A DNA stretch of 64,000 nucleotides from contig OY727093.1 of the NCBI GenBank assembly GCA_963402885.1, positions 12,721,501 to 12,785,500 on the forward strand. Reading direction: 5' to 3'. Below, one piece after another: positions 1-64,000 of the stretch. This DNA is from Antedon bifida. Its lineage: Eukaryota; Echinodermata; Crinoidea; Comatulida; Antedonidae. The position numbers and the translations under genes are program-made. Positions within the stretch are counted from its first letter, which is position 1. Every line of letters starts with the position of its first letter. Under the pieces are notes generated by a model. The model had not been told where the DNA came from and did no database searches. It worked only from the letters and a program-made list of their open reading frames with translations.

Positions 1-1545
1 ACAACATTGTAGATCGTGCGATCACACACCTTTAAATGATCTGGGGCGCTATGTTTCCTCAATCATGATGCAAATGCAATGAAACCAATTCTAACCTTAA
101 ATTGGAATACATACTTGAATGCTAATAATGCTCTTGTCTACAACCAGTATTCATGAAGAAGACAATTGTTTAGTGAAAAGATGAACAAAAAAAAAAAAAA
201 AAAAAGACATACATAACTGAGTGTTTGACGTACTGAACTAAAAATATTGTTGGAAGGAATGGTAACTGAAAATCTCGTATTTGCATAAACAATGGGGTTT
301 TCAAAAATATAAAAATATTGATTAATGGTAATGTTGATGTATGATATAAATTAATTATGTGCCAACAATGTACCACAAGCAGTTGACAACACTTATGATT
401 GATATTTTAATATTATGTTAGAAACAATGATTGATTTAATACAGAGTGTACCAGATGCTCTTTGTATTTATAAACCAACAAAAGTGATTAATTAATAATG
501 ATGATGGCGTGAAAAAATATAATAATGAATTAATCATTTTAGTAAATAAAATTCCATGACAAGCAATACTGTATGAATGACAGATTTACATGCACCTAAA
601 GATGTGACGAAAAGAATTGATTTGTTAAGGTTGAGGAAACGATTACGAGAAAATGACCACAATGATAACATTAATTGATGATGTCAACTTTGGCAATTTT
701 AAGAATATTAAACATAGCATTGATTAAAGAGTATAGTTCATTATGAAAACTCAATATCAAATCGATTATGCTATCTAGCAATAACTATAAGAATATATGA
801 TTACTATTTATTTGGTGTATAATGAACTTAAAAGAGTAATACAGTTAATAATGTGCTGAAGACTGATCCAATTCAACCGTAAATTATTGATACTCGACCT
901 AAATAAAATAAGTGGATATAAACTAAACCTAGTTAACCTGAAAAGAGGAAATCAATTATTCTTTTAAAGACAATATTACTAAATTGTGTTCGCTTTTAAT
1001 CTATAAAGGCATTTATATCCGGTTCCTTTCTATTATAGACACTACACTATTTTAGAGAATTTGTACAAGAACAAAAATACAGAAAATGTGAAATTAATGT
1101 GAAACGGTAAAGATAACAAAAAATATGCGATGGTGAAAACAATTAACCTAAACAAAATTCCCACAGAAAGCAGGTTTGGAGTTCAATTCTCCGTAATATT
1201 TTCACTTTACATGATTTTCATCTTAACCGTTTTAAATTCTCTTTATATCGACCTTAAATAAAGTGAGGCAAATCTAAAAGTGTCTGTGTTTGTGCTATCT
1301 AAGTAAAGCATAAAATATCCTGGTTTTTTTTAAATTGCTCGTTTGAAAAATACTTACATTCACCTACAATAATGTACTTCAATTAAACAAACACATATTT
1401 TATGAAAAATGAACTATTATGCTTTGTTTATAAACGGTATTTAAATCTTAGGTTACAGTTACCTGTTATCGAATTCTTATACGGTCTCATAGTACGTATT
1501 TAAGAAAAAATGCAAACATGAGTATATGACGAATAACGTACTTAC
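1..1545. other. left-edge non-coding stretch, probably intron of a leftward gene
   Basis: AT-rich sequence with a run of about 18 A at 187-205 and no convincing exon. It lies downstream, on the minus strand, of the signal-peptide exon at 1546-1597, so it is most simply the first intron of that gene. A short open stretch at 1-46 on the minus strand could be an exon, but its phase does not fit the phase-1 donor at 1546 and it is too short to identify. Confidence 0.4.
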
Positions 1546-1597
1546 CTGTTGTACACATGAACATGAAAATAAGGCAAATTAACGTTGTGTGTTTCAT
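1546..1597 (-). CDS. first coding exon (signal peptide) of an unidentified secreted or membrane protein
   Basis: Reading the minus strand from ATG at 1597 gives 17 codons plus one base, MKHTTLICLIFMFMCTT, followed at once by a strong donor (CAG|GTAAGT), so the exon ends in phase 1. A charged start, a hydrophobic core and a small-residue end is the pattern of a secretory signal peptide, and a phase-1 intron directly after it is typical of metazoan extracellular genes; the mucin gene in this window starts the same way. No further exon could be recognised between 1545 and the left edge, so the mature protein is unknown. Alternative: a chance short open frame with a chance donor. Confidence 0.5.
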
Positions 1598-1905
1598 GAT
1601 GATTGAAAATGGTCTGCACCCGTATAGTAACATTCAAATTTGAATCAAAGCTGTGAATTCTCGGAAACTTATATACAGTGAAGCTGAAAAGAACTGCTGT
1701 AGCATCAGCCAATGAATGAAGCCATGTATAATTAGACCTGAGAGTGGTACGAACTCAAATCTTATTAACAACATTCCAAGTTTAATTATTGTGATTATGT
1801 CGTTTGATCCCACGTAAAACGTTTCAAATAATACAATGGGCAATTTCATTTGTTGTTTACGAATAATTATATTTGATAGTAGGCTATAAAGGTAAAGGTG
1901 AATTT

Positions 1906-1970
1906 CGTATTCATATTGAACCCCTGTATGACAAGTGTTCTAACCACTCGGCTACACAGCCCACATCTTG
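1906..1970 (-). repeat. tRNA-derived sequence (SINE head or tRNA pseudogene)
   Basis: On the minus strand the segment reads TAGCCGAGTGGTTAGAAC, a good match to a Leu/Ser-type tRNA D-arm (A box), followed about 13 bases later by GGGGTTCAAT, a B-box-like T-arm. The acceptor stem cannot be closed, so it is not a working tRNA gene. A tRNA-derived SINE head or a tRNA pseudogene are the two plausible readings. Confidence 0.5.
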
Positions 1971-2656
1971 CTAATTATGTACAACTGTAACAGTTCATAC
2001 GGTATTATGTCTAGCGACACTAAACAGCACGTATCGTTTCTTGTCTGCTGACTACAGCCTTTCTCCATTAGCTTAGTGTCTCCTGAAACTTACGAATAAT
2101 AAAATGGGTGTAACATTTGTTGTTTATGAACAATTTTGTTCCCAAAATTATTTATAATACGCGTAAACGCTTCAAACATTACAATGTGTTTTGTGTGTTC
2201 ATGTACAATGCACAATACAATGTTATAGACACGTTATGAACAATTGTTTTTCAGCACCATAATATACCTACTACTTTGGTACAATTTCAAATCTTCATAA
2301 CGACAAAGTTTCATTATTGTAACAATGCAGTTTGAAACCACGGTGTGATTAATAACATTACAATATTACGCACAAATATTTATGTTATATTATCATTTAA
2401 GTTGCTTCTATTTTATAACAATAGGATTAATTTCCTGATATAATGTTAAAAAATCGAATTAGAACTTTATCTAATTTTTCGAGGAAATTTGAAACGTGTA
2501 TTTGACAATAAGCCTTTATATGTAACCTACACATTTTATGAAAGAGCTATCACTAAAGTTTGCTTTATAATTTGATGAAAAATGCTGTATTTTGACAAAA
2601 TAATGTACAGAGACCGTAAAACAAGGAGTATATCTTCACATATACACTCCGATTCA

Positions 2657-2697
2657 CCAGGGAAGAGTTAAATTACAGTAATTTAACTTGTCCCTGG
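2657..2697. repeat. 41-bp near-perfect inverted repeat (hairpin)
   Basis: The left arm begins CCAGGGAAGAGTTAAATTAC and the right arm ends GTAATTTAACTTGTCCCTGG; they pair over about 19 bp with two mismatches and almost no loop. It may be the core of a fold-back element. No gene is associated with it. Confidence 0.6.
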
Positions 2698-2824
2698 ATT
2701 CACATATGTATATCATGAATTCTAACAACAACGTCTTACTGTACATTCCACGTACAAAGATCATGTTGGTAAGATGGTATCCTCCTGCCTCTCGGTATTT
2801 TCAAAACCAATTCACGTGGCATGC

Positions 2825-2879
2825 GGTACTTTGTACGGTACTTTGCACGATACTTTGTAAGGTACTTTGTACAAAGTAC
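2825..2879. repeat. 12-bp GTAC-containing tandem repeat ending in an 18-bp palindrome
   Basis: Four consecutive 12-mers (GGTACTTTGTAC, GGTACTTTGCAC, GATACTTTGTAA, GGTACTTTGTAC) occupy 2825-2872. The last one runs into AAAGTAC, so that 2862-2879 is a perfect 18-bp palindrome. Confidence 0.75.
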
Positions 2880-4143
2880 TGAAACCAAAAATACAAAGCT
2901 TGTTCATAGGTCAGGTAACAAAATGGACCAGAAAAATGGTACCATCTTACCCCATACGAAAAATGAACTTGGTTCACGAGCCAGAATTGTACACTGGACT
3001 TCCAAGTCCGAGAAGACTTTGAGGTCTACCACCTGAACTATGAACTGTTCGGAAATTAAGTTGATGTTATTGAAACATCTTTTATAATTATCAGCTAAAC
3101 ATAAAATAGAAATAGAAGTAATAGCTCAGTCGAACCAACATAAATATATTCGTTTACAACACAAACATGGAAATCAGAATAGCAATTTTTAATGTGCACT
3201 CTTTGATATCTGTCATTATTAACCATTGATTTTAAAACTGTTCTCCTCATCATAAATGCATTTAAACATTTACATAATTACATTTAAATGTTTTTTAATC
3301 TAAGTATTGATTTGATTATGCGTACTGTTTCAATGAATCGAAACATGTAAATCAAATCACAACATTGTCCCCTTGAGGTGTGAACATTATTTAGCACTCG
3401 GTGCGGTTACTTACCAATTTTAGTTTAGCTCATTCAAAAGTAGATTTACAATCATTACACTGTAATCAATCACCTTGTAAATTACAACGTTGAGTTATTT
3501 CCAAGATTTTTACAAGTTCGTTAACATGAGTTGGATGATACGCTAAAGGGAATAAGACCGTGTCTGACGTACATTTCCCTTTGATGTCCGAAAGGCACTA
3601 ACAGGTTAATCATACTATAATATATAATGTAGAAACGGAAGACATTACTAAGTATCACTTCCACACTCCTGGTGTTAAAACTTTCATTATTTTTATTTTA
3701 TATGTGTTTATTTTGGCGAGAATTTCGACACCAGCAGAATATTTATTCCTGTCGGGACAAACGCTTCCAATAATCGTATGATTTTGTCTATATTGATGCT
3801 TATTTTCAAGAATTTTTTTCCAAGTTCCCTTATACTAACATAGGCCTATTACCTATAGTTTGATAATGAAGCGGACCAAATCATATCTTTGGAATTAGAT
3901 AAGTATTGAAATAATTATTACATGTTAGCATAATTAGTGTTTAATTTTATTGAAGTGTTTTACTTTTGTGTATTGCTTCTTTTCTTGTATATTGTTATTG
4001 TGACCAAATTAATGAATTATTGAACAAAGAACTATTTATAACCAGGTACAATCATATGACAAATAGTTTAATCATTGACCTGATGATGTTATCTAGGCCT
4101 ACGATACAGTTTCAATAGTAGGCCTACACCCTGTTATCTAAAA

Positions 4144-7100
4144 ATGGCAACCATTTACGTTAGAATATCATTACAGTATTGCGTTATATTATGTCTTTTA
4201 CATGGCCTGTGTAGTTCAAGCATGTTTATTCAAACGGATGCAGAAAATACGGGAACAACTTCAAATTTGCAGGATATATTCCTTGCACGCTGCCACGAAT
4301 ATGACGATTGTATTCATAGTAGCTTATCCAACACAAATTGTCCGCAGGACGAAAGGTAGGCTGATACACGTCACATATATTTATAAGGGCCTAATAATAA
4401 TTGTAATATCACTTCTATTCTCCGGTTATTGGCAAGAAAAATCACCATCAGCAGGGTTCGAATTCAGAGATAGCTAATTATTTTTGCCAATGGATAATAC
4501 GTGTGCTCCAATTTCAGAGATCGGTTGTCGAAAACTATTATATAACATATTAGGTACATCATTACACATTTAATAATCTTTATTGATGACGTTATGTCAT
4601 CTTCTCCCTTTCTAGAGAAATGTTTTTCCTTACCTTTATAATAACAAATAATAACAACCATGTATGTTTAGTCTGCAACACGTAGATGCTCATAGCGCAG
4701 GATTAGGCCCGGGGCAGCGACAGAGAGGAGTTAAAAGTCTCTCATGATCAGCATACCGGTAAATAATCCCCTAATCGTTTCGAATAATAGTATACATAAA
4801 TATAATAATTCTGTAGTTCTTTGTTGTGCTCATGAATTGTCTTCTTTTTTCTCGATAGCGTATTAATTTGTCCAGTATCATAGGCAAATTCTGTAATACA
4901 GCGACACATACGTTCAATCAACTTATATAATAACACATACAATAGTAAACAAATGATACACATATGACGCCCTTATCATATGCCATAAGCTTAACCCAAC
5001 GTTATAAAGGAGTCACAATATGACACTGTATTACAGAATATCCTGATACTGATCAGATAATACCTAATGTTCTGTATTGTCCAGTACGATGAATCGTCAA
5101 TGACCATACAATAGAGAATATAAACCGTTTTGCCATTTACAAAAATCGAAATGTTGCATAGCGGCCTATATCCTTAATTTACTATCTTTCATAATAGTAA
5201 AATAAACTGTAGCCTGCTATACGGAATATTTCTGAAAAGTTTCCAGTATCAGCAACCATGTGAAACAACACGAGATTCTTACCAGACTTACTTACGGTCA
5301 ATCACAGAACCAGTCAAAGAAAATCAGGTTTGTTGTCTTTAATATCCATACTTTTTAAAGCTGTTTTTACAGTCTACTAGACGAGTGTTGCTTGCTGATG
5401 GGACATTATGTAACTGAATAACACATGCAGCTCATAATAAACTACCAGAGCTAATTGTGACAACAACTGTTGGTAAACGGACAGGGGATCTTCCGTTGTA
5501 AATTCAGTAAACGAGCCATGTTGTATATACCTATCTATTGGGTGTAAAAAAGGGATAAATTTGCGAAAATGAAACAAAAATGTCCTTAACTGAGAGACCA
5601 TGGTATTCTGTTGATTCAGATGCTTTGTCATTACGATATGAATATCTACAAATGTTAAAATAGTTTTAAAAACTATATCTTTTCGTAATAAATGACAGTT
5701 TGGTTCGCTATATTTATGCGTAGGCGTTCTCAGACAAATATAATACTTTATAGTAAATGCTTTTCAACGCCTACTACTGTAAATCAATGAATAGGCCTAC
5801 ATGATTACGTTATTTCCCGCGATTTTTTTTATTATCATCGACTCCAGTTTTCTTATACAAAAAATGACGTGAAATAATATAGTGGACACACTTCCTAACA
5901 TGACGTCATTCAACCATTAATTCATCAATGGCCTTCATTTTATTCAATTGTATTGCATTTTCTATTTTAGTAAAATATGACACAGGATAGGATGCCTTAA
6001 TGTAATGAGATAAATGACAAACTGTTTTGCATTATGCGTAAGAACATCTAGGTTTAGCCACCTCTTAATAACTATATTAATTAGGAATTAGAAAATTAAT
6101 CATCATTAAATCAAGCCTAAGTATGTACTTAAGTCAGGGTTAAACTCCATATAAATAGTTGAGGTTAAAGAACAAAGCCTGGAGCCAAATAGAACGAAGT
6201 ATTTGTTTTGTTTTTGACGTCAATATGATACTTGACATTATATCGACCCTAGACCCCTCTTTTCACCTTACTTATAACAGGTATTAAACATCTAATACTG
6301 TTATATATTCCAATTAAGAAGTTACAAATTAATTTTAATTGAACAGTATTAGTTGCTTGGCCGTGCGACTAATAATATTTTTCTCTGGAAAATTCTATAT
6401 TTAACTACTGCAATTGCAATGTATTATTTAACCAATGGCTAGGTTCTATTTTTCTAAAATTATATTTAAATGTATTGTAGTCTATTAACTCTGTAATTTA
6501 CAGCTATAAAAACATCGTACTATTTAAACAACGCGGTTTATATCTTTAAGAACATCACTAATAAAAAAAAACCCATAACATCACCAATCACAAAAAAACA
6601 ACCAATTGATGGCAGTATTATAGATCAAAACTGTCTAAAATGCCTACTACTTGTTCTGCCAGCATTTCAAATATACAAACGTTGTATTGAGTTATAACAA
6701 TAATACTCGGTTCCATGTCCTGGTCGAATGATAAGCTTATTATTTTAATCATTATGTTGACCAAAACAAATTACAGAAAGAGATGTATTAGCCGTTATAA
6801 CATATTTTAATAAATGAACTCCATTAACTCATGAATTTGTTGACATTTTAGACTCTTCTTTGGTCTGGGACGTTTGAGATCGCACACCAGCTTGCATTGG
6901 TTACGAAAAGGTACAAAACGCTTGCAGACTTTCGAATAGGCTACTTAGTTGGCGGGATGATCTGGTGTGGACAGACAGCAGAACCGGGAATAAACTACGA
7001 ACAATGCCCAAGTTACCGTGGATGTCATTTTGAAAACATGTTCGAGTATTACTCAGCGGCCTCTGCAGTGGTATGCCTACTAGGCCTATATTGTTTCTTT

Positions 7101-8805
7101 TAAAAAAATCATCATTCAGAACCGGATGATAAAATTGACAGACTACAAATTATATGTTAGCGCTCCTCCGTTTAAAATATCCTTGATCCGCCCCTGACTT
7201 CTCAATACTCCTGATGCTTGTGACTTTGAATGATCATTATCGTCATTTCATCACCATTGCACTTTCACCAAAATAATCTAAAATCAACATTATCGATTGG
7301 CAATGTATTAATTTGAATATTTTAAATTACATTATAGCTCGCTCAGCAATCAAGTGGTTATGTTACTGTAGTCCTAAATGGAACCCGAGACAGTGCTTTC
7401 CAAAACAACAGGTAGACATATGTTAAGCTCACGTTCACGATGATTTAAAGTTTATGTTAAATTATAAACACTACAGAAGTTTACTAGTATTTTATGTAAC
7501 TATTGATGTTCTAAAATGATTAGCACCGTTGTGGCATGGATGAGCGAGAGACTTAAGCAAAGACAATTTGTTGTCACTTGAAACTGCATGAGAGACTTTA
7601 GAGACACAGATTGTTTTAAAATTAGGCAAGACCGCACACACTAAGTTCGGCGAATTAAACATTGATACTTGCAATGAACACATAATATGCAGCAAATGTT
7701 ACAACACATACGTACTCTGACGAACTTTGTAGCATTTCCAAACAGCATAGATTATGATTGATTACCATATCCTGTTTTGAGTTGTAATGTGTCTGTGATC
7801 TTTTACAGTATATTCGCACTATCTGAGCTGCCAAACCTAAGGCAAGGCTACGTAAAAGGAATAAATGTTATCGTTGTCCATGATCTTGGTGGCGAAATCA
7901 AGTAAGTGATGATGTATTGTGTTGATTTATGTGAGGCGACGTGCAATATATACCTTTTCTATACTATACTGCTAATATATAACATGTATTTAGGCTAAGC
8001 ATACACATTATGTATCATTGCAATTATACAATGTTCAATGGTTATGTGCAAATACATTCGGGTATTTAAGAAAAGACTTGATAATGATTCGTACATTAGT
8101 GCATATTTTTATATACCGATAAATAATGAAAAAGAGAGTTGGTTTAAGAAAAGTTAAATGGGGGAAAACTGTTTAACTTATAATGAAATACAGTTCAGCT
8201 AAAAGTTAAAGCACAGTGTATCAGGTTCTAGCTTCGTGGCTTTGTAGGCCTACTGTATATAATGCCGGTTTACACATTCATAATAATATTACGATGTAAT
8301 GAAATATAAAATCCTCCAGTACCGTAACAGTATATTATTTCCAAATGTTTAATAACAACTACTTATGAAGTTTTCTTATAGAATAGGACATTATCGTAGG
8401 ATATGCTATTTAAATATTTGAAGATAATGAATATGTTATTTAGAGAAAGATGTGGTGCAGGTTCCATTACCGTTTTAGAAGACACTGTTAAACACTATGG
8501 ATTCCAATATGCCTGTGTTGATGATCCCGAGTAAGTATCTTAATTTAAGCATATTAATTGTTAAAGTAAAGTTTTCTAATTATACATAAATAGTAAAATG
8601 GATTGACGATATAGTTATTTAAATACGACTTTGTTTCTGCAGTGCATTGGATCGCCACCTAATTTGCAATAGTTTATGCTCCGTAATAAAATAAAATTAG
8701 AATTTACGACATGTAACCTTTTTCCATTACAGCGAGACATTAAATCTGCAGTGTACTTCCAATCCACATGCACAATGTACAAGGAGGATAAACAAGCGAT
8801 TGTAG
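4144..8805 (+). CDS. ADP-ribosyl cyclase / cyclic ADP-ribose hydrolase (CD38/BST1/Aplysia cyclase family), seven exons
   Basis: Exons 4144-4355, 5198-5327, 6852-7070, 7338-7411, 7809-7901, 8444-8530 and 8733-8805 (TAG) join in one frame to 888 nt, 295 residues. The family makes cyclic ADP-ribose (a calcium-releasing messenger) and ADP-ribose from NAD. Residues 1-27 look like a signal peptide. Visible family blocks: IFLARCHEYDD (exon 1), CSLLYGIF and PCETT (exon 2), LLWSG at about 115-120 (first active-site Trp), MIWCGQ at about 150-155, VVLNGTRDS (exon 4), SELPNL at about 217-222 (catalytic Glu) and ERCGAGS (exon 6). The order and wording resemble the Aplysia enzyme more than mammalian CD38. 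No C-terminal membrane anchor is seen, so a secreted or granule protein is likely. Oddities: the family TLED motif reads TLAD (about 137-140), and the second active-site Trp appears replaced by Tyr near 181. Exon 2 was placed from phase and homology and is the least secure. Confidence 0.9.
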
Positions 8806-9001
8806 TGGTTATTAAAAACATGGAGTTCTATACACCTGGTTTGCAAGCAGTGTTTTTATGATACTGTATATACAAAGGATGGTTTCTTTAATCAGAAAAG
8901 AGCGTATAATTTCCCTGCTTAAACATATTGTTTTAACAAGGCTTAAAATGGTCCGTTTTGTTTAATCACAAGTAAGGCCTAGTTTAACATTATAACAACA
9001 T

Positions 9002-9065
9002 ACAATATGAACACCAGACAATAAGAACGCCATACAATAATAACACCATACAATAAGAACACCAT
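9002..9065. repeat. 16-bp tandem repeat, four copies
   Basis: Four consecutive 16-mers of consensus ACAATAAGAACACCAT with one to three differences each (9002-9017, 9018-9033, 9034-9049, 9050-9065). It lies in the probable 3' UTR or downstream flank of the cyclase gene. Confidence 0.8.
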
Positions 9066-9362
9066 ACAACTACTTAGGTTTATTGTGAACAGACAATATA
9101 ACAGAAGTTATTAGTTTGTTCTAAAAATATTATACAAAATTAAACTGATAAAAACAGTCAATGGTGGTTTATTTAGCATTGCCATATTAATTCGTTTTAT
9201 TTACAGTATAGAACCCCTATTCAAGAGACACCCTATTTAGGGGACACTGTCAAATAATTACACAATTCTTTAATTTGTGTAATACAGCTCCAATTATCTT
9301 TCAAGGGGTTTCCATTCTGAGAATAATGTGATAATTAGTTGTATATTGGAAGAGGTTGACAA

Positions 9363-9368
9363 AATAAA
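9363..9368 (+). terminator. candidate poly(A) signal of the cyclase gene
   Basis: AATAAA on the plus strand about 560 nt after the cyclase stop codon. It is a plausible 3' end but one of several AT-rich hexamers, and no transcript evidence is available. Confidence 0.3.
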
Positions 9369-9803
9369 AATTAAATTTTGAAATGAAAATCGTCTCGTAG
9401 TTCGTAGTTTATTCTAGAACTTCTACTTCTATAATTCAACTTTCTAAAGTTACAAAATACTATAAAACATAAATATCACAACACTTAAAGCGCTAAAACC
9501 TAATTATAATGACATACTGTACAACTACTGATTCAACTGAGAGTGTTAAATAACTTAGTTGACATTCAGAACATGAAATGAAAGCAAAATCTTAATATAT
9601 GCATTGCTCTTTTGTTTGCAATTATGCATATTTAGATAAAAATAAACGTTAATTGTCTCAGAGGGAGGTTCCAAGATGGTCAACTATCTGACTTACAAAA
9701 CTGAGTAATATTACTAATAACTAATTGTAAATTGTTTGCGTAATAAGAAGCAAAGAAGGCATACTTAAAATACATAATTGATCAGTGCTCTTTCTTGTTT
9801 TCT

Positions 9804-9809
9804 TTTATT
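9804..9809 (-). terminator. candidate poly(A) signal of the mucin gene
   Basis: TTTATT on the plus strand (AATAAA on minus), about 630 nt past the proposed mucin stop at 10436. Plausible but not unique. Confidence 0.25.
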
Positions 9810-10077
9810 TCAAATCTGAAAATTAAAATCAAAATGGCTTAAATTAAAATGGAAAAATAGATATTAGCTTTGTTTTTGTATACCACTGCATTTTTGTTTG
9901 TTAGTTACTGATAATTATTACTATAAATCAAAGGTACTGTGTATCATGCCCTGTACCATGGGAGAATGGTTGTTGCACTCATTGTAAAGAAATATATACA
10001 TCACATAAGAAATTTCCCACAAGAAAAGTTGGTAACATACTCTATGCACAGATATATTTCCAGGATAAATAACCAAT

Positions 10078-10203
10078 GGTTGCAGTAGCTGTTGCAAATG
10101 CCGAGGCAGTTGCAGAGGCAGTTGAAAATACAGAGGCAGTTGCAGATACAGTTTTAGATGCAGTTGCAGAGGCAGATAAAGTTGCAGATACCATTTTAGT
10201 TGC
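10078..10203. repeat. degenerate 6/12-bp GCA-rich minisatellite
   Basis: Plus strand is built from variants of GTTGCAGAGGCA with interspersed GATACA and GATGCA units. On the minus strand it is open (about 60 codons, Ala/Thr/Ser-rich) and ends in TAG at about 10042. It lies just beyond the proposed mucin stop, and it is uncertain whether it is simply a minisatellite or part of a last exon. Confidence 0.7.
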
Positions 10204-10435
10204 AGATCCAGGAAAGCTCAAGGCATGCAACTTTCAATTAAGTTCTTAAGCTAATATTATATCTTTTGCATTAGATTTACCAAACTTTAGGAAAAGGGCA
10301 GGCTGGTAAGAGATGCATGATGCGACTGTAGTTTGTATCGATACACCTGAGCATTTCACAAACAAAATTATGCAAATTCATTTCTGCTAATTTTAAATAA
10401 AACATAATTGTTAAAATATAACAGCAATAAAATAC

Positions 10436-10965
10436 TCACCACAAGTAATTGTGTGTAAGATTTGTGTGTGTAGTTTGTACGTGTTCGTCATCTCCTAGAT
10501 CTGCACGTGGTATCTTCACTGATCGTAACGCACGGCTATAAGCTTCAGGGTCTTCTGTACGAACAGTTTGCTATAAAATAATATATATAATAAAAAGTAC
10601 ACAATGATTAATGATATGATGGTCCCAAAGGAAATTACAATTGAATACCAATACAAAAGAGATTCAGAGTCTCCATGAAATCTGTTCGCTATTAAATAAA
10701 CAAAGTACAATGCTTTATTTGATTACCCTAGTCCCAAAGGAAATTACAAGATTTGAAATGTTATTGTCTGTTGTCTGTGGAAGTATAAAGTGAAAGTCTT
10801 TAAAAATTGTTTTAAAAAAATCACTAGAAAAGTAAAATAATCTTTTCAACTACAAATATAAAACAAAAAAAATACCTCAGGAATTGTTGTTCTTCGAGAA
10901 AAATCAGTAATTGGCATTTTGGTAGTACCTGAATATTCAATTAAAGACCTGGCACGTACATGCTC
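10436..10965 (-). other. mucin exons 50-51: cytoplasmic tail
   Basis: Exon 50 (10965-10876, phase 0-0, 30 codons) and exon 51 (10570-10436) end in NYLW then TGA. The tail is hydrophilic with several Tyr (IEYSG, EAYSR) and no recognised domain. The final TGG-TGA overlaps a good donor sequence TTGTG|GTGAGT, so a further exon cannot be excluded. Confidence 0.7.
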
Positions 10966-13900
10966 CTGCATATTACAGTTTTCAGAAGAAAAAATATTGC
11001 ATCAGAATTTTTGTAAGTGTGTCGTTGTCACTTAAGTATACTGTCATAAAATTAACTTAATATCACGTGACACTCCATTACTGTTTTTTTCTGACTGATA
11101 GTAATGTTTACAAATGTTACTTACATTTAAATGTTCAGATTTTCTCATTTTCCCGACAACCTCAGCTAAATGTTGCATTCGTTCATGATCTATTGCACCC
11201 ACAATATGAATATTATCACTACCACTAGTACTCCTATACTCCCAGTCAGCAGTTGATGAGGCATCATCAGCAAAATGGTTATCGTATGATGATGATGATG
11301 ATTTTCGTTTTCTAGTGTATTCTCTTTTACGAACAATGAGGTAATAGATAACAAGAGCAGCTAAGATTGCAGCTAGAAGGGCAGCCAGCACAATAAAGGC
11401 AATAAATATGCCTAGTGGTTCTTCTTCTTCTTCATCTTTATCTATGTAAAAAACATAATGTATTTCTGAGTCTGGATATGAATATTAAAGTAAACAAGCA
11501 TTCTTGTGAATGGATTTCCACATATTTGGACAGTGATTTAATTCGCTATTAGTAATATAAGGCTGACATATGAATGATAATAAAACAGTTACCTTCACAA
11601 TATGTTCCACTGAATCCATCTATGCAACTATAAACAAACAATATTACAATGAAAAGTTAGTATTTTGATTTTCTAGTGTAAACATTTAAAAAATTATGTT
11701 TAACAAAACTTGTGTAGAAACTGATCAACCTACTGTAGGGATGACCTTTATGATAACATTATTTTTTACCGCACTGTTAATAAGATACATAGTATTTACT
11801 GGCAAATCTTTACAAAACCATCATCAGCAGCACAACTTCCTTCATTTTCACAGTCAAAACCAGTGCAAGGATCAGTAACATTTAATTCTGAAATAAAAAT
11901 ATTAAAAGCATTAAGAGTAAAAATGCTAAAAATAAATACTAATAAAAAAAATTTTGGTCAAACAGAAGAATTCATACTTATATCAATTCCATTGTTGTCA
12001 AAATAAATAATAATCAGAGAGCTGTTAATTATTTTGGTGTTTTTCAATTTTATTTACAGCTTTAACATCTATGTTTTATCTTTTATCATGTTTTTTTTCT
12101 GTTGTTCAGTCTATTGCAAATGAATAAATACAATATTTAAATTAACAATAGTGTGAACTCACCTGTAGCTGTATTGCTAATCAAATATTCACTCTTGTTC
12201 AGATACGAGATTACATCATCTTCATCTATTGATGAACTTACATCAAAGTATACTATATAGATACCAATCACACTACCCTCCTTAAAACCCAAGACCTCAT
12301 TACCTTCATATGTAGTTTCATTTTTGAATGTATTGTTAATCTGTGAATAACAAGTATAATTTATTAGTAAATTGTTACTTTATCATGTAAAAAAATAATT
12401 ATGCAAATTTGGGGTACATTTTTGCAATACTAATTACAGAACAATCATTATGTCAGAACTTTTGTAGTAGCATATAGTATATAGGCAAAATAGATACAGT
12501 ATAAAAAAAAAAATGATTTTAGTCAACTATGCGATTTTTATTCAATATAAATTTGTAATTGAAGTTTAAATAAAAACGATATTTTATTAAAACATCACAA
12601 TAAATTATTTCTTTATATCATGGTTTTTAGCAAATGAAGCAATTTTCAATACAATCACAAATGTATTTGTGGGTTCAAAATAAGTGCATTATTGAGGCTG
12701 TTTGAACTATTCTATAGTTTTACAAATTAAACTAATTTGAATAAAAAATAAAGTTACTGTAACATACCGAAATGGATAGATTTTTGGATAACTCTATATA
12801 TTCGTCTGTAGAATTATTGCTTAGGGAATCTTTCCAGACTGCATCCTTCAAAGTAGATTCTGTTCTGAAAGTCTTTACCTCTATAATATCAAAATTATAT
12901 AAATAATTAACAGAAGAAAACAACTAGCATTTTAGGCATATTAGTACATCTGCGTCACGTCATTATGCATGAATGAAAAGATCAGCATGACAGCAATTTA
13001 AAGGGGGGTTCCGGGTTTAAAATGAATAGTAAAAAATGTAAAATATATTTGTTTGTCTCTTGAACGGTAAAAGTTTCAATTTATATAAGCGCCCAGTGAA
13101 GCAGAACGAAGGCTGTGAAATGAGGCCAGATTACAAGTGCAGCTACGGCGATATGACACTGTGTTACAGAATAGGAAATTCGTGAAATGGTCAATCTTCC
13201 GACGACTCGTTATCATTAACCATATCAATTACTTTTGTAAAATTATACTTATCTGATGTAATTTTAGTCGGTCTTCCCATTTATGAAGTCAATTTTCTAT
13301 GAAAATTTATCAAAACAGTGAAAACTTAGATATGTTTGCACTTTACGTTTGCCGATTTTCGCACTGACTTAGGGAAAGCCTTCAAGATCAATGAAGCGTA
13401 ACGTATACATTCCTGCTGAGCGAGGAGAGCGAGACGACGATACACGTGCTCTCTCTGCCCATGCCTGGCATCGTCACGTGATAAGCATATACAGATACAA
13501 TACCAAACTGGTCGGATCGAGTATACCCCGTCTATAATCACAACATGAACGATGTACAGTATTTGATTGAAGGTCAACTCGACCTACCGGAATGGTATAG
13601 ATAATATAGCTCGAATGAGAGAGATATATTTGTAAACATAAGTATTGCTAATTTTAACAAGTGAAAAGGCCTGGTAGTATCAATTCGCATAGGGTCTACT
13701 ACACTAGCTAGCTCAATGTTTAACTGGACCGGATCGGCCAGGTCTCCTTCCTACTACCTGGTCTACTTGCTTGATGCAGTATCCGCTTTTTTGGAGAGTA
13801 AACTAGGCCTATTTTAGGCCTACTTAGACGATCGGGACACCATACGTGCGGACGGCGATCGGACCTTGTTTTGCCTCAATATTTACAGCCGATTTTGTAG

Positions 13901-16900
13901 AACGCTTTAGGTTTAGATTGTTTAGGAGTTTGGTTGATAGGATGGGTTTGGATCCACTGAGTTTTGTTATTTATGGGCCAATCGTTTAGTAGTAGGCTAG
14001 CTAGGCCCATGATGGGCCCCAATGTTTTAAAACGTAGGGTAGCCATCGTGGCATGGAATCCCTAGTCAGAATGGCTCTCACCCATGACAAAAAATGATTT
14101 AGGCTAGGCCTAGCCTAGTACTTGAAGCCGATAATACGATCTGTACTATTCGAGGTATAAAAATAGTATAACTGTATACAATCTACATATAATCTGTACT
14201 AAATTTTGTATTTCATTAAATGTCAAATAAATATATGCTGCTACTGTTAATATTACACTTTAGGTAGAAAATCTACAAAAAATGTATTTTACAATGATCG
14301 GGTGGTCGTCGTTTGACAGGGGAGAGGGATGTAAACACAACGTACATAACGTCGCGAGTTTGGAATCCACCGATGACGTGATTTTGTGAATATCTCATGA
14401 ATATTAATGAGCTTCCCTAAGCTGCTGAAAAACAGACTTTCCATAAATTTACCCTAAAATGTATATGAAATTTATTTTTTTTAATTTCTCGTTATTACTT
14501 CTTCATTCTGACATGTCTATATTGTTATAATATTTTTTATTTAATAAATAAACGATATTTAAAAGCAATTTTAAACCCAGAATCCCCCTTTAAGGTGTCA
14601 GCATCATTTTAACATATATTTTTCAAAATGTTCACAATATAAATAATAACTGTATAACTACTGTACTAAATTGTCTAATCTAATAATAGTTTATTCCATT
14701 GTGATAACAACAGACAGTACCATAGAATGAATTGTAGTGTTTAAAATTTTAATCCCTTAATTTGAGATTTTATAGCTTTAAAACTCAGGATCAGTACTTT
14801 TGGCCAATTCTCGGTACTGTATCTATTCCCGAAGTATCATAGGAATATTTGGTATTACAACATCACAAGTGTTTCACAAGTATCTAGTAGTAACCTAAAA
14901 TAATACAGGAACCAAATGTAATGTAAATGAGATGCTGTATTACCAAATATTCATATGATACGTTGGAAATGGATAGTATGTGGAAATACAGCACTGGGAA
15001 TTGGGCGGTATGTTCAGAATAGTTTGTGTAGACAGAGCTTTAGTGCTGCATCAAAGTATGGATTCTTGAACATACCTGTACAATTGTATCTAGATTGATA
15101 AACATATCCAACACTACAAGAGCAATAATAGCTCCCATCTTCATTTACACAAACACTTTCTTCAAGATTACAGTAGTTTTCATCATTACACTCATCTACA
15201 TCTATTACATTGAAAAAGAAAAATAAAAAAATATTATTTGTACACTATACTGTAAAACATATTACTAGTGTTCAATGACAAATCAACTATATCATACAAA
15301 GCACATCTTACCCTCACAAATGTTATTATTGTTACCAACATCCGAGTATCCTTTTTTGCAATCAGCACATGAATAATTATCATGCCCTTCAAATACACAA
15401 TTAAGATAGTTCCTTTCCAAACAATCATCTGTATCTTCATTGCATGGATTTATAACTAAAAAACAAATATAATACAAAAGTTTTGATGGAGTGTATTTCA
15501 TTGGTTATAAAGATTGCACTATAATGCACTACAAAAGTGGATCTTTCATTAGAATTAAATTATTGCAAAAAACAAACCTAATAACAGCCCTAATGAGTTA
15601 TTGTTTTAGCCTTTTAGGCGTCTTAATCAAAATATTATATATGAAATGACAAACCTGGTTCCTCAACGATTAAGCTACTGCGAACCACATGGCTATTTGG
15701 AGGTAGTATATCGTAATTTCTACCAGTCAGCCCATTCAAAAACAATAGCCTTGTCTCGTTGAGTGTGAGATGAGTTTCCGATATTAAATCAATGCGGAAG
15801 GTGACATTCACTACTGAATTGTACAGGACATATGACAAAACTTGTGTGTCCAAATACTGATTGCTTTCTGTACTATTTTTGTACAGGTCAAGAACCTATT
15901 TTAAAGATAGATAAATTATTGGAAAACAAATCTAAAAAAAAGATGTAAAATTTGAATTACTAGAAATGCAAAAATTGGTTTAGAATCCTATGTGCTTTTT
16001 AAACTACCATTGTGGATCAATACAGGAGCGTATTAAAGTAAAGTTAGCATAACGAAAGGGATACTGTAGCTTTTTAGATAACTGCTTATATTATTCTAAA
16101 GAATTATTGGTTAGGGAATTTTTCCATTTATCATCTTTGAATTACAATGGTGGATCAACACAGAAGGGTATTGCTTATCAAAACCCCCCCCCCCCCCCAA
16201 CCCTCCACACCCTAAACCCTGGCCATTTTCCATCCATTACACCCTGCCACCCTCTCAATCACTTACACAAACGCACTTGAATGGCCCTTAAAAAACAATA
16301 GCTTCATAAAACTCTGACTACCAGTATTAAATATTATCTGTTATACTCACATCCTTTGCTAGGCCTGACTTAAGTGTATCCTCATTATCGATGTTTACAG
16401 ATCCAACTCTGTTACCTTTCACATCAGTAAAATTAACACTTAATTCTTGGGTAACCACACCTAAAACAACACAATTAAAATAATAAATATAAATAATTAA
16501 AATAACAATTACTTTATCATGACACAATGTTGTATTGTGAGCAGTATAAAATGAAAATTACGATAAGGTAAAGTAAATACAGTAAACAGTAGAGTACTAT
16601 AATATATAGCAAGAAATTAATTTCATATTATAGATATTATACAAATGTATACAAACCTGTACATGGTAAACTGGCATTATCACGATAATAACCAGTTTGG
16701 CAAATACACATATAACTACCAATTATATTGTCACACTTTTCAAAAATGGTAGCATTACAATGGTTGTTTTTACATTCATCAACATCTGTAAATTAAAATT
16801 CCAGTATTAGTAATCATATTCTAATGCTCAGTTCTAAAATTCTTTGTGCCCTAAAGACAACAATAATAATATTGTAATGAATAAATGTATTCATTGTAAT

Positions 16901-19900
16901 CTAACAACTGGGTCTCTAGCTCAGAAATCAGGTTATGGGATTCATACATCATATATGGAATGTAACAATTAACAAAAAAACTATATAATGTGCATAGAAT
17001 TATTATAATTAAAAACATATATTAAAATATTAGACATTAATGGTAAATAAACTTACCAACACAATATGTGCCGTTGCCAATAAATCCATCTTTACAACCA
17101 CATGTATATGAACCATCGATGTCTTTGCAATTGGCATAATCATCACAGTCATTCAGATCTTCAATTGCACACTCATTAATATCTAAGATTATTAATTGAC
17201 AAGAAAACACATTGTGTGTTACATACAAATGTGTTTTCAATTTATTTTAAATTGGTTAAAATATAACAGACAATACACATTAATATTCAAACATGAATGG
17301 GTAGAATTAGGTGCAATCTTAAATTTAGTTTAGAGTACAACCCACCCCTCCTTCTTTCAAATACAAGAAACCACTGATTTATATAAATCTGACAATTATA
17401 AAAGTACCATAACAAACATACACTTAAAATTCAATGATGTAGAAAAGATAGAGACATTTACTTGTTAACACCTTATATAAACTTACTTTCACAACTGATT
17501 CTTGCATCATTTGCATCATAGCCATCTTTACATGTACAAGAGAAACTTCCAATAGTGTTGTTACAATTAGAGTTTTCAGGACATGACAATTCTTGTTCAC
17601 ATTCATTTGTGTCTGATCGTAAAAAAATATAAAAAATTGAGGTACTAAATTACAATATTATTTACTAATCAAATTTATCTGCACAGGTTCAAGACACTCC
17701 ATGGCCATATATCTGGTGGTACTTTGCTACAAGTCTTTTAGGAAAAGGACTTTACTCACCGATACAAATGTCATTTTCATTTTTATGATATCCTGTAATA
17801 CAGTTACATAAATAAGAACCAACTGTATCAATACAATCGGCATGTTCACCACATGGTCCAGGGGAACGAGAACACTCATCATAGTTTTCACAATATGATC
17901 CATTACCATAAAAACCCTCATTGCAGACACAAACAAATGAACCTGCTGTATTTTCACAACTGGCATTTGAGTTGCAAGGTAGTTGATTACACTCGTCAAT
18001 GTCTGTAATTATCAATTATAACAAATATTTACAAGCAATACAAAATAAAGTTAAACTAACTAATTACAAAAGCATAAATTACATTTTTTCATAACATTGC
18101 TTAACATTAACAGTTAGTTTTAGTTATCTGTAATGCGCCTTGAATTTTTGATATGGCACAATATAAATGGTTTATGTATGTATAAATACAAATCTAGGGA
18201 AAATAGTAGTTTGTATCAAATCATTATACTGTAGCATAGAATAGAGCAAAAAAATTCAAATTAACATACATAGACAGATAGAAATCCCCTGGTGTTTTAC
18301 ACACAAATACATTCGACAAGTCATTAGATTAAATGGGGTCCTTCTGGTGTTGTATTGGATAGTAAACCAGGAGTGTATATTAAATAATTGTACAATATTG
18401 TTGCAGCTAGGTGCAGTTCATTGCATGCTAAGTAAATGTTTGGTTAACTGCACTGCATGTCATTTAAAAGGATAGGTAGAATAAGAGATGCTTGTAATTT
18501 TACTTTTGCATTTTTGGATTGCAGTGTTAATTATTACCTTTACAATTTTTTCCTTCAGCGTCTATTTTTTCATATCCAGGTTCACAGTTGCATGTATAAT
18601 TTCCTGGTATGTTTTCACAAACACTGTAATCACCACATATGTCCACTGAATTACACTCATCCATATCTATATATGGTAAGATGAAAGGTAAAGGTCTAGT
18701 TGCATTATGGGAGTAGGTTTCCATACATGTTTCATCCAAAGAATTACTGGGGTAATAATGTGAAGCAGCTTTGTGCATTAAGCATTATATAAGTGTAGTT
18801 AATGCTGTTTTATACAAGTGAATTATCATCTATATTTGATAATCAATGTCCAGCCAAAATCTGCATACGATCTATAATTTTCAACATCATTGCCACTATC
18901 ATTATTATCATCTCTTTATTATCATTTCTATTCTTAAGTTACAAGATTTTTTGCATAATTAAAATAATCAGTACTGAATAAATATCATTGTCTGTACATA
19001 AATTGATCTATTTTTGGTCAGTGTTGTAGACATAGTGAATTGGTAGTACCTGCGCATTCATTGCCATTCTGTATAAATCCAGCATTACATTCACACTCGT
19101 AGGACCCATTTGTATTAACACATGTGCTGTTATTAACATTATGGCACTGTGATTTGTCACATTCATTGATATCTGAGAAAAAAAATGATATCAAAATATA
19201 ATATTCTTATAGGGCCTATATAAAATATTTCTTTTCATTTGGGGAATATTATGTGAAAGCAGGTTTGTAAGCAACTGTGATACTACCCCATCTGTTTTTA
19301 ACAGCTTGGTACATGTATGCAATCATGCCTCACTAGCACCTTAGTGTAAATAATGTATAATAAATGTACACAACGTTTTTTAAAACACTGTCATTGAGAA
19401 ATTCATCTGAATCAAAAATATAAAGACATCATCTTATACCTAATAATACAGTATTATGTTTCACGATTGACATTTTAAAATGGCGAAATATAGGTTCCAC
19501 ATAGGATAGGATATTTCATAATATATTGTCTGGTTTGATGAGCTTACCTAAGCAGCCATAACCATCACCAGTGAAACCAGCTAAACAAGTGCAATTGAAT
19601 CCACCATCAGTATTTGTACAAACTGAATTACTTGAACAGTTGTTTGTACCATCAAGACATTCATCAATTTCTACAATAAAGTATAATTAAATGATATATA
19701 AAATGTGTGCAAAGAACTAGGCCTAATTAACAAAAAATTGAAAGCACTGAGTGAAGTATTTGGCAAAATATTGCTATAGAGGGCGCATGTTGATATTTCG
19801 GCCCATAATATCAATTTTTATTTTTTTTATTGTAAAGTTATTTTAGGCATATTATAGGCATATGCATGTTCTCTAAGTATAATTTAGAGAACTTAGTTGT

Positions 19901-22900
19901 GAAAACAACAACATCTGTAAATATTTTATAAAGACTTACCACTGCATGTTCTTCTATTTGTTGTGTCAAGACGATATCCTGGATAACAACTACAAGCATA
20001 TCCACCTTCTTCATTTATACATGTCATATCACATGTATGATTAGCATGATCATTTGGTTCACATTCATCAATATCTGAAAACATTCATGTCAAGATTTGT
20101 CATGTATATTATTTTATACTAATATAGTTTTTGCTTTCATATGCCTAATAAGGCTTTACAAATATGTTTAAAACAGGGCTAGTCAGTCAGATTTATTATA
20201 TTTATTAAACTTTTTATTTTGTGCGTCTGGCTTGGTTAATGTGATTATATTGGTAGTAAACTATGTTATACACAATAAAAACGAAACTGCAATGCAAAAT
20301 ATTGATTTAATGAAAACCAAACTGTTCTAGTTGATTGGCAAATGGATAGCATCATTTGGACAACTGGAGAATTCCTTGAACAGTATGTTTAATTTAGTGT
20401 AAACAGATAACTATTAGTAAATGTTTTAATAAGTGACAACAGAGAGACAATGGGTTATGCAAAACATAACTATGCCTGAATTTGATTGACATGTAATAAA
20501 GAAAAAAAAGGAAAGATAAATGTAACAATTTACCTATACATGTTTCATTTGATGGGTCAATCATGAAGCCTTTGTTGCAGTAGCATGCTTCTGTGTCATT
20601 CAAAAAATAACATAATCCTTCAGAACCACATTCTTTATCACAGGTTTCATTTTTCTCTGGAACTAAACAATAAAACAATTTTTTTTTACTATTCAGCAAT
20701 TAGATAATTATTAGGTATTCAGTTAGTATTCTTTAACATTTGTAGAGTATATCGGCCTGTTTCTCCTGCAAAGTCTAAAGGCATGCTGATTCAATTTGCA
20801 TCTAGAAATACATGAGTTTGACCTAATTTTACTGAACTTGTTTTGGTAACAAACCAGGAAAATAATTATTCTTACCAGAAAAAAAGTTCAGTGCCTGAGT
20901 AAGAACGCTCAATTCTATCATAACGACCACAGGAAGTGAAAATACAACTCATAGTCCTAGCATCATAACCAGGACAAATCATCCAATGCAACAGGTTAGT
21001 TATTAATCTTATTTACACAACTAAATACATACCATTGCAAGTATTGTCAGGTTGAAGTTCAAAACCATCTGAGCATGAACAGTTATAACCAGGGATCTGA
21101 TTCTCACATTTCTGAGAACAATTACTAATATCAAGATAGCACTCATCAATGTCTGCAAATTATAGTAAAAAGAATTTGAAGTAAAAAAAAACTCTGTTAC
21201 GATACTTCCAATGTGACTCTCTGAAAACTTGAATTTATGTTAACCCTATCTTTACCATAGTTTAGTTTAGTTAAAAATAAAATATGTTGATATTAATAGT
21301 ATTGAATAAATGAAAAATATACTCATATTCAATAATCAATTTGTTATTGATCTAAACTCAGGGAATACATTTCATTAGGAGCAAAACTCGGATAATTCTC
21401 AGGTAATTAATAATAAAATAAATCACAAAAAAAACACTAAGGAAAAAAAAATGTGTACATGAAAGCAATAAGAAATGTTACTGACCTATACATTGATCGG
21501 CGTCCCTCATGTATCCCGCATTGCAAACACATTCAAATGACCCAGGGACATTGTGACAAGTTGCAACAGATCCACAGAGTGTAGAATTTCCCAAACATTC
21601 ATCATAATCTAAAATTATATAATATTGTACTTTAATTGAGCAGAAAACAATCAATTCAAAATATACATTATTCATTGCACTGATAGTAGTAAAGATGTGT
21701 AGTTAAGTGTTTTTTGTTTTGTAGGAATGCGGCACACAAATGAACATTTTTTTGTTCTCTGTCAGGTCAACTGTTCCGAGTAGAGAAGATTAATTTATTA
21801 AATATTAAAGACAACTAAGGCTGCAGCGAGAGGTTTAAAAACCGTACGAGGCGCCTCGTTCTGGCTACAACCCTGAACAATTATTCAATTTTCAATACTA
21901 TACATACCAATACACCGGCCCTCTTGATATTCATAGAAGCCATCATTACATATACAATCACCAGGGTCTTCATAACATGTAGAGTTAGTTGGACATTCCT
22001 TTGTTTTGCAAAAGCTAATTTCTTAATGTGTAGAAAAATATTCATATTGATTAGAAATAACCGACAAAACAACAAAATAGTTTGTAATGTGTTCGAAGAT
22101 ATAAAAACATTATTTTCCATGAATAAAACAATTAAATAAATTAGAAAAATATTTGTTGCCACTTGCGATAAAAAAAAAAGGCAATAACTAACTTTTGTGA
22201 ATTTTAGTAGGGTACAAGCTTATGCCAGGGTGAGGGTGATTTTTGACTGGACTATTATTTAAGGCGAAATTATTATATAAATATGAATTAGTATCATTTT
22301 GTTTGTAAAACACAAAATCCATTTGACATACATAGTGTCTGTTGCCAGATTAGCCTCACTTTTTGGCATCATTGACAGGTCAAGTAATTTCTAAAAGTAT
22401 AACTTACTATTGCAAATCTTTCCATCTCCTTCATATCCCTCCTTACAGGTGCATGTAAATCCACCAGGGGTGTTAGAACAATTGGCATTTTTATGGCAAT
22501 CATGTGTCAAGTCGCATTCATTAATATCACTACAAATAGTTTCGTTCTGCGTATAACCAGGTTTGCATGTGCAAGTATATGAGCCTTCAGTGTTGGTACA
22601 GTACGCGTTTGTGTCGCATACCTTAGTGGCATCATTACATTCATTGATATCTGAAAGTAATAAGAATATTTTAGTTTAGTGTTATGGTATTTTTTAGTAC
22701 ATGTGTTCCATCATATGTTTACAGACTCTGCACTGCACACTGCTAAAGAGGACTGATCCCCTTTCGATTTGCAATGACAATCGACGACACATTGATTGAC
22801 CTGACCTAAGTTGGTCATCGACCATCGCAAACCCAAGCGCAGTGATGATACCGATAACTTGTTGCCCTTTCTAAAAATAGATTTGACTTTTGTATGACTG

Positions 22901-25900
22901 ATATCCATGCCTGACCCACATGAATACATTTTAAATCATTTTTTTAATGTAGCATTAACCAAGGTTATATGCAGTTTTAAAAACAAAGTCTTTCCAAATG
23001 TCTTACCTGTACATGTCTTTTCATCTACTTTAAAGTATCCTGTTCGGCATTCACACGAATAAGATCCAATACTGTTTTTACAATAACCTTTCTCATGACA
23101 GGATATGCTACTACATTCATCAATATCTAGTCAAAGAAAAAACCAATAATAGATAAAAATTTATTTACACAAAATACTAAAACTACATAATCCAAGATTT
23201 AAAATGCTAAAAAATATCTTTATACCATGTCTTGTCTACACTTCGAGAGATATCTAAGTCTAAAGTTTTGGCTGTTACAATCAGTGTTTTGAGAAAAATG
23301 CTTTAATGACAAATACAAAAAAAAAAATAAACAAGGCGTTTAAGTTTACGTCTATGTCTCATCAAAATGGTATTCTAATTGTTTTATTTCAATGAAACTT
23401 CGCAACTTCATTAATTTAATATTGTTCTATTATTATGCAAAATTTTCACTAAAAACAACCCACTGCAACACTTTCAACTGATAAACTAATTTAGTTTCTG
23501 CTCTGTATCTGGGATTGACTCTATTCAAAAAAAGGTTTTGCCTTCAATACTCATATCAGCACAATGTGATTAACTTTACTTTATGATTAAGTTTACTTTT
23601 ATTTGTCGATTTAATGGGTTATCCTGGTATTCTTTTTGTACATTGTATATTTTAACTTTTGTGTATGAATATCGAATAAAATCAATCAATCAATCAATCA
23701 ACTTATCATAGTTTCTAATTGTTTACAGAAGTGGCTACTACGTCTGAAGATTAAATTGCATAGTGGAAGTATAATAACATTCAATCTTACCACTACATAC
23801 ACTTCCATCTCCCTCATAGCCATCATTACAGGTACAATTGTATGATCCTTGTGTATTAATACACCCTGCATTTGCATCTGCACAAATATCGTCACTCGCA
23901 TCTAAACATTCATTTATATCTAGAAAAAAGTTTTAAATAGATAGAATTAAAATAGAAATATAATTAAAAGTGATATAATAATAAAAGTAATAATTCTGCT
24001 TTATTTTCGAATCTGTAAATAACAACATTTTATTCAAACTTCATACTTAAACTGAACTGGTTTGTGTGAACTTACAAATGGATTTAAACCTATATCTCAC
24101 ACCAGACACAGACAGGGTGGGGGAAGGAAGGTGAGGATAACAATTTTAGGTTTCAAGGGTCATTTCAACTCCCAACTGACATACCGACACATGTGCCACT
24201 GACTTGCTGAAGTCTATATCCATCATAACAGTAACAATCAAACCCAGAAACCGTATTGTTACAACCTTGTTCGCAGTCGTGTTGGTTAGTCTGACACTCA
24301 TCGATGTCTAGAAAAAAAGATGTATTGTTATAATCAACAGACAAATGAATCTGAATCATGCAAACATGCAAACCTGTTCAGATTCTTCAACTTTATATAT
24401 CAGTTAGTCATTTAGTCAGAAGTCTTCTGCACCAGACAAAGACCTTAATAATAAAGCACTGATTTAGTTCTGTAAGCACAGAATCGTAAATAGTACGGAC
24501 AAAAAAACAGTATTATTCAAAATTTACTGAACATACCATAACATTTGATTCCATCTCCTTCAAGACCAGTTGGACATGATGAACAACTAGCAGTTACAGA
24601 TGGTGGAGGGTTATCTATACAGGTGACACCTGGATAACAATATTCATCTTCACATGCATCATAGTCCTTGCTACAATTAGAACCAGTATATCCCGGTGGG
24701 CATTCGCATTCAACAAGCTGTGAAATATATATATATATATATATTAAAACAGGTCCACTGCAAAAAAATGTCTAATTAGGGAAAAGTGAGATCTAAAAAT
24801 TGTTGGTTGTAATTAAGCTAAGTCAAGAAAGAGATGTATGTGTTAGGGTTGGAACGGTTGCATAATACAAACTGTGGTGCAGTCAAATAGCACAATAACT
24901 AAACAAAAACAAACAAATAAATAAAGATACAATAAAAATTGACCGTAGAATGTAGAATATAAAATTAAAGTAGACACAATAACAAGCTTACCGCAAATTT
25001 ATTCAAGGCAACATTCGAGTCAGGCCTGGGTTTGTCAAATAAACATGTACCACCATTGTCACATTTGCACAAGAAGACATTAGCTTGAAAACCAACAGTT
25101 GCTGAACGGTCATCACTAGCAATGAATGTAATCTGTACATCTGGTGTATCAACAGGTGTCCACATAAATTGGCCAGCTAAGAAAAATTACAATAACTAAT
25201 CATTTTATTTTAGAAATAAAATGTAATATTTGTTTGGCAAAAAAATTCATATTAATTACCTGATGAAATAAATAATACACTTATAACTTGAGAACAACTC
25301 TCATCCACTCAGCAGTAAGGTGGCATGGAAAAGAATAACCCCATACGACATAATGAAATGGTTGTACAATGGGTTACTAAAAGCTCTTCCACTATGGGAC
25401 TCACTTTCACCTTTTACTATACAAATAATTAATTAACATATCAAAATACAACATCTTTGTGTTTAATACTTACATTGGCGGTCAATACTTGCTTCAGACC
25501 CGGATTCAAGAGAATAGGTTAAGTTGCCATTCTCTGGATCTTCAGCAACAATTGTCATTTCTATTGTTTGGTTAACGGTTACATTTAGTTGTTGTGGTAC
25601 ATCTGTAAATTTTGGTGGAAAGTTTTCTGTAAGAAAGAGAATGATGATTAAGAAATATATTGTTTAATATTATACTTAATATAAATAAACTCTTTGTTCT
25701 TTATGTTACATGGATAACACTTACATTGCACAAACGGTGTTCTAAAATTTCATTGTTTTTTAATTGGACTATGTTAAATAAATGTTTAATACAAATACGT
25801 GTATAGCAACCAGCTTACCCAGTTTTTCTGCAGCATCTTTGTTGTTACTATTTGTTTCTTTCGTGTTCTTTGCTAGGTTCTCATCTCCTGTTACTAGAAC

Positions 25901-28900
25901 ATCATATTGGCAGCTTAAATCAGTTCCGCATATATCTTGTGCTGCATTCGTATTGCTAAACATATTTACAGTAGAATTGCTACTGTTTATTTCATCAAAG
26001 AACACAGGAACAAAATGTATGTCATTAAAATGGTTCCAGCTTTCATTTGGGTTATAGTAGAATAAGGAAGAATTTGGTGATGATCTCCCTAAAAAAAAGA
26101 AAGAGTATATCACAAAATATGCTTAAAACAGTAAAAGATATCAAACTGCAATCGGCCAAGTTTTCAACTAATACAAAATGCCTTACATGTCTCGCCGAAA
26201 TAGAATAATTCATCATCATTGCTATCTACTATACTATAAGTAGTTCCATTTGGAGTTGTTAGGTCATCATTTTTGTTGTCATTATAAATTCCTGTAAGAA
26301 AAGAGGTCATGAATAAAAACATTGATTAATAAGAAACTTACAGATAATCAGCAGGGAACATAAAGAATAACGATAAAAGCAGAAACAAAGTAGAGAAAGT
26401 ACTAGATTAAAAAGATGAATAAAACAAACAACAATCATTATTATATATTATATATATAATTTAAGATTGTTTACTTTTTTTTGTTAATATTGTTGATTTT
26501 TCTATTATAGAGTATTGTTTTAACATAAAATAATAAAAGAAAGCATACAAACCCAACAATCCTTTTGTTTTATTTTTAAAAGATTCCGGAACAGAAACTA
26601 ATATGTTAAACATGTTTAGAGATGGTGTTACCGATATGGCAAAACTAGATGACCAAAGTGCAACAATGGTGTCACTACTATTACTTGGTGACACTAGTCT
26701 GACAGAAAAACCAGGATCTTCCGGTGGAACGTAAACACCTAAAACAGGAGGAAAAGAATGATATTAGATAAAGTTAACCTGAACAGTATAATTATATATA
26801 TCATGCTAGCCAGTGACATGGAAGGGCGAGTGCTTATTTAATCATTGTGTATGTTATACAAGTATATACAGAATTACATACAGTATATTTTCTAAAATCC
26901 TTTATACAAATAAGTAATACATACCAACATTGAGGCCTGCGTTGTTGATAATGTGAGTGTCATTTAATCGAATCTGATATGTGATGTTGTTTATAAAAGA
27001 TATCTGAAACTGTAAAATAAAAAAAAAAGATTCATTTAAAATATTCAGAGTAGTGAAAGATTATAACTATTACTTTATTCTGCCACCCAGTCTAAAATAT
27101 ATTTTATACAAACAAAGGTGCAATACCTTTGTGGATCCTGAGTGTTCGACTACAAATGCTGTAAAAATGGTTGCATTAACATCATCTTTAAATTTTGCAG
27201 TTCTTCCCTGGAGAACAATAAATCCATCCATAATATCAACAAGAGTATATTCTCCTAATCCATTGAAAGTGAAATCTAGTCCATCCAGCGTCTGAAGATG
27301 AGGGTCACCGAACATCCATCCTAAAAAAGCGCCAGTATATTTTGATTAAAATTATTTAAAATTGGCTAAATAAAAGGCTGCAATTATTTAAATAGAAATG
27401 TAGACATTACACACCCATTACAACGTTCACTGGCTAAACCTGGCTATCATCATTCTTTATTAATTGTATTATTATCATTGTATTACTACAACTATACTTT
27501 CACTTATCAGAATCCCCAATGTCTTATCTCACAGAATGATTAAAGGCCTACTTTACAGTATAAATTAAGACATACCAGTTTTTGGGGGGATGTACCCATC
27601 GCATTTTCCTATTGGACGTTTTTCAATGTACATGTCACAAAAGCTCTGATCCATAGATGCATCGCAGCAGTAATAACGTGGAATAACATCTTCATCTGTC
27701 AAAGTACAGATCATCAGACAAAAATATGAAAATAGACAGTAGGAATAATAACGATGGAATGTTGAAAGATAATAAAGTTACCTGGGATCAAGATCCTTCT
27801 GGTGATATTCTGACATTCTACCAATTAAGGATGTAGGGTATTTTAAGCCCAAGCAGCTATATAAATGTTACCAATGTTTACCATTTCACAAACAATATCA
27901 TTTTTATGATTACAAATATTTATTTCTCATTTGTAGTGGAACAGTAAAAGTCTTAGAGGACCCATTACACAATTCACAACACAAATGATATGGAAAATAA
28001 ACCACTATCACTGACATTTATATTATTTTTATAATATATTACATACTCAGATACGTTGCATATCCTTCACTGTCACTTGGTTGGTGTTGTAACATAAAAC
28101 TGCTTATTTGAACATCATAAAATCCTTCTATCAATGACAGATCCTCCCGATAACAGCACTGCAATCCAGCTCCATAAATATTTTCCAAAGTGGTGCGGAT
28201 ACAGATGAATTTGTCTAAATAAAAATAAAACATTAAAGCAGTGATGGATATTATTATTATTATTACTATTATTATTATCAATATTATTGCAGAAAGGAAC
28301 ACTCATTGGTGTAAAGCTTCACTCATTAAAATCAGTTTCCCTCCCGTTTTACCATAGTTGTATAAATAAAAATCTACAAATTTGGATATTAAAATATATG
28401 CTGTAAGTGTGTTAAATTAGTGTACTGTTTATCAAATAATTTTTAGTTAAATAATACTGTACATCTCAAAAAATAAATGTTACTCTCTGTGAAAACTATC
28501 TTTTCTCAGAAACAATATAAGATTGTTTGCATTTTCTTAAAATTAAATTATTTGCCTATGCCCAATGTGCCTTTTTGTCATATTTCTATTTATATATATA
28601 TATAAACACATCACGCACGGAACATTAATTCTAACCCGCCCGGTGATGTACTGAAATTTAATTAATTAATTTGAAACGATACAGATGAGGAAATCTGTGA
28701 GAATGAGAAAAAGTCGGCCCAACCGAGATTCGAACCTGGAACCTTCTGCTTGATATGCAGATGTTGTAACGATTAGATCACTGGGGCTTCCATGGTATAT
28801 ATATATATTGTTTTGTAACAGCTATTCTTCAAAGATTCCCCCTTTCCATTCTTTTTTTTGTCTTTGAACTATGATATTATTTGTGTATGTTTATGATTAT

Positions 28901-31900
28901 GTGAATGGAAATAAAGAAAGAAAATACAATACATTAAACAGTGTAACTTACCAGAGTAATTCCCAGTTATTTCCTGACCATTCCATGACACAGTATTGTT
29001 AAATGGGGAAAATTTAACATCTTGTTTTCCCTGATCATATCCACAAGGGCATGAACCCAGTTTACTAGTCCAATGTACAGGGTCAGGCTGCTTTGAATAC
29101 CATGACTGGCACTCCATCTTGGGGTTCACAGTTGCTTTTGAGTTCCTTTCACTACGAAAAATCCATCTTCCTTTCAAACCAGTGTTCCCATTTTCAAAAT
29201 CCGGTTTATATCGATCGTCCATTGTGTATTGTTCATTTTTATACTCATCGTCCCGTTTGTATCCAATGATTACGTTTTTGTTGGGAATAATTAAAGTATC
29301 CCATTGCATTCGAGTTTCTTCAAAATTAAAAAATATGATTCCGTAGATTCCATCTGTTATTAATGCTGACTGGAATGTGTTACTCTAAAATATAAAACAA
29401 TGTTTAATATAAAAAAATCTTGCATTTTATGGACGTAATAATACGGATTTTATAATACTTAGTAGTATGATTCAATTTTTGAATATAAGCTTACTCCTTA
29501 ATTTATGCAAAAAAATCAGATGTAAAATGTTTGTGTTAAAATCTATTACAATCGAAGTATATTGTTCTTTATCATTATAAATCATACAGTAATAAAAAAA
29601 ATAAATAATAATTAGTATTTAGTGTATAATTGCTAATGAATATTACCTGTTCGTGTGTAAAATTAGCAGAATATTGAGGGACCTGATACCAAGTAACAAC
29701 CAACATCCAAGTTCCATTAAACTGTAAACTACTGGTATCCTGATTATTTTGAATTCTTTGGTTAGCATCCATAATAACAGAGTCATATGTGTCGTGGACC
29801 TATAAAATCGTGATACAAACAAAAATACAATTGTCACAACAAGTGGAATTACAACATCTACGTATATGTATTAAAATCTGTACACACAAAATATGGTATG
29901 AATATTATTCTCCAGCAATATACATAAAAAAAAACAATGTTTGTAATTTTGTATTGGCATGAAGTGGATAAACATAAGCATAGGGATCCATTAATAACTT
30001 GATATAAAATGAACTAATTTGATAAAGAATATGAGGGTCTTGTTTCATAATTATGAAATATTTGCCATATTAAAAAAAACTTATGTAGAAATATTTGTAG
30101 TAGTAGACCTAATTTTAGTCTGAATTACCTGATAGAACACATCACCATAAGATTCAGATAGATCAACATCAGTCCAGAATGGGGCTACAATCATTGCTTG
30201 AGAGTCATCACTATTGAATCCTTGATAATATGGATTCGGATATCCATACTTCATCTCGTTCTCTTCCTTTAACACAATCACTCCATTTTCAGTGAACTGA
30301 AATAATAAACAAATGAATATAGATTGATTGATTGATTAGTTAGCTAAATATTATCGAAGGATGACTGGAAAAACAACTACATTATTCAATTGGAAAAAAC
30401 AATGCAAAAGCTAAATTATAACATACGCAACCATAACAGCCATTACACCTGATAGTGGGAGGAGTTTGGGAGTGCATAAGGTAGTAATCTCAGATTGGAA
30501 AACGTTTAGTACATCTAGCAGTTGTATGATATATCATAATCTATTAATATTCTTTTAATTTATTGAAGAAAATTGATGGGTAAGAGTCTGGTGAATTTGC
30601 ATGCAACATTACTAAGTAGTACTTGTCTGGTTTTGGACAAAAATAGTAATATATATAATAATAATGTTTCTTTTACTTACATATATGTCTTGGTAAAATT
30701 TACCACCATAAGGAAAGCCAAATGGTGGTCTGAATGTAGGTGAAATTAATTCTGCTCCTTCCGTTTGTTCACTGTTTAACCGTAAGCTATCATCAGTATT
30801 TTGATCCCACTCAAAGAATACAAATTCTAAGAGACAATTACAAACATCAATAAAAATAGCATTTATAAACAATTCAATTTTAAAACAACTTAGAGTCATG
30901 AATTAATTGAAATATTAATTTACTTCCAAACAAAGGCATAACTACTGTACAGTAATGGGTTTTCATGCTGCTGCTCTAGTCAGCTACGTCTCATGAGGAC
31001 TACTCATTCAGATATAAAGCGAGCAGCAGTTATAGTACCTAAAGCCGACAGTTTTGCGACTTTGTAAACTCGACTATAATTTATAGATCCCAGCTGCTGG
31101 ACCCAAAAAACGTCTGGGAAAAGAGATTCTATGAGGGCTCACGGTTGAACGATTTTGGATTCTCGCCCTTTGATTAGTTGACGCGAATCAACAGACTGGA
31201 AAGAATTTTCTCACTTGAAGTCACGTTGTCTCTAGAGTGTATTAAGTTGCATGCCTTGAGGTCACACACACACACACACAGCACATTAAAGTTCAAAATT
31301 GACCATTTTTAAATGGGCATGTGATTCATAATTAAAGAACTATTTTTGATTTGTATGTATTTTTGGAATTAAAGGACATCTTGTTAATAATTAATCAAAA
31401 ATATCTGAAGAAAGAAGAAATGATTAATTTTAAAATGTCGAGCAGCGTTTTTTGTAAGAAATATTTCTTGTTTACTAGTGTACTTCGTTTTTGTTTTACA
31501 AAACCATACATACCAATCGGTGCAATAAAACATACATGCTATCGAATCAAGGTTTCATAGCCTCGGTGACACTATGTCTACATTATCAAGGTTTATGTGA
31601 AAAAAATGTGATGTGCCCATATACTGTATATATACATGATGATGTCATATCACTACCACCATATTCAGGCACATCACTTCTTTTTTTTCAGACTAGTTTG
31701 ATAGTGTAGACAGAGCTTAAATATTGGGGTATATCAATCAATTCTTTGAATCTACAAATTATAATATATTACAGACGTGTAATTAACTGTAGGCCCTAAA
31801 GTAATATACAAAGTGTAGTTACCATAGCAGTTTACACCATCACCATAGTAACCTTCATCACAAATGCATTCATAGGTACCCAATGTATTGTTACAGAATG

Positions 31901-34900
31901 AATTGTTATGGCAGTCGTTTTCTCCATTTGAGCATTCATCAATATCTGGAGTAAAATTAATAAATTGGAGTTCATAAAAAAGGTTAAATAGTTCAAATAC
32001 AAATTGTGGTAAACTTCCTTAAAATATCGTGACATGTTACGAGAATACTATTCTCATCATCAGAACTGAAATCAACCCTAGAATACTTATATGCCAATAA
32101 CACAGATTTCATTTAAATGAGGCAATAATTACCATGATAAAAAACAAAGTAAGCGGACAACAAACAATCGCATGGCAAGCATGACGTGTGACGCCTATGT
32201 CATAGGAAGGTCTCCTCCATGTGATGTGGAGGGCTTCCTTGACCTTAAGTTTAAAGGCGTAATCTACAGAATCCAGAACGGTAAAGCATTCCGCATTAGC
32301 GAGGGCCTTACACCGTTCTGAATCCTGCAAATGTTGAAAAATGTTAGAAGCCCCGTCCCTCATTGATAACCATCTATTGATTTCACCAATATACATGGAA
32401 TTACATCCCATACATTTACATTTATATACTACACGAGAGCGGAACACGGGGACAGGGTCCTTAAGGCTAAACAATTTTGAAATTTTAAATTATTTAAATG
32501 CTAATTTAATAGTAACTCCTTTGCAATATTTACTGTTATTTTCTCGATTCTTTGCTGTGCGCATTTGGCAAATTGTAAGTAGGGTAATTTCAAATAAAAA
32601 CCTTATTTTATTCAATAATCGACTTAACGGACGTAACATTGCAAGGAGAGAGAACATTATTAAGATATCTATAAATATTGTCATTAATTATACTGAGGGG
32701 AAAACAGTCATACAAATAAAGATGATTTTGTGTATCTTATATTGCCATTTCTTTAACTTCACCACCATTATTGTTCAAAACTTTCAAATTGTCTATAGAC
32801 TTTAATGACTCTGATGCAATTCTGAACTAATATTATGTTTAACTTTAAATGTGCGAAAAAATATACCATAAATGAGTGGTATGGTAAGCATAAGAGTGCG
32901 AGATTTAATCACACTTGTGTGAAAGATTGAGTTATTGTTTGAGAATTATCTAGTGAGTATGCTTTCTATTCTAATCTACAGTACAAGGTAACATACTAAA
33001 GTGTTTTCTATCAAAGAATCTCAGAAAAGGAAAAAACTTTGACTGCCTTACCATCAGAGCATGTGCTTCCTTGCCAGCCCGTGGAGCATGTGCAGTTGAA
33101 ATAGTCAATATAATTAGTACAACGTCCATATTTACATGGATTTGAAGCACATTCATTAATATCTTTGAAAACAAATTATTATATATAAGTGATGTTTTAG
33201 AAGTAAAACATTTACAGACAAGTTACTCAATCATTGGTGATGGTAGCCATGAGGGCAAGTGAGGAAGCCACCAGGCAATTGTTGAGACACTATAGAAATG
33301 CCAGTTCTGCCAGTGCTTATCTGCCAGGCAGGATATTTCCAAATACCTGTACTGATTTAGTTTAGTGATTGAGTTTACTTACAGTCCAAACATTAATACA
33401 AAAGGTCAGATTTCAACAGAAATTTAAATTTTAGAATGGAATTTTAAATAATTAAATAAAATACAAAGGCATATTTTACCTAAACATAATGGAGAACTTC
33501 CATTGTAGTTTCCATCTGTACAAATCACGATTTGGTCACCAAATATCTGATATCCATCATCACAAGTAAACGTAGCTATCTGACCATGAATAATGCTACC
33601 AGTTGCCTCAATCTTTCCGTTATCTGGTGATGGTAAACTATTGCAGGTTTCTGTGAAATTAAAATATAGTGTTTGTAAATTCCTTATCATTTATTTGGTA
33701 GTTATATAGCGGCATCATGATTTTAGAATAATCACTCAACAATAAAATTGATGGATTTTATGCATTTTACATTAAAATAATCTGCATTCATTGAATGCTT
33801 TTAAACATGTTTCTAGTGTATGTATTAGATGTATTATAATTTCATTAATTATTTATTATTGTCACATGAAATAAAATAATGAAAGGTGTGCCTTAGAAGA
33901 TAATGCCACAGACATTTTAACACTCATCTTAAGCTACTCATATGATTATAAGGTACCGGTATTCAAAACACAATGATCACTTACTGTAGCATTCAGGAGA
34001 GCTGTTAATCCATGAACTTTTATTACAGGTGTTTGTTTCACTGCCAACTAGGGTATACCCAGGGTAAGATTCGTACGTTACACTTTCACCACCTTTATAA
34101 CTAAACTTAAAAGGTTGAAAGTAGCAGTCTGGATCAAGATTAGGTGGGAACTCGCATACATCTAATTAAAAGAAAATTCATAAAAATGTTATACATTTAT
34201 TATTTTTAAAAAAAGTTGTAATTATAGTATAGTTTGTAAATTGTTACTTTAAAGGGCACATACTGCCAATGTCAAAGGTGAGAAGACAAAGTTTTAAATG
34301 GTTTAAGTTGGATTAACTAAAATTCACTACAAAATCCACTAACCGTTACATGATTTATGGTTTTCGTCTTCATTATCAATACAATCATATGGATATCCGT
34401 CACAAAGGTAATCAATAGGAATACACTTTCCATTACTACATTGATATTCCTTGTCCTTTTCACAAACTGAAAGCATCAAATATATAATATGCAAAACCTG
34501 AAAATAGCTTTTGTTTGTAACGGTTCTTTAAATATAATATACCTTTTAATCTGGTCATTTTGATGTTTATGGATGTATATGTATACGTATATGTTTTTTT
34601 AAATTGATATTCTAAATAATGATTTATTATCAATTTTATTTGCTTAACAGACAATAGGCCTAGTAAACATTTAGTGTAACGTAAGATATAGTATGAAAAT
34701 AATATAAAACATTAAATACATAATTGTTTTGAGGATGGGAATTATGATTGGATTCATTCTGTTGTTGATTTAGCTAATCAATCAATAATTAAATCAAACA
34801 ATCAACTTTAATTTCAGAACAAAGTCCATGGCCTACTGATGTAAAGAACTAAAATATAATCCTAAACTAAACTATAGTACTGTGCATATTCCACATACAC

Positions 34901-37900
34901 CAACATTCCTTAACACAATTTCTAATTTCCCGGCAAAGGTACTCACTATATCAAACAATTCTTCAACTATACACACCATTCGCCAAAACTATTAACCATA
35001 GAAGACGTAATTGACCATTATTCAATGATAAATGCCTACGTTGACAGCCAAACGAAAACATTGATTGAACAGGTCTTGACTACATGCATGAGAACATATT
35101 CAGACTACCTGTCCCATCTCATAGACTCTCTTCTCCCAGACATGCTTTGGGGTTTGAGAATGCACAATCCCAGTTTCCAAAATACCCATTTTTTCCCGCC
35201 GTAGTAAACAATAACCACATTTACTGTTTACTGTGATTCCGTTCTCTTAATAACTGCCTAAAGGCGCGGCGCGAAAAACTAATAATGATTATAGCGAATA
35301 AATATCTGAATGCTCTTTCTTATAATGTAGATACGCCTGTGGAAGAATTTTGGTCATGGACAAGTTAAAAGTAGAGATTAATTAATGATTCTTAGTTTTT
35401 AATTTGTAATAGTGTAAACTGTGACAGAAATGCCTGAAACACACACACACATAAAGCTTTCATTTACACTACAGGATCTGAATTATTTAGTGATTAACAG
35501 TCAGATTTCCATACAAAGAAAGAAATTAAGGAGGCTAAGTTAAAATATATAATGCTTAAAGTTGCTAGATAGGCAAAATTCGATAATGTAAATTCTTGGT
35601 GTCTCAGAAATAAAATACCTTATACGATTATAGTACTTTCGATCATTACGCCACACAATTATCACTGTAATGATTGATTAAAACAATTTTACCGTTGGGT
35701 TTTGTTACTTACCACAACCAGCTTCAATTGATTCATCGTACCCATCACCACAGTGTCTCTGTTGGTCACAGAAGAGAGCTTCGTCAATGCATTTATCAGT
35801 TCCTACACAATTCCTCTCACCTTCGGGACAATCTAAATAAATATAAATTTTAAATAAACTCTTTTTTCAACAGTTAATATACAAAAACACTTTTCATAAG
35901 CCATATGAACCACAAGTATTATCTATAAAACATTTGAAGGATAATATATATATGAACTTATAATCGATTTTATGCCTACAAATCTGTACATACATGATGC
36001 TGTTGTCGCTTCCGTTGTCACATCAGTTGATATGCTATCTGTCGTTGGATTTTCCGTTGTAATATCAGTTGTTGACAGTGATTTTGTTGTTTTATAATTA
36101 GTTACAGGTGTTGTCGGCCGTCTTTTTGTAGTTAATATCGAAGTTCCAGCTGCTGTTGTACCATATTTTAACGTTGTTCGACTATCTGTTGTCGCTCCTG
36201 TAGATGTAGAGGCGACAGAAGTTGACATGGTATCTGTCGTTTCTGTTGTAATATCAATTGTAGTTAATATTTTCGAAGTGCCAACTTCAGTTGTTCCATA
36301 TGGCAAAGTTGTTTGACTATCTGTTGTCCCTTCTGTAGTCCCTTCTGTAGATGTAGAGGCGACAGAAGTTGATATGGTATCTGTCGTTGGATTTTTTGTT
36401 GCAATATCAATCGTAGTTAATAATTTTGAAGTGTCAACTGGAGTTGTTCCATATTTTAACGTTGCTCGACTATCTGTTGCCGCTCCTGTAGATGTAGAGG
36501 CGACAGAAGTTGACATGGTATCTGTCGTTGGATTTTCTGTTGCAATATCAATCGTAGTTAATAATTTTGAAGTGCCAACTGGAGTTGTTCCATACGTTAA
36601 CGTTGTTCGAATATCTGTTGTCCCCTCTGTAGATGTAGAGGCTACAGAAGTTGATATGGTATCTGTCGTTGGATTTTCTGTTGCAATATCAATCGTAGTT
36701 AATATTTTTGAAGTGCCAACTGGAGTTGTTCCATATTTTAAAGTTGTTCGACTATCCGTGGTCGCTCCTGTAGCGGTAGAAGCGACAGAAGTTGATATGG
36801 TATCTGTTGTTGGATTTTCTGTTGCAATATCAATCGTAGTTAATAATTTTGAAGTGCCAACTTCAGTTGTTCCATATTTCAACGTAGTTCGACTATCTGT
36901 TGCCGCTCCTGTAAATGTAGAGGCGACAGAAGTTGATATGGTATCTGTCGTTGGATTTTCTGTTGCAATATCAATCGTAGTTAATAATTTTGAAGTGCCA
37001 ACTGGAGTTGTTCCATATTTTAAAGTTGTTCGACTATCTGTTGTCCCCTCTGTAGATGTAGATGGGACAGAAGTTGATATGGTATCTGTCGTTGGATTTT
37101 CTGTTGCAATATCAATCGTAGTTAATATTTTTGAAGTGCCAACTGGAGTTGTTCCATATTTTAAAGTTGTTCGACTATCCGTGGTCGCTCCTGTAGCGGT
37201 AGAAGCGACAGAAGTTGATATGGTATCTGTTGTTGGATTTTCTGTTGCAATATCAATCGTAGTTAATAATTTTGAAGTGCCAACTTCAGTTGTTCCATAT
37301 TTCAACGTAGTTCGACTATCTGTTGCCGCTCCTGTAAATGTAGAGGCGACAGAAGTTGATATAGTATCTGTCGTTGGATTTTCTGTTGCAATATCAATCG
37401 TAGTTAATAATTTTGAAGTGCCAACTGGAGTTGTTCCATATTGTAACGTTGTTCGATTATCTGTTGTCCCCTCTGTAGATGTAGAGGCTACAGAAGTTGA
37501 TATGGTATCTGTCGTTGGATTTTCTGTTGCAATATCAATCGTAGTTAATAATTTTGAAGTGCCAACTGGAGTTGTTCCATACTTTAACGTTGTTCGACTA
37601 TCTGTTGCCGCTCCTGTAGATGTAGATGCGACAGAAGTTGATATAGTATCTGTCGTTGGATTTTCTGTTGCAATATCAATCGTAGTTAATAATTTTGAAG
37701 TGCCAACTTCAGTTGTTCGATATTTTAATGTTTTTCGACTATCTGTTGTCGCTCCTGTAGATGTAGAAGCGACAGAAGTTGATATGGTATCTGTTGTTGG
37801 ATTTTCTGTTGCAATATCAATCGTAGTTAATAATATCGAAGTGCCAACTTCAGTTGTTCCATATTTTAACGTAGTTCGACTATCTGTTGTTCCTTCTGTA

Positions 37901-40900
37901 GATGTAGTAGCGACAGAAGTTGATATAGTATCTGTCATTAGATTTTCTGTTGCAACATCAATCGTAGTTGATATTTTCGAAGTGCCAACTTCAGTTGTTC
38001 CATATGTCAAAGTTTTTTGACTATCTGTTGTATCTTCTATAGATGTAGAGAGGACAGATGTTGATATACTATTTATAGTTGGAATTTCTGTTGTAATATC
38101 AATCGTTGAAAATAATCTTGTTGTGTCGTAATTAGTTACCACGGTAGCCGGCTTTTCTTTTGTAGTTATTATATTTGAAGTGCCAAATGTTAATGTTGTT
38201 TGACCAACTATTGTCTCTCCTGTTGATGTAGAAGCAACAGAAGTTGCAACTTCAGAAGTTATGGTATCTTCACTTGAAGTTGTATCAACTGCTGTTGGTT
38301 CTTTCGTCGTTAATATCTCTTTATCGGTTGTGAAATCAACCACAGGGGTAGCCACTTTGGTTGTTATTTCACCAGAAATCATATCTTCACTTGTAGTTGT
38401 ATCAACTATTGTTGGTTCTTCTGTCGTTGATATCGTATTTTTTGTTGTAAAATCAACCACAGTGGTAAACGGTTGGGTTTTTGTGTCCCCAGAAGTCAAA
38501 TCTTCACTTGTAATTGTATCAATAGTTGTAGTTTCTTCTGTTGTTGATTTTCTTAGTGAGGTAGCGAGTTTGGTTGTTATTTCCCCAGGAGTCATATCTT
38601 CACTTGTAGTTGTATCAACTATTGTTGGTTCTTCTGTTGCTGATATCGTATTATTTGTTGTGAAATCAACCACAGTGGTAAACTGTTTGGTTGTTGTGTC
38701 CCCGGAAGTCATATCTACAATTGTAGTTGCATCAACTGTTGTTGTTTCTTCTATCGGTGATATATCTTTGTCGGTTGTGAAATCAACCACAGTGGTAGCA
38801 AGTTTGGTTGTTGCATCCCCAGAAGTTATATCTTCACGTGTAGTTGTATCAACTGTTGTTGGTTCTTCTGTCGTTGATTTCTCCTGGTTGGTTGTGAAAT
38901 CAACCACACTGGTGAATAGTTTGGTTGTTGTGTCCCCAGAAGTCATACCCTTTCTTGAAGTAGTATCAACAGTTGCAGTTTCTTCAGTCGTTGATATCTT
39001 CTGATCTGTAGTTAAATCAACCTCAGTGGTAGACAGTTTGGTTGTTGTATCCTCAGAACTCATATTTTCACTTGTAGTTGTATTAATTGTTGTCGGTTCT
39101 TCTGTCGTTGATATCTTCTCATATGTTGTAAAATCAACCTCAGTGGTAGACAGTTTGGTTGTTGTATCCCCAGAAGTCATATCTTCACTTGAAGTTATAT
39201 CAACTGGTGTTGGTTCTTTCGTCGTTAATCTCTCTTTATCGGTTGTGAAATCAACCACAGTGGTAGACAGTTTGGTTGTTTTGTCCTCAGGAGTCATACC
39301 TTTTCTTGAAGTAGTATCAACAGTTGCAGTTTCTTCAGTCGTTGGTATCTTCTCATCGGTAGTTAAATCAATCACAGTGGTAGACAGTTTGGTTGTTGTA
39401 TCCTCAGAACTCATATTTTCACTTGACGTTGTATCAACTGTTGTTGGATTTTCTGTCGCTGATATATCTTTGACGGTTGTAAAATCAACCACAGTGGTAG
39501 CAAGTTTGATTGTTGTATCCCCAGAAGTCATATCTACACTTGTAGTTATATCAACTGTTGTTGTTTCTTCTATAGTTGATATCTTATTGTTTGTTGTGAT
39601 ATCAAAAATAGTGGTATCCAGTTTGGCTGTTGTGTCCCCAGAAGTCATATCTTCACTTGAAGTTATATCAACTGGTGTTGGTTCTTTCGTCGTTAATATC
39701 TCTTTGTCGGTTGTGAAATCAACCACAGTGGTGAACAATTTGGTTGTTGTGTCCCCAGAAGTCATACCTTTTCTTGAAGTAGTATCAAAAGTTACAGTTT
39801 CTTCAGTCGTTGGTATCTTCTGATCGGTAGTTAAATCAATCACAGTGGAAGACAGTTTGGTTGTTGTATTCCCAGAAGTTATATCTTCACTTGTAGTTGT
39901 ATCAACTGTTGTTGCTTCTTCTATCGTTGATATCTTATTATTTGTAGTTAAATCAACCTCAGTGGTAGACAGTTTGGTTGTTGTATCCTCAGAAGTCATA
40001 TCTTCACTTGTAGTTGTATCAACTGTTGTCGGTTCTTCTGTTGTTGATATTTTCTTGTCCGTTGTAGAGTCAAACAGAGTGGTAAACACTTCAGTTGTAT
40101 GTTCGGAAGTCATGCCTTCACTTGAAATTGTATCAGCAGTTGTAATTTCTTCAGACGTTGATATCTTCTCATCTGTTGTAAAATCGACCTCAGTGGTAGA
40201 CAGTTTGGTTGTTGTATCCTTAGATGTTATATCTTCACTTGTAGTTGTATCAACTGTTGTTGGTTCTTCTGTCGTTGATATTTTCTTGTCCGTTGTGTAG
40301 TCAAACAGAGTGGTAGACTCTTCAGTTGTATCTTCAGAAGTCATACCTTCACTTGAATTTGTATCAGCAGTTGTAGTTTCTCCAGTCGTTGATATCTTCT
40401 CATCTGTATACAGTCTGGTTGTTGTATCCTCAGAAGTCATAACCTCACTTGATGTTGTATCAACTGTTGTTGGGTTTTCTGTCATTAATATATCATTCTC
40501 TGTTGTAAAATCAATCTCAGTGGTAGACAGTTTGGTTGTTGTATCCCCAGAAGTCATATCTTCACTTGTAGTTGTATCAACTGTTGTCGGTTCTTCTGTT
40601 GTTGATATTTTCTTGTCCGTTGTAGAGTCAAACAGAGTAGTAAACACTTCAGTTGTACGTTCGGAAGTCATACCTTTACTTGAAATTGTATCAGCAGTTG
40701 TAATTTCTCCAGTCGTTGATATCTTTTCATCTGTAGTTAAATCAACCACAGTGGTAGACAGTTTGGTTGTTGTATCTTCAGAAGTCTTAACTTCACTTGA
40801 AGTTGTATCAACTGTTGTAGGTTTTTCTGTCGTTGATATTTTCTTGTCCGTTGTGGAGTCAAACAGAGTAGTAGACAATTCAGTTGTATGTTCGGAAGTC

Positions 40901-43900
40901 ATACCTTCACTTGAATTTGTATCAGCAGTTGTAATTTCTTCAGACGTTGATATCTTCTCATCTGTAGTTAAATCAACCACAGTGGTAGACAGTTTGGGTG
41001 TTGTATCCTCAGAAGTCATAACTTCACTTGAATTTGTATCAACTGTTGTTGGTTTTTCTGTCGTCAATATATCATTCTCTGTTGTAAAATCAACCTCAGT
41101 GGTAGACAGTTTGGTTGTTGCATCGTCAGAAGTCATATCTTCACTTGTAGTTGTATCAACTGCTGTCGGTTCTTCTGTTGTTGATATTTTCTTGTCCGTT
41201 GTGGAGTCAAACAGAGTGGTAAACACTTCAGTTGTATGTTCGGAAGTCATACCTTCACTTGAAATTGTATCAGCAGTTGTAATTTCTTCAGACGTTGATA
41301 TCTTCTCATCTGTTGTAAAATCGACCTTAGTGGTAGACAGTTTGGTTGTTGTATCCTCAGATGTTATATCTTCACTTGTAGTTGTATCAACTGTTGTCGG
41401 TTCTTCTGTCGTTGATATTTTCTTGTCCGTTGTGTAGTCAAACAGAGTGGTAGACTCTTCAGTTGTATCTTCAGAAGTCATACCTTCACTTGAATTTGTA
41501 TCAGCAGTTGTAATTTCTCCAGTCGTTGATATCTTTTCATCTGTAGTTAAATCAACCACAGTGGTAGACAGTTTGGTTGTTGTATCTTCAGAAGTCATAA
41601 CTTCACTTGAAGTTGTATCAACTGTTGTAGGTTTTTCTGTCGTTGATATTTTCTTGTCCGTTGTGGAGTCAAACAGAGTAGTAGACAATTCAGTTGTATG
41701 TTCGGAAGTCATACCTTCACTTGAATTTGTATCAGCAGTTGTAATTTCTTCAGACGTTGATATCTTCTCATCTGTAATTAAATCAACCACAGTGGTAGAC
41801 AGTTTGGGTGTTGTATCCTCAGAAGTCATAACTTCACTTGAATTTGTATCAACTGTTGTTGGTTTTTCTGTCGTCAATATATCATTCTCTGTTGTAAAAT
41901 CAACCTCAGTGGTAGACAGTTTGGTTGTTGCATCCTCAGAAGTCATATCTTCACTTGTAGTTGTATCAACTGCTGTCGGTTCTTCTGTTGTTGATATTTT
42001 CTTATCCGTTGTGTAGTCAAACAGAGTGGTAAACATTTCAGTTGTATGTTCGGAAGTCATACCTTCACTTGAAATTGTATCAGCAGTTGTAATTTCTTCA
42101 GACGTTGATATCTTCTCATCTGTAGTTAATTTCACCACAGTGGTAGACAGTTTGGTTGTTGTATCCTCAGATGTTATATCTTCACTTGTAGTTGTTTCAA
42201 CTGTTGTCGGTTCTTCTGTCGTTGATATTTTCTTGTCCGTTGTGGAGTCAAACAGAGTGGTAGATACTTCAGTTGTATCTTCAGAAGTCATACCTTCACT
42301 TGAATTTGTATCAGCAGTTGTAGTTTCTCCAGTCGTTGATATTTTCTCATCTGTATACAGTCTGGTTGTTGTATCCTCAGAAGTCATAACCTCACTTGAT
42401 GTTGTATCAACTGTTGTTGGGTTTTCTGTCATTAATATATCATTCTCTGTTGTAAAATCAATCTTAGTGGTAGACAGTTTGGTTGTTGTATCCCCAGAAG
42501 TCATATCTTCACTTGTAGTTGTATCAACTGTTGTCGGTTCTTCTGTTGTTGATATTTTCTTGTCCGTTGTAGAGTCAAACAGAGTGGTAAACACTTCAGT
42601 TGTATGTTCGGAAGTCATACCTTCACTTGAAATTGTATCAGCAGTTGTAATTTCTCCAGTCGTTGATATCTTTTCATCTGTAGTTAAATCAACCACAGTG
42701 GTAGACAGTTTGGTTGTTGTATCCCCAGAAGTCATATCTTCACTTGTAGTTGTATCAACTGTTGTCGGTTCTTCTGTTGTTGATATTTTCTTGTCCGTTG
42801 TAGAGTCAAACAGAGTGGTAAACACTTCAGTTGTATGTTCGGAAGTCATACCTTCACTTGAAATTGTATCAGCAGTTGTAATTTCTCCAGTCGTTGATAT
42901 CTTTTCATCTGTAGTTAAATCAACCACAGTGGTAGACAGTTTGGTTGTTGTATCTTCAGAAGTCATAACTTCACTTGAAGTTGTATCAACTGTTGTAGGT
43001 TTTTCTGTCGTTGATATTTTCTTGTCCGTTGTGGAGTCAAACAGAGTGGTAGACAATTCAGTTGTATGTTCGGAAGTCATACCTTCACTTGAATTTGTAT
43101 CAGCAGTTGTAATTTCTTCAGACGTTGATATCTGTTCATCTGTAGTTAATTTCACTACAGTGGTAGACAGCTTGGTTGTTGTATCGTCAGAGGTCCTATC
43201 CTCACTTGAAGTTGTATCAACTGTTGTCGGTTCTTCTGTTGTTGATATTTTCTTGTCCGTTGTGGAGTCAAACAGAGTGGTAAACACTTCAGTTGTATGT
43301 TCGGAAGTCATACCTTCACTTGAAATTGTATCAGCAGTTGTAATTTCTTCAGACGTTGATATCTTCTCATCTGTAGTTAATTTCACCACAGTGGTAGACA
43401 GTTTGGTTGTTGTATCGTCAGAGGTCATATCTTCACTTGTAGTTGTATCAACTGTTGTCAGTTCTTCTGTTGTTGATATTTTATTGTCCGTTGTGGAGTC
43501 AAAGAGAGTGGTAGACAATTCAGTTGTATGTTCGGAAGTCATACCTTCACTTGAAATTGTATCAGCAGTTGTAATTTCTTCAGACGTTGATATCTTCTCA
43601 TCTGTTGTAAAATCGACCTCAGTGGTAGACAGTTTAGTTGTTGTATCCTCAGATGTTATATCTTTACTTGTAGTTGTATCAACTGTTGTCGGTTCTTCTG
43701 TCGTTGATATTTTCATGTCCGTTGTAGAGTCAAACAGAGTGGTAGACAATTCAGTTGTATGTTCGGAAGTCATACCTTCACTTGAAATTGTATCAGCAGT
43801 TGTAATTTCTTCAGACGTTGATATCTTCTCATCTGTAGTTAATTTCACCACAGTGGTAGACAGTTTGGTTGTTGTATCCTCAGATGTTATATCTTCACTT

Positions 43901-46900
43901 GTAGTTGTTTCACCTGTTGTCGGTTCTTCTTTCGTTGAAATGTTATTGTCCGTTGTGGAGTCAAACAGAGTGGTAGACTCTTCAGTTGTATCCTCAGAAG
44001 TCATACCTTCACTTGAAGTTGTATCAGCAGTTGTAGTTTCTCCAGTCGTTGATATCTTCTCATCTGTATACAGTCTGGTTGTTGTATCCTCAGAAGTCAT
44101 AACCTCACTTGATGTTGTATCAACTGTTGTTGGGTTTTCTGTCATTAATATATCATTCTCTGTTGTAAAATCAATCTCAGTGGTAGACAGTTTGGTTGTT
44201 GTATCCCCAGAAGTCATATCTTCACTTGTAGTTGTATCAACTGTTGTCGGTTCTTCTGTTGTTGTTATTTTCTTGTCCGTTGTAGAGTCAAACAGAGTGG
44301 TAAACACTTCAGTTGTATGTTCGGAAGTCATACCTTCACTTGAAATTGTATCAGCAGTTGTAATTTCTCCAGTCGTTGATATCTTTTCATCTGTAGTTAA
44401 ATCAACCACAGTGGTAGACAGTTTGGTCGTTGTATCTTCAGAAGTCATAACTTCACTTGAAGTTGTATCAACTGTTGTAGGTTTTTCTGTCGTTGATATT
44501 TTCTTGTCCGTTGTGGAGTCAAACAGAGTGGTAGACAATTCAGTTGTATGTTCGGTAGTCATACCTTCACTTGAATTTGTATCAGCAGTTGTAATTTCTT
44601 CAGACGTTGATATCTTCTCATCTGTAGTTAAATCAACCACAGTGGTAGACAGTTTGGTTGTTGTATCCTCAGAAGTCATAACTTCACTTGAAGTTGTATC
44701 AACTGTAGTTGGTTTTTCTGTCGTCAATATATCATTCTCTGTTGTAAAATCAACCTCAGTGGTAGACAGTTTGGTTGTTGCATCCTCAGAAGTCATATCT
44801 TCACTTGTAGTTGTATCAACTGTTGTCGGTTCTTCTGTCGTTGATATTTTCTTGTCCGTTGTGGAGTCAAACAGAGTGGTAGACAATTCAGTTGTATGTT
44901 CGGAAGTCATACCTTCACTTGAATTTGTATCAGCAGTTGTAATTTCTTCAGACGTTGATATCTTTTCATCTGTAGTTAATTTCACCACAGTGGTAGACAG
45001 CTTGGTTGTTGTATCGTCAGAGGTCCTATCCTCACTTGAAGTTGTATCAACTGTTGTCGGTTCTTCTGTTGTTGATATTTTATTGTCCGTTGTGGAGTCA
45101 AAGAGAGTGGTAGACAATTCAGTTGTATGTTCGGAAGTCATACCTTCACTTGAAATTGTATCAGCAGTTGTAATTTCTTCAGACGTTGATATCTTCTCAT
45201 CTGTTGTAAAATCGACCTCAGTGGTAGACAGTTTAGTTGTTGTATCCTCAGATGTTATATCTTTACTTGTAGTTGTATCAACTGTTGTCGGTTCTTCTGT
45301 CGTTGATATTTTCTTGTCCGTTGTAGAGTCAAACAGAGTGGTAGACAATTCAGTTGTATGTTCGGAAGTCATACCTTCACTTGAAATTGTATCAGCAGTT
45401 GTAATTTCTTCAGACGTTGATATCTTCTCATCTGTAGTTAATTTCACCACAGTGGTAGACAGTTTGGTTGTTGTATCCTCAGATGTTATATCTTCACTTG
45501 TAGTTGTTTCACCTGTTGTCGGTTCTTCTTTCGTTGAAATGTTATTGTCCGTTGTGGAGTCAAACAGAGTGGTAGACTCTTCAGTTGTATCCTCAGAAGT
45601 CATACCTTCACTTGAAGTTGTATCAGCAGTTGTAGTTTCTCCAGTCGTTGATATCTTCTCATCTGTATACAGTCTGGTTGTTGTATCCTCAGAAGTCATA
45701 ACCTCACTTGATGTTGTATCAACTGTTGTTGGGTTTTCTGTCATTAATATATCATTCTCTGTTGTAAAATCAATCTCAGTGGTAGACAGTTTGGTTGTTG
45801 TATCCCCAGAAGTCATATCTTCACTTGTAGTTGTATCAACTGTTGTCGGTTCTTCTGTTGTTGATATTTTCTTGTCCGTTGTAGAGTCAAACAGAGTGGT
45901 AAACACTTCAGTTGTATGTTCGGAAGTCATACCTTCACTTGAAATTGTATCAGCAGTTGTAATTTCTCCAGTCGTTGATATCTTTTCATCTGTAGTTAAA
46001 TCAACCACAGTGGTAGACAGTTTGGTTGTTGTATCTTCAGAAGTCATAACTTCACTTGAAGTTGTATCAACTGTTGTAGGTTTTTCTGTCGTTGATATTT
46101 TCTTGTCCGTTGTGGAGTCAAACAGAGTGGTAGACAATTCAGTTGTATGTTCGGTAGTCATACCTTCACTTGAATTTGTATCAGCAGTTGTAATTTCTTC
46201 AGACGTTGATATCTTCTCATCTGTAGTTAAATCAACCACAGTGGTAGACAGTTTGGTTCTTGTATCCTCAGAAGTCATAACTTCACTTGAAGTTGTATCA
46301 ACTGTAGTTGGTTTTTCTGTCGTCAATATATCATTCTCTGTTGTAAAATCAACCTCAGTGGTAGACAGTTTGGTTGTTGCATCCTCAGAAGTCATATCTT
46401 CACTTGTAGTTGTATCAACTGTTGTCGGTTCTTCTGTCGTTGAAATTTTCTTGTCCGTTGTGGAGTCAAACAGAGTGGTAGACAATTCAGTTGTATGTTC
46501 GGAAGTCATACCTTCACTTGAATTTGTATCAGCAGTTGTAATTTCTTCAGACGTTGATATCTTTTCATCTGTAGTTAATTTCACCACAGTGGTAGACAGC
46601 TTGGTTGTTGTATCGTCAGAGGTCCTATCCTCACTTGAAGTTGTATCAACTGTTGTCGGTTCTTCTGTTGTTGATATTTTCTTGTCCGTTGTGGAGTCAA
46701 ACAGAGTGGTAAACACTTCAGTTGTATGTTCGGAAGTCATACCTTCACTTGAAATTGTATTAGCAGTTGTAATTTCTTCAGACGTTGATATCTTCTCATC
46801 TGTAGTTAATTTCACCACAGTGGTAGACAGTTTGGTTGTTGTATCGTCAGAGGTCATATCTTCACTTGTAGTTGTATCAACTGTTGTCAGTTCTTCTGTT

Positions 46901-49900
46901 GTTGATATTTTATTGTCCGTTGTGGAGTCAAACAGAGTGGAAGACAATTCAGTTGTATGTTCGGAAGTCATACCTTCAATTGAAATTGTATCAGCAGTTG
47001 TAATTTCTTCAGACGTTGATATCTTCTCATCTGTTGTAAAATCGACCTCAGTGGTAGACAGTTTGGTTGTTGTATCCTCAGATGTTATATCTTCACTTGT
47101 AGTTGTATCAACTGTTGTCGGTTCTTCTGTCGTTGATATTTTCTTGTCCGTTGTGTAGTCAAACAGAGTGGTAGACAATTCAGTTGTATGTTCGGAAGTC
47201 ATACCTTCACTTGAAATTGTATCAGCAGTTGTAATTTCTTCAGACGTTGATATCTTCTCATCTGTAGTTAATTTCACCACAGTGGTAGACAGTTTGGTTG
47301 TTGTATCCTCAGATGTTATATCTTCACTTGTAGTTGTTTCAACTGTTGTCGGTTCTTCTGTCGTTGATATTTTCTTGTCCGTTGTGGAGTCAAACAGAGT
47401 GGTAGATACTTCAGTTGTATCTTCAGAAGTCATACCTTCACTTGAATTTGTATCAGCAGTTGTAGTTTCTCCAGTCGTTGATATTTTCTCATCTGTATAC
47501 AGTCTGGTTGTTGTATCCTCAGAAGTCATAACCTCACTTGATGTTGTATCAACTGTTGTTGGGTTTTCTGTCATTAATATATCATTCTCTGTTGTAAAAT
47601 CAATCTCAGTGGTAGACAGTTTGGTTGTTGTATCCCCAGAAGTCATATCTTCACTTGTAGTTGTATCAACTGTTGTCGGTTCTTTTGTTGTTAATATTTT
47701 CTTGTCCGTTGTAGAGTCAAACAGAGTGGTAAACACTTCAGTTGTATGTTCGGAAGTCATACCTTCACTTGAAATTGTATCAGCAGTTGTAATTTCTTCA
47801 GACGTTGATATCTTCTCATCTGTTGTAAAATCGACCTCAGTGGTAGACAGTTTAGTTGTTGTATCCTCAGATGTTATATCTTTACTTGTAGTTGTATCAA
47901 CTGTTGTCGGTTCTTCTGTCGTTGATATTTTCTTGTCCGTTGTAGAGTCAAACAGAGTGGTAGACAATTCAGTTGTATGTTCGGAAGTCATACCTTCACT
48001 TGAAATTGTATCAGCAGTTGTAATTTCTTCAGACGTTGATATCTTCTCATCTGTAGTTAATTTCACCACAGTGGTAGACAGTTTGGTTGTTGTATCCTCA
48101 GATGTTATATCTTCACTTGTAGTTGTTTCACCTGTTGTCGGTTCTTCTTTCGTTGAAATGTTATTGTCCGTTGTGGAGTCAAACAGAGTGGTAGACTCTT
48201 CAGTTGTATCCTCAGAAGTCATACCTTCACTTGAAGTTGTATCAGCAGTTGTAGTTTCTCCAGTCGTTGATATCTTCTCATCTGTATACAGTCTGGTTGT
48301 TGTATCCTCAGAAGTCATAACCTCACTTGATGTTGTATCAACTGTTGTTGGGTTTTCTGTCATTAATATATCATTCTCTGTTGTAAAATCAATCTCAGTG
48401 GTAGACAGTTTGGTTGTTGTATCCCCAGAAGTCATATCTTCACTTGTAGTTGTATCAACTGTTGTCGGTTCTTCTGTTGTTGATATTTTCTTGTCCGTTG
48501 TAGAGTCAAACAGAGTGGTAAACACTTCAGTTGTATGTTCGGAAGTCATACCTTCACTTGAAATTGTATCAGCAGTTGTAATTTCTCCAGTCGTTGATAT
48601 CTTTTCATCTGTAGTTAAATCAACCACAGTGGTAGACAGTTTGGTTGTTGTATCTTCAGAAGTCATAACTTCACTTGAAGTTGTATCAACTGTTGTAGGT
48701 TTTTCTGTCGTTGATATTTTCTTGTCCGTTGTGGAGTCAAACAGAGTGGTAGACAATTCAGTTGTATGTTCGGTAGTCATACCTTCACTTGAATTTGTAT
48801 CAGCAGTTGTAATTTCTTCAGACGTTGATATCTTCTCATCTGTAGTTAAATCAACCACAGTGGTAGACAGTTTGGTTCTTGTATCCTCAGAAGTCATAAC
48901 TTCACTTGAAGTTGTATCAACTGTAGTTGGTTTTTCTGTCGTCAATATATCATTCTCTGTTGTAAAATCAACCTCAGTGGTAGACAGTTTGGTTGTTGCA
49001 TCCTCAGAAGTCATATCTTCACTTGTAGTTGTATCAACTGTTGTCGGTTCTTCTGTCGTTGAAATTTTCTTGTCCGTTGTGGAGTCAAACAGAGTGGTAG
49101 ACAATTCAGTTGTATGTTCGGAAGTCATACCTTCACTTGAATTTGTATCAGCAGTTGTAATTTCTTCAGACGTTGATATCTTTTCATCTGTAGTTAATTT
49201 CACCACAGTGGTAGACAGCTTGGTTGTTGTATCGTCAGAGGTCCTATCCTCACTTGAAGTTGTATCAACTGTTGTCGGTTCTTCTGTTGTTGATATTTTC
49301 TTGTCCGTTGTGGAGTCAAACAGAGTGGTAAACACTTCAGTTGTATGTTCGGAAGTCATACCTTCACTTGAAATTGTATTAGCAGTTGTAATTTCTTCAG
49401 ACGTTGATATCTTCTCATCTGTAGTTAATTTCACCACAGTGGTAGACAGTTTGGTTGTTGTATCGTCAGAGGTCATATCTTCACTTGTAGTTGTATCAAC
49501 TGTTGTCAGTTCTTCTGTTGTTGATATTTTATTGTCCGTTGTGGAGTCAAACAGAGTGGAAGACAATTCAGTTGTATGTTCGGAAGTCATACCTTCAATT
49601 GAAATTGTATCAGCAGTTGTAATTTCTTCAGACGTTGATATCTTCTCATCTGTTGTAAAATCGACCTCAGTGGTAGACAGTTTGGTTGTTGTATCCTCAG
49701 ATGTTATATCTTCACTTGTAGTTGTATCAACTGTTGTCGGTTCTTCTGTCGTTGATATTTTCTTGTCCGTTGTGTAGTCAAACAGAGTGGTAGACAATTC
49801 AGTTGTATGTTCGGAAGTCATACCTTCACTTGAAATTGTATCAGCAGTTGTAATTTCTTCAGACGTTGATATCTTCTCATCTGTAGTTAATTTCACCACA

Positions 49901-52900
49901 GTGGTAGACAGTTTGGTTGTTGTATCCTCAGATGTTATATCTTCACTTGTAGTTGTTTCAACTGTTGTCGGTTCTTCTGTCGTTGATATTTTCTTGTCCG
50001 TTGTGGAGTCAAACAGAGTGGTAGATACTTCAGTTGTATCTTCAGAAGTCATACCTTCACTTGAATTTGTATCAGCAGTTGTAGTTTCTCCAGTCGTTGA
50101 TATTTTCTCATCTGTATACAGTCTGGTTGTTGTATCCTCAGAAGTCATAACCTCACTTGATGTTGTATCAACTGTTGTTGGGTTTTCTGTCATTAATATA
50201 TCATTCTCTGTTGTAAAATCAATCTCAGTGGTAGACAGTTTGGTTGTTGTATCCCCAGAAGTCATATCTTCACTTGTAGTTGTATCAACTGTTGTCGGTT
50301 CTTTTGTTGTTAATATTTTCTTGTCCGTTGTAGAGTCAAACAGAGTGGTAAACACTTCAGTTGTATGTTCGGAAGTCATACCTTCACTTGAAATTGTATC
50401 AGCAGTTGTAATTTCTCCAGTCGTTGATATCTTTTCATCTGTAGTTAAATCAACCACAGTGGTAGACAGTTTGGTTGTTGTATCCTCAGATGTTATATCT
50501 TCACTTGTAGTTGTATCAACTGTTGTTGGTTTTTCTGTCGTTAATATATTATTCTCTGTTGTTGCTTCTTCCGCCGTCGTTGTATCTTCATACATTGTTG
50601 AGGTAAACTGAGTAGTAGACAATTCAGTTGTTGTCTCTTCGGAAGTCATATTTTCAGTCATAGTTACAAAAATTGTATTTTTTTCTGTTGTGATTCCTGT
50701 AAAGTAACAATAACATTAATGAAATGAATGTTTTGTTAAACTTACAGAGAATAAGCATAAGATACATTTATGATATCCATGTCTGTCCAAGTTTTTTTTT
50801 GTATTCTAATTTTATTAAGGATTCTTGACTATACAAAATGTCTTATACCATACCATATTTTATCTAACTTACAATCAATTCATTTATTATTATTTATTTA
50901 TGTACCTATAAATGTATAATAAATATTTCATTTGTAAATATCGTATTTATTCGAACAAACGCCCAGCTTTTAATAAATGCCCCGCCACATGCATTATATA
51001 CACAATCTTAAATTAAAACACATTTCTATTTGTAGTAGAACTAATTGACTGCCATGATCAACAATTGACCAAGCATTTTGATACCATTTGTTTTATTGTA
51101 TTTTATCACCTGTTGTTGGGTTTTCTGTTGTTGATATATCATTCTCTGTTGTAAAATCAATCTCAGTGGTAGACAGTTTGGTTGTTGTATCCCCAGAAGT
51201 CATATCTTCACTTGTAGTTGTATCAACTGTTGTCGGTTCTTTTGTTGTTAATATTTTCTTGTCCGTTGTAGAGTCAAACAGAGTGGTAAACACTTCAGTT
51301 GTATGTTCGGAAGTCATACCTTCACTTGAAATTGTATCAGCAGTTGTAATTTCTCCAGTCGTTGATATCTTTTCATCTGTAGTTAAATCAACCACAGTGG
51401 TAGACAGTTTGGTTGTTGTATCCTCAGATGTTATATCTTCACTTGTAGTTGTATCAACTGTTGTTGGTTTTTCTGTCGTTAATATATCATTCTCTGTTGT
51501 TGCTTCTTCCGCCGTCGTTGTATCTTCATACATTGTTGAGGTAAACTGAGTAGTAGACAATTCAGTTGTTGTCTCTTCGGAAGTCATATTTTCAGTCATA
51601 GTTACAAAAATTGTATTTTTTTCTGTTGTGATTCCTGTAAAGTAACAATAACATTAATGAAATGAATGTTTTGTTAAACTTACAGAGAATAAGCATAAGA
51701 TACATTTATGATATCCATGTCTGTCCAAGTTTTTTTTTGTATTCTAATTTTATTAAGGATTCTTGACTATACAAAATGTCTTATACCATACCATATTTTA
51801 TCTAACTTACAATCAATTCATTTATTATTATTTATTTATGTACCTATAAATGTATAATAAATATTTCATTTGTAAATATCGTATTTATTCGAACAAACGC
51901 CCAGCTTTTAGTAAATGCCCCGCCACATGCATTATATACACAATTTTAAATTAAAACACATTTCTATTTGTAGTAGAACTAATTGACTGCCATGATCAAC
52001 AATTGACCAAGCATTTTGATACCATTTGTTTTATTGTATTTTATCACCTGTTGTTGGGTTTTCTGTTGTTGATATCTCATTCTCTGTTGTAAAATCAACC
52101 TCAGTGGTAGACAGTTTGGTTTTTGTATCCTCAGATGTTATATCTTCACTTGTAGTTGTATCAACTGTTGTTGGTTCTTTTGTCGTTAATATCTCATTCT
52201 CTGTTGTTGCTTCTTCCGCCGTCGTTGTATCTTCATACATTGTTGAGGTAAACTGAGTAGTAGACAATTCAGTTGTCTCTTCGGAAGTCATATTTTCAAA
52301 CACAGTTACAACAATTGTAGTATATTCTGTTGTTGTGATTCCTGTAAAGTAACAATAACATTAATGAAATGAATGTTTTTTTTAAACTTACAGGGAATAA
52401 GCATAAGATACATTTATGATATCCATGTTTTTTTTTGGATTCTAATTTTATTGAGGATTATTTTTGACTATACAAAATGTCTTATACCATACCATATTTT
52501 ATCTAACTTTCAATCAATTCATTTATTATTATTTATTTAAGTACCTATATGTGTTTACCATAAATGTATAATAAATATTTCATTTGTAAATACCGTATTT
52601 AGCCTATTCCAACAAACGCCCCGCTTTGAATAAATGCACACATTTCTATTTGTAGTAGAATTAATTGACTGCCATGATCAACAATTTACCAAACATTTTG
52701 ATACCATTTTTATTATATTTTATCACTTTTTCTATATTAATTGTGTTGTACTTGTTATATTTATTTACTACACATGTTACCATAATATTACACTTAAAAA
52801 ATAAACGCCTCCCCCACGTTGTAAAACGTCACTGTGCTCTAACAAAAATATGTGTATTGATTTATGTGTTCTTAATTTATTTTATTGGATTATTAAAGTC

Positions 52901-55129
52901 AACCAATCAGACACGCCAATATTAGGCTCCGCCGCTGCATAAAAAGCTGTACCGCCCCAAAGATAATCATTGAATAATGGGCAAATCCTTCACCTATGGT
53001 AAATAGTTTTGGCGTATGGAGTTTATCATCAGGGAAGCTTCCCTGGTGTGTATCTATATATAAATTATGGTTAATTCTGACATAGGCGAGCACAATGGAA
53101 AAACTTCGGTACTAATCTTCGCCTTGGATATCTACCTTATCTATCTCAGATGTTCCGCGAAACGTAGATTTGATAACATTAGTTTTCAGTACTACGCTAT
53201 TGTTCCATATTTCTATCTTAGGAAGATATTATAAAGGGTTTTATAAGAAATTTTCTGATTTCAATCGGTAAATTTAAACTCTACGTGCGGTAGAAGTAAT
53301 TTCCGGGTTCACGGTAAGGTGTGTCAATCACCTTGCAAGTTCCCTGCATGGTTGGTTTCAACCAGGGAGTTGTTTTTCAACTAAGTTGGCCGTTGGTGTT
53401 TGGTGGCGATAGCCATTTTGGTTTTTGTTTGTTTTCGGACCGCGCGTGTGAAGGTATAGTATTACATACAGATCAAATTAAATATATTCATAAAACATAG
53501 GAGTAAATTGTGGGAAATAATTATATAAAATGACATCGAGAGAATTGACGTCATTGATGTCTTTTGTTTGAAATCGAATGAAACCCCGATAGCTGAGTTG
53601 TTGAGTAAGCTGCCAGGACTTTATGTATACTGTGCGCTATCTGTGTCCCGTCGGGACCCTGGGATACTTCTGCCCATGTTGCAAGCCGTCTAAAACGTCT
53701 TCCTTCTTAGGCCAAAACGGCTCACTGTGTCGCGGAATAATGTATTAATTATACCAATTAGGATGGTATTTATTTGAATAAATGCCCGGAACACCTCCCC
53801 AATAAAACATCAATTAAAACAATTATCGCCACTCCCCCCCCCCCCCCCCGCCCCCATCCAAATACCATCTAATAAACGCCCATCCACATTTATACACACA
53901 ATATTGTATTATATTTATAACACAATTATACTATTTTTAGTAGATTTCTTCGGATTGTTATCTACATACATTTACCAAGCATTTGTTATTCTTTTTTACC
54001 ACTTTTCATATCTACAATAAACACTTTACGTAAATTAATTATCTAAGACACTGTGAAACAGGTTAGTGAGTAGGTTTAGTTTTACGAATATCAAAAGCAT
54101 TTAAATAATGGTAACCATAACCAGAATGTCCTTCTAAAACTTTTTACCCGAGTCATTATCATTTCGAGAACCATCGTCTACACGTCCTAGAGGGGGAGCG
54201 AGTGAAGCCAGCTCACCCTCTAGTAGATGAAGAATTGTTTGATTAGGGAGTACGTTTGTCGGCGGCTGTACGACGAAGTTTTTGGGAAATTAGAAATGTT
54301 GTTTACTGGAATGTTTGGGTATGTGACTTAGTGAGTAACGCCTCGGAATATGAACAGTAATTATATTTTTGTTCTGTACATCAGTAGGCTACGGATTTTG
54401 TTCTGAAATAAAAGTTGAATGATCGACAAGCTAAAGCAACTACAGAAGGAAAACTGGATTCAATCATAATATATCTACATCCTCAAAACAGTTATGTATT
54501 TAATAGCCAATAGACCCTGCTTTATGATTAAATAGAGCATTCCAGACTATACACAATCTTTACAGTACTACTGATTGTCAAACCTAAATTATTTATAATA
54601 AATCATTATTTATTAAATTATTAAATAGAATATCAATTAAAAAAAAGCATTAGTTAATGAAGAAAGAACAAGAAATATTTCTTGTTAATATTGTTCTTCA
54701 CAAAAATAGTATCAATTTATTATTAATCTGGTTAAAATAATAAAATAATGTCTAAACCCGACCCATAGAAAAGACAAAAAGGGTAATTAGACTGGAATCG
54801 GTGCTGGCAGAAAATGGATGTCAGCACCATTCTGGGCGATATGGCATGACTGTGGGTCTCAGAGGCTGAATATAGCCTATACATTTATACCCACATCCAG
54901 CAAGTGGTAATGTAAGTAGAATCAATGTGAAACAACACTTCTTGTGGACTACAATGTGTGGGTCTACTAAACCTGTTTCGTCAGTCGGGGACCTCCGTGT
55001 CAGTCTGGAAAAACCCCAAACTATTTGTATATTCATAGTTAAATCATGAAACTTACCTCTAACTACTATATTTTGTTGAGAGCAAATGAAAATGCCAACA
55101 ACCATCACAATGATGTATTTTAACTCCAT
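10436..55129 (-). CDS. giant MUC4-like transmembrane mosaic mucin, 51 coding exons, about 7,592 residues
   Basis: Exons in transcript order: 55129-55057, 52341-52048, 51634-51110, 50696-35994, 35832-35713, 34466-34344, 34161-33985, 33650-33480, 33162-33052, 31945-31823, 30826-30681, 30296-30129, 29799-29647, 29384-28952, 28214-28047, 27695-27576, 27320-27127, 27009-26925, 26738-26553, 26291-26187, 26088-25819, 25626-25474, 25176-24992, 24717-24537, 24307-24185, 23919-23791, 23126-23007, 22650-22408, 22021-21908, 21608-21486, 21152-21033, 20662-20534, 20074-19940, 19670-19548, 19172-19050, 18666-18538, 18002-17760, 17612-17487, 17182-17057, 16785-16657, 16460-16351, 15895-15655, 15455-15312, 15201-15076, 12880-12768, 12340-12163, 11887-11800, 11627-11593, 11441-11125, 10965-10876, 10570-10436. 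All have GT-AG borders and compatible phases, and the total is exactly divisible by three. Predicted role: a large cell-surface glycoprotein with an O-glycosylated stalk. NIDO-AMOP-VWD-EGF-TM order is the MUC4 signature; LDLa, sushi and SEA are additions. Single-gene status rests on phase continuity and domain order, not on a transcript. The last exon may splice on at 10440 instead of ending at TGA. Confidence 0.88.
11125..11441 (-). other. mucin exon 49: transmembrane helix and start of cytoplasmic tail
   Basis: An acidic run (DKDEEEEE) is followed by a hydrophobic helix ([17 protein letters not shown]...YYLIV) and then a basic stop-transfer stretch ([10 protein letters not shown]) and a Ser run. 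Type I orientation follows from the signal peptide and the basic inner side. The Ser run is encoded by a (GAT/ATC)n microsatellite at about 11290. Confidence 0.92.
11593..11887 (-). other. mucin exons 47-48: juxtamembrane EGF split by a phase-2 intron
   Basis: Exon 47 (11887-11800) encodes [14 protein letters not shown] and FVKIC, and exon 48 (11627-11593) completes it with [12 protein letters not shown]. The His codon is split (CA|T). It is the only phase-2 intron found in the gene. Confidence 0.85.
12163..12880 (-). other. mucin exons 45-46: SEA domain 2
   Basis: Exon 45 (12880-12768, [18 protein letters not shown]) joins exon 46 (12340-12163) in phase 0. Exon 46 contains [18 protein letters not shown], which keeps the Gly-Ser-Val of the SEA autoproteolysis site (G^SVVV). 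It lies close to the membrane, as in MUC1-type SEA modules. Confidence 0.78.
12998..14593. mobile_element. 1.6-kb TTAA-flanked terminal-inverted-repeat element (non-autonomous, piggyBac-like signature)
   Basis: Ends match as inverted repeats (AGGGGGRTTCYGGGTTTAAA, two mismatches in 22 bp) and each is bounded by TTAA (12998-13001 and 14590-14593), the target-site duplication typical of piggyBac-type elements. The 1,588-bp interior has no transposase-like frame. It is richer in CpG and AGGCCT/CTAG palindromes than its surroundings. It sits in the intron between mucin exons 44 and 45. Confidence 0.75.
14804..15004. mobile_element. 201-bp fold-back MITE
   Basis: Imperfect inverted repeat. The left arm starts CCAATTCTCGGTACTGTAT and contains GTATCATAGGAATATTTGGT; the right arm, reversed, starts CCAATTCCCAGTGCTGTAT and contains GTATCATATGAATATTTGGT. 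It lies immediately beside the TTAA element in the same intron. Confidence 0.7.
15076..15455 (-). other. mucin exons 43-44: two EGF modules between the SEA domains
   Basis: Exon 43 (15455-15312) has [21 protein letters not shown]; exon 44 (15201-15076) begins [11 protein letters not shown] with YYCSCSVGY. Phase 1-1 exons as in the main array. Confidence 0.85.
16074..16150 (-). pseudogene. decayed copy of a SEA-domain exon inside the exon 41-42 intron
   Basis: On the minus strand the segment aligns with exon 45 (12880-12768), sharing TGGAAAxATTCCCTAA, CAATAATTCT and AGTTATC blocks. Its translation would read WKNSL then NNSLE followed by an in-frame TAA, against [13 protein letters not shown] in the live exon. 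It is therefore a dead duplicate of a SEA first exon. Confidence 0.75.
16184..16198. repeat. poly(C) tract
   Basis: Fifteen C in a row followed by further C-rich sequence to about 16260, inside a mucin intron. The minus (transcribed-sense) strand is G-rich. Confidence 0.9.
16657..24717 (-). other. mucin exons 24-40: array of about 20 EGF modules
   Basis: Seventeen exons, each carrying one six-Cys EGF module except exons 24, 28 and 37, which carry more. Most begin D-I-(D/N)-E-C and contain C-x-N-x4-(Y/F)-x-C-x-C, the calcium-binding form, e.g. exon 34 ([12 protein letters not shown]) and exon 37 ([10 protein letters not shown] and [12 protein letters not shown]). All internal borders are phase 1. 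Exon 29 (22021-21908) lacks the DIDEC start, so its acceptor at 22022 was chosen from frame. Expected to form a stiff calcium-bound rod above the membrane. Confidence 0.9.
22711..22929 (-). other. unidentified open frame in a mucin intron
   Basis: A 72-codon minus-strand open frame fills most of the 356-bp intron between exons 27 and 28, with noticeably higher GC than the intron average and a Cys pair in [15 protein letters not shown]. It has no splice sites joining it to the mucin frame. A fragment of a dispersed element is the likeliest explanation, but I do not recognise it. Confidence 0.3.
24725..24744. repeat. (TA)n microsatellite
   Basis: About ten TA units just upstream (minus strand) of the exon 24 acceptor. 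Confidence 0.85.
24992..25626 (-). other. mucin exons 22-23: Ig/cadherin-like linker running into an EGF
   Basis: Exon 22 (25626-25474) encodes [15 protein letters not shown] and [15 protein letters not shown], like the edge of an Ig- or cadherin-type beta sandwich. Exon 23 (25176-24992) continues with [18 protein letters not shown] and ends in [11 protein letters not shown], the first half of an EGF completed in exon 24. The fold assignment is tentative. Confidence 0.7.
25819..27320 (-). other. mucin exons 17-21: VWD domain and its C-terminal extension
   Basis: Exon 17 begins [20 protein letters not shown], a textbook VWD start. Exon 19 ends KGLLG and exon 20 begins [10 protein letters not shown], the Gly-x-Tyr-Asn calcium-site region. 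Exon 21 ([11 protein letters not shown], then FVPVF and [14 protein letters not shown]) matches the segment that follows VWD in MUC4 and SUSD2 relatives. The cleavage site GDPH, which in MUC4 lies here, is present in the motif; whether it is cut is unknown. Confidence 0.9.
27779..27838 (-). repeat. tRNA-derived sequence
   Basis: Minus strand reads TTAATTGGTAGAATGTCAGA and later GGATCTTGATCCCAGG, corresponding to the D-arm/anticodon region and T-arm of a tRNA with mutations in both boxes. SINE head or tRNA pseudogene in a mucin intron. Confidence 0.45.
28711..28791 (-). repeat. tRNA-derived sequence with intact anticodon stem-loop
   Basis: Minus strand contains TCTGC-ATATCAA-GCAGA, a perfect 5-bp stem with a 7-base loop, then CCAGGTTCGAATCTCGG, a B-box-type T-arm. 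The acceptor stem does not close. Flanked by TA-rich simple sequence (28799-28809), as expected for a SINE. Confidence 0.5.
28952..30826 (-). other. mucin exons 11-14: NIDO domain
   Basis: Four exons joined in phase 0. They contain [16 protein letters not shown], then [64 protein letters not shown] and [10 protein letters not shown]. This is the nidogen/MUC4 extracellular NIDO fold with its APFWTDVD and QSALITDG landmarks. Exon 14 runs directly on into AMOP. Confidence 0.9.
31265..31280. repeat. (CA)n microsatellite
   Basis: Eight CA units in a mucin intron. Confidence 0.9.
31570..31715. mobile_element. 146-bp hairpin MITE
   Basis: The left arm CTATGTCTACATTATCAA and the reversed right arm CTCTGTCTACACTATCAA pair. 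Inner segments GTGATGTGCC and GGCACATCAC also pair, so nearly the whole element can fold on itself. A related end (TGTGTAGACAGAGCTT) occurs at about 15023-15038 in another mucin intron. Confidence 0.65.
32031..32063 (-). ncRNA. degenerate hammerhead-ribozyme-like motif of the Penelope element
   Basis: Minus strand: CTGATGA, then a 15-base palindromic hairpin (GAGAATAGTATTCTC), then GTAACATGTC. This follows the hammerhead order CUGAUGA / stem II / GAAA / short stem III / UC, with GAAA changed to GTAA and an extra base before stem II. Penelope-like elements are known to carry minimal hammerheads. The change in the conserved A and weak stem I make activity unlikely. Confidence 0.4.
32031..32600 (-). 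mobile_element. Penelope-like retroelement fragment (C-terminal GIY-YIG region and 3' end)
   Basis: A minus-strand frame (about 32474-32109) reads [19 protein letters not shown], then [15 protein letters not shown] and [15 protein letters not shown]. This matches the GIY-YIG endonuclease end of Penelope-like elements (VVYK...C..YIGE...HL...KE..HI.W..P). A further piece of the upstream region (YCKGVTIKL, then FKISKLF) lies at about 32460-32530 in a broken frame, so the element is dead and 5' truncated. It ends in a conserved hairpin region at 32031-32063 that resembles a hammerhead core. It lies in the intron between mucin exons 9 and 10. Confidence 0.8.
33480..34161 (-). other. mucin exons 7-8: two sushi (CCP) modules
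   Basis: Exon 7 (34161-33985) shows [23 protein letters not shown] and PEC. Exon 8 (33650-33480) shows [25 protein letters not shown] and SPLC. Both match the four-Cys sushi pattern with its conserved Trp/Gly positions, although exon 8 lacks the usual Trp before the last Cys. Confidence 0.85.
34344..35832 (-). other. mucin exons 5-6: two LDL-receptor class A modules
   Basis: Exon 5 (35832-35713) has six Cys with [19 protein letters not shown], and exon 6 (34466-34344) has six Cys with [17 protein letters not shown] followed by DNEDE. The C-terminal acidic cluster that binds calcium is evident in exon 6 and weaker in exon 5 (GDGYDES). Each module is exactly one phase 1-1 exon. Confidence 0.9.
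36018..38130 (-). repeat. mucin repeat family B (47-residue, 141-bp modules)
   Basis: About 14 modules containing [19 protein letters not shown] and [20 protein letters not shown]. Consecutive modules are 141 bp apart. A three-module block recurs at 423 bp (the variant GTAGCGGTAGAAGCGACAG occurs near 36772 and again near 37195), a higher-order repeat. Confidence 0.88.
43480..46680 (-). repeat. 1,599-bp tandem duplication nested with the 2,619-bp one
   Basis: About 43480-45080 and 45080-46680 match at offset 1,599 bp (533 codons), for example 43603/45202 and 44341/45940. It differs at scattered bases, so it looks somewhat older than the 2,619-bp duplication that overlaps it. Confidence 0.75.
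45120..50357 (-). repeat. 2,619-bp tandem segmental duplication inside exon 4
   Basis: Positions 45120-47738 and 47739-50357 match at a constant offset of 2,619 bp (873 codons). Every site I compared by eye was identical, including rare variants such as TTTACTTGTAG at 45271/47880 and the TTGAAATTTTC variant at 46440/49059. Similarity breaks just left of 45119 and near 50414. The length is a multiple of three. Confidence 0.85.
50850..51070. repeat. dispersed element fragment (GTATTTATTCGAACAAACGCCC type) in intron 3, recopied in introns 2 and 1
   Basis: The intron segment with TATTCGAACAAACGCCC, ATGCCCCGCCACATGC and the AATTGACTGCCATGATCAAC tail recurs at about 51790-52010. It recurs again, more diverged, at about 52570-52720, with related pieces at about 53760-54010. 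The first copies are explained by the exon-intron duplication; the last implies an independent insertion of the same family. Confidence 0.6.
51110..52341 (-). other. mucin exons 2 and 3: tandem copies of the 5' end of exon 4
   Basis: Exons 52341-52048 (294 nt) and 51634-51110 (525 nt) start with almost the same sequence as exon 4 (shared peptide NMTSEETT...[13 protein letters not shown]) and end at PTTG with donor CAACAACAG|GTGATA. All three share an acceptor context (TTTACAG|GAATCACAAC). Both exons are phase 1-1 and a multiple of three, so either can be skipped without a frame change. They encode Thr/Ser/Glu/Asp-rich mucin sequence. Confidence 0.85.
53030..53045. repeat. 16-bp perfect palindrome
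   Basis: CAGGGAAGCTTCCCTG, reading the same on both strands. It is similar in flavour to the CCAGGGA hairpin at 2657-2697. Confidence 0.85.
53834..53855. repeat. poly(C) tract
   Basis: Sixteen C, one G, then five C, within mucin intron 1. Confidence 0.9.
55057..55129 (-). other. mucin exon 1: signal peptide
   Basis: ATG at 55129 opens a peptide with hydrophobic core [13 protein letters not shown], then a phase-1 donor (AGAG|GTAAGT). An in-frame ATG 30 nt upstream (55159) would add ten residues; the inner Met is preferred because it gives a normal-length signal peptide. The next exon starts 2.7 kb away at 52341. Confidence 0.8.
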
Positions 55130-57398
55130 TGTCGTATTGTCATTAACAAAATATAACAATATTATGTAAGGTTGTAAATCCGTATTATTTCCATGAGCCT
55201 CTCAGTCATTATTCAATGTATAGTTCTTGTATGTATAACAGTAACAATTTTGATTTATCTCTCCGAAATAATTCAAATAATGTCTTTAGAAATCGGTAAT
55301 AAAATCAATAGATTTTTCCACACTTTTTGATATGATCCGGGTTAATGCATTACCGTATACCTATTTACAAATATTCTGCCAATTGTGTATGAACATTATC
55401 AAGAACCGGCATCCGTAAGCCTAGTATATTACTTTAGACAAACAATAAATCGAGATCAATTCCTGCTCCTTAGTGTATCTTGAAAATTCTTAGATTATCT
55501 GCTGTAGGCCTCAATTAATTCCTTTCAATTTGGCTGCTAAAAGTCACAATGATTTCGTAGTATTTTTCGTATGTGCAAACCCACCAACTGCATGCTTCCA
55601 ATAAAGTACAAAATGGACTGTGATCATATTCTAGGTATGATAACTGTTTAAACAAACATTAATTTAAATATCTAAGTGTATCGATAACACATTCTTATCT
55701 TTCAAAATTACAATAGGCAAATTCCTAATTCCAAATTTCACAACAAAAAACAAACAAACAATATACTAAATTATGAGTTATTTATTACAAGTTGTTCACA
55801 CAACCTGTACATTATACTGTATTCCTATGGCAATTAAACAGAATACGGTACGCAAAGAGAACACAAAATATAATACAACATTATTAATATTCGTTTTAAT
55901 ATTTACTTTTTAACATTTTGTAAATAGCAAATTTTACTCAAATTGCACCTGTCAAGAGTTTTAAAAAACCTGTATTTATGTTGTAATTATATACCATTGC
56001 TGGTCGAATAAATATAAGAAATTTAGGATGTTGTTGAAATAAGAAATTAATAATGAATCACCAACAAACCTAATTTGAAGATGCACCAAGTCTATATTTT
56101 TAGGCTTAACATTTGTTGTATTTTGTGTGTATTATTGTAATTAAATTCCATCCTTATCTTAAAATAATTTCTTGTCGTTTTTTGGTATATTCATACCTCG
56201 CATTAGTAAATGCATCAAATTTTGTCTGGCGGTGACAAAAACACTAAACACTCTTGTTTGCCAGCATATGTATATCTGCGGTCGGTGTTGTGCAATCCCA
56301 TGTAATACTAATACTGTACTGTAGGCTTTATTAAGTAAATAAACTAAATACTAAACTAAATAATCGAGACAATATTAAGTTTATCAATTTATAAGGACAC
56401 ATGTGGTAAGCCCTAAATGGTTCAAACATCCTGGCGTGGTGTGATTTTAGTCGCGTGCAACGCGACTCTACAGCTTATTATGTCGGTCGGTTGGTCGGTT
56501 GTTCGGTAAACACTGACTTGAGCACGAGACTGCAGTCATGTATATGGCCTTGATAATTGCAAAAATAATTTTAAAAATTGACATTTAACTGTACCATGTG
56601 TATTTTAGTAAGTCGATATTATACAAACAGTGCTAAGTATATTTAATTGTATTCGTTACCTAATTACCACTTTAGAAGTGTAATTTATCAAATCTGTGAC
56701 CACGGCTCAATACAATAACGCTATTTTTTGGCTTGCATCAATAGGAAACATATCAGTTAAACTAAAATACGTATTTTCTTGTTATCATCGATTTTTTACC
56801 ATCCGACATTGGGGAACTAAACGTCCACACACCAATTTCCCTAATAAACATTAAAATGCAAATACGGATTAAGCCAATGGGCAAGAATTTAAAATCAAAC
56901 TGTTGCACGTTTCTTTTTTCAACTAATATTTAGCTGTATGTTCTTAAATACGTTAACAAACGAATTCAATCAATTCAATCCATCAATCAATCTATCAATA
57001 TTTGGTCTACTAGTGAATCGAGCAATGTTTGTTAATGGGGCGGCTTTCGTCAGGTCACTTTCTTTAAGAATGAATAGTGCACTATTATGTTGTTCAAGTA
57101 GAAATTATTAGTGTTTGTACTTCTCATTGGATATCAAGATGATTGTGTAAGACCAGGTGACTGAATTGGTAGTCGTGAGAGGAACACTTCTTGAGAGATA
57201 GACTTACTTCAACGAACTATAAGGACATACCTGTACACAAATGTTTAACTCACCTATCAAGTAAAACGCGGTTTTCACAAATTTTCAAGATGGTAATGTA
57301 TCCAGCTTTGCCGTAAAAACACGTGTGTTTCGACACTATTGACCAGAATTTGTGCAATTTTTATGAAAAATACATTTTACTTTTCAATTTTGTTTACT
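55130..57398. other. intergenic region upstream of the mucin gene
   Basis: Should contain the minus-strand mucin promoter and, if the exon at 57399 is real, a plus-strand promoter. I found no clear core-promoter element. It contains the GTCGCG palindrome (56449-56467) followed by a short GGTCGGTT repeat. Confidence 0.5.
56449..56515. repeat. palindrome AGTCGCGTGCAACGCGACT with adjoining GGTCGGTT repeat
   Basis: A 19-bp inverted repeat (8-bp arms, 3-base loop) at 56449-56467 is followed at 56481-56507 by TCGGTCGGTTGGTCGGTTG-type units. The CpG-rich motif stands out from the AT-rich flank and looks like the end of a dispersed element. Confidence 0.6.
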
Positions 57399-57498
57399 AT
57401 GGAAGAAACTTTTGGAAATATTAAAAGGATATATAAGCATGTTTTATTACTTCTACTAATTTGTAATGTGATTTCTATAATACGTCTCACAAGTGCAG
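57399..57498 (+). CDS. candidate first exon (signal peptide) of an unidentified gene leaving to the right
   Basis: ATG at 57399 opens 33 codons plus one base with hydrophobic core HVLLLLLICNVISII and a small-residue end LTSAG, followed by donor GCAG|GTAAAT in phase 1. Two in-frame ATGs further upstream (57339, 57363) are possible alternative starts. No downstream exon could be identified before 64000. Confidence 0.4.
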
Positions 57499-60400
57499 GT
57501 AAATCAATTTTCTTTGTATTTCTAAACTTCATGATACTTTTCTTATGAAACAGTATTAATACATATTTAATTTAACTTTATATTAATATTGGTTTTTTTT
57601 TCTATTTTATTAAACAGCACAATTAACACATGTTAACTATGTGTAAATATGTATTCAATAATTTAACTGTCAAAGCATAATAATTTTATTCCACTTTAAT
57701 GAATAAAATATATTATATTTATAAAACAAAACTCCGTTTCGGTGTTAGTGTTAACATTATCTATATTATATATGTATATATTGGTTCCATCAATTCAAAT
57801 GAAAACCCATTATAAAGACGTATATATTAATTTGATATTACCGTTACCACTGCCATTGCATATTTATACATTTGAAAATGTGTTATTGACTAAAACCAAA
57901 GGGCGTATACGTATTAATTTGGAAAACTATTTTAGAAAAATTGTTTATTGAGCGTGCCCTGAGGAGTATAAATTTGACTTGTTAAACACATGGCTTTTTG
58001 GAGTTCTCATGAATTAATCCCAAAATTGAGTATTGTTACAGTACCGTTTGTATTTTTTACACAACCTTAACTCACAAGGCTAATTCTCATCTTAATTTTC
58101 ACATTACCATTATTACCGATGGTAATCATCATCATGTTAAACGCTAATCGTTGTTAGACATTGCGCGTCTCACTTGTGTTCGCCACGTTTTTGGGCAAGC
58201 ATGTGAAAAGTTCTATTTCTTTTGATGTTTGCCATCCATGTTGTATTCGGTCTTCCTTTTTTGTCTTATCTTATATAATCCGGCCGAATATTCAACTTTA
58301 TGGAGATTCAAAATTATTTAATAATACCAAGGAAAACATTTTTAAATATTATCCCTGGTATTATTATTGAACATTACAATGTTTCTTCTTTTAATGTTAT
58401 CATTCTTTTAATGGCAGAATGGCATACCATTAAATAAAGGAATAACAAAAGTCTGTTTTCACGTTCGTTTCCAGTCCTAAAAGTAATATAGTCACTTTAA
58501 ATCTGGTAATAGCAAATTGTATAATACATTATTAAGATTCAACTTACAATCAAAGGTTAAGGGTACTTAAAATTAGTGTATGTAAATGATACGGTAGTTC
58601 ATCATGGATACTAGTACACGATTTAGTCCGGGATGTTGAAGAAAATATGCCTAAAATATTTCTTCTGTGGCCTTCTGGGTTCAGGCCACAGTCTACTAAT
58701 ACTAGTCGCAGGCTCCTGCTTTTTTGTTTTGTTTTAGGGGTGAGAACGTTGAGCGAGTGTGAACTTTACCCACCACTGACAGTGAACAATCATAGTAGAT
58801 CAAATAACTTATCGCAATCTATAGTTCTAGGCCTATATCTCTATTCAACTCATTATTTTCCCGTAACTATGGTAGCATAATATACATATGTGGTCTATTA
58901 GTTTTTTGACAGATAAATGCATACTTATAGAATATACGCCAGCATTTTAATGAGAAAACCAATCCAGTTCTGGGTCGTTTATTTATTTAGAGTAACTACA
59001 AAATCGAAACGTCGAATAGGAACGCTGTGTTATACAAAACGTGAAGGATTAAAATATTATTCTAATGTTTTAACTATCTTTACTTGCATGCTCGTGAATG
59101 AAGATAAGAACACACATTTATTATATAGATTAGCGCACAAGTTATTGTATTGTGATTTATGTCAACGTAATCTAATTTTAATCTAGAAAGTCTCAAGACA
59201 TAAGGGTTTACCTGAAATTAAATTAGTCATAATGAAGAATTAACTTGGGATGGATCTAAAGAGTAGGAAAGACATTCTTTTTTTGAACTCATTGTGTAAA
59301 CTTAACAACTTCAACGAAAAAAAGGGAAACAAATCTATCTTTACTATGACCTTTTCAAACAACTTATTGGATAAATGGTTGTTCTGCCTCCGGTTCGTTG
59401 CACATACCTTTGCTTTATTAACAAATCATCACCAATTAGGCATAAATGTTGATGTGTTTTCCTGAATTAGATTTGATATAAAAACTTCTAGTTATGGTTT
59501 AAACTATCAAAGCACCATAACACTTGTAATGGGTTTGTGTAGATAGAATGCACACATGGATCATTGTAGTATATTATTTACTTAGTCCTGACAAAGATAC
59601 GGTAACATATTATTATAAGACCCATATATCAAAACCAATGTTATATAAAATATATAGCAATCGAGTGGCTTTCCACATTATACATTATATGACACATAGG
59701 CCTACCTTACTATTGTAATAATATTGTAGTATTTAACACCAAAAAAAGTGTACATAACAGAAGGCAGCGAAAAGCAGAACAATTCTTATCATATTCTAAG
59801 TAGGTATATAGAATATCTTTAAAATGCTAAATGATTTAAAATAAGGACAGTTAAAACAGTGTAATACATGAAGATTGAAGGGGAAATGAATAGTAAGTTT
59901 GTCTTTACAACTAAATGATATGACATGTATCATACCACCAAAATTACGAGGAAGGAATTTAATGAAAGACGGTTGTTTTAAGACGGTCTGCATTTTCATT
60001 AAATGCCTTATGATAATAATTATTACATAATAATGACTATTCGCATAAGGTCTACTCCTTCGGATTGCAGAATATCGTATGTATTACTATTAATACAACA
60101 CTATTCTTTTTTTTTAGGCGTATCACTAAAATATAATTTATTTCATAATGACATTTCATAACATAATCATTTCGTAACATATATTCATTTCCTAACACAT
60201 TCGAGGGCGCTTAATAATCAGCTAATAAAGTTCATTTATGACCTGTCTGGTGTGTACTGTCTGGCTAACGGTATCCACAATAAAATACTATCTAAATACA
60301 CAGTCACTCGACAGCGGCTTTTATGTGATATTTGCATTGATTTGTTTATATATAATTTGCTTGGCCGTCGATTGAGTTAAATAATTATATTTTACTTCTC

Positions 60401-61426
60401 CATCGTACACAATCGTTTTTATTATTATAATTTTTGTCTTTTTTAAATTAAATTGTTGTAAGCTGTCAATGTATCTAACACTTCAGCAGCAAAATTAAGC
60501 CTCCGTGTACCACAATCTACATGAAAGGAATAGAGTCGTTTCATGCTTTGTGATAGGGTATGGTGGTACTCCGACAGATAACCAGTAAAGTGGGAAGTTG
60601 CTTGAATATTTAATCACGGTGCTGTACAATAAAATTAAATATTTGTATAGCGTTAATAGATCAACCACTTCAAAATGGTTCTCTTTGATCTTTAGGCCCT
60701 TTACAAACACTATACTAGCCACACCACTCTCAAATTATTACACCATTTTATGCGTTTAAATAAACCGTTAGATAGTTGTAGGCCTACCACATATAGCCTA
60801 AACCAAAGAAATAGAAAGAAAATATAATCGGCATATCACCAATATTGTTTGCATGTCGTAGATGCACTAATAATAAGCCAGTAATGCAATGTACGTGGTA
60901 GGCCTATACAATGTGTTACAAAGAAAATACAGTAGAAGTTGAAACAGCCTTTCTCTACTCTTGGACACCATGGAAACCGAAATAAGAGACACTCTTAACT
61001 GTACAGTGTTTACTTTTTGAAAACACAAGCGCAAACAATAATTTTTAGCTCAATTATTATTTTTTTAATACTTGCCAATATCCAACAAAATACATTTTAA
61101 TTGAAATTGTATTTAAACGATGCTTTATAACTAACACAATGGTCTTTCAGTGACAATATCACCTCAAGCAAAATGAGGCACTATACTATCTATTGTTAGA
61201 CGGTAAAAAATCTTTTCCACCATTGGTGACGCCCGCAAAGCAAATTTACAGATCATGTATGCCAGCCGTTTATAATTGAAGTAGAAATCACTTAAGGGGT
61301 AAAGGACAATTACCCCACCATAACGTCATTGCGTTTATAAGGCATGGCGTGAGAATACCGACCAAACATAACAATATAAGTATAACAATACAATGCTATT
61401 CAAAATAATAATAGTTAGTCTCTTTT
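57499..61426. other. non-coding stretch, possibly first intron of the 57399 gene
   Basis: AT-rich sequence with only short fortuitous open frames. The one structure noticed is an inverted repeat CTGTGGCC...GGCCACAG at 58665-58691. I see no exon, RNA gene or recognisable element. Confidence 0.5.
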
Positions 61427-61745
61427 CATGTTTAACCTGTTAATTGTGTGGGTTATTTCTTTGAGTTTTTTTTTTGGAACTGTAACTATGATACTCATGA
61501 TAAATTGCTCTCTTTCCAAGGCCTACAAAATACATTGAGAACATCTATATTTAAAAGGGAAAAAGTCAATTCAAGACCTGTTCTTTGGGTTCCATGTTTA
61601 ACCTGTTGATTGTGTTGGTTATTTCTTTGGGGGTTTTTATTTGGAACTGTAACTTACATGATACTCATGATGAATTGCTCTCTTTCTCACTGTGAACATC
61701 TATATTTAAAAGTCAATTCAAGACCTGTTCTTTGGGTTCCATGTT
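61427..61745. repeat. 166-bp direct tandem repeat, two copies
   Basis: The copy starting CATGTTTAACCTGTTAATTG at 61427 is repeated from 61593 (CATGTTTAACCTGTTGATTG). Both contain GGAACTGTAACT, ATTGCTCTCTTTC and AAGACCTGTTCTTTGGGTTC. The second copy has small deletions and ends at about 61745. Confidence 0.85.
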
Positions 61746-62214
61746 GCCAATGCATTGGGTAATGCCAAGTGGTTGTTTGCGCAATTCTAAATGATTACCG
61801 TAGTGTTGATCATCCTGATGATAACATTGTTAACTGGCCAATTTATCATAGTTGATAAAAGTATTTCTTCAAATTAGTAATGAAAATAAACAAGATAATG
61901 TGATAGCCAAAACGTGATTTCAAGGCGTATTCCTGTTATTCATTATTAACTATAGAAAATGCAGATATGCCTAAAAAGGATAAAGTGCAAGCGAAATCAG
62001 ACATAAGTCGGAATTTTCAAAATTGAGATTTTCACAAATACTGACCCTACATAATCCGATTTAAAATAATGACAACAAATATCTTGATACCATGCCTGCT
62101 TCCACTCTAAAGTTTAACCAAATAAACATGGCGTTTAAGTTACGCCATAGCAAAAAGGATTCTAATCTAATTGCTGTAGGCCTACTTTATGGCAAGCCTC
62201 AGCTGTCTGAAGTA

Positions 62215-62545
62215 TTCAAAATATTATATTATTATATCATTTTTTTATTATATTATATATTGTATTGTAATTAATTATACGTTTTGCATTATATTACTTG
62301 GTTTTAGCATTATATTATATCTATTTCTAATATATTATGTGAAAAATGTAACAAATTATTGACTTTTTGTTTTATATTATTCGGTTTTGGCATTATATTA
62401 TGAACATTTACTATTATATTATTAATAAAATACATTATATTATAATATAATTGTATTATATTAAACGCATTTACCTTACTTTATAACATACAACTTTATT
62501 ATATTATACGGATTCGTTAGTTATATTATTATTTTGTATGATGTT
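62215..62545. repeat. degenerate ATTATATTA-rich array
   Basis: About 330 bp in which ATTATATTA and close variants recur, with GGTTTTGGCATTATATTA-like longer units at 62299 and 62381. More ordered than plain AT-richness. Confidence 0.7.
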
Positions 62546-62670
62546 TATTATACGTCACGACTTATTTCAGTTCTTCTAACTCTTTCTCTCCCTCCCCCTG
62601 CTCACTAACAATCAGCGGCAGAATCTGAATTGTGTGACTGTTGAAGAATAACTAATTATCTTTACTACGT

Positions 62671-62980
62671 ACTAGGCCTAGGCCTACTAGGGGATCTAGC
62701 CTAGACGTAGCTAGTTAGACAAGTGACCAAGGACCACCGGACAGCTACAACTAATACTACAATACAATAATACTACTACAATAACTAATACTGCTACTAG
62801 CCTACCTAGGCCTAGCTAGTAGAGTACTAGGTAGCTACTACTAGGCTCTAGGGCGTATGTATGATGTTAACTACTAGGCCTCTAGGCCTACTAGTACTAG
62901 GCTAGGCCTAGACTTAAGTTGTAGTAGGCTAGGGCCGGGCCTGCTGCCTTAGGCTAGGCTACTACTACTACTAGGCAGTC
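62671..62980. repeat. CTAG/AGGCCT palindrome cluster
   Basis: At least 22 CTAG tetramers in about 300 bp, mostly inside CCTAGG, ACTAGG and TAGGCCTA contexts. It ends near GCCCATGATGGG (62981-62992), a motif also found inside the TTAA element at about 14006. Confidence 0.75.
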
Positions 62981-62992
62981 AGCCCATGATGG

Positions 62993-64000
62993 GTACGAGT
63001 AAGCCAAAATTTTGGATAAGTAAACCAAAATTTGGGTACGAGCGAGTTGGCATGGGTACGGGTTGACCTGTATCCTTCTAGCTAATTGTACTAGGCCTAG
63101 GCCTCAAGTAAGTCTACGCTACCCAGTCCGGCTACAATATGGTTTATTTTGTTTTATAGCTTTATTGATAGCTGGGTTCAAATCTGGGTTGGGATGGCTT
63201 TTTCTCATTCAAAAACAGATTTCCTTATCATAATAAAATAATATATGAATTTATTTGTAATATTGTAATGTATACATAATATAAGTAATTGCCATTGCAT
63301 TTATTATTATTTATTATATATTATACGGTTACCCCTTAATTATACTATAGTATAATTTCCTTGTTATATTTTACAATATTTTCTTCATAATTCTACAATT
63401 TTGTCTTTCACAGCACAAATTTATCATACTGAATCATCACACACCAAGTCTCATAAATTTCTACTGTATTTGTCCAAGCTACTCCAGCTACATGGTATTG
63501 CCTTGAGGCTAAACTACACGGTATACTGGCACTACCATTATTCCTGGCTCGTCAACCTGGACCACATAAGCACAGTTTCAGTTTCAGTTTATTTACCATT
63601 TCAATTTCTGAACATAAGAGATGAACAACTTATATGGATGGATAACCGTAAGAGCGAAGCTCGTTTACCGGTCACCCGTTAGTGCAGTAACATTACGGAC
63701 AACATAAAGACAGGACAAAGGTGCAATACATGTGAACACTTGTGTTTGCAACCCCTTGGATAAAATAATATATTTATATAAAGGAGAAAGTTAGATATTA
63801 TAATATTTCTTTTCGATCATACAATGATAATTTTAAAATTAATTAAATCCTAAGAAGTCATACTACTGATTCAAAATAGTGACTGACTTACACCCTGTGG
63901 TCAAGACTTGCTCTTATGCTTATTTCCTCCAACATACAGAGTACATAGGACTATTTTTATTCATAACTGTTGAATTGCATCCCAATACACAGTACCTATT
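62993..64000. other. right-edge region without a recognised gene
   Basis: Contains a GGGTTCAAATCTGGG T-arm-like motif at 63172 and a stretch from about 63411 to 63682 open in more than one plus-strand frame, preceded by a pyrimidine-rich acceptor-like CTTTCACAG. It could be an exon compatible in phase with the 57399 exon, but no protein family is recognisable. Confidence 0.35.

Follow-up and report, generated by a model that had tools for sequence, protein, structure and literature searches.

A candidate crinoid membrane mucin that joins a MUC4-like core to a membrane-proximal SEA domain

Results

Based on six-frame translation and exon chaining, we identified one gene on the minus strand of the window, the whole 64,000-nt stretch of Antedon bifida DNA that was analysed. 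The gene runs from a start ATG at 55129 to a stop at 10436, the same strand, start and end that an earlier note on this DNA had given. Our model consists of 50 exons with a summed length of 22,689 nt, which is divisible by three, and encodes 7,562 amino acids with no internal stops, in agreement with the roughly 7,600 residues claimed before. The previous count of 51 exons and 22,779 nt, likewise with GT-AG borders and divisible by three, was close; the 90 nt by which it exceeds ours could be one weak exon. All 49 introns of the model (98 to 2,715 nt) have GT-AG borders, and 40 of them are in phase 1, a predominance that fits the expectation for a mosaic extracellular protein. The predicted product begins with a signal peptide and repeats, continues with two LDLa, two Sushi and two EGF domains, NIDO, AMOP, VWD, C8-3 and an EGF array, and ends with a degenerate SEA-like stretch, two EGFs, a SEA domain containing GSV, one further EGF, a transmembrane helix (TM) and a cytoplasmic tail.

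The model was constructed by dynamic programming, with exons chained on codon bias, splice sites and phase, and doubtful joins were inspected by eye. Because the first chain had been trained on exons already seen, a held-out chain was run on the region 25300-10400; its coding statistics were taken from exons 5-22 alone, its background triplets from every intron of the model, and its splice matrices were generic. This chain reached a score of 330 with 28 exons and reproduced 24 of the 28 exons of the model exactly, exons 41 and 42 included; in each of exons 29, 30, 45 and 50 one border came out elsewhere. The corresponding scores were 23.0 for the opposite strand and between 0.2 and 13.3 for 20 order-1 Markov resamples, so the exon chain exceeds chance expectation.

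Three exons of the first automatic chain were dropped for low support, all of them ahead of the exon count: 54186-54148, 10774-10748, and 32428-32312, the last of which lies inside an open frame at 32112-32489 on the minus strand. This frame of 126 aa is located within an intron, had no Pfam match at E up to 0.1, and resembles a fragment of a Penelope-type GIY-YIG endonuclease or element.

Hydropathy exceeded 1.6 in two regions only, at the two ends of the protein. Exon 1 (55057..55129, minus strand, as for all exons below) carries the start codon and a signal peptide, with a hydrophobic stretch at residues 5-24. Exon 49 (11125..11441) encodes the transmembrane helix, with the hydropathy maximum of 3.2 at residue 7426, and the beginning of a cytoplasmic tail of about 115 residues, which ends with the stop codon in exon 50 (10436..10570). 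An AATAAA is present downstream at 9809, and an alternative last exon around 10774-10718 is possible. Just 3' of the last exon, at 10079-10205, there is a short degenerate tandem repeat that is open on both strands. Beside the mucin gene, at 4087-7100, the plus strand carries exons of a CD38-like gene for an ADP-ribosyl cyclase (PF02267, E 4.9e-15 at 6852-7100; below cut-off, E 6.7e-4, at 4087-4356). Rfam scans at gathering scores and tRNA scans found nothing.

The amino-terminal part of the product is dominated by Thr/Ser-rich repeats in exons 2 (52048..52341), 3 (51110..51634) and 4 (35994..50696). Exon 4 is a giant exon of 14,703 nt and 4,901 residues, with no stop anywhere, in which repeat units of about 39 and 47 aa form higher-order arrays; its composition is 45.8% Ser+Thr, 20.1% Asp+Glu and 1.9% Pro. 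Exons 2-4 together encode 5,174 residues with 34% Thr, 12% Ser, 20% Asp+Glu, 1.9% Pro (1.7-2.0% in each of the three exons) and no Cys. Of 508 windows of 100 residues taken from the repeats, Ser+Thr exceeded 40% in 492, in accordance with the Ser/Thr part of the mucin (PTS-domain) definition. That definition also includes a proline content above 5%, a level exceeded in a single one of the 508 windows. The designation of the gene as a mucin is therefore borne out by its Thr/Ser-rich repeats (46%) but not by its proline content, and at 1.9% Pro with 20% Asp+Glu this repeat need not be as densely glycosylated as a classical mucin.

Repeat units differed from one another at rates of 0.113, 0.108 and 0.191 at codon positions 1, 2 and 3, counted over overlapping, non-independent pairs; such a third-position excess is expected if the frame is translated. 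The synonymous share of the codon changes was 0.301, slightly higher than the uniform expectation of 0.256, and amino-acid constraint on the repeat thus looks weak. Exons 2 and 3 are identical at 278 of 291 ungapped positions. Exon 3 agrees with the first part of exon 4 at 521 of 525 nt, and intron 2 with intron 3 at 411 of 413 positions. The 5' end of the repeat accordingly consists of duplicated exon-plus-intron units at 51110-52047 and 50172-51109. This near-identity suggests either that the array grew recently by exon-plus-intron copying, exon 3 being a recent duplicate, or that the assembly contains a duplication. The repeat at 46000-50694 (minus strand) scored 53.1 bits against PF24655 (DUF7645; cut-off 27) as a sum of weak stretches, none of which passes alone, and this score may be either compositional or the mark of a genuine repeat family.

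Pfam searches of the spliced post-repeat product were conducted on exons 5-34 and 40-50, then on exons 35-40, with curated cut-offs applied per whole piece. The LDLa, Sushi, NIDO, AMOP and VWD domains proposed previously, along with EGF domains, were recovered over the curated cut-off on the joined translation. Exons 5-6 (34344..35832) encode two LDLa domains (PF00057, 28 bits against a cut-off of 24.1), exons 7-8 (33480..34161) two Sushi domains (PF00084, E 4.8e-8) and exons 9-10 (31823..33162) two calcium-binding EGFs (PF07645, E 5e-8), each family being matched in two stretches at E up to 1. NIDO and the beginning of AMOP follow in exons 11-14 (28952..30826; PF06119, E 6.5e-30), and AMOP is completed by the 3' part of exon 14 with exons 15-16 (27576..28214; PF03782, E 1.7e-9, 38.4 bits against 25). 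Exons 17-21 (25819..27320) contain VWD (PF00094, E 5.2e-15) and then, in exon 21, C8-3_MUC4 (PF23263, E 1.2e-9, 37.7 bits against a cut-off of 25). The VWD, at residues 5870-6093, has no Cys in its 224 residues and includes the single GDPH of the protein, at residue 5874. A PDB sequence search with the NIDO-VWD part matched chains of FCGBP, VWF, MUC2 and MUC5AC by way of the VWD. Exons 22-23 (24992..25626) encode an Ig/cadherin-like linker (Big_9, sub-threshold, E 0.053) and the start of an EGF, and exons 24-40 (16657..24717) tandem EGFs that are mostly calcium-binding (PF07645; nine stretches in exons 24-34 at E up to 1, and seven in exons 35-40 at E up to 0.1). The protein contains about 19 calcium-binding EGF domains in total.

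One SEA domain was clearly recognized near the membrane. This domain, referred to here as SEA2, is encoded by exons 45-46 (12163..12880) and matched PF01390 over cut-off, with E 1.8e-8 in context and 6.4e-10 alone; the start of exon 45 is uncertain, as the held-out search placed that border at 12859. It is located between the EGF of exon 44 and a weakly matched EGF adjoining the membrane in exons 47-48 (11593..11887; PF07974, E 0.027), whose spliced product has six cysteines. Exons 43-44 (15076..15455) encode two EGF-like domains that separate SEA2 from an upstream SEA-like stretch; the one in exon 44 is an EGF_CA, and the one in exon 43 was called from its cysteine pattern and exon phase only. 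Aligned with the SEA of human MUC1, SEA2 reached a score equalled by 4 of 2000 shuffles, and its GSV at residue 7334 fell opposite the GSV of the MUC1 domain. As a bare string GSV is present at residues 6402, 6578, 7087 and 7334, and the last of these four is the only one inside a recognized SEA. The usual SEA cleavage-site sequence is GSVVV. In SEA2 the motif continues as G-S-V-I-G instead, and self-cleavage may consequently be slow or absent. A PDB sequence search with SEA2 returned no SEA structure and one unrelated match at E 2.8.

The upstream stretch, SEA1, is formed by exons 41 and 42 (16351-16460 and 15655-15895), both open and in phase, and appears to be a degenerate or strongly diverged SEA. 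Its product had no match in Pfam, even with E values up to 10 allowed, and none in NCBIfam, and its alignments with SEA2 and with the human MUC1 SEA were no better than chance (scores reached by 204 and 369 of 2000 shuffles, respectively). When exon 45 was joined to exon 42, the chimera gave a SEA match of 23.7 bits (E 5.3e-5), under the curated cut-off of 26.4. Exon 45 alone gave no SEA match, nor did exon 45 joined to any of eight scrambled versions of exon 42 (two scrambled by hand, six shuffled). The completion of the match by exon 42 and not by the controls suggests that exon 42 keeps a second-half SEA signal. The chimera of exon 41 with exon 46 gave no SEA match, leaving exon 41 without demonstrated SEA character, and exons 42 and 46 alone gave none either.

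Within intron 41, at approximately 16053..16141 on the minus strand, we found a decayed SEA first-half exon that contains an in-frame stop and has TT at the position of the donor GT. It is identical to the exon 45 region at 70 of 93 aligned positions (E 5e-14), and its chimeras with exon 42 and with exon 46, in which the stop was written as X, gave no SEA match. The decayed exon is possibly a relic of domain loss. The likeliest reading of these sequences is that SEA1 is a former SEA whose first half has decayed, and that the remainder either persists as a diverged module or is skipped; omission of exons 41-42 (351 nt) preserves the reading frame. The two SEA domains claimed for this gene were therefore an overstatement: one is clear in Pfam, and the other, unrecognized as a product and tied to SEA ancestry by the indirect test of exon 42, is strongly diverged or partly decayed.

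We searched the genome (315.6 Mb, 27 contigs) for related loci. Among the best candidates, which were scored, AMOP gave 18 exon matches on contigs C10, C13 and C14 and no match in the window itself, where AMOP was probably missed because it is split by introns. On C10 the matches comprise a tandem cluster of about five genes (G000:C10:28190001-28260000) plus one other place. The window domains were then compared with 14 stretches (140 kb) around the AMOP loci, with EGF matches left out. VWD followed by Sushi, the order of SUSD2 and Mesh, was found in three of the five C10 cluster genes and at both C13 loci. At 30.67 Mb on C10 there were NIDO, AMOP, VWD and C8-3 with no Sushi match, and at the C14 locus no window domain matched at E 1e-3. 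GDPH was present at five places in these stretches and weak TM-like segments at two; the best SEA matches there (E 0.36 and 0.72) are not credible. A genome-wide SEA search, in which an intron-split SEA is easily missed, yielded three matches, all of them outside both the window and the AMOP loci. By its predicted domain order the window gene, with EGFs after VWD, has the arrangement of MUC4, unlike its relatives with Sushi after VWD. The first 10 kb of contig C27 (15,844 bases) encode mitochondrial proteins and are 73% AT; AAA occurs there at nad5 and cytb positions where Asn is conserved, as in the echinoderm mitochondrial code, which few other groups share. The size and AT content of this contig are close to those of the mitochondrion of the feather star Comaster schlegelii (15,887 bp, 72.73% AT; PMC8820819), although a second crinoid has 67.84% AT (PMC10013537). 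These features point to an echinoderm and probably to a crinoid.

Discussion

The locus probably holds a single gene, whose product would be a type I membrane glycoprotein with the MUC4 arrangement (NIDO-AMOP-VWD-C8-3-EGF-TM) and a SEA domain placed between the last EGFs, a reading that includes the predicted cleavages and ancestry discussed below. The union of a MUC4 core with a membrane-proximal SEA in one gene, which the earlier note had put forward, is supported by the common reading frame and by Pfam domains in the corresponding order. Vertebrate MUC4 and the crinoid gene share a large Ser/Thr repeat exon, the order NIDO-AMOP-VWD, a Cys-free VWD with GDPH, C8-3_MUC4 after the VWD, and EGFs with one TM behind it. 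The human MUC4 VWD has been called unusual for its absent cysteines, and chicken is likewise (PMC1552070). Compared with vertebrate MUC4, the gene described here adds SEA2, LDLa, Sushi, a long EGF array and proline-poor acidic repeats.

Other membrane mucins resemble different parts of this protein. MUC3, MUC12, MUC13 and MUC17 have, like the crinoid gene, EGF, SEA with GSV, EGF and TM next to the membrane, and differ from it in that they have no NIDO, AMOP or VWD. Mesh contains AMOP, a VWD with GDPH and a TM, and also NIDO. To our knowledge, SUSD2 and Mesh carry Sushi after the VWD and have no EGF array and no SEA; in the crinoid protein, by comparison, Sushi lies in exons 7-8, before NIDO, and none directly follows the VWD. 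SUSD2 likewise shares AMOP, a VWD with GDPH and a TM with the present gene (PMC6696261).

Two cleavages can be proposed from the motifs of what is probably a giant coat protein tethered to the cell. Its repeats would carry O-glycans and make up a long, negatively charged brush over an epithelium. A first cut may fall at the GDPH of the VWD; cleavage at this motif has been described for both MUC4 and SUSD2, with a protease held responsible in MUC4 (PMC6696261). A second cut may separate G from S in SEA2, in the manner of MUC1 and MUC17; SEA cleavage is reported to yield a non-covalent heterodimer (PMC9578598). The two cuts would divide the chain into a mucin-like alpha part, a stub in the membrane and a middle part between them, and the middle part, if bound non-covalently to the stub, could allow the coat to be shed under force.

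Three other explanations of the locus need to be weighed. The model could have merged two neighbours, in which case exons 1-4 would encode a secreted protein rich in repeats and exons 5-50 a membrane protein with NIDO, AMOP, VWD and SEA. The repeat exon is indeed far larger than every other exon, and the model was derived from genomic sequence. However, the gap between the repeat exon and the first LDLa exon is just 161 nt and forms a GT-AG intron with matching phase 1. Given that short gap and the in-phase joins, a split into two genes appears very improbable, and the second gene would have no signal peptide in the model, as hydropathy above 1.6 is confined to exons 1 and 49. A less remote prospect, which we still consider rather unlikely, is that the protein shares the MUC4 core but is biochemically no mucin, and is instead an acidic, Thr-rich glycoprotein with a matrix or adhesive role, in the skeleton or in attachment structures, for instance. 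The repeat composition (34% Thr, 20% Asp+Glu, 1.9% Pro) is in line with it, and in red coral skeleton one of the most abundant proteins is reported to be CR_2, a SUSD2-like protein classed as a mucin (PMC7853314). On the other hand, the TM with a cytoplasmic tail, the SEA and the membrane-adjacent EGF array point to a cell-surface coat, as does the Ser+Thr level above 40% in 492 of 508 repeat windows.

The third explanation concerns the number of SEA domains and is the strongest of the three, with a probability that we place somewhat under one half: exons 41-42 could be a dying SEA, skipped or non-functional, which would leave a single membrane-proximal SEA. It is favoured by the absence of Pfam matches (E up to 10) to the product of exons 41-42, by the chance-level alignment of SEA1 with SEA2 (204 of 2000 shuffles), by the decayed first-half exon in intron 41 with its stop and missing donor GT, by the failure of the decayed exon with exon 42 or 46 and of exon 41 with exon 46 to match SEA, and by the frame-neutral length of 351 nt. 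Nevertheless, exons 41 and 42 both have open frames, the held-out search returned them with the same borders, and the chimera of exons 45 and 42 reached 23.7 bits (cut-off 26.4) whereas its controls had no match. The single gene with a MUC4 core and a SEA near the membrane is the reading that we retain below.

The earlier statement that MUC4 has no SEA holds for vertebrate MUC4, but the combination of MUC4 with SEA is already known in sea anemones (PMC9080433). According to that source, SEA is found in every transmembrane mucin except MUC4, and four sea anemones, Actinia tenebrosa among them, have mucin4-like proteins with a C-terminal SEA; it cites Zaretsky and Wreschner 2013 for the loss of SEA in MUC4. 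The anemone mucin4-like proteins, like the gene described here, combine NIDO, AMOP and VWD with a TM and a C-terminal SEA in a single chain, and some have CUB, ZP or FN3, with LDL and sushi unmentioned in the main text of that paper (PMC9080433). The MUC4-plus-SEA combination is thus known in cnidarians and is not new. The crinoid protein differs from the anemone proteins in its LDLa and Sushi before NIDO, in the EGFs around its SEA and in the second SEA-like stretch. SEA has also been reported in some echinoderm syndecans (PMC10381214), and the domain as such is therefore known in the phylum. Among the matches listed in the open-licence literature, we met no echinoderm MUC4-like protein with SEA and, in proteins of this kind, no LDLa-Sushi before NIDO, no EGF-SEA-EGF-EGF-SEA-EGF order with one decaying SEA and no acidic proline-poor repeat.

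Taken together, the present gene and the anemone cases suggest that a MUC4-type ancestor had a SEA that was later lost in vertebrate MUC4, and such an ancestral SEA is plausible. In its full form this scenario is tentative, and we would give it slightly less than an even chance: an ancestor that preceded the divergence of cnidarians and bilaterians would have had NIDO-AMOP-VWD, a membrane-proximal SEA and both GDPH and GSV sites; echinoderms would retain this design, with one of two SEAs apparently decaying here, and vertebrate MUC4 would be the end point of SEA loss. It is possible that SEA was instead gained independently in anemones and echinoderms.

Membrane mucins are usually split into MUC4, with VWD and GDPH, and the SEA types, and the deuterostome gene described here has both. 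In combination with the cnidarian reports, it makes the hypothesis of SEA loss in MUC4 testable by phylogeny. The protein would also offer a natural case for comparing both kinds of mucin cleavage in one chain, and its acidic, proline-poor repeat tests how far the definition of a mucin stretches.
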